40,349 nt of DNA from positions 1 through 40,349 of the forward strand of contig WHTP01000048.1 in NCBI GenBank assembly GCA_009377695.1. Direction: 5' to 3'. This DNA comes from Hyphomicrobiales bacterium (GTDB lineage: Bacteria; Pseudomonadota; Alphaproteobacteria; Rhizobiales; Xanthobacteraceae). Positions 1 to 40,349 of the stretch are shown here, piece by piece (positions within the stretch are counted from its first letter, which is position 1; every line of letters begins with the position of its first letter). The translations under genes and the position numbers were made by a program. The notes below the pieces were generated by a model. That model was not told where the DNA came from and made no database searches. It saw only the letters and a list, made by a program, of their open reading frames with translations.

Positions 1-136
1 ACAGATCGATGTGTTTTGCTACCGCCCTGGATAAGGCGTTCGAGAAAATCGATTGCATGATCGCGATCCTCAGCTGCCAAGCAAAGAATCGCCTTTATGA
101 ATCAACTCAACGCCTTATCCAACCGCGTCGAGTACT

Positions 137-823
137 ATGCTGCTAGCCAGCGATCGCGCAAGTCACCGCGACCGTGCTGATATGCTCACAATCGCCTGTC
201 CGGGTACCTTTGCAATCAAGTGCCTGATCCCCGGTCTCCCTAACTTCAGGAAGGCACATCCCGAAATCGATCTTCGAATCCGAACCTTGTTGCCGTACCG
301 GGTAGATCCAAGACCGGATTACGATGTCGCAATCCAGTATGGTGCCGGCGACTGGTCTGGAAGGTCCGCCGAGCGGATTTGCTCGGAGGAAATTTTCCCG
401 GTTTGCAGCCCAGCACTAACTCGCGGACACAAGGGAGTCCGGACACCCGAAGACCTTCGTCACCATACAATCATTCGACCGGTCTCGCCATTGATAGTAG
501 GCGATGAATGGCCTCGATGGCTCGAAGCGGCCGGCTTTCCTGATATCCAGTTTGCGCGAGAGATCTCGTGTGACCTGCTCTACCCATCGTTCCAAGCAGC
601 GATCGACGGCCTGGGTGTCGTCATGGGACGCAGCGTTGTGGTCGAGAGGGACATCGAAAGCGGATTGCTGGTCGAGCCTTTCACCACGCGTCTTGCCTCC
701 AACGCAGGTTATTTTTTCTTTGCGTCTTCGACAGCTGAAAAGCAAAAGCCCGAGCTGATAATCACGTTTCGAAACTGGATTATCGACTATATGAACCCGG
801 ATGCCAGCGAACTCCCTGATTAA
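137..823 (+). CDS. LysR-family regulator, effector-binding domain (5' part missing or disrupted)
   Basis: The product matches the GcvA-like LysR effector-binding domain. It begins with a conserved beta-strand (LTIACPGTFA), continues with a PNFRKAHPEIDLRI helix-strand segment and ends with a typical C-terminal helix. No DNA-binding helix-turn-helix is present, so this is roughly the C-terminal 70 % of a family that is normally about 300 residues long. In the same frame, stops lie at positions 32 and 98. A different frame (from position 3 to about 130) encodes ATALDKAFEKID, which looks like the LysR linker helix. The gene may therefore be frameshifted near positions 100-150, with its N-terminus outside the window; the ATG at 137 is then probably not the natural start. 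It reads towards the enoyl-CoA hydratase gene but lies 390 bases away. Its target and inducer cannot be deduced. Confidence 0.7.
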   Translation: MLLASDRASHRDRADMLTIACPGTFAIKCLIPGLPNFRKAHPEIDLRIRTLLPYRVDPRPDYDVAIQYGAGDWSGRSAERICSEEIFPVCSPALTRGHKGVRTPEDLRHHTIIRPVSPLIVGDEWPRWLEAAGFPDIQFAREISCDLLYPSFQAAIDGLGVVMGRSVVVERDIESGLLVEPFTTRLASNAGYFFFASSTAEKQKPELIITFRNWIIDYMNPDASELPD

Positions 824-1213
824 ACTCTGAGACGTATGTGAATGGGTTGCGCGTCCGAATAAGCCTGTTCCGGAATGGTGATGACCCGTTTTCTGACTCA
901 TCACGCCGCCAAGGCGTACCCACGACAAATGGCTACGAGCGCGAGAACGTTTTGAGTTGGCTGGGGGCGATGAAAATCTGACCTTTCAGCTTGCTGACGC
1001 CCCTAATCGCAGCTCAATTCACGAGTCGATATCCAGCCATCTGGACTCTACGTGTCGGATGAATCTTTTTAATCCTCTCATTCAATTTCTTCACCGCCTT
1101 GCATTACGTCAATATCGACCACAACAGCGAAGATGCGATTGAGGTGATTGCAAGGCTGTACTTTCTCGTTGCGATCTGCTTTCGGTGAGTCCGTTCATAG
1201 ATAGGGGTTTGTC
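824..1213. other. Intergenic, no gene seen
   Basis: The 390 bases between the LysR fragment and the enoyl-CoA hydratase gene hold only short open frames without family resemblance or a ribosome-binding site. The stretch is less GC-rich than its surroundings, especially around 1060-1110, which would suit a promoter region. I see no clear -35/-10 pair or operator. Confidence 0.5.
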
Positions 1214-1987
1214 ATGGCCAACGCAGAACCAGTCCTTCTCTCGTCGATCGAAAACAAGGTATGCTTGTTGACTCTCAACCGGCCAGACAGCCGCAACGCG
1301 CTGTCGCTTGAACTCGCGTCGGCTCTCCGCCAAGCAGTCCTGGATGCTGATGACAACGCGGACATTTCGGTGATCGCGATCACCGGCAGTGGTAGTGCGT
1401 TCTGCTCGGGCGCCGACCTCAAGGAAGTAGATGCAGGAAAGAAGAAGCGCGGCCCCCTTCACCAGCAAGAGCGAAGCCCCTATGAGGTAATGATCGATTG
1501 CCGCAAGCCACTGCTCGCGATTGTAAATGGGCCCGCAGTAGCCGGCGGTTTTGAGCTCGCACTAGCCTGCGATCTTCGTGTCGCCGCGGCTACTGCGTTT
1601 TTTGCGCTGCCTGAGGCAAAACGGTCGCGTGGCGCCCATCTAGCATCGGTATTGCTACCAACTATGGTGCCGTCTGGCATCGCCATGGAGTGGCTACTGA
1701 CGTCGCGCCGCATTTCGATGGAGGAAGCCGAGCGCTGGGGCATCGTCAATCGTGTGACAAATCCTGACCAGCTCATGTCGATCGGTATGACCCTGGCACG
1801 AGACATCGCCTCGTCGGCCCCGCTCTCAATTCAACGCATGAAGCTGACCTTCCGCAAATCTCACGGCTTGCCACTTCATGCCGGGCTTCGGCTAGATGTC
1901 GGGCCTGACCCGTATTCCTCTGAAGATGCGAAAGAAGGCGCCCGAGCGTTCCTGGAACGTCGCCAGCCAGTTTGGGTCGGGCGATAG
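1214..1987 (+). CDS. Enoyl-CoA hydratase/isomerase (crotonase) family protein
   Basis: A 257-residue protein of usual crotonase length. The first oxyanion-hole region is FCSGADLKE (residues 63-71) and the second is NGPAVAGGFELALACD (105-120). The two acidic residues used by true enoyl-CoA hydratases appear to be kept: Glu114 in GGFELAL and Glu134 in LPEAKR. Hydration of a 2-enoyl-CoA is therefore plausible, although the family also includes isomerases, lyases and hydrolases. A C-terminal helical part starts around MKLTFRKSHG and ends in the common FLERRQPVW segment. The start ATG is preceded by a purine-rich TAGGGG. The acyl-CoA substrate is unknown. Downstream on the opposite strand lie remnants of a CoA transferase and an acylating dehydrogenase, so the area once dealt with acyl-CoA or branched-chain metabolism. 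Confidence 0.85.
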   Translation: MANAEPVLLSSIENKVCLLTLNRPDSRNALSLELASALRQAVLDADDNADISVIAITGSGSAFCSGADLKEVDAGKKKRGPLHQQERSPYEVMIDCRKPLLAIVNGPAVAGGFELALACDLRVAAATAFFALPEAKRSRGAHLASVLLPTMVPSGIAMEWLLTSRRISMEEAERWGIVNRVTNPDQLMSIGMTLARDIASSAPLSIQRMKLTFRKSHGLPLHAGLRLDVGPDPYSSEDAKEGARAFLERRQPVWVGR

Positions 1988-2359
1988 GGTGGTGCAGCCA
2001 TTCAGGAGGCACGGCCTACCGCGCCCGCGAACCCGTTCCCGGCGCAACTTTGTGGGCTGCGGTTAATTGCAAATGCCAGGCCACCGGCCCGAGGGTCTCC
2101 AAATTCCATGAGAACCTCGCCTGTACGGTTAACAATGTCTCATTCGTGACGTTGATGTGCTGGCACGGCGCGTCGTGCCTGAATGGGCATCAAGCCCTAG
2201 TCGGCCACCAGCTGCCGGCTTCGGATCGGAAAGGACATTCGCAATCCGTCTGCGAACCCGACTCGCCTTGGGCGCGAATGAGGCCTAGGCGCTTCCGACC
2301 GTCGGCCGCAATTGCTCGGCAATCGCTATGCCCTTGAGCAACATAAGCCGCCAAGGCGC
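1988..2359. other. Intergenic, no gene seen
   Basis: These 372 bases lie between the crotonase gene and the truncated CoA transferase, which run towards each other. No open frame resembles a known family. The missing C-terminal part of the CoA transferase is not recognisable here on the minus strand, so that gene seems to have lost its 3' end to a rearrangement at about 2360. No terminator-like hairpin with a T-run was found. Confidence 0.4.
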
Positions 2360-2858
2360 TCAGGCTATTGTCACACAGGCATCCTCGGCCCTGAAGCTCT
2401 CGAAGGGTGCGAGTGAGGGATGGCTGTCGCCCGTGCGGTTCGGCACCGTGCCCTCGACATCGTAGCGCGCGAGCGCCGTCTCCAAGAGCGCGGCTTGGCA
2501 GTCGAGCATGCCGATATCGACGCGCGAGCCCTGCGCATTCTTGGCCCGGCTGTGCAGAGCCGCGAGGATGCCGATGGTCGCGAAAAGCGCCGCGCCGAGG
2601 TCCCCGAAGCTGGTGCCGACCCGCGCAGGCGGAGCGTCCGGCGAGCCCGTGAGGCTCATCACGCCGCCCATCACCTGAACGACCATGTCATAGTCCGGCA
2701 GGTCGCTGAATGGGCCGGCGTGCCCGAAGCCGGAAATGGAGGCGTAGACGGGGTGCGGGTGAGTCTTGGCCAGGCGTTCCGCCCCGGGAGAGGTCGAGTA
2801 CCGTTATGCCGGACAAAGGGCCTGGCGGACGCGTCGTCGGTGACGTGCTGAGATTCAT
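2360..2858 (-). pseudogene. CaiB/BaiF-type (family III) CoA transferase, decayed
   Basis: On the minus strand a good start exists at 2858 with a GGGAGG ribosome-binding site, and it encodes a typical family III opening (GPLSGITVLDLSR). After about 25 residues, near 2780, the reading jumps to another frame. That frame continues with mid-protein sequence (ERLAKTHP, YASISGFGHAGP, then MVVQVMGGVMSLTG and VDIGMLDCQAALLE). The roughly 100 residues normally between these points, including the region of the catalytic aspartate, are missing. The protein also stops after VTIA, leaving out the C-terminal half of a family of about 400 residues. This gene is dead by internal deletion and 3' truncation. 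It lies 28 bases after mmsA on the same strand, so the two were probably co-transcribed. Confidence 0.75.
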
Positions 2859-2886
2859 GGCTCTGCCTCCCACTGCTCTCGTGTGC

Positions 2887-4411
2887 TCAGTGGGCGACCG
2901 GCATGGCAAACTCGGCTCCCTTCGGGGTCGAGTCCGGCCAGCGCTGCATGATCGACTTCTGGCGGGTGTAGAACCGCACGCCCTCTTCTCCGTAGGCGTG
3001 GGTGTCGCCAAATAGGCTCTTCTTCCAGCCGCCGAAGCCGTGCCACGCCATCGGGACCGGGATCGGCACGTTGACACCGACCATACCGACTTGGATCCGG
3101 CGCCCGAACACGCGCGCGGCGTTGCCGTCGCGGGTGAACAGGCTTACCCCGTTGCCGAATTCGTGTGCGTTGATGAGGCGCACCGCCTCGTCGAAGTTGG
3201 CCACCCGGAGGCAGGCGAGAACAGGTCCGAAGATCTCCTCTCGGTAAATCCTCATCTCGGGCGTGACATGATCAAACAGCGTCGCCCCAAGGAAGAAGCC
3301 GCTCTCCCGGCCTTCGACCCGATAGCCGCGACCATCGACCAGAAGCGAGGCCCCCTCCGCGACGCCAGTGTCGATGTAACCCGAGATGCGTTGGCGGGCC
3401 GCGTCGGTAACGATGGGGCCCATCTCAACCCCGCTTACCAATCCATCGTTGACGGCCAGCGACTTCGCGCGTTCGCCGAGCTTGGCGATGACCTCGTCTG
3501 CAATGTCGCCGACCAGCAGCGCGACGGAGATCGCCATGCAGCGCTCGCCGGCTGAGCCGTAAGCCGCACCGATCAGAGCGTCGACCGCCTTGTCCAGGTC
3601 GGCGTCGGGCATGACAACGAGGTGATTCTTGGCGCCGCCGAGAGCCTGGACGCGCTTACCTCTGCGCGCGCCGGTCTCATAGACGTAGTTTGCGATCGGG
3701 GTCGATCCAACGAAGGAGACGGCCTGGACGTCCGGATGGTCAAGCAGCGCGTCGACAGCTTCCTTGTCGCCCTGCACGACGTTGAACACACCATTCGGAA
3801 TCCCGGCCTCACGCATCAGCTCCGCCAGCATTAGCGATGGCGTCGGATCGATCGGGCTCGGCTTCAGAATAAAGGTGTTTCCGGCTGCGATCGCGACCGG
3901 GAACATCCAGGCTGGCACCATGACCGGGAAATTGAAGGGCGTGATCCCCGCGACAACCCCGAGGGGCTGGCGGAAGGTCCAGTTGTCGATGCCGGTCGAG
4001 ACCTGGTCCGTGAAGCCGCCCTTCAGCAGATGGGGTATCCCGCAGGCGAACTCGACCACATCAATCGCGCGGTCCACTTCACCCCGAGCGTCCGAGAAGA
4101 CCTTGCCGTGCTCGGCCGTGATGGCGCGAGCGAGTTCATCGCGGTGCTGGTTCAAGAGCGCGAGGAATCGATTTCAGAATGCGAGCGCGACGGATCGGAG
4201 GCGTGTCGGCCCACCCTGGAAAGGCTTGGTGGGCCGCGGTCACGGCCGCGTCCACATCAGCGCGCGACGATAGCCCGACACGGCCGGTTATCGCACCAGT
4301 GGCGGGGTTGAACACGTCCTGCGTCCGGCCGCTCGTGACGGCCAGCGCCGCGTTGGCGACATGGTTTTCGATGGCAGGCGGAACGCTGGTCGTGATCTTG
4401 GGGTCGGTCAT
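2887..4411 (-). pseudogene. mmsA: CoA-acylating methylmalonate-semialdehyde dehydrogenase, frameshifted
   Basis: Two minus-strand frames together give one MmsA-type dehydrogenase of normal length (about 500 residues). The N-terminal frame starts at 4411 and covers about 75 genuine residues (VFNPATGAITGRV, then PGWADTPPIRRARIL). The second frame runs from about 4170 to 2887 and holds the rest, including the cofactor region [13 protein letters not shown], the FVGSTPIA turn and the nucleophile in GERCMA. Removing one A from the run at 4172-4174 restores [19 protein letters not shown], so a single-base insertion separates the frames. Family role: NAD-dependent oxidative decarboxylation of methylmalonate or malonate semialdehyde to propionyl- or acetyl-CoA in valine, inositol or beta-alanine breakdown. 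As read, only a fragment would be made. A base-calling error is a real alternative to a true pseudogene. Confidence 0.85.
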
Positions 4412-4569
4412 GGGGCTTCTCCTTGTCTAAGAACTCCGACCGGCTTTAGCGCACCACCGCACCCCGCAGACCTTCGGAAATCTCCGTTAGACTTACGGAT
4501 TCAGTGGTTCCAGGTGAGTGTCCTCGCTGTTCGGTCTCTAACGATAAAGTATCGACAATGCGGCGCGCA

Positions 4570-5727
4570 TCAGGTCGGAGTGTCCTGCAGGAACATTTCG
4601 CGGGGCAGTTCCTGGCCCAACTTCTGCCGGCGCGCACCTTCGTAAATAGCCCCCGCGACGGCGGCGAACTGGAGCCCTTGGATACCGGAACTGGCGCCCC
4701 CCTCGCCTTCGAGCACACCGAATGAATTGGTCGCGAGCGACGTAACCATGTTTCGGCTTTTGCGTTGATAGGGCTCCCCGGTCTTCCAATTCACGCAATC
4801 CACGTACTCCGCGTTGGGGTAGCGATGGGGCCTTGATTGATACCGCGGCACTCGCGCCCGCTCGTCGGGCTGTCCGCCCACCCACGACATTGCGTCACCG
4901 CGAATGCCGCCATAGTCGTCGTCAACGAACCCGGCGAGCGACATGGGCGAGCGCCTCGCCAGCAGGCCAACCGCCTTGACCTTCGTGAACGCCGCGTCCG
5001 ACAGTTCCTCGGTCAACACGTTGGTAATGTGCGTTCCGGGCTCGATCGAATCGGCCTCGACCACCGGCGACTGCGCATTGGTGCAGAGTGAAAGGATATC
5101 AGCGCTGCGCGCCGCTTCCTTGGCCGACGTACAGGCGACTACTTCGCAGTCCAGCTTCGCTCCGATCTCCGTGCAGTAGAGCTCGAGCCGCTCGCGGTTG
5201 GGGCTGAAGACCTGGATTCGCTCGATGGGGCGAACCGCCTTCATCGTCATGGCGAAGGAGCGCGCCATGCCGCCGGAGCCGATGATGCCGAGCACGCGCG
5301 CATCCTTGTTCGCCATGTACTTCGCGCCCAGCGCCCCCGTCGCGGCAACGCGAATGTGCTGGACGTAGCTGTCATTCAGGATCGCCAGAAATTCCGCGTT
5401 GTCGCTGTTGTAGAGAAAGACGAGACCACCATAGAGCCCGGGCTTATACGAGTAGGTCACGCGACGGCGCTTCCCATCGATCTCCGGCCAAGAAATGATG
5501 TCGGGCTTGACGCGCAGAGCATAGTAGCCGGGTCCGCGGGAGCCACCTTCCATCGAGCTGAAGCACAGAAATTCGTCGGGACGAGTGGTCGGCAGGAAAT
5601 TGTCCATCCGCGGCCGGCGGATCGCGTCTCCCTTTGCATATTTCCTCAGCATCTCTTCGACCGCCGCCACCGCGTCTGCCGCCTGCAGCGATCTCTCTTG
5701 GTCCTGGTTATTGAGGTACAAAGGCAT
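4570..5727 (-). CDS. Ornithine cyclodeaminase/mu-crystallin family protein
   Basis: A 385-residue protein with the family's Rossmann NAD(P)-binding segment at residues 145-160 (RVLGIIGSGGMARSFA). The preceding conserved stretch carries the arginine of HIRVAATGALGAKYMA (residues 124-139). A later ITNVLTEEL segment fits the loop that ends the dinucleotide domain. It is longer than typical ornithine cyclodeaminases (about 320-350) because of a C-terminal extension around NWKTGEPYQRKSRN. Members include ornithine and lysine cyclodeaminases, alanine dehydrogenases and ketimine reductases, so the substrate is not fixed by sequence. It is third in an apparent minus-strand operon after the Bug receptor and the metallo-hydrolase, 146 bases from the latter. 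An imported nitrogen-containing compound is a reasonable guess for the operon's substrate. Confidence 0.8.
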   Translation of the reverse strand: MPLYLNNQDQERSLQAADAVAAVEEMLRKYAKGDAIRRPRMDNFLPTTRPDEFLCFSSMEGGSRGPGYYALRVKPDIISWPEIDGKRRRVTYSYKPGLYGGLVFLYNSDNAEFLAILNDSYVQHIRVAATGALGAKYMANKDARVLGIIGSGGMARSFAMTMKAVRPIERIQVFSPNRERLELYCTEIGAKLDCEVVACTSAKEAARSADILSLCTNAQSPVVEADSIEPGTHITNVLTEELSDAAFTKVKAVGLLARRSPMSLAGFVDDDYGGIRGDAMSWVGGQPDERARVPRYQSRPHRYPNAEYVDCVNWKTGEPYQRKSRNMVTSLATNSFGVLEGEGGASSGIQGLQFAAVAGAIYEGARRQKLGQELPREMFLQDTPT

Positions 5728-5873
5728 TTCAGCTCCATTTCGCGCGACAATGACCGCACCTCAGTGACGGGTGCCGGTTCCAAGCGGGGTGAATCGTAGA
5801 ATCCGTTCTGGCATGTTGACGCCGGATGTGATGGCCAAAAGCGGCATACGCTGGCCGTTCCCGGTGCTTCGTC

Positions 5874-6779
5874 TTAGTCCGACGGCGGCACGAACTGCAC
5901 CGAAAATCCTCGAGCTTCGGCCGCGATAGCCGCAACATGCGGAGCACCAAAGTGGGCTGGAAAGAGCAACGCACCCTCGCCGGCGCAGTGCTCAAGCACG
6001 CGGCGGCGCGTGGAACGCGCCTGCTCGGGCAGAACGCAAAACCGGCTATTCCAGTGTGGTGCGTAGACCTGCAGCGCGTGATGCAGGACGTCGCCACAGA
6101 ACACCGCGCGCTCGCCACCCGCGTCGAGCTTCAATATGACCAACCTAGGCGTATGACCGGGCGCAGGCTCTACGCGTAGCTCATCATCGATTGCATGCGT
6201 ACCTTCAATCAGCAGCGCCTGGCCTGCTTCAATCACGGGAAGCACGCTGTCGCGGTAAAGGACTTTTCGGATAGGTTCCTCGGGCGCGTCAGGATGCTGC
6301 GTCGGATCCCAGTAGTCGTTCTCTTCTCGCGAGAAGAGATAAGTTGCGTTCGGGAATGTCGGGACCCATCGCCCGTCTCGCAGGCGCGTGTTCCAGCCGA
6401 GGTGATCCTCGTGCAAATGGGTGCAGAGGACGACGTCGATGTCCTCGGGCGCGGCCCCGGCGGCACGCAACCGCTCAAGCCAAGGGGTGTCCAACTGGTG
6501 GAAGCGCGGCAGCCAGGAACGCTCCTTATGGTTGCCAGCGCAGCCGTCGAGCAGGATCGTGTGCCGCCCGGTGCGGATCAGCCAGGAATGCACGCTGGTG
6601 ATCAACTGGTTCGTTTCACGCCTGTAGTGATTGGGCTCCAGCCAGCCGAGATGCCGATCGAGCACGTCGCGTTCGAACCCGGCAAAATAGGATTCCGGAG
6701 GAAAGCTCGCGAATCCAAGTTGCTCTTCTACTCGCGTCACGCTCACCGAACCGACGGTCCACGTACTCACGTGTTTCAT
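5874..6779 (-). CDS. Metallo-beta-lactamase fold hydrolase (lactonase-like)
   Basis: A 301-residue protein with the complete binuclear metal site of the fold: HLHEDH at residues 121-126 (His121, His123, Asp125, His126), His209 in PAPGHTPR, the bridging Asp230 in FCGDVLHH, and His276 in FPAHFG. No signal peptide is seen, so it is probably cytoplasmic. The length and the HxHxDH spacing resemble the quorum-quenching lactonase and AttM-like branch, but many MBL hydrolases of unknown substrate share it. The start ATG lies 7 bases after the stop of the Bug receptor gene, so translation is probably coupled. With the receptor and the cyclodeaminase-family enzyme it forms a three-gene uptake and conversion unit. 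A lactone, lactam or ester substrate is inferred, not shown. Confidence 0.8.
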   Translation of the reverse strand: MKHVSTWTVGSVSVTRVEEQLGFASFPPESYFAGFERDVLDRHLGWLEPNHYRRETNQLITSVHSWLIRTGRHTILLDGCAGNHKERSWLPRFHQLDTPWLERLRAAGAAPEDIDVVLCTHLHEDHLGWNTRLRDGRWVPTFPNATYLFSREENDYWDPTQHPDAPEEPIRKVLYRDSVLPVIEAGQALLIEGTHAIDDELRVEPAPGHTPRLVILKLDAGGERAVFCGDVLHHALQVYAPHWNSRFCVLPEQARSTRRRVLEHCAGEGALLFPAHFGAPHVAAIAAEARGFSVQFVPPSD

Positions 6780-6786
6780 GCCGCCT

Positions 6787-7755
6787 TCAGTTCACGCGGA
6801 TATTTTTCTCGCGTGCGACTTCTCCCCATTTCACGGTTTCCTCCTTCAGAAAGGCTCCGAACTCGGCCGGGGTGCTGACCACCGGCTCGAAAGCTTGAGG
6901 ATCGAGATACTTGGCCCGGAAGGCAGGATCGGACGTGATCTTGTGCAAGGTCGATTGAATCTTGTTGATCGCCTCCGCAGGCGTGCCAGCCGGTGCCACG
7001 ACGCCGAACCAAGCGGAGGCTTCGAAGCCCTTCAGCCCAGCTTCGGCCACCGTGGGAATATCCGGATATTTGGGCAGCCGCTTGCTGCTGCCGAAAGCGA
7101 TCATCTTGATACGACCGCCCTTCCACTGCGCCAGCGCGCCTCCCACAGAGCTGAACATGAGTTCTACCCGGCCTGCCGAGAGATCGATCATTGCCGGCGC
7201 CGAGCCCTTATAGGGAATGTGGGTAAGCTTGATGCCGGCGGCGGAAGCGAAGAGCTCCATGTTGAGATGCGCCGTCGAGCCGACGCCGAAGGTTGCGTAG
7301 TTCAGCTTGCCTGGCTCCGCCTTAGCCATCCGGATGACCTCACCGACCGTGCTTGCCGGGAAGGAAGACGGTGCGACCAGCACCTGCGTGACGGATACCA
7401 ATTCCGTTACCGGCGCGAAATCCCGGAATGTGTCGTATGGAAGCTTTTGATAGATGTTCGGGTTGATCACGAGCGTGGACGATTCCGTCAACAGAAGCGT
7501 GAGACCGTCCGGCTTTGCGGCCGCTACGTACTGCGCACCAATCATCGTATTGGCGCCGGGCTTGTTCTCCACGACGACCACGCGGCCCCATTCCGCGGAC
7601 AAGCGCTCGGCAAGTGCTCTCGCCAACGCATCGATGCCTCCGCCGGCGGAATATGGAACAACGATATGGACAGTGCCGGCCGGATAGGTCTGTGCCAGGC
7701 ATACATTGGCGGCGATGCTAAAAATGGCGACAAGCAAGCCTTGCAGGAATCTCAT
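6787..7755 (-). CDS. Bug/TctC-family periplasmic solute-binding receptor
   Basis: A 322-residue tripartite tricarboxylate transporter receptor of usual length. The N-terminus is a Sec signal peptide (MRFLQGLLVAIFSIAANVCLA, cut before QTYPAG). Family hallmarks follow: IVVPYSAGGGIDALAR, VVVENKPGANT, AAKPDGLTLL and a C-terminal VAPAGTPAEAINKIQ. These proteins bind carboxylates, amides or related small molecules in the periplasm and usually serve a TctAB membrane pair, but no TctA or TctB gene is in this window. It is the first gene of the minus-strand operon with the MBL hydrolase and the cyclodeaminase-family gene, so its ligand is probably their substrate. A GntR regulator lies upstream on the same strand. 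Confidence 0.88.
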   Translation of the reverse strand: MRFLQGLLVAIFSIAANVCLAQTYPAGTVHIVVPYSAGGGIDALARALAERLSAEWGRVVVVENKPGANTMIGAQYVAAAKPDGLTLLLTESSTLVINPNIYQKLPYDTFRDFAPVTELVSVTQVLVAPSSFPASTVGEVIRMAKAEPGKLNYATFGVGSTAHLNMELFASAAGIKLTHIPYKGSAPAMIDLSAGRVELMFSSVGGALAQWKGGRIKMIAFGSSKRLPKYPDIPTVAEAGLKGFEASAWFGVVAPAGTPAEAINKIQSTLHKITSDPAFRAKYLDPQAFEPVVSTPAEFGAFLKEETVKWGEVAREKNIRVN

Positions 7756-7882
7756 GACTTAACTCCAATGCCAGCTCGGTGCGGCTCCAGAAAGAGCAGC
7801 AGACGAGGATCTGAAGATTGATGGTGAGATTGATGGGTGATCCAGCCGAGCGTACGGCTTGGCTCCGGTGGGAGCGAAGGCC

Positions 7883-8237
7883 CTAAGAACCATCGGCATC
7901 GACTGTCTTCTCGGTCAGGGACCGGAGCACCATGCGGCCGGTGCGCTCGATGTGGTCGCGCAGCAGGCGGCACGCCTCGTCGCAACGCCTCCCGACCGTC
8001 GCACCACAGATATCGCGATGCTCCTGAGCGACATCGCGATCGATCGGATTGTTCTCGAGGAAGAGGCGGCGACAGCGGTCGCTCAGGTCGTGCAGCGTGG
8101 CGCAGAAATTGAGGAGCAAGATGAATCTTGTTGCGCGCGAGCCAGTCGCCGGCCTTGTTGATCTCCGCATCGCGGACCACGATCACCTCGGCGCGCCGGC
8201 TGCCGCCGTCAAGCACGACGACGTCGCCGAACAGCAC
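7883..8237 (-). pseudogene. Remnant of a GntR-type FCD ligand-binding domain
   Basis: Two overlapping minus-strand frames show parts of an FCD effector domain and no DNA-binding domain. One carries DWLARNK (about 8140). The other carries the following NFCATLHDLSDRCRRLF, then RDVAQEHRDIC and the typical C-terminal RLLRDHIERTGRMVL. Joining them at about 8115-8125 gives a consistent FCD C-terminal half. The remnant lies directly downstream of the intact GntR gene at 8275-9069, which already has its own complete FCD domain, so this is the tail of a second regulator left by deletion. It lies between that regulator and the Bug receptor operon. The assignment rests on pattern recognition, and the N-terminal part (VVVLDGGSRRAEVIVV) is unclear. 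Confidence 0.5.
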
Positions 8238-8274
8238 GCAGTCGGCGACTGCCCGGCGGAGTTGCTGCGCGCCG

Positions 8275-9069
8275 TCAAGCGACTGTCGCCTTGGGATGAC
8301 ATATCGGACGGCTGGCGCTCACGCGGGCTCGCCGGCCTTGGCCTTGCGGGCCTGCTTGGTCACCGGGTCCGCAAGCTTCAGCACCTGGGACCTTCCGAAG
8401 CGCGTCAGTCACGGCCTGGGCGGTCCGGTTGAGGTGGAATTCCATTAGCCGGCAGGTCTTCAGCACCTGGCGCTGCATCGCCGCCTCGAAGATGGCATGA
8501 TGCTCATCCTTGACGCTGCGATCGGCCGGCGAGTTGACGAGGGAAATCCAGCGATAGCGCTCCGACTGATGATAGAGCTGCGCCAGCAGCCGCTTGAGCC
8601 ACGGTGAATCGCAAGCCGAGATCAGCGCCTCGTGGAAACGCCGGTTGCGGCTTTCCCACTGGGACAACAGGTCCTCGCCAGCATTCTGCATCTGCGCTTC
8701 GGTCGCGGACAGTTCAGCAAAGGCGTGGCTGACCTCCTCTTCCCATTCGCGGCCGCCGCGCTGCACGGAAATCTGCAACGCCTCCGCCTCCAGCAAATTG
8801 CGGATTCGCGTGATGTCATGGAATTCGGCAAGTGATAGCGGCGCAACCCAGAAGCCGCGCTGGCCTTCGCTGACGACCAGCGCGTCGCCGACGAGACGGG
8901 TGAGCGCCTCGCGCAGCGGACTCATCCCGATGTCGTATTCGCGGCTGAGCTTCTCCAGCGGCAGCTTGGCACCAGCGCGAATGCTGCCCCGCAGAATATC
9001 GGCGCGGATGCGCCTGTAGCCATAGTCGGCCAACGTCTTGATCGCAGCACCGCCCTCTTTCTTTTCCAT
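8275..9069 (-). CDS. GntR-family transcriptional regulator, FCD subfamily
   Basis: 264 residues. An N-terminal winged helix-turn-helix (about residues 12-76) contains the GntR signature around LEKLSREYDIGMSPLREALTRL (given here as positions 38-60). It is followed by an all-helical FCD domain (about 82-225) with the expected histidines: His146 (RRFHEALI), His190/191 (DEHHAIFEA) and His212 (EFHLNRT), which usually form a metal or ligand site. The last 35 residues are a Gly/Arg/Ala-rich tail of no known role. FCD regulators are mostly repressors released by an organic acid. The gene is divergent from the dioxygenase gene, and the shared intergenic region has an AATAT-CGAA-ATATT palindrome touching a -35 box. 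It is the best candidate to control the repeated motif found before other catabolic genes. Confidence 0.9.
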   Translation of the reverse strand: MEKKEGGAAIKTLADYGYRRIRADILRGSIRAGAKLPLEKLSREYDIGMSPLREALTRLVGDALVVSEGQRGFWVAPLSLAEFHDITRIRNLLEAEALQISVQRGGREWEEEVSHAFAELSATEAQMQNAGEDLLSQWESRNRRFHEALISACDSPWLKRLLAQLYHQSERYRWISLVNSPADRSVKDEHHAIFEAAMQRQVLKTCRLMEFHLNRTAQAVTDALRKVPGAEACGPGDQAGPQGQGRRARVSASRPICHPKATVA

Positions 9070-9166
9070 GTGCTCTTTACTGACCTCAGCGCGGATAGTC
9101 GCCCGGACCGGTCTCTCCCGCTGCCAGGATGCAACCTACCATGGATAGCCCTATCATAAAATAACG

Positions 9167-9210
9167 AATATCGAAATATTGTTGACAGCAGTTTGGCACC
9201 TCCCTAGGCT
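9167..9210 (+). promoter_or_regulatory. Promoter with palindromic operator before the dioxygenase operon
   Basis: AATATCGAAATATT (9167-9180) has 5-bp inverted arms around CGAA. One base later TTGACA (9182-9187) is a perfect -35 element, and 17 bases further TAGGCT (9205-9210) could be a weak -10. The operator abuts the -35 box, so a bound protein would block RNA polymerase. It lies between the divergent GntR gene and the dioxygenase gene. Closely related sequences recur at 14669, 14761, 18311, 18376 and 22952. Confidence 0.6.
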
Positions 9211-9362
9211 CCCTTACCGGAGCGGCGATATATCGGCCGGCATGGCCGGACAAATTATCATCCGGACCGATGATCCGAGTCATGGCCCGCCTGCATGTCA
9301 CGCGGGGGCGACTCCGAGAGAGCGGCATCTCTCAAGGGAGAAGCGCGCAAGAAGGGATCAAG

Positions 9363-9893
9363 ATGGATAACAGGAGACCGCCCATGTACCAGATGCCGAT
9401 CGTCAACCTGCTGGAGACTGGTAAGAAGCTTTCGGAGACGAAGAAGCAGGTGAACGTCCTGTGGCAGGAGCCGGAATCCCTGGCCTTCGTCGCGCGCGGC
9501 CGCGACTACCGCAGCGAGTTTCACATCAACCCCAGCGACGAGATGATGTACATGATCAAGGGGGAGATGCGCCTTCACTACCGGACGCCGGAGGGCAAGG
9601 AAGAGGTTGCGATCCTCCCCGAAGGCTCGGCGATATACACGCCGGCGGGTATTCCCCATTCCCCGCGATTCCCGTCCGATGCCTATGCCCTGATCACCGA
9701 GCGCAAGCGCCGCGATGGCGAGATCGACCGATTTCACTGGTACTGCATGAACTGCGATGCGTTCCTGCATGAGGAAACCTTCGTGGTCAGCGACTACACC
9801 GCCGACCCGGTTTCCAAGGCGTACAAGAATTTCTTCGACAGTGTCGAGTTCCGCACCTGCAAGAAATGCGGAACGGTGATGCCGGCGCCTTAA
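9363..9893 (+). CDS. nbaC: 3-hydroxyanthranilate 3,4-dioxygenase family protein
   Basis: A 176-residue cupin dioxygenase; the bacterial enzymes are about 175-190 residues. Metal ligands by alignment from memory with the Cupriavidus enzyme: His54 and Glu60 (FHINPSDEMM) and His99 (PHSPRF). Arg50 and Glu113 are also kept. The C-terminal second iron site is intact, with two CxxC pairs at Cys128/131 and Cys166/169. The spacing from His99 to Glu113 is one residue shorter than in the reference, close to the substrate-carboxylate arginine. Family reaction: O2-dependent ring opening of 3-hydroxyanthranilate to 2-amino-3-carboxymuconate semialdehyde. The start could be 9363 (GGGA upstream) or 9384, which has AGGAG seven bases before it. 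It heads a plus-strand run with a dienelactone hydrolase and an ABC importer. Confidence 0.85.
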   Translation: MDNRRPPMYQMPIVNLLETGKKLSETKKQVNVLWQEPESLAFVARGRDYRSEFHINPSDEMMYMIKGEMRLHYRTPEGKEEVAILPEGSAIYTPAGIPHSPRFPSDAYALITERKRRDGEIDRFHWYCMNCDAFLHEETFVVSDYTADPVSKAYKNFFDSVEFRTCKKCGTVMPAP

Positions 9894-10067
9894 CCGGCAG
9901 GCCGGCCCCGCACCGGCCAACCTCGCGCTACATCGGCGGCAACGCCGGCTCCGATCCGCAGCCGGCATTCCGGTGCAGCCCGCAGGCGCAACGCGTCCTT
10001 TTCCCGTCCGGCGTCGCGGGCGCTGGTCCTGCCTGAAGCGCCGGCCGGCGTCAACACAGTAGCCGCG

Positions 10068-10766
10068 ATGACAACTCTATCGATCACGACGCAGGACGGC
10101 CGCTCCTATGACGGATATTCCGTCGCGTCCGGTACCGCCACCGCTCCCGCCGTCCTCATCCTGCCGGAAATGTTCGGAATGAACGACGCGATGCGGCGCG
10201 TCGTGGACGATTATGCGCGCCGCGGTTTTTCCGCCTTGCTGCCGAACGTGTTCTGGCGCTCCGAGCATCCCCGCGGGCTCGCCTATGACGGAGCCGACCG
10301 CGAGCTCGCCTGGGCTCGCCTGAAGGCGCTGGACCTCGATGATACAGTCCAGGATATCGGCCTCGCGGCGCGGTTTCTGCGCGAGCGCTCGCCGTGCAAC
10401 GGAAAAGTCGTCACGATCGGATTCTGCGGCGGCGGACGCCTCGCAGTGCTCGCGGCGATGCGCCATCAGGTCGACGCGGCGGTCTCGCTCTACGGGCTCG
10501 GAATACCCCAACATTTCGAAGAAATGCGCAACATCCGCTGTCCAACCCAGCTTCATTACGGCGACGCCGACCAGCACATCCCGAAATCGGAGATCGATGC
10601 GGTCGCCAAGGCAGCGGTGCCGCATCCAACGATCGAGGTGTTCATCTATCCGAATGCCGGGCACTCCTTCTTCAATCCGGTTCGCCCCAACTACAATGCC
10701 GCAACGGCGTCCCTCGCCGCATCGCGCATCGACCGTCTGCTAGATTCCATGGGCTCGCCGCAATGA
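10068..10766 (+). CDS. Dienelactone hydrolase family protein
   Basis: A 232-residue alpha/beta hydrolase with the dienelactone hydrolase Cys-Asp-His triad: Cys120 in GFCGGGR, Asp168 in YGDADQHIP and His199 in NAGHSFFN. Glu34 in ILPEMFG fits the family glutamate that activates the cysteine. No signal peptide, so cytoplasmic. The family hydrolyses dienelactones from chloro- or hydroxy-aromatic breakdown, but many members act on other esters or lactones. The stop codon overlaps the start of the ABC ATPase gene (ATGA), so the two are translationally coupled, which ties a hydrolytic step to uptake. A second homologue lies at 19778-20494; both share the unusual VFWRS segment. Neither has an obvious step in the known aminomuconate route. 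Confidence 0.88.
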   Translation: MTTLSITTQDGRSYDGYSVASGTATAPAVLILPEMFGMNDAMRRVVDDYARRGFSALLPNVFWRSEHPRGLAYDGADRELAWARLKALDLDDTVQDIGLAARFLRERSPCNGKVVTIGFCGGGRLAVLAAMRHQVDAAVSLYGLGIPQHFEEMRNIRCPTQLHYGDADQHIPKSEIDAVAKAAVPHPTIEVFIYPNAGHSFFNPVRPNYNAATASLAASRIDRLLDSMGSPQ

Positions 10767-11560
10767 GGGCCTTCCTCCGTGTCGATCAGATCAGCAAATC
10801 CTATATCGACGGTGCCGGCGGCGCGGAGGCGAAGATTCTCAACAGCGCTTCGCTTGAAATCAGGGAAAGCGAGTTCCTCGCGGTCATCGGGCCGTCGGGC
10901 TGCGGCAAATCCACGTTCCTTCAGATCATCGCCGGCCTGATGCCGCCGACATCGGGCCGGGTCCTGCTCTGCGACAAACCGATCAGTGGCCCGCCGGCGC
11001 ACATGGTCTATCTGTTCCAGCAGTACAACAAGTCGTTGTTTCCATGGCGCACGGTCCGCGACAATGTCGCTTTTCCGATGCAGATGCGCGGCGCCGCGGC
11101 AGCCGACATCGAGCAGGCTTGCCGCGACTATATCCGCATGGTCGGCCTTGCCGGCCACGAGAACCGCTATCCGTGGCAGCTGTCCGGGGGCATGCAGCAG
11201 CGCGTCGCGATCGCGCGGGCATTGGCGGCCGAGCCGCGCATCCTGCTGCTCGACGAGCCGCTCAGCGCCGTCGATGCTCTGACGCGGATGGAGCTGCAAT
11301 CGCTGATCCTGGAAATATGGGAGCGCCAGAAGCTCACGATCCTGCTGGTGACGCACGACGTCGACGAGGCAGTCTTCATGGCGGATCGCGTCGCGACGCT
11401 GACGGTAAGCCCTGCCAGAATCGATTCCATCATCGAGACCGGGATCCCGCGACCGCGCGACCCGATCACCACCCGGGAGCGACCCGACTTCCTGACGTTC
11501 AGGCGCGACCTGCTCAATACCCTTCTCAACAGGCAGCACGCGCAGATCCCATCGACATGA
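10763..11560 (+). CDS. ABC transporter ATPase, NitT/TauT (SsuB/TauB) type
   Basis: 265 residues with a Walker A motif GPSGCGKST (43-51), a Q-loop near FQQYNKSLFPW (85-95), the signature LSGGMQQR (140-147), a Walker B ILLLDEP (160-166) and a switch histidine in LVTHDVDEA. The FPWRTVRDNV segment is typical of nitrate/sulfonate/taurine ATPases. The start ATG at 10763 overlaps the stop of the hydrolase gene by 4 bases, and the gene's own TGA overlaps the ATG of the first permease in the same way. It energises the two permeases that follow, with the binding protein at 13108. Confidence 0.93.
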   Translation: MRAFLRVDQISKSYIDGAGGAEAKILNSASLEIRESEFLAVIGPSGCGKSTFLQIIAGLMPPTSGRVLLCDKPISGPPAHMVYLFQQYNKSLFPWRTVRDNVAFPMQMRGAAAADIEQACRDYIRMVGLAGHENRYPWQLSGGMQQRVAIARALAAEPRILLLDEPLSAVDALTRMELQSLILEIWERQKLTILLVTHDVDEAVFMADRVATLTVSPARIDSIIETGIPRPRDPITTRERPDFLTFRRDLLNTLLNRQHAQIPST

Positions 11561-12312
11561 GCACGGCGACAAAGGCGCTTCAGGCGACGCTGTCATTTGC
11601 GGCGGTACTCGCCGTATGGGAGCTGCTGGGGCGCGCCGTGCTCGTTAACGCCGTGCTGCTTCCGCCGCCCTCGCTCATTGCCCCGACGCTTGCCGACATC
11701 ATCGTTTCCGGCAGCTTCCTGCGCCCGCTGCTTGAGACGCTGCTGCTGTTCGCCGTCGGCTACTCGATCGCCTGTATTCTCGGCGTCGCAATCGGGCTGG
11801 CGATGGGATGGTATGATCGCGTCTATTATCTTCTCGAGCCAACCATAGAGCTGCTGCGGCCGATTCCGAAGGTCGCGCTGGTCCCGCCGCTGTTCCTGTT
11901 CCTCGGGCTCGGCGCGTCGATGAAAATCACGACGGTCGCCCTCGCCGCGTTCTTCCCGGTGCTGATTGCGACCATCCAGGGCGCCCGCGGCGTCGATCCA
12001 GTGCTGGTGAACACCGCCCGCACGCTCGGTGCCGGGCCGGCGCGGATCGTGTTCCGGATCGTGCTTCCGGCTTCGCTGCCGCTGATCTTCACCGGAATGC
12101 GCGTCAGCCTCGCGCTCGGCCTGATCGTCGAGATCCTCGCCGAGATGCTGTCGGGCGAAGGCGGCCTCGGCTACCTGATCGTCGACATGCAGCGCTCGTT
12201 CGCGATCCGGCAGATGTATGCGTGGATCATCATTCTCGCCGCGGTCGGACTGTTTCTGAACTTCGTCTTCGAATATCTCGAATCCCGCATCGTCTACTGG
12301 CGAGGCAAGTAG
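11557..12312 (+). CDS. ABC transporter permease 1, NitT/TauT (SsuC/TauC) type
   Basis: A 251-residue inner-membrane protein with about six hydrophobic segments and the BPD_transp_1 coupling region (residues near 145-180, ARTLGAGPARIVFRIVLPAS), which contacts the ATPase. It begins at the ATG overlapping the ATPase stop. The longer open frame running upstream to 11044 is only the out-of-phase reading of the ATPase gene. The next permease starts on the base directly after its stop, so the two are translated together and probably form a heterodimeric channel. Confidence 0.92.
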   Translation: MSTATKALQATLSFAAVLAVWELLGRAVLVNAVLLPPPSLIAPTLADIIVSGSFLRPLLETLLLFAVGYSIACILGVAIGLAMGWYDRVYYLLEPTIELLRPIPKVALVPPLFLFLGLGASMKITTVALAAFFPVLIATIQGARGVDPVLVNTARTLGAGPARIVFRIVLPASLPLIFTGMRVSLALGLIVEILAEMLSGEGGLGYLIVDMQRSFAIRQMYAWIIILAAVGLFLNFVFEYLESRIVYWRGK

Positions 12313-13071
12313 ATGAAGAAGCGCACGGCCGGAATAGTGCTGCTGATCCTGCTGCTGCTGCTCTGGGAGGCATCGGCCCGCTTCGGCTGGGTGAAAAGCG
12401 AGAACTGGCCGACGCTCGTGGCGGTGCTTGAGGTGACCTATCGCCAACTTCTTTCGGGCGAGCTCTCCCTGGTTCTGGCCGCCAGCATGGCGCGCATGAT
12501 CGTCGGCTTCGTCATCGGCAGCCTCTGCGGGATCCTGCTCGGCCTGCTGCTAGGCACCCTGCGCACGCTCGACGGATTCCTCACGCCGCTTGTGGAAGCG
12601 GTGCGCCCGATACCGGTCCCGGCGATCATACCGCCGCTCATCCTCTTTCTCGGTATCGACGACGCCTTGAAGATCTTCGTCGTCGCCTTCTCCGTGTTCT
12701 TTCCGATGCTGGTCAGCACCGTCGGAGGGGTCAGGAATGTCGACGAGACGCTGATCCGTACGGCGCGGACCTTGCAGACGACGCAGGGCTCGATTCTCCG
12801 TTTCGTTATTTTGCCGGCAGCACTGCCCTCGATCATGTCGGGCTTCCGCATCAGCCTGCCGCTGGCGCTGATCACCACGGTGGTTGCGGAGATGATCGCT
12901 GGATCGAGCGGGATCGGCTACGTCATCGTCCGCGCGCAATATGCGATGCAGCCGCAGGAAATGTATTCCGCGGTGCTGTGCCTAATGGTGATCGGCTATC
13001 TGCTCAACCTGCTGTTCCTGCTGTTCGAACGGCGCCTGATCCCCTGGTACCACCTGTCCGAGAACGCCTGA
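12313..13071 (+). CDS. ABC transporter permease 2, NitT/TauT (SsuC/TauC) type
   Basis: A 252-residue membrane protein homologous to permease 1. It opens with a hydrophobic signal-anchor segment rich in leucine, has a PIPVPAIIPPLILFLGI segment in mid-protein and a coupling region around RTARTLQTTQGSILRFVILPA. About six membrane helices are visible. The ATG immediately follows the TAG of permease 1. Having two different permeases is less usual than a homodimer in this family and indicates a heterodimeric translocator. Confidence 0.92.
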   Translation: MKKRTAGIVLLILLLLLWEASARFGWVKSENWPTLVAVLEVTYRQLLSGELSLVLAASMARMIVGFVIGSLCGILLGLLLGTLRTLDGFLTPLVEAVRPIPVPAIIPPLILFLGIDDALKIFVVAFSVFFPMLVSTVGGVRNVDETLIRTARTLQTTQGSILRFVILPAALPSIMSGFRISLPLALITTVVAEMIAGSSGIGYVIVRAQYAMQPQEMYSAVLCLMVIGYLLNLLFLLFERRLIPWYHLSENA

Positions 13072-13107
13072 TCCGGCGCGACAAGTAATCAATGAGAGGA
13101 GACGACG

Positions 13108-14067
13108 ATGTTGACGAGGGCACTGGCGATACTGCTTCTGTGCGTCTGTTTGCCAGCGGGCGCGCTCGCCCAGACGACGAAGCTGCGCGTGAGCACCAAT
13201 CAGAATATCGATGCGGCGGCCTTCGAGGCCGCCAAGGCCAACGGCTATTTCGCCGAGGAAGGCCTCGAGATCGACACCACGCCGGTGGTCGGCGGCGCCG
13301 TCGGGCTTCCGGCGGTTGCCGCCGGCCAGGTCCAGATCGCCGCGAGCAATCTGATAACGATCGTTCTCGGCGTGAAGAACGGCCTACCCTTCAAGATCAT
13401 CGCCGCAGGAGACGCCTCGAGCAGCGCGCCGCCGGACCTCGCCGGTGTCGCGGCAAAGCCGGAGAGCGGCATCAAGAGCGGAAAGGAGCTTGAGGGCAAG
13501 CGGCTCGCCGTCAACACCCGCAACAACATCATCTGGATGTTCGCCCGCGCCTGGGTCGAGGCGACCGGCGGCGATCTCCGCAAGGTGAGCTTCATCGAGG
13601 TGCCCTTCCCGCAGATGGTCGACGCGATCCGCCAAGGGCGCGCCGATGCCGCCTTTATCGTCGAGCCGTTCCTCTCGGTCGGCCTGAAGAGCAAGGAGAT
13701 CGAGGTGATCGGCTGGCCCTATGCCACGGTGCTGAAGAATGCACCGATCTCGCAATGGGTAGCGAGCAAGACATATATCGACCAGAACCCCCAAGTGATC
13801 GACAAATTCGTCCGCGCGTATAATCGCGGGACCGACTGGATCAACGAGAACAACCGCAACGAGAAATGGGTGTCGCTCATTTCCGGCTATACGCGGATCG
13901 CGCCCGACATCGTCAGGACGGCCGCCACCCCGTTGTTTGTCAAATCGATGGACGTCGGTCAGATCGAGAAGTCGATCGAGCTGATGCGCAAGCACGGCCT
14001 GCTGCAGGCGGGGGACCGCATCGACGTTCCCGGCCTGCTGTACCGGACGGTGGCGAGCCAGAAATAG
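13108..14067 (+). CDS. ABC transporter periplasmic substrate-binding protein, NitT/TauT (SsuA/NMT1-like)
   Basis: 319 residues. A Sec signal peptide (MLTRALAILLLCVCLPAGALA) is cut before QTTKLRVSTNQN. The mature part is a type II periplasmic-binding fold of the SsuA/NMT1 class, with KANGYFAEEGLEID early, GAVGLPAVAAGQVQIAAS as a ligand loop and GRADAAFIVEPFLSVG later. The ribosome-binding site is GAGAGGAG just before the ATG. It is the last gene of the importer block, 36 bases after permease 2. Relatives bind sulfonates, nitrate, pyrimidine precursors or aromatic acids. Here the surrounding catabolic genes make an aromatic or heteroaromatic carboxylate likely, by inference only. Confidence 0.9.
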   Translation: MLTRALAILLLCVCLPAGALAQTTKLRVSTNQNIDAAAFEAAKANGYFAEEGLEIDTTPVVGGAVGLPAVAAGQVQIAASNLITIVLGVKNGLPFKIIAAGDASSSAPPDLAGVAAKPESGIKSGKELEGKRLAVNTRNNIIWMFARAWVEATGGDLRKVSFIEVPFPQMVDAIRQGRADAAFIVEPFLSVGLKSKEIEVIGWPYATVLKNAPISQWVASKTYIDQNPQVIDKFVRAYNRGTDWINENNRNEKWVSLISGYTRIAPDIVRTAATPLFVKSMDVGQIEKSIELMRKHGLLQAGDRIDVPGLLYRTVASQK

Positions 14068-14160
14068 CTCCACTGACGGAGGGGGCAGCCACCTTCTCGC
14101 TCTGCCGCCCGGACAAACGAGAGGCAGGGACGGCGCCGCCGGCCCTGCTGAATTCTGCGC

Positions 14161-14565
14161 TTAAGCGAACATCGCGACGCAATCGATCTCGACATTGACG
14201 CCGGTTCGATGCGGCGTCCCGCCGATGCAGGTCCGCGTCACCTTCTCGCCGCCGAGATAGCTCTGGAAGACCTCGTTGAAGCGCGGGAAATCCGCGACAT
14301 TGCGCAGCACAACGCGCACATTGACCACGTTCTTCCACGTCGCCCCGGCGGCCTCGAGAACGCCGACGAGGTTGTCGAGGGTGCGGCGCGTCTGCACCTC
14401 GATGTCGCCCTCCACCACCGTCCGCGTCGTCGGATCGAGCGGCCCCTGCCCCGACAAAAACAGCATGTTGCCGCAGCGGATGGCCTGCGCGAGCGGCGAC
14501 GGCTTCTGCAGATCGGTGAACCCGGTTGTCGGTGACTTCGCCGACGTGACAATTTGCTTCTGCAC
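14161..14565 (-). CDS. RidA/YjgF-family protein, probable 2-aminomuconate deaminase
   Basis: 134 residues from the GTG at 14565, which has a strong GGGGGAG ribosome-binding site nine bases upstream. A longer frame from 14646 has no such signal and an atypical N-terminus. The protein shows the RidA features: LFLSGQGPLDP, the QTRRTLDNLVGVLEAAGA helix, the conserved arginine in TRTCIGG and the glutamate in NVEIDCVA. RidA proteins deaminate enamines and imines, and the 2-aminomuconate deaminases of nitrobenzoate and aminophenol pathways belong to this family. Given the neighbouring aminomuconate semialdehyde dehydrogenase, that role is likely. It is divergent from the hydratase gene, with two mirrored copies of the shared operator-like motif in between. 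Confidence 0.8.
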   Translation of the reverse strand: MQKQIVTSAKSPTTGFTDLQKPSPLAQAIRCGNMLFLSGQGPLDPTTRTVVEGDIEVQTRRTLDNLVGVLEAAGATWKNVVNVRVVLRNVADFPRFNEVFQSYLGGEKVTRTCIGGTPHRTGVNVEIDCVAMFA

Positions 14566-14668
14566 GACTAAATACTCCCCCGCCTCAAACTGCGCGCTGA
14601 TGGCGAGCGCGGTCGCACAAGGCGGCACCGCACTCATCCCCGCCATCTCAATCGGTGGTCACGGGGAA

Positions 14669-14689
14669 GTCAATAAAAAAATCGATATT
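14669..14689 (-). promoter_or_regulatory. Operator-like motif and -35 box before the RidA gene
   Basis: On the minus strand the sequence reads AATATCGAT, a run of T, then ATTGAC. TTGAC falls at 14673-14669 and points towards the RidA gene, about 100 bases before its GTG. It mirrors the plus-strand copy at 14761-14780; both contain CGAT followed by T-run and ATTGACTT. No good -10 is visible 17 bases downstream. Confidence 0.5.
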
Positions 14690-14760
14690 ATAGAGCTCGC
14701 GTGGGTTTCTCGGCCAAAATTCGACGCTGCTTCAAAAGCACTGGTAGCTCGAAAGCAGAG

Positions 14761-14781
14761 AAATTTCGATTTTTATTGACT
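14761..14781 (+). promoter_or_regulatory. Operator-like motif and -35 box before the hydratase gene
   Basis: AAATTTCGATTTTTATTGAC (14761-14780) ends in a TTGACT -35-like box about 67 bases before the hydratase start at 14848. It is the inverted partner of the motif at 14669-14689. Together they frame an 70-base divergent control region between the RidA and hydratase genes. Confidence 0.5.
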
Positions 14782-14847
14782 TGGGGATGCAGACTGCTTT
14801 CTCTCCCGGGGTTCCGGGTTTGCCGACACCAAGAGGACGTCTCCTGC

Positions 14848-15630
14848 ATGCTCTCCGACGCCGACCGCAAACGCGCTGCCGACATCCTGATCGCCGCCGA
14901 GGAGGAACGGCGCCAGGCCGTTCAGCTGTCGACGGCGTGGCCGGAGATCGAGATCGAGGATTCCTACGCGATCTCGACCCTGGTCGCGGAGCGCAAGATC
15001 GCCCAGGGCGCGCGGCTGATCGGACACAAGGTCGGCCTGACATCGAAAGCCATGCAGCGCTCCTCGCAAATCGACGAGCCGGATTACGGCCATCTCCTCG
15101 ACACGATGATGATCGCCGACGGCGCCAAGATTCCGCACGACCGCTATTGCCGGCCACGTGTCGAGGTCGAACTGGCATTCGTCCTCGGCAAGACGCTGAA
15201 AGGACCCGGCGTCGGGCTGACCGATGTGCTGCGTGCAACGGAATATGTCGTCCCCGCGATCGAAATCGTCGACGCGCGGATCCAGGATCAACGCAAGATA
15301 TTCGATACGGTCGCGGATAACGGCGCGGCCGCCGGCATCGTCATCGGCGGGCGGCCGGTCGGTCCGACCGACGTCGATCTGCGCTGGGTCGGGGGCATCA
15401 TGTATCGCAACTCCGAGATCGAGGAGACCGGCCTTGCCGCCGGCGTGCTCGGACACCCGGCGCTCGGCGTCGCCTGGCTTGCGAACAAGCTCGGGCAGCA
15501 TGGCGTCGCCCTTGAGCCCGGCCACCTGATCCTCGCCGGCTCGTTCACCCGCGTCGTGTTCGCCAACAAAGGCGACACGCTGCATGGCGACTTCGGCGCG
15601 CTCGGCGGCATTGCCGTTCAGTTCGTCTGA
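14848..15630 (+). CDS. hpaH: HpaH-type 2-oxo-dienoate hydratase (fumarylacetoacetate hydrolase superfamily)
   Basis: 260 residues from the ATG at 14848 (GAGGACG upstream); the family is about 260-267. The upstream extension of the same frame crosses the promoter region and is not credible. Characteristic stretches are [20 protein letters not shown] (residues about 54-73), the metal-site region [26 protein letters not shown], and the C-terminal [19 protein letters not shown] recognise this as closest to HpaH, 2-oxo-hept-4-ene-1,7-dioate hydratase. The same family includes vinylpyruvate hydratases and 4-oxalocrotonate decarboxylases, which can be told apart only by tree placement. In this cluster it would act after deamination, on 4-oxalocrotonate or on 2-oxopent-4-enoate. 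Only one such gene is present although the known route needs both a decarboxylase and a hydratase. Confidence 0.85.
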
Positions 15631-15772
15631 TGCGTTCGCGGCGTATTTCTTTCGCCGCGGTCGGATCGGATGTCGTCCTTCTGGCGCGCGCCGCCGATCA
15701 GCGCAATGCAAGCGGGCCGTTGCAAGCTCGGTGTAGCAGCGGCCCCTGTGCCGCCGATCGCAGGATCGGCGG

Positions 15773-16744
15773 CTAAACGGACGGCACGGCGGCCGCTTCG
15801 AGCCCCGGCATCAGCGACAAGGCATTATCGCGTTCGATCTTGCGGAGCGTTCCGGCATCGAGGCCGAGCGACGCCAAGGCCTTGACGCTCGCCGTGGTGG
15901 TCGATTCCGGGGCGAACGGGTAATCGCTGCCGAACAGTATCCGGTCATCGGACACCAGCTGCCTCATGCCGCTGATGGAATAGGCGTTCGCCGACAGTGC
16001 CGTATCGAAATATAGACGCCTGAGCTCGTTGATGGCGCCGTCCGGCACATGACGCTTGAACTGCGGGCGGACCTCCAGACGTGCGATCCGTTCGGCCAGG
16101 AACGGAATGGTGCCGCCGGCATGCGAGAAGATAAAGCGAATGTTCTGACACCGCGCCAGCGTTCCCGAGAACAGCAAGTCAGTGACGGCGCGCGTCGTGT
16201 CGAACGGAAAATCGAGCGTCGCAGCAGGAATATGCTTGAGGCACTGGTTGCAGGCGCCGACAGTCGGATGGAAATAGACCACGGCGCCGCGGCGGTTGAG
16301 CTCGTCGAACACCGGAGCAAACTCCGGATCGCCTGGATACCGATCGCCATAACTTGTCAGCAAACCGATGCCGTCCGCCCCCAGTTCGTCGAAAGCGAAC
16401 GTGATCTCCCGCAGGCTCGCCTCAACATCCGGCAGCGGGAGGCACGCGAACAGCCCAAACCGCCCCAGATAGTCGCTGCGCATGCGCGCTGCATATTCAT
16501 TGCAGTGCCGGCACAGCGCGCGAGTCGCCTCGCGGTCATTCACGCACACGCCCGGCGCCGACATCGAAAGGACCGCGGTCGCGATGCCGTGCCGGTCCAT
16601 GACGTCGATCGAATGCGAGGGCCGCCAGTCCGGAGCCTCGCCGGATACGATCAGGCTGCCGATCGCCTCGCGGCCGACGATGCGCACATAATCCGGCGGA
16701 AGAAAATGATGGTGGGTGTCGATCCGGTGTGGCGCGGAGGGCAT
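15773..16744 (-). CDS. Amidohydrolase of the ACMSD superfamily (probable decarboxylase)
   Basis: 323 residues. The metal site of the amidohydrolase-2 family is present: His11 and His13 (DTHHHF), His159 (VYFHPT), His208 (FSHAGGT) and Asp274 (GSDYPF). This is the 2-amino-3-carboxymuconate-6-semialdehyde decarboxylase (ACMSD) superfamily, which performs non-oxidative decarboxylation. Position in the cluster fits the step after ring cleavage. However, the segment before the conserved MD (HSIDVMD, about 44-50) has serine where I recall a substrate-binding arginine (Arg51) in the Pseudomonas enzyme, so another carboxylated substrate is possible. The stop of the dehydrogenase gene is 12 bases upstream of its start, so the two form a minus-strand operon. 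Confidence 0.78.
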   Translation of the reverse strand: MPSAPHRIDTHHHFLPPDYVRIVGREAIGSLIVSGEAPDWRPSHSIDVMDRHGIATAVLSMSAPGVCVNDREATRALCRHCNEYAARMRSDYLGRFGLFACLPLPDVEASLREITFAFDELGADGIGLLTSYGDRYPGDPEFAPVFDELNRRGAVVYFHPTVGACNQCLKHIPAATLDFPFDTTRAVTDLLFSGTLARCQNIRFIFSHAGGTIPFLAERIARLEVRPQFKRHVPDGAINELRRLYFDTALSANAYSISGMRQLVSDDRILFGSDYPFAPESTTTASVKALASLGLDAGTLRKIERDNALSLMPGLEAAAVPSV

Positions 16745-16756
16745 GTCAGGGCAGTC

Positions 16757-18259
16757 TCACAGCTTGATGCAGACATTGCTGGGCTCAGAATAGAAGTTCA
16801 GCGAATGGACGCCACCCTCGCGGCCGATGCCCGACATCTTCAAGCCGCCGAAGGGCGTGCGCAGATCCCTGAGAAACCAGCAATTGACCCAGGTGATGCC
16901 GACCTCGATCGCGCGCGCCACGCGGTGAGCGCGGCTGAGATCGCTTGTCCAGATGCTGGCCGCGAGGCCGTAGACGCTGTCATTGGCGGCGCGAACGACC
17001 TGCGCCTCCTCGTCGAACGGGGCGATGTGGCAGACCGGACCGAAAATCTCCTCCTTGACGCAGCGGGCGCTTTCGTCGAGGCCGGTCCAGATCGTCGGCT
17101 GGACGAAGAAGCCGTTGTCGCGCGCGTCGCCGAATCGTGGCACGCCGCCGCCCGTCACGACCCGGGCGCCTTCCGCGACCGCGAGCTTGTAGTAGTTCAG
17201 CACCTTGGTGCGGTGCTCGGCGGAAATCAGGGGGCCTAATGTCGTATCAGCCGATTGCGGCCATCCGGGCTTGAGCGCCTCCGCCTTCGCCTTGAGCGCC
17301 TCGACGAAACGCTCAAAGATCGGCCGCTCGACATAAACGCGCTCAGGCGCGAGGCACACCTGCCCGGTATTCGAGAACACCGCATGGGCGATACCGTCGA
17401 CCGTCTTGGTGAAGCCAGCATCCGCAAAGACAACGGCCGGGTTCTTCCCGCCGAGTTCAAAGGAAATGGCTTTGATGCCGTCGGAGGCAGCCCGCATGAT
17501 GGCGGAACCGGTGCGGCTTTCGCCGGTGAAGGTGATGGCATCGACGCCAGGGTGGCGGGTCAGGATCTCTCCCGCCGACTGCGGGCCAAAGCCGTGAACC
17601 AGGTTAAGAACGCCGCGCGGAATCCCGACCTCCTGCGCGACCTCGGCGAGCAAAGTGGCCGTGGACGGCGTCTCCTCGGACGGCTTGATGACGACCGTGT
17701 TACCCGACGCGAGCGCTGGCGCGACCTTCCAGGTCAGCAGCAGCAGCGGCAAATTCCACGGCGATATGACGGCGACGACGCCGTGAGGCCGGCGCACGGC
17801 GTAATTGAGCGCCCGCCCGCCGTCGTGCGTGTCCATCTCGTAGAATTCGGTCGAAGCTGCGGCGATCGCATCCGCGAACACCCGGAAATTGGCAGCGCCG
17901 CGGGGAATATCGAGATGGCTCGCCACCGACACGGGCTTTCCGGTGTCGGCGACCTCGGCGGCGACGAAGTCGTCAAAACGCTTCTCTATGCCGCTGGCGA
18001 GCGCATTGAGAAAACGCCGCCGTTCATTGAGCGGGATCGCGCGCCAGTGATCGAGCGCCTGGCGCGCCGCCGCGACCGCGCGGCCGACGATGGCATCGTC
18101 GGCCTCATAGGCGCGGGCATGGACCGTGCCGTCGACGGGGTTCACCACATCGAAGGGCTTGCCCTCGTCTATGAAGGCCCCATCGACGAAATTGCGCAGC
18201 CGGGTTTGGCCGGCGGCGGCACCGCCCAGGTCGCGGGCGAGCACGGCGGACACAGTCAT
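16757..18259 (-). CDS. nbaE: 2-aminomuconate-6-semialdehyde dehydrogenase
   Basis: Exactly 500 residues from the ATG at 18259, which has AAGGAA upstream; a longer frame to 18352 would cross the probable operator. NAD-dependent aldehyde dehydrogenase with catalytic Cys302 (GQVCLAPERV), Glu268 (FELGGKNP) and oxyanion Asn169 (SPWNLP). Arg120 (DIPRGAANF) and Arg464 (WFLRDLR) fall at the numbers I recall for the two arginines that hold the substrate carboxylates in the Pseudomonas 2-aminomuconate semialdehyde dehydrogenase. The ending GGVHSLNFYSEPSNVCIKL is also characteristic of that subfamily, which includes the 2-hydroxymuconate semialdehyde enzymes. Reaction: 2-aminomuconate-6-semialdehyde to 2-aminomuconate. 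First gene of an operon with the ACMSD-type decarboxylase; the motif at 18311-18327 lies about 55 bases upstream. Confidence 0.9.
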   Translation of the reverse strand: MTVSAVLARDLGGAAAGQTRLRNFVDGAFIDEGKPFDVVNPVDGTVHARAYEADDAIVGRAVAAARQALDHWRAIPLNERRRFLNALASGIEKRFDDFVAAEVADTGKPVSVASHLDIPRGAANFRVFADAIAAASTEFYEMDTHDGGRALNYAVRRPHGVVAVISPWNLPLLLLTWKVAPALASGNTVVIKPSEETPSTATLLAEVAQEVGIPRGVLNLVHGFGPQSAGEILTRHPGVDAITFTGESRTGSAIMRAASDGIKAISFELGGKNPAVVFADAGFTKTVDGIAHAVFSNTGQVCLAPERVYVERPIFERFVEALKAKAEALKPGWPQSADTTLGPLISAEHRTKVLNYYKLAVAEGARVVTGGGVPRFGDARDNGFFVQPTIWTGLDESARCVKEEIFGPVCHIAPFDEEAQVVRAANDSVYGLAASIWTSDLSRAHRVARAIEVGITWVNCWFLRDLRTPFGGLKMSGIGREGGVHSLNFYSEPSNVCIKL

Positions 18260-18310
18260 GTAGAAAATTCCTTGTGCCAAGGCGCAGTCGCAGAGCGCCG
18301 GAGATTTCGT

Positions 18311-18327
18311 ATTATTTCGATATTTGC
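18311..18327 (-). promoter_or_regulatory. Operator-like motif before the dehydrogenase operon
   Basis: On the minus strand this reads AAATATCGAAATAAT, the same core as at 9167 and 18376. It lies 52-68 bases before the dehydrogenase ATG. Unlike the other copies it is not followed by TTGAC, so the -35 element must lie elsewhere and the site may act as an operator only. Confidence 0.45.
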
Positions 18328-18375
18328 AGGAAAAAACAGCACAGATCAACAAGTTAGGATGTCGGAAACCTCCAG

Positions 18376-18395
18376 AATATCGAAATTAATTGACG
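18376..18395 (+). promoter_or_regulatory. Operator-like motif and -35 box before the Pht5-like gene
   Basis: AATATCGAAATTAATTGAC (18376-18394) carries the shared core and ends in a TTGACG -35-like box. It lies about 220 bases before the TTG start of the Pht5-like gene, leaving a long leader in which nothing else was recognised. With 18311-18327 it forms a divergent pair, like the pair at 14.7 kb. Confidence 0.5.
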
Positions 18396-18612
18396 CGACC
18401 CGGCCCGATCGGGCAGTCTTTTCGACCATCAAATGCCTGATCCCACAATCTTTGCCCGACCGGTTCGCGCACGCAATCCTGACGCAGATACAGATCACAT
18501 GAACCGCGTTGGCAGTCCTTCTGCCGCGATTGCCGGCAGGGACAGAGACTCGGCGACCGATATAGCCGGTCGCTGCCGTTCCGAGCTCTGATATCGAACC
18601 TTGGAGGCATTA

Positions 18613-19605
18613 TTGGCACCGCTCCGTCTTACGCTGGCCTGCTGGAATTACGACCGCACCGGCCCTCTGGCCACCGGCACCATCAAGCCGGCAGGCATCG
18701 AGCTCGTCTACCTCGAGCAGCCGGTGGAAGAGACGTTCTTCCGTATGGCGCGCCACCGGGAGTTCGACATCGCCGAAATGTCGCTCTCGACCTATTGCGT
18801 CACCTTGATGAAGGACGATCCGGACTTCATCGCGATCCCGGTCTTCCCGTCCCGCATGTTCCGCCATTCCGGAATTTATGTGTCGACGAAAAGCGGAATC
18901 GACAAGCCGCAGGATCTCGCGGGCAAGCGGATCGGCTGCCCGGAATTCCAGCTCACGGCCTTTGTCTGGATCCGCGGCGTGCTGGCCGAGGAACATGGCG
19001 TTCCAAGCAGCAGCCCATCCTACTGGACCGGCGGCGAGGAGGAACCTGGCCGGCCCGAGAAGATCAGCATCACTCTGCCAGATCGTTTTCGTGTCCGGCG
19101 CATCGGGCCGACGCAGATCCTGTCGCAGATGCTGGCCGACGGTGACCTCGATGCGCTCTATGCCACGCGGATGCCGTCGACGCTGCATACGCGGCCCGGC
19201 GACGTCAGGCGGCTGTTCGAGGATTCCCGCGCCGCCGAGCAGGACTATTTCCGGCGCACTCAAATCTTTCCGATCATGCACACGGTCGTGATTCGCCGCG
19301 ACCTCTACCGGCAACATCCGTGGATCGCGGTTTCCCTGCTCAAAGCCTTCTCAGAAGCCAAGGCGGTCGCGATGCGCGACCTCTACGAACTGGCTGCGTT
19401 GACAACAATGCTGCCGTGGCAGGTGGTGCATGTGGAGGAAACCCGCCGGGCGCTGGGCGAGGACTGGTGGCCCTACGGGCTTGCCCCGAACCGGCATGTG
19501 CTGGAAAAGTTTCTGACCTATCATCATGAACAGGGGCTCTCGCACCGGCTGCTCACGCCCGAAGAGCTGTTCGCGCCGGAGACGCTTGAATCGTTCAAGA
19601 TCTGA
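18613..19605 (+). CDS. 4,5-dihydroxyphthalate decarboxylase (Pht5)-like protein
   Basis: 330 residues from the TTG at 18613, chosen because GGAGG lies five bases before it; no ATG is available nearby. The sequence resembles Pht5-type 4,5-dihydroxyphthalate decarboxylases, which have a periplasmic-binding-protein fold: LACWNYDRTGPL at the start, FDIAEMSLSTYCV (about 55-67), FPSRMFRHSGIYV, and a C-terminal EELFAPETLESFKI. Such proteins are often labelled ABC binding proteins, but there is no signal peptide here, so it is probably cytoplasmic and enzymatic. Pht5 removes one carboxylate from a dihydroxyphthalate to give protocatechuate. In an aminomuconate-type cluster a carboxylated amino-aromatic substrate would be new; this is inference. 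Confidence 0.75.
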   Translation: MAPLRLTLACWNYDRTGPLATGTIKPAGIELVYLEQPVEETFFRMARHREFDIAEMSLSTYCVTLMKDDPDFIAIPVFPSRMFRHSGIYVSTKSGIDKPQDLAGKRIGCPEFQLTAFVWIRGVLAEEHGVPSSSPSYWTGGEEEPGRPEKISITLPDRFRVRRIGPTQILSQMLADGDLDALYATRMPSTLHTRPGDVRRLFEDSRAAEQDYFRRTQIFPIMHTVVIRRDLYRQHPWIAVSLLKAFSEAKAVAMRDLYELAALTTMLPWQVVHVEETRRALGEDWWPYGLAPNRHVLEKFLTYHHEQGLSHRLLTPEELFAPETLESFKI

Positions 19606-19777
19606 TCGGCTCCACCGCTGAACCGTATCGACCGGCCGCCTCGGTTTATCCGGCGGTCGCTGGCCGGTTGCCTACCTCTCCTATGCTACCGGTCTGCGAG
19701 TTCCAGCTCTTGCTCCGCGGCCGAGGTGTCTCTGGTCGGGGCGCTTTGATCAGGGCCAGGCGCCGCAGCGCGCGATC

Positions 19778-20494
19778 TTAAGCATCTTTGAAACTATCCA
19801 ACAGCGCGTCGATCCGCTTCTGCGCCAGCTCGACGGCGGCGGCATCGTAGGCCGCACGAAGCGGATTGAAGAAGGCGTGCCCCACGCCGGGATAAAGGAA
19901 GACCTCGACATGGCCGCCTGGCCTCGTCGCCTCCGTCACCTCGTCGACCTCGAATCGCGGAACGTGAATGTCGGCAAGGCCGTAGTGCAATTGGACCGGA
20001 CATTTGATGCCCGGCACTTCGTCGAGATGGTTCCTGATGCCGAGCGCATAGAGCGAGATTCCGGCATCCACGCCGGCGCGTATGCTCGCCAGAAAAGCCG
20101 TGCGCCCTCCCATGCAGAAGCCGATCACCGCCACTTTGCCGGAGCAGGACGGCGAGCGGCGCAGCCAGTTGACCGCGACGCCGATGTCGTCCACGCCGCG
20201 ATCGAAATCATACTGGCGCAGTCGCTCCCATGCTGCGTCACGCGCGGCTCCTTCCGCCGAGATCACGCCGGTCTCGTCCGAACGCCAGAACACGCTCGGC
20301 ACCAGCGCGCAAATTCCACGGCGGGCATAGCGGTCGGCCAAGTTGCGGTTGAGCTCGGTCGTGCCCCACATCTCGGTGATGATGATGAGGCCCGGCCCGA
20401 CGCCGCTCTGCGGACGCGAGAGGTAAGCGTCGAAAACCCGCCCATCTTCTTCGGCCAGGATTGGGTTCTCGGTGATGATCTTAACGTCCGGCAT
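19778..20494 (-). CDS. Dienelactone hydrolase family protein (second copy)
   Basis: 238 residues with the full triad Cys127 (GFCMGGR), Asp175 (YGLADIHVP) and His206 (GVGHAFFN), and the activating Glu41 in IITEMWG. It is cytoplasmic and of normal family length. It is recognisably related to the product of 10068-10766 but far from identical, so it is not a recent duplicate. It points away from the Pht5-like gene and has no same-strand partner within 390 bases upstream. The shared motif is not seen before it, so it may be regulated separately. Substrate unknown; a lactone or ester made during aromatic breakdown is the family expectation. Confidence 0.88.
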   Translation of the reverse strand: MPDVKIITENPILAEEDGRVFDAYLSRPQSGVGPGLIIITEMWGTTELNRNLADRYARRGICALVPSVFWRSDETGVISAEGAARDAAWERLRQYDFDRGVDDIGVAVNWLRRSPSCSGKVAVIGFCMGGRTAFLASIRAGVDAGISLYALGIRNHLDEVPGIKCPVQLHYGLADIHVPRFEVDEVTEATRPGGHVEVFLYPGVGHAFFNPLRAAYDAAAVELAQKRIDALLDSFKDA

Positions 20495-20886
20495 CGGTCG
20501 CGCTCACATCATCGGGCCGCGGCAACGGTTTGCGAGGACCCATCTGCTTCATCATGGCCTGATAGAGTGCAGGTCCGCATCATCGAGCGACGCTCGAAGC
20601 GACGGTAACTCTCGACACGATGAGGTGCTTTCCCCATCGATGTTGTGCCCATCTACAGACGTACTTTTTATTCATGCGTGCCGTTCAATTCATCTTTGGG
20701 CTTCGTCCTCCTCGGGTGTCTCTCATTTCGCTCCGGGGGCCGGTCGAGCGACAGCTTCAACGACGGACCGTCCCATCCCAGCTTGTCGCGCGCGTAGAGC
20801 CCCCGCGCGCACCGCCCTCACGGCCCCTGGGGGCGGCGCACCTTCATTCCATGAGATCGATGATCGGCCGACCATCCGCGTGGCGG
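20495..20886. other. Intergenic, no gene seen
   Basis: The 392 bases between the second dienelactone hydrolase gene and the Bug receptor gene, both on the minus strand, contain open frames on the plus strand with no family resemblance. The 20620-20700 part is relatively AT-rich and could hold the promoter of the hydrolase gene. No copy of the shared AATATCGAAAT motif and no clear terminator for the receptor gene were found. Confidence 0.4.
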
Positions 20887-21894
20887 CTAAAGGTGAGCAT
20901 AGGCCTCGACGGTCTCCCGCGTGATCCCCGAGATCATGTCACGCACGCCTTGTTCGATCGCCGGTCCGGAGAGCGCGTCCGTCGGTTCGCCGATCGTGTG
21001 GGCCCGCTCCTGGAAGGCAGGATCCGCCGCCATCGCCATGAATGCCCGCTGCAGCATTTCCACCCGCTCGGGCGGCGTACCCGGCGGAGCAACGAGCGGC
21101 GTTCCGAGCATGGCCTGGCCATGCGCAAGCCGCATCAGGGACCGGTCCTTCTCGTCCACGAGGCTCTCGGCCGTCGGCTTGCCCGGGATCTTCGGCAGGG
21201 TCTGGAACAGAATCTGCACCGTCCCGCTGTTGAGCAGATCGCGACGCCGCGCAAACGCACTCTCCGGGGCGTAAACAGCATCGACTTCCTTCTGCTCCAT
21301 TGCCAGGACAATGCGGGACGTATTGCCGTAACCCCCGATGATCTCGACCGGCCATCCCCGAAGCTGCAGGAGCCTCGGGACAGCCGATACGAGTGTCGTC
21401 CCGGGAACGCCACCGAACAGGATCTTGCGGGGCGCGCTGCGCAGGTCGGCAGCGCTGTGAACCCCGGTATCGCCACGAACGAAAGCCACGCCGTTGGTGG
21501 CACCGGTCGATCCGATGAACCGAAGCTTCAGCGGATCAAAACGCACGTTGTTGAAGCCGAGCAGCGGCTTCAACAACCAGTCGCGGCCGGGCACGGCGAG
21601 AACGGTGCCGTCCTGCGGAGCCCTCACCACTAGGTTATTGGCGGCAACGATCCCGCTCGCGCCCTCCATGTTCTGGACGAGCGTTCGCGGGTTGCCGGGA
21701 ATGAACCTTCCGATGAAGTTGCCGATGAGCCGTGTCACCAGATCGACACCACCACCCGGGTTGTAGCCGCAGATGATCGTGATGGTCTTGCCGCTATAGA
21801 AGTCTGCGGCTTGCGCCGCCCGACGCGACAGCGGCGCAAACCCGATCGCAAGCGCGCCGGCACACAGATCGCGTCTCGTCACATGCCCCCGCAT
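20887..21894 (-). CDS. TctC/Bug-family receptor with Tat-like signal
   Basis: 335 residues. The N-terminus MRGHVTRRDLCAGALAIGF has a twin-arginine (TRRDLCAGA) followed by a hydrophobic stretch and ARRAAQA-like cleavage region, so export by Tat rather than Sec is possible. The mature part begins ADFYSGKTITIICGYNPGGG and has the FIPGNPRTLVQNMEGASG segment shared with the frameshifted receptor at 25420, which puts both in one subgroup of the tripartite-tricarboxylate receptors, distinct from those at 6787 and 24269. The gene is second after the 2-oxoglutarate dioxygenase gene on the same strand, 146 bases downstream, so transport and oxidation are probably linked. No TctA or TctB partner is in the window. 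Confidence 0.85.
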   Translation of the reverse strand: MRGHVTRRDLCAGALAIGFAPLSRRAAQAADFYSGKTITIICGYNPGGGVDLVTRLIGNFIGRFIPGNPRTLVQNMEGASGIVAANNLVVRAPQDGTVLAVPGRDWLLKPLLGFNNVRFDPLKLRFIGSTGATNGVAFVRGDTGVHSAADLRSAPRKILFGGVPGTTLVSAVPRLLQLRGWPVEIIGGYGNTSRIVLAMEQKEVDAVYAPESAFARRRDLLNSGTVQILFQTLPKIPGKPTAESLVDEKDRSLMRLAHGQAMLGTPLVAPPGTPPERVEMLQRAFMAMAADPAFQERAHTIGEPTDALSGPAIEQGVRDMISGITRETVEAYAHL

Positions 21895-22040
21895 GCTTGC
21901 ACTCCTCTCCGTCGGCGCAGTCCCAGCTCCACCCAGGACATCAGGTTACTTGCTATCAATGCGCAGGGCGAGCCTGTCCTTTGAGCACGGCTGCCGTCGA
22001 AAACCGCATTGTGCGCAGCCCGACGCATGAACGCTGAAGC

Positions 22041-22886
22041 TCAAGCGATCGTCACGCGATCCATGTGCCGACGATGGGGTTCGTATCCTCGATAATCAAA
22101 GAAATAATCCGCCGTCACGCGATGCTGCGTGGCGTGGTTGTCCCAGAACGCCAGCGAGTTCTTTTCCCATCGGAAGCGGCAGGCGAAGTCCGAGTTCTCT
22201 GCATGCACCCTGACGAAATCGAGAATGGCCTCGCTTTCGGCTGCCTTCATGCTTTGAATGCGTCCTAATCCCTTGCGTGCCGGGAACAAGGCTTTCTTGC
22301 CCGTGACGGGATGGATGCGGACGAGCGGATGAATCGCTTCGGTCGGCTCGGCTTCGAGAAACCGCATCGAACGGTTCTTGCCCGGCCGGTATCCGATCGG
22401 ATTTTGCAAATGGAGACACTTCAGCGGATCGACGATTCGCTTCATCTCGTCGGAGAGCGCCTCGTAAGCGATATACATGTTCGCGAACTGAGTGTCGCCG
22501 CCGAAGGGCGGCACCTCGCGGGCGAGCAGAAATGAACCGGCCGGCGGCGATGCAAGGAAAGGAAGGTCCGAGTGCCAGCCGTCGCCCCAGTTTTCCTTCT
22601 CGTTGGCTTCCTTGATGACCTCGAGAATTTCCGGATAGCCGGGCTTGCTCGCCGTGGTCGGATGAATGTGAAGCTCGCCGAACTGCCGCGCCAGGGCAAG
22701 ATGCTGTTCCGGCGTCAGCACCTGATCGCGAAAGAAGACAACGAGGTGATCCTGAAAGGCTGTCTTGATGTCGGAGAAGGTGTCGCGGTCCAACGGCTGG
22801 GCAAGGTCGACCCCCTCCACCATCGCCCCAAGCGCGCCGGTTACCGGTTCTATACGGATATGGTTGGGGCGCGCTGCATTGGCCAT
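22041..22886 (-). CDS. TauD/TfdA-family Fe(II)/2-oxoglutarate dioxygenase
   Basis: 281 residues, the usual length of TauD/TfdA enzymes. The iron facial triad is visible: His105 and Asp107 (WHSDLPF) and the distal His255 (HATQHRVTADYF). The 2-oxoglutarate-binding arginine lies in HRRHMDRVTI near the C-terminus. The family hydroxylates sulfonates, aryloxyacetates, alkyl sulfates and similar acids, often cleaving the product. The start ATG at 22886 is preceded by GGAGGAA. The gene is divergent from another dioxygenase (23110) and is followed by a Bug receptor on its own strand. The substrate cannot be told from the sequence. Confidence 0.9.
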   Translation of the reverse strand: MANAARPNHIRIEPVTGALGAMVEGVDLAQPLDRDTFSDIKTAFQDHLVVFFRDQVLTPEQHLALARQFGELHIHPTTASKPGYPEILEVIKEANEKENWGDGWHSDLPFLASPPAGSFLLAREVPPFGGDTQFANMYIAYEALSDEMKRIVDPLKCLHLQNPIGYRPGKNRSMRFLEAEPTEAIHPLVRIHPVTGKKALFPARKGLGRIQSMKAAESEAILDFVRVHAENSDFACRFRWEKNSLAFWDNHATQHRVTADYFFDYRGYEPHRRHMDRVTIA

Positions 22887-22951
22887 CGTTCCTTCCTCCG
22901 ATCACTCGCGTTTCTCGCTAAGCACGACATGGGACACCCCTGGTGTCAACC

Positions 22952-22980
22952 AAAATTTCGAAAATCGATTTTCATTGACA
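22952..22980 (+). promoter_or_regulatory. Palindromic operator and promoter between divergent dioxygenase genes
   Basis: GAAAATCGATTTTC (22960-22973) is a perfect 14-bp palindrome, immediately followed by ATTGACA. TTGACA (22975-22980) is a consensus -35; 17 bases on, GATAGT (22998-23003) can serve as a -10, all pointing to the gene at 23110. The geometry, operator then TTGAC, matches the sites at 9167, 14761 and 18376, which extends the proposed regulon to this block. Confidence 0.55.
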
Positions 22981-23109
22981 TCGATCGAATGCGATTCGAT
23001 AGTCGGCCGCCGGACAAACTCGACTTGCCTTGTTCTGAAGCGCCCACGCGCGGGTAGCGGACGCCGGCCGGTGCATTTTGCCGGCCCCTCGCATACAGGA
23101 GGACAGTGG

Positions 23110-24184
23110 ATGGGCGGCTTTCGAACCTTCGACACTGCGAAATGGCAACCGGCACGCGCCATGGAACCGGGTGGTCGATCCAGCTGCCTGGCGGGCGGCC
23201 GATCTCACCCGGCTCGACGACTGGAGCTACCGGCTGAGCGACGAAGATTGCGACGAGGTGGCCGCCGCGGTGCATGACGTGCAGCGCCGCGGCGTCGCGC
23301 CGGAGAACGTGACGCGCGAGAATTTTCCCCTGGGCGGCTTTGCCGAAATTCTGCGCGACGTGCGCCGCGAGCTGACCGACGGCCGCGGCATGGTCATGCT
23401 GCAGGGCTTCCCGTTGGACAGGCTGGACCGCCAGGGCCAGTTCATCGCGTATCTGGGCATGGGCGACCATCTGGGGCGCCCCATGTCACAGAATCCGCAG
23501 GGGCATCTCATCGGACACGTCAGGGATGTCGGCGCCGACTATGCAGACCCGGTGGTGCGGGCCTACAAGACCCGCGCGGCGCTGGTCTTCCATTGCGACC
23601 GCTGTACCTATGTCGGCCTGATGTGCCTGCAGACGGCCAAGAGCGGCGGCGAGAGCATGGTGACGAGCTCGGTCACCGTCTACAACCGGATGCTGGAACG
23701 CTGGCCAGACCTGGTCGAGGTGCTGACGCAGGACTTCTACCGGTCCAAGATGGGCGAGATCGATCCCGGCGAGTCGCCGTTCTACACGCAGCCAATTTTC
23801 ACCTTCTACAAGGGCTATTTCAGCGCGATCGGGGCCGGGTCCTACATCGACAAGGCCCAGAAGCTGCCCGGCGTGCCGCCCATGAGCAGCGCGCAGAAAG
23901 AGGCGATCCGGCTGTATCGCGAGACTGCGGCCGAATGCGCGGTCGATATTCCTTTCGCTCCCGGCGACATCCAGCTTCTGAACAACTACGTCACGCTGCA
24001 TGCGCGGCGCGGCTACGAGGACTGGCCGGATCCGGATCGCAGGCGGCATCTGCTGCGGCTGTGGCTGTCCGATCTCGGCGCCCGCCCGATTCCCGCTCAG
24101 CAGCTGAAGGACTTCGGCACTGGTGTGCTGGTGCAGGGCGTGACGCCCAACGTGCCGCTCGACGTGTTCGAGCCCGCCGCGTAG
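23110..24184 (+). CDS. TauD-like Fe(II)/2-oxoglutarate dioxygenase, N-terminal frameshift suspected
   Basis: The main frame encodes a TauD/clavaminate-synthase-like dioxygenase of about 340-360 residues, with the iron ligands in LVFHCDRCTYVGL (H-x-D), a distal histidine in VTLHARRGYED and an arginine in RRHLLRLWLS. The best start is the ATG at 23110, with AGGAGG seven bases upstream, giving MGGFRTFDTAKW. That start is in a different frame from the body. Deleting one G from the GGG at 23169-23171 joins it as AMEP-VVDPAAWRAADL. Otherwise translation would need a TTG at 23078, which has no ribosome-binding site. The gene is divergent from the dioxygenase at 22041 and followed by two receptor genes. 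It seems only distantly related to the first dioxygenase, so a different substrate is likely. Confidence 0.75.
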
Positions 24185-24222
24185 AGCGCGCCGGCCGGTC
24201 CGGCCTGCGCGCTCCACTTTTT
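24184..24222 (+). terminator. Rho-independent terminator
   Basis: A GC-rich hairpin directly after the dioxygenase stop codon: GAGCGCGCCGGCC (24184-24196) pairs with GGCCTGCGCGCTC (24202-24214) with one mismatch and a short loop. It is followed by CTTTTT. It would separate the dioxygenase transcript from the receptor gene at 24269, at least partly. Confidence 0.7.
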
Positions 24223-24246
24223 CCGCTTATTCTTTTTCCGCTTATT
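24217..24246 (+). repeat. 15-bp tandem duplication after the terminator
   Basis: The unit CTTTTTCCGCTTATT occurs twice in a row (24217-24231 and 24232-24246), followed by a third partial CTTT. The first copy supplies the T-run of the terminator, and the second gives another T-run without a hairpin. The tandem copy was probably made by replication slippage. Confidence 0.85.
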
Positions 24247-24268
24247 CTTTAGATGCAGGAGCTGTTTC

Positions 24269-25237
24269 GTGGGGAACCGGTTCGCACGTTTATGCCTGTT
24301 GCTGGCCGCCGCGTCGCTCATCTGCGCAACCGCCCGCGCGCAGGACTATCCCAACCGCCGGATCACGATCGTGGTGCCCAATACCGCCGGCGGCGGCGTC
24401 GACACGGTGTCGCGGCTGGTGGCCACGGCGCTGCAGGCCAAGTGGGGCCAGACGGTGGTAGTCGAGAACCGCACCGGCGGCAACGGCAACATCGGCGCCC
24501 AGCGGGTGGCCTCGGCCGCGCCGGACGGCTACACCCTGCTGGCGTCGGCGGAAGTGCCGCTGATCATGAACCAGAGCCTCTATTCGTCGCTCAGTTACGA
24601 TCCCAAGGCCTTCGTGCCGGTGTCCATCGTCAGCGCGTCGCCGATTTTTCTGGTGGTGCATCCCAGCCTGCCGGTGAAGAGCGTCGACGAGCTGGTCGCC
24701 TATGCGAAGGCGCATCCGGGCGAGATCAGCTACGGCACACCCGGCGTGGGCACGCCTACGCATCTCGTCGGCGTCATGCTGGAAACGAAAGCGGACATCA
24801 AGATGACCCAGGTGCCCTACAAGGGCAGCTCCCAGGCGCTGTCCGACTTCCTGGGCGGCCATATCAACATGCTGTTCGCGTTTGAGAGCAGCGCCGGGCC
24901 GTATTTCGGCAGCGACAAGATGCGCCTGCTGGCGGTCAGCAGTCCGCAGCGCGAAACGCGCTTTCCCGAGGTGCCGGCCATGTCCGAGACCCTGCCCGGG
25001 TTTTCCGCCCAGAGCGTGGTGGCCCTGGTCGCTCCGCCCGGCACGCCGCCTGCCATTGCGCGCAAGCTGTCGGACGCTGTGGCCGAGGCGGTGAAATCGC
25101 CGGAGCTGTCGAAGCGTCTCGTCCAGATGGGCAGCACTCCGATCGGCAACACACCTGAAGAAGCAGGCGCCTATCTCAAGGAGGTGGGCGACAGCTGGGG
25201 CAGGGCGATACGCACCGCCGGCATCAAGGTCGACTGA
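24269..25237 (+). CDS. Bug/TctC-family periplasmic solute-binding receptor
   Basis: 322 residues from a GTG at 24269, with GGAG about ten bases upstream. A Sec signal peptide ends at CATARA before QDYPNRRITIVV. The family pattern is complete: VPNTAGGGVDTVSRL, VVENRTGGNGNIGAQRV, AAPDGYTLLA, a mid-protein VPYKGSSQAL and a C-terminal APPGTPPAIARKL. It follows the dioxygenase gene and its terminator by 85 bases, so it may be reached by read-through or by its own promoter. Together with the dioxygenase it suggests capture and oxidation of one compound. Like the other receptors in the window it has no TctAB partner nearby. Confidence 0.9.
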   Translation: MGNRFARLCLLLAAASLICATARAQDYPNRRITIVVPNTAGGGVDTVSRLVATALQAKWGQTVVVENRTGGNGNIGAQRVASAAPDGYTLLASAEVPLIMNQSLYSSLSYDPKAFVPVSIVSASPIFLVVHPSLPVKSVDELVAYAKAHPGEISYGTPGVGTPTHLVGVMLETKADIKMTQVPYKGSSQALSDFLGGHINMLFAFESSAGPYFGSDKMRLLAVSSPQRETRFPEVPAMSETLPGFSAQSVVALVAPPGTPPAIARKLSDAVAEAVKSPELSKRLVQMGSTPIGNTPEEAGAYLKEVGDSWGRAIRTAGIKVD

Positions 25238-25419
25238 CGCAGACAACAGTCTTCCGTTTCGGCAATCGCCAGCGCGCAGGGTGTGGAAAGTGAATTTTGG
25301 AGCGAGCGCCCCGCTGGTTCTAGACATGAAGGGTGGCAAATCCGGTGGCAATCGCGCCAGTTACGCCATTGCCGCGGACGCTCGAGTCCGTCAAACGGAC
25401 GCGGCTGGGGAGGCGATCA

Positions 25420-26437
25420 TGAGAATAGTGATCCGCGGCTTGGCCGCGGCTGTGCTGGCGATCGTTTCGGCGTCCGGGAGCGTCGCGCAGTCGCCGGCGG
25501 ATTTCTATCGCGGCAAGACCGTGGAAATCGTGATCGGCTACAGCGTCGGCGGCGGCTACGACATCTATGCCCGCCTGATCGCCCGCCATCTCGGCAAGCA
25601 CATCCCCGGCAATCCGAAGGTGGTGCCCAAGAACATGGAAGGGGCGGCGGGCTTGCGGCTCGCGAACTGGCTCTATCAAGTGGCGCCGCGCGACGGCACG
25701 GTGATCGGCGCCACCAGCCGCAACATCGCGTTCGAGCCGCTGATCGGCAACAAAGCCGCGCGGTACGATTCCCGGCAGTTCACCTGGCTGGCAGCGCCAA
25801 TGACGAGGTGAGCGTCTGTGCATTGTGGCACACCTCCGGCGTTGCGACGATCAAGGACGCCATGAACAAGGAGCTCGTGATCGGCTCCCTCGGCACCGCG
25901 GACGACACCTATCAGTACCCGCGGCTGATCAACAACACGCTCGGCACCAGATTCAAGATCATCACCGGCTATCCCGGCAACAACGATGTCAGTGTTGCGT
26001 TGGAGCGCGGTGAGGTGCAAGGCCGTTGCGGCTGGTCGTGGTCGAGCGCGAAATCGACGCGTCCGGCATGGATTGAAGAGAAGAAGATCAACATCCTGAT
26101 CCAGCTGTCACTCAGCAAGCATCCCGATCTGCCGGAGGTGCCTCTGATCATGGACCTTGCCAAGGATGACGAACAGCGGCAGATGTTCCGGCTGATCTTC
26201 GCACGCCAGGTGATGGGGCGGCCGTTCCAAAGTACGCCGGGCGTTCCGCAGGATCGCCTTGAGGCGCTGCAAAAGGCGTTCATGGATACGATGAAAGACC
26301 CCGCGTTCCTGGCGGAAGCCGACAAGCTCAAATTCGAGATCACGCCGGTGCCCGGCCCCGCGATCGAAAACCTGGTTGCGGATATCCTCAAGATGCCGCC
26401 GGCGTTGGCGGAGCGAGCCGGCCAACTGCTGAAGTAA
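25420..26437 (+). pseudogene. TctC-family receptor, frameshifted
   Basis: From the ATG at 25420 the first frame gives a signal peptide (ending GSVAQ) and the start of the mature receptor (ADFYRGKTVEIVIGYSVGGG, then HIPGNPKVVPKNMEGAAG), and stops at 25811. The second frame continues without loss from ANDEVSVCALWHTSG to the C-terminus (VADILKMPPALAERAGQLLK). Adding one G to the GG at 25790-25791 restores TWLGSANDEVS. The corrected protein is about 340 residues, like its relative at 20887. The gene is broken by a single missing base, or the base is missing from the assembly. It lies 182 bases after the receptor at 24269, on the same strand, so two different receptors follow one dioxygenase. Confidence 0.82.
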
Positions 26438-26442
26438 CAGCC

Positions 26443-26620
26443 ATGCCCGGCGATCCTGCCTCGATCGCATCGCAACTTGCACCCACCGGGACGCCGCGTG
26501 TCGCGGTATGGATGGTGCCGTATTTCGCGCGCATTCAGGCAGGCGGCCTGAGCGGCATCATCCCCGATCTTGCGGCGGAGCTGGCGCAGCGCGCCGGCGT
26601 CAAGCTCGACCTCGTAATGA
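26443..26620 (+). pseudogene. 5' fragment of an amino-acid-type periplasmic binding protein
   Basis: About 60 residues resemble the N-terminal lobe of a family-3 solute-binding protein: PRVAVWMVPYFARIQAGG, then GIIPDLAAELAQRAGVKLDLV. After VKLDLV (about 26618) the similarity ends and the sequence becomes, on the other strand, part of a chemotaxis receptor. The remaining two thirds of the gene are absent. There is no signal peptide, so even the beginning may be altered. It starts 6 bases after the stop of the receptor pseudogene, so it may be transcribed with it. Confidence 0.5.
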
Positions 26621-26621
26621 C

Positions 26622-26879
26622 GCTCTCGGCGATCGGCTTGGCGCCGTTGAGCGCCAGTGTCGCCTCCAGGTAGGACTCGATGATGTAAGCCGGCGGCGGC
26701 AGGATATCCGCAACCAGGTCCTTGCCCTGGATGATCTTGGTGTAGGTCGGTCCGCCGACGCAGATTTGATGGGTGGCCCAGAGGCTCGCTGCGACCGCAA
26801 TCAAGAGGCCGAGCGTCACGACGGCCCCGATCGGCCCATCTACGGATGGGGAGGGACGAGCTTGCTGCCGCGCTCGCAC
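26622..26879 (-). pseudogene. 5' fragment of a methyl-accepting chemotaxis protein
   Basis: On the minus strand a membrane helix (GAVVTLGLLIAVAASLWA) is followed by GGPTYTKIIQGKDLVADILPP and PAYIIESYLEATLAL, which I recognise as the start of the periplasmic sensor region of Bradyrhizobium-type chemotaxis receptors. The fragment ends near 26622, where it abuts the truncated binding-protein gene head to head. HAMP and signalling domains are absent. The meeting point marks a deletion or recombination breakpoint. Confidence 0.5.
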
Positions 26880-27168
26880 TGACTTGTCAAAGTTGCTGAC
26901 GGTTGCCGGGCAGCGACTTTTCCCGAAATCAAGCTATCGATCTCTGGGAAGCCTGGATCTTAGAGCGCTGCCTACGCACGGCAGCATTTTTAATGTGGCT
27001 TCTCCGCCACACGTGATCGGTTCTCCTTGCGCGGTCAGGAGTTTTTCGACAATCGGAAGCGACTGAGCGAGCTCGCGGCACGCGAGCGGCACATTGCGGA
27101 AAAGTCCTTGGCACCGACTCGGCGGCGTCCTTCACTGACGATCAGAACGCACTGATCCGCAGCATGAA
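26880..27168. other. Region upstream of the integrase, no gene seen
   Basis: About 290 bases without a recognisable gene. One short frame (26994-27152) could encode a charged helical peptide (NRKRLSELAARERHIAEKS), but it lacks a start with a ribosome-binding site and is probably a remnant. No tRNA or repeated att-like core could be identified, although the site just before an integrase gene is a usual place for one. Confidence 0.35.
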
Positions 27169-28161
27169 ATGGCGACGATCCGAAAGTTGCGCGGCCGCTG
27201 GCAAGCAATGGTCCGGCGCAGAGGTGTCCCACCTCGCGCGAAGTCATTCGACAAGCGCAGCGATGCTGAACGCTGGGCGCGCGAACTCGAAGCAGAGGTC
27301 GATCGCTCTGGTTGGATCGCCGACACAAGACTCGCCGAACGTGTGTCGCTCGGCGAGCTACTCGCACGGTATAGCCGTGAAATAACGCCGACAAAGCGCT
27401 CGGCTGCGACAGAGCAGCACCGGCTCAACGGTATGATCCGACGCGACATCTGTCATCGGACGATCGCAAAGCTCACCAGCAGCGACCTGGCGCGTTACCG
27501 AGACGAACGTCTGGTCCAAGTCTCGCCTGCGACAGTCGTGCGCGAGCTCAACACAATCTCGCATGCTCTCGATATCGCGCAACGCGAATGGGGTTATTGG
27601 TTACCCCGAAACCCAGCGAAGCAGGTTCGTCGACCGAATCTGCCCAACGGTCGCAAGCGCCGGCTCGAAGCAGGTGAGGAGCAGCTACTCCTCGACGCGT
27701 GCGACCGAGGTCGAACATCATTGCTTCGACCTTTGATCATACTCGCCCTCCAGACCGGAATGCGGCGCGGTGAGCTCCTCGGACTGCAATGGCAGCACGT
27801 CGATCTCCAACGTCGCGTGGCGCATATCCCTCTCACGAAGAACGGTGATCCCCGTGACATCCCACTTTCGCAGCTGGCTACTACGACGTTGCAGACACTC
27901 GCTGCAAATCCGTCCCGACATCGTGAGCGGGTATTTCCCATGACCGGCAACGCTGTGCGACTGGCGTTCGAGCATCTTCGTGATCGCGCCAGGATCAAAG
28001 ACCTGCGATTTCACGACCTCCGGCACGAAGCCATCTCTCGGCTGTTCGAGAAGGGACTGAATATCGCCGAAGTCTCGGCGATCAGCGGGCACAAAGAGCT
28101 CCGGATGCTGGCCAGATACACCCACCTGCGAGCAGTCGATCTCGTCCAACGGCTCGGGTGA
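27169..28161 (+). CDS. Tyrosine recombinase/site-specific integrase
   Basis: 330 residues with all catalytic residues of phage-type integrases: Arg199 (QTGMRRGELLGL), Lys224 (PLTKNGDPR), His282 and Arg285 (FHDLRHEAIS), His308 (SGHKEL) and the nucleophile Tyr317 (LARYTHL). The N-terminal part has an AP2-like DNA-binding segment (KLRGRWQAMVRRRG) and a SAM-like core-binding domain (about 60-145). The protein looks complete and functional. It lies among gene fragments (26.4-27.0 and 29.3-30.3 kb), which fits an island that has lost most cargo. No excisionase, phage or conjugation gene is in the window, and I could not define attachment sites. Confidence 0.92.
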   Translation: MATIRKLRGRWQAMVRRRGVPPRAKSFDKRSDAERWARELEAEVDRSGWIADTRLAERVSLGELLARYSREITPTKRSAATEQHRLNGMIRRDICHRTIAKLTSSDLARYRDERLVQVSPATVVRELNTISHALDIAQREWGYWLPRNPAKQVRRPNLPNGRKRRLEAGEEQLLLDACDRGRTSLLRPLIILALQTGMRRGELLGLQWQHVDLQRRVAHIPLTKNGDPRDIPLSQLATTTLQTLAANPSRHRERVFPMTGNAVRLAFEHLRDRARIKDLRFHDLRHEAISRLFEKGLNIAEVSAISGHKELRMLARYTHLRAVDLVQRLG

Positions 28162-28192
28162 CGCGAAGTTCAACACCACGGAAGGAATAACA

Positions 28193-28585
28193 ATGAAGAA
28201 GCAAGCCCTGCTCGCTGCTGTGTCGGTAGCCCTGAACTTCCTGGGAATTCAGCCGAGCGACGCTCAGACGCGGAAAATTTCCACTCAAGAACAACGAGTG
28301 ATCTCGGAGCGACTCGGCGCGTGGCTGAAAGATCCCTTATCAGCTCAGTATCGCTGGCCCGCCATCCAACTGGGAGCAACTGAGAGCCGCCCGCGCCTGC
28401 CCTACTGCTTCTCTGTCAACGCGAAGAATGCTTACGGCGGATACGTGGGCTTTCGAACCATCGTGGGCATCGTGACCCAATCTAGCGGCAAGATTATAGG
28501 TTTTGAGTACACGACAGGACTGAATGACGAGTCATCTGTCGATACTGATCGTCTCTGCAGCGTCCTGGGAACGCCGCCACGTTGA
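28193..28585 (+). CDS. Small secreted hypothetical protein
   Basis: 130 residues with a clear Sec signal peptide (MKKQALLAAVSVALNFLGI, cut after SDA before QTRKIST) and a GGAA ribosome-binding site. The mature part has LKDPLSAQYRWP, a single YCFSVNAKN and YGGYVGFRTIVG, features shared by small periplasmic proteins of unknown function in rhizobia. Two cysteines (in YCFSV and LCSVL) could form a disulfide. It follows the integrase by 31 bases on the same strand and may be island cargo. Function unknown. Confidence 0.7.
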   Translation: MKKQALLAAVSVALNFLGIQPSDAQTRKISTQEQRVISERLGAWLKDPLSAQYRWPAIQLGATESRPRLPYCFSVNAKNAYGGYVGFRTIVGIVTQSSGKIIGFEYTTGLNDESSVDTDRLCSVLGTPPR

Positions 28586-28892
28586 CGCCGTATCCTATTG
28601 TTCGACCAGAGTGCTAATTCCGCGAGGCAGAATCAAGAATGAACATGGCCGTACTGAGTCACGGTGCGGCAATCACGTGGCGCGTGATGGCCGTTTCATG
28701 TCTGCAGATGGCAACTATGTGTCAGAGAGAGATACCGCCGTGGCGATTGACCTTCGCGCGTGCTGCCTGCCGAGGGGCTGGACGTACGAATTCCAACACG
28801 CGAGCTTGATACCCTCGTGCGTATGACTCGACCGGAGTCGAAGTCCTAGGAAAAATGCCGAGTCTTGACCCCATTGCGGCCTGGGTCCTCGA
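28586..28892. other. Intergenic, no gene seen
   Basis: About 300 bases after the small secreted protein gene. Open frames on both strands are present but none has a ribosome-binding site or family resemblance. It is probably non-coding or remnant DNA of the integrase island. Confidence 0.35.
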
Positions 28893-29212
28893 CTACTTTT
28901 CGTCCAGCCCTTGGCGATAAACGCTGAGGTCACTTCGATCGCAGTCGGGGACTGGCTCCGGATGCACCCTGCCTCGAATTCGACTTCGCCGAATCGATTG
29001 TTGGTATCCGGAATTAGGTCGAGGCAGGGCGATAAACCACCCTCCTTCTTCGATTGCCTTGCGGTCCCTTTGGGCAAGCGCCCAGAATTCGGATTTTGTG
29101 GTTGGAACGTTCCCGAGGTAGGCGTCCAAAAAGAAGGATGCCGACACGAACAAGACAACGGTTACAAAAGCCATATCCATGATCGCGCAGACATCGTGAC
29201 TCCCCTTGTTCA
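28893..29212 (-). CDS. Hypothetical small membrane protein (doubtful)
   Basis: A minus-strand frame of about 106 residues with one convincing membrane helix (MDMAFVTVVLFVSASFFLDAY) followed by a charged segment (TTKSEFWALAQRDRKAIEEGGW). The start at 29212 is a guess; no good ribosome-binding site is seen, and the tail after IALPRP looks like random sequence, so a frameshifted remnant is possible. I do not recognise a family. Confidence 0.25.
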
Positions 29213-29352
29213 TTGAGGCGGGAGCGCGACTCGTGCCTCCGTCACCAGCGCCTAAAACAAAGTCGCGGTTTGTAATGTCTGGTATATGGATATGTCGATG
29301 GAGAGAAGGAATCGGTTTCGGCCTTTTCACTCTGTTGGTGAAGGATGCCAGT

Positions 29353-29552
29353 ATGGCGCTGCCGGGCGTGGTGATCCTGGCGCTGACGATCATCGCTCTT
29401 GGCATCATCGCGGTTTACGCTGCCGCGCTCGGCGGCGTCTACTCGGCGGCGTCTACTCGGCGGCGGTGTATCGCTATGCTGACGGTCGGCCTACCCCGCG
29501 AGCCTTCGATCAGGCCCTGCTCGCTGCCGCCTTCCGCTCCAAGGCCCGTTAA
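29353..29552 (+). pseudogene. C-terminal part of a membrane protein, broken by a 14-bp duplication
   Basis: One frame encodes a membrane helix (MALPGVVILALTIIALGI, then IAVYAAALGGVYSAA). A second frame continues it as VYRYADGRPTPRAFDQALL and AAAFRSKAR, an ending I have seen in multi-pass membrane proteins of rhizobia (YRYA, FDxALLxAAF). The frames are separated exactly by the tandem copy at 29431-29458; removing one copy joins them. The N-terminal helices are missing too. It lies directly before the truncated sulfotransferase gene. Confidence 0.5.
29431..29458 (+). repeat. 14-bp tandem duplication causing a frameshift
   Basis: GGCGGCGTCTACTC occurs twice back to back (29431-29444 and 29445-29458), followed by GGCGGCG. 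Fourteen is not a multiple of three, so the extra copy shifts the reading frame of the membrane protein gene around it. This looks like a slippage event. Confidence 0.9.
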
Positions 29553-29573
29553 CGGGACCAACCAGCGGGCATA

Positions 29574-30284
29574 ATGGGCGAAACGTATCGTGCCCACGCG
29601 GCTTTGGCGCAAACGTCACGTAGGCACGCGGCCGTGTTCATCGAGGATGCGCAGCGCAAGGCCGTCCTCGCCGGCCTGTTCGAGAGCTATTACCGGGACA
29701 CTCAGGCGGAGAAGCTGGCGTTCGACACCAACCGCCTGTGGTGCAGCAAGCTGCCGGCACTGGCCGCGCTGTTCCCGGACGCGAAGGTGATCGCTTGCGT
29801 GCGCGACATCCCCTGGGTGCTCGATAGCCTGGAGCGACTGATCCGGCGCAACAAGTTCGAGCCGTCCAAGATCTTCAACTTCGATTCTGCCGGCACGGTC
29901 TACAATCGGATGGATGCGCTGCTCGGAATGAACGGCATAATCGGCTTCGCCTATAACGCGCTCAAGGAGGCCTATTACGGAGAGCATGCGGACCGGCTCA
30001 TGCTGCTGACCTACGAAACGCTGACACGCGCGCCGGCCCGGGCGATGGCGGCGGTCTACGACTTCATTGGCGCACCGCCCTTCGCCCATGACTTCGATCA
30101 CGTTGAATACGCGGCGGAAGAGTTCGACGCGCGGCTCGGCACACCTGGCCTCCATCGCGTCGCCGCCAAAGTGCAACACGTCGAGCGGCAGACCATCCTG
30201 CCGCCAGACCTGTTCCGTCGCGTCGAGAACGACTCCTTCTGGACCGATGCCAAGCGCAATCTGCGCGGCGTGCGGGTCGTATAG
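29574..30284 (+). pseudogene. Sulfotransferase family protein lacking the PAPS P-loop
   Basis: 236 residues resembling the central and C-terminal parts of bacterial sulfotransferases: LAFDTNRLWCSKLPALAALF, VIACVRDIPWVLDSLERLIR (the 3'-phosphate-binding RD region), LTYETLTRAPARAMAAVYDF and FAHDFDHVEY. The family begins with a P-loop close to GLPRSGST that binds the PAPS sulfate donor. It is absent here and not found upstream, where membrane-protein sequence lies. About 50-60 N-terminal residues are therefore missing, and the product cannot be an active sulfotransferase of the usual type. The ATG at 29574 has no good ribosome-binding site. Confidence 0.65.
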
Positions 30285-30330
30285 CAGCGGGCGCTGGTGC
30301 GCGTTTCGTTTGGCTCGATCTCTCGACCGC

Positions 30331-30411
30331 TCATTCCCGCGTAAGCGAGAATCCAGAGTCTTCCTTTATCGCTTCTGGGTCCTCGCCCCCGCGGGGACGA
30401 GCGGGAGAGGG
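30331..30411. repeat. REP-like intergenic element
   Basis: TCATTCCCGCGTAAGCGAGA (30331-30350) followed by ATCCAGAG is close to the widely dispersed alphaproteobacterial intergenic repeat in which CATTCCCGCG pairs with CGCGGGAATG. A second GC-rich hairpin (CCCCCGCGGGG, about 30386-30396) follows. It lies between the sulfotransferase remnant and the autotransporter gene. Recognition is from memory of the repeat type. Confidence 0.55.
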
Positions 30412-30441
30412 AACGATTCCATCTAAACGGAATGCGCGCTA

Positions 30442-30511
30442 GTGCCCCGCTTTCGAAGTTCGTGATCCATCGCAGCACACTCTTACACGAACTTCGGAAG
30501 CAAAGGGGCAC
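30442..30511. repeat. Long inverted repeat (about 23-26 bp arms, 21-bp loop)
   Basis: The left arm at 30442-30464 starts GTGCCCCG and ends GAAGTTCGTG. The right arm at 30486-30511 starts CACGAACTTC and ends GGGGCAC. The innermost 10 bases and the outermost 7 pair perfectly, with a bulge between them. The stem lies about 265 bases before the autotransporter start. It could be a palindromic mobile repeat (REP/MITE type) or a folded leader. No T-run follows, so it is not a simple terminator. Confidence 0.7.
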
Positions 30512-30775
30512 CAGCAAATATACGATTCTCGTGCCGCTTTCATCGTTGCCGGCGAGCGTGTTCAAGCGGCTCCTGTTGCAAGACAATCACACCCGCTTTT
30601 TTTTTAAGATCGGCGGTATCTGATTGGATGCCGATCCGCGGCTCGGTCTCACCGGGACCTGCGACCTAGAGTAGAGTGCCACGACTCGATGCCGTGAGTG
30701 CGCTTGTGCGGCGTGAAGAGGTTGGCAGGCGAGATCGCGCGACGCGATGCCTGAGCAATTGATTCGAGCGGCGGC

Positions 30776-33700
30776 ATGAAGCGCAAGCGAGCTCAGACGC
30801 ACGGCTCCATTCTTGAGCACTCTTCGGCGACGTGCGGCTCGTCCCGCGCGAAGTGTGGCGGCGACCGTATGCGGCGCTGGGCGGGTTCCCTTTTTCACGA
30901 AACGCACCCGGACGGGTCGGACGCGCTGATCGCGCCCGCGCACGGGCGGTTTGACCGCGTCGTTGGGCAGGCACGGCTCGCAAAATCCTCGCACGATCCT
31001 TCCGATCGCGTTCGCTGGCTGAAACGGGCGCTGGCCGGCACCACGGCGCTGGTTGCCGTCGCGCTGGCGGGGACTCTCATCATAGTGCCGGCGACGCCGG
31101 CCTTTGCGGACGGCGGCCAGGGCGGCGACGTTGGCGCCGAGGGCGGCACCGGCAGCGGCGGTACCCTCGGCAGCGGCGGCGGCGGCGGTGGTGGTGGTGG
31201 GCCCGGTTTTGTTAATAATGCGCTGCCGACCAGCGATGTGACGGGCGGCAAGGGCGGCGCCGGCGGCAACGGCAGCGGCGATGAGTGCTGTGCCGGCGGC
31301 GGCGGCGGCGGCGGCGGTGCCGGCGGCTATGGTGCGATCGTCACCGCTTACGGTCGGCTCGGCGTCAACATCACCGGCGGCAGCGGCGGCAGCGGCGGCA
31401 CCGGCACCCACCCCGATGCCGGCACCGGCCACGGCGGCTACGGCGGCGACGGCGGCATGGGTCTCCAGTTGAACCAGGCTAGCCGGGTGACGATCGGCAA
31501 CTCCGTCACCGTCAAAGGCGGCGACGGCGGCACTGGCGGCGGCAACTACGTCAACGGCTACGGCGGCTACGGCGGCACCGGCGGCATAGGCTTTCAGTTG
31601 CGCGGGACCAGCCAAGCGACGGTCGATAGCGCAGCAAAGATCCAAGGCGGTACGGGCGGCTCCGGCGCTGATGATACCGCCTCAGGAGATGGCGGGATCG
31701 GAGTCTCCCTGGTTGGCGACAACAACAAGCTGAACAATTATGGCACCATCACCGGCGGCGGCAGTCCCGGCTATAGTGGCGCCGTTCAACCCAAAAACGG
31801 TGGCCACGGCGGCACCGGGGTCACGGTCTCCGGGTATGGTGGTACCGTAAACAATTACGCCGGCATGATCTCTGGCGGCAACGGCGGGGGGGCACTAACC
31901 AATCCCGGCTACGGCGGCACCGGGGTCTTGCTCTCCGGCGATGGCGGTACGCTGACCAATTTCTCCAACATCCTCGGCGGCTCCGGCGGCTCCGGCGGCA
32001 ACGAGGACTCCGGGATTGGCGGCGCCAACGGCGGCAACGGGGTCACGGTCTCCGGCAAGGCCGGTAAGGTGATCAATTACGGCAACTACATCAAGGGCGG
32101 CGCCGGCGCTGACGGTTACGACGGCGCCGGCGACGGTGGCAAAGGCGGCACCGGTGTGTCGATTAGTAATGGCGGCTCCCTGATCAACGGTGACGACAGC
32201 AGGATCATCGGCGGCTCCGGCGGCTCCGGCGGTCTCGGTTCCGCCGAAGGAAATTACTTCTTCAACTCCGGCATCGGCGGCACCGGTGTGTCGATTGAGA
32301 ATGGCCCCCTGACCAACTATGGCGGTATCTATGGCGGCAACGGCGGCACCGGCCAAAACGGCGGCTCCCAGATCATTGCCAACGGCGGCAACGGCGGCAA
32401 CGGCGGCTACGGCGTGTGGGCCAGTGGTGGCACCCTGACCAATCACGGCAGCGGCACGATCACGGGCGGCAACGGCGGCGGCGGTGGCAAAAGCGGGCCT
32501 GGTGGCGACGACGGCAGCAACGGGACCGGCGGCACCGGCGTGTACATGAATGGTGGTACCCTGACCAATCACGGCACCATCACCGGCGGCACCGGCGGGC
32601 CGGACCCCTCCGGCGGCAACGGGGGCACCGGGGGCACCGGCGTGGTGGTTGCTGGTGGCACCCTGCTCAATTACGGCACGATCACGGGCGGCACCGGCGG
32701 CACCGGCGGCACCGGCGTGTCGTTCAATAATGGCACCCTGATCAACAGCGGCAAGATCGTCGGCGGCATTTCAACCGGCGGCATCGGCTTCAACGCCATC
32801 GCCTTCGGTGCTGGGACCAACCGGCTGGAGCTGCGTCAAGGCTGGGAGATCCAGGGCTATGTGAACGCCACCACTGGAAACTACGACACCTTGGCGCTGG
32901 GCGGCGCGGCGAACGGGACATTCTACGCCGGTGTGATCGGGGGGTATAATACGTTTCATGGCTTCGAGTTTTTCGAGAAGACGGGGAGCAGCACCTGGAC
33001 ATTGACGGGAGCGCCGGCGCCGGGCGCGACTTTCACACCCTGGACGATCAACCAGGGAACACTGTCAATCTCCCAGGACGCCAGTCTCGGTGCCACGTCC
33101 GGCGGCGTCAGCTTCAATGGCGGTACGCTCGAGAACACCTCGGCCTTCACCACGACGCGGACCATCACCCTGGACGCAGGCGGCGGGACGCTGCAGACCA
33201 CCGCCGACCTCACGGCGAGCGGCGTCATCTCCGGCGATGGCGCACTCACCAAAGCCGGGGATGGCAAGCTGACGCTGACCGGAACCAACAGTTACACCGG
33301 CGGGACGATCATCGAGGCCGGCACGCTGTCGGTCTCGTCCGACGGCAATCTTGGCGCCGCAACGGGTGGGCTCACCTTCATCGTCGGCGGCACGCTGCAG
33401 AACACCGCGGCGTTCACGACGGCGCGCAACATCACGCTGTTCGGCGTCGGCACGTTGCAGACCGACGCCGACCTCACGGTGAACGGCGTTATCTCCGATG
33501 CCATCCCCTTTGTCGGCGGCGCGCTCACCAAGACTGGCGCCAGCACGTTGATCCTCACCGGCAACAACACCTACAGCGGCGGCACGACCATCAACGCCGG
33601 CACGCTGCAGATTGGCAACGGCGGCACCTCAGGCTCGATCACCGGTGATGTCCTGAACAATGGTGTGCTTGCCTTCAACCGCTCCAACGATCTCAGCTAC

Positions 33701-36700
33701 GGAGGCGCGATCTCCGGCACCGGCGCGCTCGCCAAGTTTGGCGCCGGCACGCTGACGCTGACCGGCGCCAGCACTTATACCGGCGACACCACGATCAATG
33801 CCGGCATCTTGCGCGTCGCCGGGTCGCTCGGCGCAGGCGCGGTGAGCGTCGCCAACGGCGCGACGCTGACCGGCCCCACGCCGACCGGCTCCGGCAGCAT
33901 CGGCGGCATGGTGACGGTGCAGAACGGCGGCATCCTCGCAGGCGGGACCGGATCGACGCTGAGCATGGGTGCGCTCGCGCTCAACGCGGCCTCAAGCGTC
34001 AATGTCGCGATCGGCACCCCGAGCGCGAGCGGCACCCTGTTCGACGTCGGCGGCAACCTGACGCTCGCGGGCACGCTCAACATCACGGACGCCGGAGGCT
34101 ATGGTCCCGGCGTCTACCACCTGATCGCGTACGGCGGTTCGCTCACCGACAACGGACTGGCGCACGGAAGCCAGCCGGCGGGATTTGTCAGCCTGATCAA
34201 CAAGAAGACCGCGCAGCAGGTGAACCTCACGGTCTACGACGACCCCACCAAGTTACAGTTCTGGCAAGGCCAAGTCGGGGGCGGCAGCGGCACGTGGCGT
34301 GCGCTTGAGACCAACTGGTTGAACGCGGACGGCAGCGAGTCGACGTTTTGGGGCGGTGTGCAGGGGATTTTCGAGGGCAACCCCGGCACCGTGACGGTCG
34401 AGGGCACGCAGGCCTTCACCAGCCTCGAATTCGTCAGCGACGGCTACAATCTCGTCGCCGGAAGCAGCGGCGCCTTGGCTCCAACGGGGATGGCACACCT
34501 GTGGGTCGAAGGCGCGCGGACGACCGCGACCATCGCCACGCCGATCACGGGTACCGGCGGGATCGTGAAGATCGGGGCGGGCACCATCGTGCTCGCGGCT
34601 GACAATACCTACAGCGGCGGCACGACCATCAACGCCGGCACGCTGGCGGTGTCGGCCGACAGCAATCTCGGCGACAACTCAGGCGGCCTCACCTTCGACG
34701 GCGGCACGCTTGAGAACACGTCCGCCTTCACCACGGCGCGGGCCATCACGCTGGCTAGCGGCGGCGGCACCTTCCGCACCACCGCCGATCTGACCGTTGC
34801 CGGCGTCATCTCCGGTCCCGGCGCGCTCACCAAGACCGGCGCCAGCACCCTGACGTTGACTGGCACCAACACGTACAGCGGCGGCACGATCATCAAAGCC
34901 GGGACACTGTCGGTCTCCGCCGACGCCAATCTCGGCGATGCATCGGGCGGCCTGGGCTTCGACGGCGGTACGCTCGAGAACACCTCGGCTATCACGACAT
35001 CGCGCGTTATCTCGCTCGGGTCTGGCGGCGGTATCTTCCGCACGACCGCCGACCTGACAGCGACCGGACTTATCTCCGGCGCCGGCGCGCTCATCAAGGC
35101 CGGGGCCGGCATACTCACCCTCACGGGCAACAACACCTACACCGGCGGCACGACCATCGAGGCCGGCACGTTGCAAATCGGCGATGGCGGCACGTCAGGC
35201 TCGATCGTCAGCGACGTCGCGAACAGCGGCGTCCTTGCCTTCGATCGCTCCGACGATCTCTCTTATGGAGGCACTGCCTCCGGCAGCGGCGCGCTGACCA
35301 AGTTCGGCGCGGGTCGGCTCACCCTCACCGGCACCAACACCTACACCGGCGGCACGACCATCAGCGCCGGCACGCTGCAGATCGGCAACGGCGGCACATC
35401 GGGTTCGATCATCGGCAATGTCGTCAACAACGGCACGCTTGCCTTCGACCGTTCCGACAACCTCACTTATGGCGGCACCGTCTCCGGCAGTGGCGCGCTC
35501 GCCAAGCTTGGCGCCGGCATCCTGACTCTCACCGGCGCCAACAGCTACACCGGCGGCACCGCCATCAATGCCGGCACGCTCGAAGTGTCGACTGACAGCA
35601 ATCTCGGCGACAGCTCAGGCGGCCTTGCGCTCAACGGCGGTACGCTCAGGACCACCTCGGCTTTCACGACATCGCGCGCCATCACGCTGGCCAGTGGTGG
35701 CGGCGCCTTCGACACGGCCGCGGATCTCACCGCGACCGGCATTGTCTCCGGCGCCGGCGCGCTCACCAAGGTTGGTGCCGGCAGGCTGACGCTGACCGGC
35801 ATCAACACCTACACCGGTGGCACGGCCATCAATGCCGGCACACTGCAGATCGGCAACGGCGGCACCTCAGGCTTGATCGTCGGCGACGTCGTCAATCACG
35901 GCGTCCTTGCCTTCGACCGCTCCGACGATCTCGGCTATGGCGGCATCGTCTCCGGCACCGGCGCGCTCGCCAAGCATGGCGCCGGGACGCTGACACTCAC
36001 GGGCACCAACACCTACACCGGCAGTACGACCATCGTAGCCGGCATACTGCGCATCGGCGACGGCGGCACGTCGGGTTCGATCGCCGGCAACGTCGTCAAC
36101 AACGGCGTCCTTGCCTTCGACCGCTCCGACGATCTCAGCTACGGCGGCACGATCTCCGGCACCGGCGCGCTCGGCAAGTTCGGCGCCGGCACCCTCACTC
36201 TCACCGGCACCAACACCTACATCAGCGGCACGATCATCACCGCCGGCACACTGCAGATCGGCAATGGCGGCACGTCGGGCTCGATCGTCGGCGACGTCGT
36301 CAACAATGGCGTCCTTGCCTTCGACCGCTTTGACGATGTCAGCTACGGCGGCGTGATTTCCGGCACAGGTGCGCTCACCAAGTTCGGTGCCGGCACCCTC
36401 ACTCTCACCGGCAATAATACATACACCGGCGGCACGATCATCGATGCCGGCACGTTGCGCATTGGCAATGGCGGCACGTCGGGCTCGATCGTCGGCGACG
36501 TCGTCGACAACGGCGTCCTTGCCTTCGACCGCTCCGACGCTCTGACCTATGACGGCACAATCTCCGGCACCGGCGCGCTCGCCAAGACCGGTGCCGGCAG
36601 GCTGACCCTGACGGGCGACAACACCTACAGCGGCAGTACGACCGTCGATCGCGGCGCGCTGATCGTGAACGGCTCGATCGGCGCGTCGAGCAGCCTCACC

Positions 36701-38278
36701 GTGAGCGCCGGCGGCCTGGTCGGCGGCACCGGCATTCTGCCGGCCACGACCATCGACCGCGGCACGTTGGCGCCCGGCAACTCGATCGGCACCGTAACCG
36801 TGCAGGGCAATCTCGCGTTCTCGACCGCGACGACCTACCTGGTCGAGGTCTCGCGGGTCGCCGCCGACCGCACCAACGTCAGCGGCACGGTGGCCCTCGC
36901 CGGCACCGTGCACGTCGTGGCCACGCCCGACGACTACGGGCCCAACACCAGCTACATCATCCTGCACGCCGATGGCGGCGTGAGCGGCACCGAGACGCTG
37001 TCCACGAGGGTCAGCTCCGTGTTCCTCGATCCGTCGCTCAGCTTCGACGCCAACAATGTGTTTCTGAACCTGACGCAGCTACCGTTCAGCTCGGCGGCGC
37101 GGACGCCCAATCAGCACGCGGTCGCCAATGCGCTGCAGGCCGGTGGCATCCACAGTGCGCTCGGGGCCGCGGTGTTCAACCAAGCCACCGCCGCCGACGC
37201 GCGGCGCGCCTTCGACGCGCTCTCGGGCGAGGTGCACGCGAGCGTGACGGGCGTGCTTGCTGACGACAGCCGCTACTTGCGCAGCGCCGTGCTCGGGCGG
37301 CTGCGGCAAGCGCCGTATGTGGGCGACACTGGCCCGCTGTCGGCGCTCGGGATCGGCGGTCCGGCGCTTGCTTATGAGCAGCCGCAGCGGCCAGTATACG
37401 CGGCGGACTTTCCAGTCAAGGCGCCGCCCGCTGCGCCGCTGCGCCGCTCCGACCTGACCTTCTGGGCACAGGGCTATGGCGCCTGGGGCACCTTCGACGG
37501 CAACGGCAACGCCGCCATCATCGACCGCAGCCTCGGCGGTGTTTTCGTCGGCCTCGATGGCGGCGTGATGGACGGCTGGCGCGTCGGCTTCGCCGCCGGT
37601 TATTCGCAGTCGAATGTCAGGATCGGTGCACGCGCCAGCAGCGCCAAGGTCGACAGCGGCCACGTCGCGCTCTATGGCAGCGGCAGCTTCGACGCCTGGA
37701 ACCTGCGCGGCGGAGCGGCCTATACGCACCATCAGATCGACACCAGCCGGTCGATCGTGTTCCCGGGCTTCTTCGATCATGCCACCGCCGACTACGGCGG
37801 CGGCACGGCACAGGTGTTCGGCGAGATCGGCTACGGCATCGGGCTCGGCAGCGTGGCGGTCGAGCCGTTCGCGGGGCTCGCCTGGGTGCACGTGAAGACC
37901 GACGGCTTTGCCGAGACCGGCGGCGTCGCCGCGCTCGCCGGCTCGAGCTCCACGGAAGATGTCGGCTACTCGACGCTGGGCGCGCGGTTTGCGACCACGT
38001 TTGCGCTGGTTGAAGGTATGGCGCTGACCCCGCGTGCATCGTTCGCTTGGCAGCACGCCTTCAACGACGTGACGCCCGCGGTGGCGCTGGCGTTCCAGAG
38101 CACTGGCGTCGGCTTCGGGATCACCGGTGTGCCGCTGGCGCGCGACAGCGCGCTGATCGAAGCCGGGCTCGACTTGCGCGTCACGCCACAGGCGACGCTC
38201 GGTGTGTCCTACCTCGGCCGGCTCGCCAGCAGTGTCCAGGACCACGCCGTCAAGGGGCAGTTCACGTGGAGGTTTTGA
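30776..38278 (+). CDS. Giant type V autotransporter with glycine-rich and PATR repeat passenger
   Basis: 2500 residues. An extended signal region (1-111) has a charged N-part, a hydrophobic core (LAGTTALVAVALAGTLIIV) and a cleavage site after TPAFA. Residues about 112-671 are very glycine-rich, with GG-x repeats and phrases such as LTNHGTITGG repeated at intervals. About 828-1960 hold 13 cores of the autotransporter-associated beta-strand repeat (GAGTLTLTGTNTYTGGT). A linker (about 2000-2220) follows, then a C-terminal autotransporter beta-barrel (about 2225-2500, FWAQGYGAWG to the terminal Phe of FTWRF needed for outer-membrane insertion). The passenger should form a long beta-helix at the cell surface; adhesion or biofilm roles are usual for such proteins, but no enzyme domain is seen. 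The exact start is uncertain; an ATG at 30866 would shorten the signal region. Confidence 0.92.
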   Translation: MKRKRAQTHGSILEHSSATCGSSRAKCGGDRMRRWAGSLFHETHPDGSDALIAPAHGRFDRVVGQARLAKSSHDPSDRVRWLKRALAGTTALVAVALAGTLIIVPATPAFADGGQGGDVGAEGGTGSGGTLGSGGGGGGGGGPGFVNNALPTSDVTGGKGGAGGNGSGDECCAGGGGGGGGAGGYGAIVTAYGRLGVNITGGSGGSGGTGTHPDAGTGHGGYGGDGGMGLQLNQASRVTIGNSVTVKGGDGGTGGGNYVNGYGGYGGTGGIGFQLRGTSQATVDSAAKIQGGTGGSGADDTASGDGGIGVSLVGDNNKLNNYGTITGGGSPGYSGAVQPKNGGHGGTGVTVSGYGGTVNNYAGMISGGNGGGALTNPGYGGTGVLLSGDGGTLTNFSNILGGSGGSGGNEDSGIGGANGGNGVTVSGKAGKVINYGNYIKGGAGADGYDGAGDGGKGGTGVSISNGGSLINGDDSRIIGGSGGSGGLGSAEGNYFFNSGIGGTGVSIENGPLTNYGGIYGGNGGTGQNGGSQIIANGGNGGNGGYGVWASGGTLTNHGSGTITGGNGGGGGKSGPGGDDGSNGTGGTGVYMNGGTLTNHGTITGGTGGPDPSGGNGGTGGTGVVVAGGTLLNYGTITGGTGGTGGTGVSFNNGTLINSGKIVGGISTGGIGFNAIAFGAGTNRLELRQGWEIQGYVNATTGNYDTLALGGAANGTFYAGVIGGYNTFHGFEFFEKTGSSTWTLTGAPAPGATFTPWTINQGTLSISQDASLGATSGGVSFNGGTLENTSAFTTTRTITLDAGGGTLQTTADLTASGVISGDGALTKAGDGKLTLTGTNSYTGGTIIEAGTLSVSSDGNLGAATGGLTFIVGGTLQNTAAFTTARNITLFGVGTLQTDADLTVNGVISDAIPFVGGALTKTGASTLILTGNNTYSGGTTINAGTLQIGNGGTSGSITGDVLNNGVLAFNRSNDLSYGGAISGTGALAKFGAGTLTLTGASTYTGDTTINAGILRVAGSLGAGAVSVANGATLTGPTPTGSGSIGGMVTVQNGGILAGGTGSTLSMGALALNAASSVNVAIGTPSASGTLFDVGGNLTLAGTLNITDAGGYGPGVYHLIAYGGSLTDNGLAHGSQPAGFVSLINKKTAQQVNLTVYDDPTKLQFWQGQVGGGSGTWRALETNWLNADGSESTFWGGVQGIFEGNPGTVTVEGTQAFTSLEFVSDGYNLVAGSSGALAPTGMAHLWVEGARTTATIATPITGTGGIVKIGAGTIVLAADNTYSGGTTINAGTLAVSADSNLGDNSGGLTFDGGTLENTSAFTTARAITLASGGGTFRTTADLTVAGVISGPGALTKTGASTLTLTGTNTYSGGTIIKAGTLSVSADANLGDASGGLGFDGGTLENTSAITTSRVISLGSGGGIFRTTADLTATGLISGAGALIKAGAGILTLTGNNTYTGGTTIEAGTLQIGDGGTSGSIVSDVANSGVLAFDRSDDLSYGGTASGSGALTKFGAGRLTLTGTNTYTGGTTISAGTLQIGNGGTSGSIIGNVVNNGTLAFDRSDNLTYGGTVSGSGALAKLGAGILTLTGANSYTGGTAINAGTLEVSTDSNLGDSSGGLALNGGTLRTTSAFTTSRAITLASGGGAFDTAADLTATGIVSGAGALTKVGAGRLTLTGINTYTGGTAINAGTLQIGNGGTSGLIVGDVVNHGVLAFDRSDDLGYGGIVSGTGALAKHGAGTLTLTGTNTYTGSTTIVAGILRIGDGGTSGSIAGNVVNNGVLAFDRSDDLSYGGTISGTGALGKFGAGTLTLTGTNTYISGTIITAGTLQIGNGGTSGSIVGDVVNNGVLAFDRFDDVSYGGVISGTGALTKFGAGTLTLTGNNTYTGGTIIDAGTLRIGNGGTSGSIVGDVVDNGVLAFDRSDALTYDGTISGTGALAKTGAGRLTLTGDNTYSGSTTVDRGALIVNGSIGASSSLTVSAGGLVGGTGILPATTIDRGTLAPGNSIGTVTVQGNLAFSTATTYLVEVSRVAADRTNVSGTVALAGTVHVVATPDDYGPNTSYIILHADGGVSGTETLSTRVSSVFLDPSLSFDANNVFLNLTQLPFSSAARTPNQHAVANALQAGGIHSALGAAVFNQATAADARRAFDALSGEVHASVTGVLADDSRYLRSAVLGRLRQAPYVGDTGPLSALGIGGPALAYEQPQRPVYAADFPVKAPPAAPLRRSDLTFWAQGYGAWGTFDGNGNAAIIDRSLGGVFVGLDGGVMDGWRVGFAAGYSQSNVRIGARASSAKVDSGHVALYGSGSFDAWNLRGGAAYTHHQIDTSRSIVFPGFFDHATADYGGGTAQVFGEIGYGIGLGSVAVEPFAGLAWVHVKTDGFAETGGVAALAGSSSTEDVGYSTLGARFATTFALVEGMALTPRASFAWQHAFNDVTPAVALAFQSTGVGFGITGVPLARDSALIEAGLDLRVTPQATLGVSYLGRLASSVQDHAVKGQFTWRF
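31110..32790 (+). repeat. Low-complexity GGC-rich coding repeat (glycine-rich passenger)
   Basis: Irregular runs of GGCGGC, GGCACC and GGCAAC codons encode Gly-Gly-x stretches interspersed about every 25-40 residues with a short non-glycine beta-strand phrase (LTNYG, INYGNY, VNNYAG). The pattern resembles mycobacterial PGRS sequence but is in an autotransporter. It is prone to slippage and misassembly. Confidence 0.8.
33254..33736 (+). repeat. First PATR repeat block (one B-like and one A unit)
   Basis: 33254-33532 is a 93-residue variant of the longer (B) unit, and 33533-33736 is an exact-length 68-residue (A) unit. A lone core follows at 33737, then a roughly 800-bp stretch with a different, unique sequence before the main array begins at 34571. 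Confidence 0.85.
34571..36586 (+). repeat. Main PATR tandem array, two interleaved unit types
   Basis: Nine units in uninterrupted frame. B units of 264 bp (88 residues, with LGDxSGGL and TLENTSAFTT) start at 34571, 34835 and 35507. A units of 204 bp (68 residues, with GNGGTSGSIVGDVVNNGVLA) start at 35099, 35303, 35771, 35975, 36179 and 36383. The order is B B A A B A A A A, with a final partial core at 36587. All unit lengths are exact multiples of three, and neighbouring A units are very similar at the DNA level, so recent unequal recombination is likely. Confidence 0.9.
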
Positions 38279-38699
38279 AAGACAGAACAGATACACAACA
38301 GACGGGCTGTCAGGAGTTGGAAGGCCAGCTGGTTCCTTCCTTGCCCTCAAACTGTAACAGCCAACTCGTGTCGGCTTCGGCCAATGCGAGTCCATGGCTC
38401 AACTGACAAAGACAAGCTCAACGGCGTCTTAAACCAGCTCGATTTCAATAACATAGGTGTTCATAGTTTCGCCCTGTGCGGCGCGCCATTCCACTGTGGA
38501 GGATTCGACCTGCTCTTCGCTCCGCTCAGCGCAGAGAGCCGCTCAGCGTGCCAGCATGTGATCCGCCAGGCTGTAGCAGTGGCTCGCCTGGTAGGCGTTC
38601 CGGCCCAGGGCTGCCGATCCACGACGTCCGCGCAATGGTCGCGATCGCGGGGTAAACCGGACTACATTTGCTCGATCTGAGCTTTACCCGTATTGACCC
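38279..38699. other. Intergenic after the autotransporter, no gene seen
   Basis: About 420 bases with no convincing gene on either strand and no strong hairpin with a T-run after the autotransporter stop. An open frame at 38384-38680 has no ribosome-binding site or family resemblance. Confidence 0.4.
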
Positions 38700-39080
38700 T
38701 TACGAGACATTCTGAGGCCGATGACGACTGTCTCGATAAGCGTTCAGCTGGCAGACAAATCCGCTCAGATTCGGGATCAGTCGTCCCTTTTTTAGAACCA
38801 TCGCAGCGACTTCACTTTTCGTGTCTGTCCGCCCAGATGGCAGACATGTTGAGGCAGTAATCGACCACACGGCGCTGCTCTTGTCCGCCTCTTCGTACTG
38901 TGGATCGACCATGAAATTTACGAAGAGCGTCAACCCATTTGCCTGCCGCACTGACCTGATCCTCCAATGCTGATCAACCCACCAATCAGTATCGTCATCA
39001 ATGGCTGCAACTTCCCAACCATCATGATCAAGGCGATCGCGGAGAAGTGTGCGGAAGTCCATCGCTTTGTTCGCGGCCAT
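38700..39080 (-). CDS. Hypothetical protein
   Basis: 126 residues from the ATG at 39080, with GGAGG about ten bases upstream; a GTG at 39092 is an in-frame alternative. The composition is that of a real soluble protein: MDFRTLLRDRLDHDGWEVAA, then WWVDQHWRIRSVR and LFVNFMVDPQYE, with an acidic first half rich in Trp. No signal peptide or membrane segment. I do not recognise the family. Its upstream side is only about 50 bases from the IS end, so its promoter may have been displaced. Confidence 0.6.
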   Translation of the reverse strand: MAANKAMDFRTLLRDRLDHDGWEVAAIDDDTDWWVDQHWRIRSVRQANGLTLFVNFMVDPQYEEADKSSAVWSITASTCLPSGRTDTKSEVAAMVLKKGRLIPNLSGFVCQLNAYRDSRHRPQNVS

Positions 39081-39133
39081 GGAGTGAGCCACCTCCGGTT
39101 TGTTCGAAGAGCGAATTGTCCACCAGGGCTTGC

Positions 39134-40233
39134 ACCTGTGTGTACCGAAAACCTAAACTCGCACATAATGGTGATGAAGCCCGCCAAGTATCGCATGTGA
39201 TTTTATTGATCCGATCCGCTGTACCGGGCGCGAGACCGGCGCATCTTTGTCCAATGATCGATGCGTTCTGATGTCGTTGTAGTAGCGAGCATAGGCTCGT
39301 AGAACATGGCGCAGATGCGCCTCGCCCAGGACGATCATATGGTCGAGGCACTCGCGCCGGATCGATCCGATCAGCCGTTCGGCAAAGCCATTCTGCCAAG
39401 GCGAAGCTGGGGCGATGGGCCTGTCCCGGATGCCCATGACGCGCAACCGGCGCGTGACGATTGCGCCGTAGGCGCGGTCTCGATCGCGGATCAGGGAGCG
39501 CGGGCCTCATTCCAGGGGAATGCTTCGGTTAGCTGGCGAGCGATCCATTCAGCGGTCGGGGTTGTTGTGACGTTGATCCAGACAAGGTCTCTGCGGTCGA
39601 GCCGGACGATAACGAAGGCATAGAGCAGGTTGAAGCCAATGGTTGGGACGATGAACAGGTCCATGGCGGCAATGTCCGGCGCGTGGTTACGCAGGAAGGT
39701 CCGCCAGCCGTGGCTTGGTGGTCTGCATCGCTTGACCATATACTTAGCGACGCTCGACTGCGCGACCTCGAAACCGAGCTTAAGCAGTTCGCCGTGGATG
39801 CGCGGCGCTCCCCAAAGCGGATTCTCGATGTTCATCCGCCGGATCAGCGCGCGGACGTCCGCCTTGACGGGCGGGCGCCCTCCCGGTGAGCGCGACTTCC
39901 AGCGCCAATAGCAGCGAAAGCCAGCCCGATGCCACCTCACGAGAGTCTCGGGCCGGATGATGGTCAGGACATGCAGGATCGACGGAACCCAGCGATACAG
40001 CTGAATAAAGAACCAGCGATCGTTGTTCGTGAGCCGAACTCGGCCTCTCACCTTACGCCGCAAGACAGTTAACTGGTGTCGGAGCACTGCATTCTCAGCT
40101 TCAAGCCGCAATCTCGGCTTGAGCAACGAGCCCGCAAATGACAGGAGAAATCCTACCAGCGCGATCATAGCGCGCCGACATTAAATGATTCTCGCACCAA
40201 TTGATGCGGTTGGAGTTTTCGGTACACACAGGT
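39134..40233 (-). mobile_element. Insertion sequence with 19-bp terminal inverted repeats
   Basis: ACCTGTGTGTACCGAAAAC at 39134-39152 is found as its exact reverse complement at 40215-40233. The 1100-bp span holds one integrase-core transposase gene on the minus strand, whose stop lies immediately inside the left repeat. No flanking target-site duplication of 3 bp or more could be recognised. The size, single gene and DDE integrase fold are compatible with an IS481- or IS3-like element; I do not assign a family. Confidence 0.85.
39153..40168 (-). pseudogene. Integrase-core (DDE) transposase, frameshifted
   Basis: Two minus-strand frames make one transposase of about 338 residues. The first (40168 to about 39500) covers the N-terminal helix-turn-helix part (ENAVLRHQLTVLRRK), RWHRAGFRCYWRWKSR, the NPLWGAPRIHGELLKLGF segment and the first catalytic Asp (AAMDLFIVPT). 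The second (about 39500-39153) carries the second Asp (LIRDRDRAYG) and the Glu (AERLIGSIRREC), and ends LGGLHHHYVRV. They are split at the CCC run near 39502-39506 (plus-strand GGGCC), where one added base restores EAPRSLIRDRD. The catalytic triad is otherwise complete. Programmed frameshifting occurs in some IS families, but no slippery A-run is seen, so a point deletion or sequencing error is more likely. Confidence 0.82.
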
Positions 40234-40349
40234 CTCTTTAATCGTTCTTCTGAAAGTGATGCCCTTCGAGCTCCTTACATGGAGGCGACGGATTTCGGGC
40301 GCTCCGAAACGACCCTGGCGCGATTGAAAAGGCGGCCGATCTCGGCGGC
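40234..40349. other. Window end, possible start of a gene
   Basis: The last 116 bases lie outside the IS. An ATG at 40285 opens a plus-strand frame (MEATDFGRSETTLARLKRRP) that runs off the window. It has no clear ribosome-binding site, and too little is present to judge. Confidence 0.2.

Follow-up and report, generated by a model that had tools for sequence, protein, structure and literature searches.

A candidate GntR-family regulon with TCGA palindromes ahead of putative amino-hydroxybenzoate meta-cleavage genes in a Hyphomicrobiales bacterium

An A/T-rich palindrome with the core TCGA occurs at six sites in a 40,349-nt stretch of a Hyphomicrobiales genome (the whole stretch analyzed, hereafter the window). 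Judging from sequence comparison, we consider it probable that a BphS/AphS-like GntR/FCD protein encoded at 8275–9069 on the minus strand binds all six and likely represses about seven promoters of genes for the meta-cleavage and uptake of an amino-hydroxybenzoate. A dimer would bind a 14-bp palindrome, roughly AAWWTCGAWWTT, at each of the six places and block RNA polymerase there, being released when its FCD domain bound an intermediate of the meta-cleavage pathway. The substrate would be of the 3-hydroxyanthranilate or 4-amino-3-hydroxybenzoate type, and the controlled genes would comprise a 3-HAO-like dioxygenase, a RidA deaminase, an amidohydrolase, a semialdehyde dehydrogenase, and a hydratase, plus transport genes. 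The original prediction assigned these units to a single GntR/FCD repressor. The single regulator is supported by the recurrence of the palindrome beside relatives of the protein and by its fit to the AphS/BphS operator, making the assignment of this protein to the six sites well supported at the sequence level; we infer that the protein binds and represses, and likewise which class of inducer and which substrate are involved.

The six predicted copies were all recovered, and they fall within four divergent intergenic regions that together make up 1023 bp of the 40,349. Operator 1 (AATATCGAAATATT; 9165–9180, plus strand) has its core at 9171 and a TTGAC at 9182–9186. Operator 2 (14676–14691, minus strand; core 14682) faces the RidA gene, with a minus-strand TTGAC at 14669–14673, 8 bp from the core, and operator 3 (14760–14775, plus strand; core 14766) faces the hydratase gene, with TTGAC at 14776–14780. 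Operator 4 (18311–18326, minus strand; core 18317) sits ∼50 bp before the start of the dehydrogenase gene, is without TTGAC, and may overlap a −10 region; operator 5 (18374–18389, plus strand; core 18380) faces the Pht5-like gene, with TTGAC at 18390–18394. Operator 6 (22952–22974, unstranded) has a double core, with TCGA at 22958 and 22965, and is flanked by TTGAC at 22945–22949 on the minus strand (8 bp) and at 22975–22979 on the plus strand (6 bp). The TTGAC said to follow the sites is therefore found 6–8 bp away in five of six, the only exception being 18311 on the minus strand. Because operator 6 has TTGAC on both sides, the oriented site–TTGAC units number six and the candidate transcription units about seven. 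The two divergent pairs of sites were as described, and sites 1 and 6 also turned out to lie between divergent genes. The −10 boxes at the site-linked promoters are weak; a promoter scan of 9000–23200 returned three promoters compared with 3.0 in shuffles, and among the promoters considered here, only the one at 22975 was detected.

The putative operon downstream from operator 1 (9270–14067, plus strand; co-transcription inferred from gene order only) contains a 3-HAO-like ring-cleavage dioxygenase, a dienelactone-hydrolase-family protein, an ABC ATPase, two permeases (the second, at 12313–13071, named from its reading only), and an NMT1-type binding protein. The dioxygenase (9363–9893, plus strand; likely start 9363) matches Pfam 3-HAO and falls under the NCBIfam 3HAO cut-offs (122.9 bits against 220 and 113.9 against 145.95). 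The pair at operators 2 and 3 faces a RidA-family enamine deaminase, a candidate 2-aminomuconate-type deaminase (14161–14646, minus strand; Pfam Ribonuc_L-PSP), and an FAH-family 2-oxo-hept-4-ene-1,7-dioate hydratase-like enzyme (14848–15630, plus strand; NCBIfam HpaH, 368.5 bits, cut-off 351.5). Operator 4 precedes a putative operon (15773–18262, minus strand) of a 2-hydroxymuconic semialdehyde dehydrogenase (16757–18262, minus strand; TIGR03216, 824.6 bits, cut-off 693.25) and then an amidohydrolase (15773–16744, minus strand; Pfam Amidohydro_2, no NCBIfam match) that is perhaps ACMSD-like. The protein at 18601–19605 (plus strand) is putatively Pht5-like, the name given in the original prediction, or SsuA-like; it has no Pfam match at 0.001 and scores 26.2 bits for the SsuA subfamily (cut-off 163.5). 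On one side of operator 6 is a putative operon (19778–22886, minus strand) with a TauD-family dioxygenase (22041–22886, minus strand), a TctC-like receptor below the Pfam cut-off (20887–21894, minus strand), and a second dienelactone-hydrolase-family protein (19778–20494, minus strand). On the other are a second TauD-family protein (Pfam TauD) and a putative TctC-type receptor (23078–25237, plus strand; receptor 24269–25237, plus strand).

We compared the frequency of the motif in the window, which is 0.69% of the genome, with its frequency elsewhere. With up to two mismatches, AATATCGAAAT was counted 13 times in the window (the two orientations of one site counted separately) versus a mean of 4.33 and a maximum of 10 in 100 shuffles. 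Exact AATATCGAAAT has four copies genome-wide, three inside the window and one inside a putative glycogen phosphorylase gene. AWWTCGAWWTW gave 45 rows genome-wide, merged by hand into 36 places, of which six are in the window (0.25 expected; binomial 2e-7), and TCGAWWWN{3,5}TTGAC, that is, TCGA and TTGAC 6–8 bp apart, has 19 places with six in the window (0.13 expected). Reversed-pattern controls gave zero, four, and one rows for the three patterns, respectively. By all three patterns the motif is scarce outside the window and not as frequent elsewhere in the genome, the outcome that the original prediction named as its refutation; these counts come from pattern searches and not a weight-matrix scan, and may overlook a further site beyond the window. 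Since the patterns were composed after the window sites were known, the enrichment probabilities are descriptive and no proof, and the independent test is provided by relatives of the regulator.

The sequence WWWTCGAWWW lies no more than 400 bp from the regulator match in 24 of 37 relatives of the 8275–9069 protein and is missing from that range in 13; dinucleotide shuffles gave a mean of 2.12 and a maximum of six. Fifteen other palindromic cores in the same A/T context were each found in zero to five of the 37. In five loci fetched later, the core was present in all five (in L206, ∼1.4 kb from the regulator), and other cores were present in zero or one. The site sequence of one of these, L208, is the same as that of L053. 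An unbiased k-mer count over 30 of the 37 loci (seven Bosea-like loci dropped) was led by G+C-rich words among 8-mers, with AATATCGA, the one A/T-rich word among the best 14, in last place there (12 of 30 loci); among 10-mers, AAAATATCGA and AATATCGAAA ranked second and third (seven of 30 loci each). In a quick IQ-TREE phylogeny, the window protein falls in its own 31-row clade (SH-aLRT 99), with the site present for 23 of the 30 other rows; three members (L038, L051, and L054) have no core anywhere in their own stretches. The tree omits the regulator pieces L089 and L091 (C94), as well as L093 and L094, which had no match at the cut-off.

A matrix built from 29 distinct sites of the relatives ranked the six window sites at the top of the window (21.7–25.0 bits), with operators 1–5 scoring 22.6, 24.5, 21.7, 24.4, and 25.0 bits and the first core of operator 6 scoring 23.1; its second core, at 12.3, was the next best in the window. 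We applied the matrix to all 30 outside places of AWWTCGAWWTW and all 13 of TCGAWWWN{3,5}TTGAC. One-mismatch matches to AAWWTCGAWWWT filled 239 rows genome-wide, from which no count was taken; among the matches listed, those with zero mismatches marked five window places (22954 and 22961 counted apart) and five outside (C64, 14.2 bits; C108, 20.3; C109, 19.8; C168, 21.4; C176, 17.8), none of the latter with TTGAC at 6–8 bp and one, C64, with TTGAC at 3 bp. The best outside places scored reached 21.4, 21.1, 20.3, and 19.8 bits, compared with 21.7 for the weakest window site, and none has TTGAC at 6–8 bp. We judge the C168 place, C123:35598 (21.1 bits, the best of the pattern places, in overlapping open frames), and C53:33578 (18.5 bits, between apparently convergent genes) to be chance matches.

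These data bear on whether the repeated sequence could be mere A/T-rich promoter DNA upstream of −35 boxes and no operator at all. UP elements, which are A/T-rich, can stand ahead of a −35 box, and the G+C of the four intergenic regions is 0.49–0.57 versus 0.63 for the window. Our first matrix, in which two of seven site centers were one base off, matched 22 of 37 relatives versus a shuffle mean of 12.78 (SD 3.80, maximum 24), with 10 of 500 column shuffles reaching 22; because such A/T-rich shuffled matrices also land near regulators, this test was replaced by the core-specific count. The specificity of the TCGA core and the low pattern counts outside the window make this explanation very improbable.

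We consider it improbable, if somewhat less so, that the sites belong to another regulator of the genome, the neighboring GntR gene being incidental or limited to itself and the first operon. The six sites span 14 kb; cores are also near 15 of the 43 regulators that fall outside the clade, which therefore shares its operator with others; and a piece of a second FCD gene is present at 7910–8185 (minus strand). That piece, however, is decayed, with one in-frame TGA, and matches the C-terminal part only. The next match to the window protein in this ∼95% complete genome, left out of the tree, reaches only 38% over residues 12–126, has a different recognition helix, and has no site in its locus. 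The protein at 8275–9069 itself has a winged helix–turn–helix and an FCD domain (PF00392 and PF07729, both above cut-off), and its recognition helix (YDIGMSPLREALTRLVGD) is close to that of operator-carrying relatives.

Since a TTGAC −35 box immediately follows most sites, the 8275–9069 protein most likely blocks RNA polymerase. Sites abutting the −35 box from upstream also fit some activators, and the same protein might instead activate at most sites, binding upstream of −35 and recruiting polymerase when ligand is present, which we regard as unlikely. In the six oriented units, TTGAC follows the core by 6–8 bp, a spacing that puts the core where activators can work, and passages of PMC10282184 describe BphR1 of KF707 and ORF0 of LB400 as GntR activators. 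Yet the core–TTGAC spacing varies by 2 bp between promoters, and the 18311 site has no downstream TTGAC. Relatives show TTGAC 6–7 bp from the core for 14 of the 76 site sides left after dereplication (seven of the 14 in Bosea-type loci), with three more matches at other spacings of up to 40 bp. A second site in Bosea-type relatives, 57–67 bp ahead of their own regulator match, could lie between possible −35 and −10 sequences, which speaks against activation; the 18311 site and these Bosea sites close before the regulator gene appear to be placed as for a repressor.

We give roughly even odds to a BphS-like regulator having been recruited to amino-hydroxybenzoate meta-cleavage by spread of its operator to about seven promoters, sensing an amino- or hydroxymuconate-type ring-cleavage product. 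A sample of 296 genomes of the family contained 13 HAO orthologs (56%–78% identity), and none of the 13 stretches has W3-TCGA-W3 in the 500 bp preceding the HAO match; for an HAO inside an operon, the promoter may be further away. Neighbors in these stretches, several of them short contigs, include RidA in five (one only 33% identical), FAH in three, ALDH in two, and an ACMSD-like gene in one. The site occurs elsewhere in eight of the 13, including one 230 bp beyond a 40% GntR relative (L159). Searches of open-licence PubMed Central full texts returned no paper on control of a 3-hydroxyanthranilate or 2-aminomuconate operon by a GntR protein. The paired cores in the window are 84 and 63 bp apart, or eight and six helical turns, and relatives have pairs at 74 (L033), 95 (L034), 63 (L052 and L125, the same regulator), and 73 bp (L057). 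These pairs, all under 100 bp apart, deviate by no more than 0.05 from whole turns of 10.5 bp, whereas those 118–173 bp apart are 0.19–0.48 off; two cores 7 bp apart are seen in the window and in L035. This phasing, noticed after the fact, is only a hint. If the recruitment reading holds, the system would be a new regulon with possibly a new inducer class for TCGA-operator regulators, and the pairs at 84 and 63 bp would let two dimers bind cooperatively to the same face of the DNA.

What began as a motif spotted by eye can now be tested as a regulon whose regulator is named and whose operator type is known. Among the closest known systems are AphS and BphS, GntR-family repressors of phenol and biphenyl genes in Betaproteobacteria, for which passages of PMC6449761 give the operator AAATmTCGAkATTT and multiple sites ahead of the regulated genes. 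In KKS102, according to passages of PMC10282184, BphS represses when the meta-cleavage intermediate HOPD is absent. The window shares with AphS/BphS, as portrayed in those passages of PMC6449761, the GntR family, an even 14-nt TCGA palindrome with A/T arms, several sites per regulon, a usually divergent arrangement, and meta-cleavage targets. Both the six window sites and those of the relatives fit the published consensus, with A or T adjoining the core in the window where the consensus has m/k.

The window protein nonetheless sits in a neighboring clade. A separate 14-row clade (96) includes the regulator next to bph genes and another next to phenol hydroxylase genes, and the window protein, being outside it, is BphS-like and not BphS. 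It is 39.9% identical (matched part) to the regulator beside the bph genes on P. naphthalenivorans pPNAP01, which we take to be the BphS of the PMC6449761 paper. Only six of the 14 rows have the strict pattern within 400 bp; in the P. naphthalenivorans row, the strict match is 341 bp upstream and a nearer copy deviates from it. The recognition helix also differs (GMSPLREAL in the window versus GAGTLREAL or SGGTVREAL in the AphS/BphS type), as do the targets, which here would form an amino-aromatic pathway.

CsiR/GlaR, a glutarate-responsive GntR-family repressor of a catabolic operon, is the best NCBIfam match of the window protein but below cut-off (138.5 vs. 218 bits) and far apart in the tree, and its E. 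coli sites as given in passages of PMC6265302 (TTGTN5TTTT and ATGTN5TTTT) are without a TCGA palindrome. Canonical FadR-subfamily operators share the palindrome and A/T-rich flanks with the window sites; GT...AC boxes are absent from all six window palindromes, read directly. Passages of PMC4494728 give GT-N2/3-AC as the consensus of that subfamily, with exceptions including BioR and NanR. The comparison points to a regulator of a known kind employed here on an unusual pathway. It suggests that a wider range of GntR/FCD regulators, from Alphaproteobacteria and other groups, employs the AphS/BphS operator to control meta-cleavage pathways of different kinds, and offers the site as a handle for predicting the regulons of poorly annotated aromatic-degradation genes.

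Direct reading of the sequence bore out the original prediction that one operator-like sequence occurs at six places, proposed to be bound by the GntR/FCD regulator encoded at 8275–9069 (minus strand). Each of the six sites (9165, 14676(-), 14760, 18311(-), 18374, and 22952–22974) is a palindrome with a TCGA core and A/T arms; the cores lie at 9171, 14682, 14766, 18317, 18380, and, as a double core, 22958/22965, and four divergent intergenic regions hold all of them. TTGAC, claimed to follow five of the six sites, indeed lies 6–8 bp past the core at five of six. Site 6 has TTGAC on both sides, giving six oriented site–TTGAC units overall, and site 4 (18311), ∼50 bp before the dehydrogenase start, has none. 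The core pairs 14682/14766 and 18317/18380 are spaced by 84 and 63 bp, or eight and six helical turns; in a post hoc comparison, core pairs <100 bp apart in four relatives of the regulator were also within 0.05 of whole turns, and longer pairs were not.

The window is one entire contig and makes up 0.69% of the genome (5,845,390 bases). For three patterns composed after the window had been seen, whose binomial probabilities are descriptive and not proof, the window holds three of the four genome copies of exact AATATCGAAAT (reversed-pattern control 0; probability 1e-6), six of the 36 places of AWWTCGAWWTW (45 rows merged by hand to 36; control four rows; 2e-7), and six of the 19 places of TCGAWWWN{3,5}TTGAC (control one; 3e-9). 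A motif equally frequent genome-wide would have spoken against the prediction; with these patterns the window is enriched, and site clustering within it exceeds chance.

Recurrence next to relatives of the regulator provided an independent test of the sites. A single scan of named genomes found 37 such relatives (37%–61% identity to the GntR/FCD protein) in Azospirillum, Bosea, Bradyrhizobium, Aquabacter, Steroidobacter, Rhodocyclaceae, and others. Of these 37, 24 have the strict pattern WWWTCGAWWW ≤400 bp from the regulator match (40 sites); eight of the 24 are closely similar Bosea-type loci, which leaves fewer independent cases. With the core replaced by each of the 15 other palindromic tetramers and the A/T context kept, the pattern was found in zero to five of the 37, and shuffled flanks gave a mean of 2.12 and a maximum of six. 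Later searches of 385 and 397 genomes added five loci, every one of which had the core, with other cores in none or one of the five; one of these loci repeats the site sequence of a locus already used, and another has its site ∼1.4 kb from the regulator. Among 76 dereplicated site sides of relatives, TTGAC lay at 6–7 bp in 14 (seven of them Bosea-type), at 2 or 4 bp in two, and at 28 bp in one; the site–TTGAC architecture also recurs. The Bosea locus L040 has one site directed at the gene for a periplasmic binding protein and another 66 bp ahead of its regulator match; the downstream genes encode a short-chain dehydrogenase, a semialdehyde dehydrogenase, an FAH-family hydratase, and an HpcH/HpaI aldolase. 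Close relatives are rare in the class and order samples: at E 1e-58, own genome aside, regulators closely similar to the window protein were found in two of 384 and three of 396, respectively.

We derived a weight matrix from 29 distinct sites found beside the relatives, leaving out the window's own; the 29 were taken from WWWTCGAWWW matches, so the core is built in, whereas the ranking and the gap are not. The six sites ranked top in the window (21.7–25.0 bits), followed by 12.3 bits (the second core of site 6) and 11.8 bits. Outside the window, we scored 30 AWWTCGAWWTW places, 13 TCGAWWWN{3,5}TTGAC places, and five zero-mismatch matches of a further pattern. The best reached 21.4, 21.1, 20.3, and 19.8 bits, so that the gap is narrower genome-wide than inside the window, and TTGAC at 6–8 bp was absent from these four. 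The window is distinguished by its count of good sites plus TTGAC and not by a unique score.

The sites precede genes for a 3-HAO-family dioxygenase, a RidA deaminase, an amidohydrolase, a semialdehyde dehydrogenase, an FAH-family hydratase, and uptake, which fit one pathway. The 2-hydroxymuconic semialdehyde dehydrogenase scores above its family cut-off and the hydratase above that of HpaH; the amidohydrolase is, in our reading, putatively ACMSD-like. The dioxygenase falls below the 3HAO cut-offs, which leaves the substrate between candidates: Such enzymes would serve in ring cleavage of 3-hydroxyanthranilate or 4-amino-3-hydroxybenzoate, and their use for the latter is in part described (PMC6449761) and in part general background. 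A terminator-like hairpin with a 13-bp stem (21547–21577, minus strand) lies within the TctC-like gene at 20887–21894. Elsewhere in the window are a LysR substrate-binding domain that lacks the DNA-binding part, close to the contig start (137–823, plus strand), and one open frame of 2500 codons (30776–38278, plus strand); downstream of the cluster, the proteins of 27169–28161 (plus strand) and 39491–40168 (minus strand) resemble, by eye, a tyrosine recombinase and an IS-type transposase.

In a quick tree of 74 regulators (short search without bootstrap, several rows long), the window protein fell inside a 31-row clade (SH-aLRT 99). Within the same larger group, a 14-row clade apart from it (SH-aLRT 96) includes the regulator beside the P. 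naphthalenivorans bph genes and another beside phenol hydroxylase genes. Twenty-three of the 30 other members of the window's clade have a site ≤400 bp away; in four (L037, L046, L047, and L067) it lies farther off within the stretch, and none was found in the fetched stretches of L038, L051, and L054. Beyond this clade, 15 of 43 regulators have a site nearby, and in the 14-row clade the strict pattern lies ≤400 bp away in only six of 14; for P. naphthalenivorans, the strict match is 341 bp upstream and a nearer copy is imperfect. TCGA palindromes also lie close to more distant GntR/FCD regulators (L136, L141, L143, L144, L147, L148, and L151; 36%–40% identity), and the operator type may therefore reach beyond AphS/BphS and the window's clade. 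Adjoining the intact regulator, the surviving C-terminal piece of a second FCD regulator, with an in-frame TGA (7910–8185, minus strand; 33%–42% identity to several relatives), suggests that an earlier regulator of the cluster decayed.

The predicted structure of the window protein is an ordinary GntR/FCD fold (mean pLDDT 83.2), and the first 50 solved structures among the matches listed, including DNA-bound VanR Atu1419 and PmiR, are 12%–28% identical to it. Its operator differs from the standard GT-N-AC type of the FadR subfamily (PMC4494728). The recognition region reads IGMSPLREAL where four of five aligned solved relatives have SR before the proline motif. In FadR, the Arg before this motif is the residue that reads G; in relatives with a TCGA site, this position is occupied by M, L, H, A, or another residue.

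The window operator instead belongs to the AphS/BphS type, given as an even 14-nt palindrome, AAATmTCGAkATTT, or earlier AwATATCGATATwT, with multiple sites ahead of regulated genes (Suvorova and Gelfand 2019, PMC6449761). BphS is described as repressing when the ring-cleavage product HOPD is absent (PMC10282184); by analogy, the GntR/FCD regulator would repress and a meta-cleavage intermediate would lift repression. It may instead activate, with which the position upstream of the −35 is compatible. The six sites and the regulator are, on comparative evidence, most probably a real regulon, with a target pathway unusual for the known regulator kind. The strength of this case is unchanged by the narrow genome-wide gap and the six-of-14 clade count because it rests on the core-specific count and the site clustering. 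A sample of 296 genomes of the family yielded 13 other dioxygenase orthologues (56%–78%), none with the strict pattern ≤500 bp upstream. The combination of regulator and pathway suggests that a BphS-like regulator was recruited here, with a partial precedent in L062 and L064, two loci where a GntR of the 14-row BphS/AphS clade with a TCGA site heads a dehydrogenase plus ACMSD-like pair.
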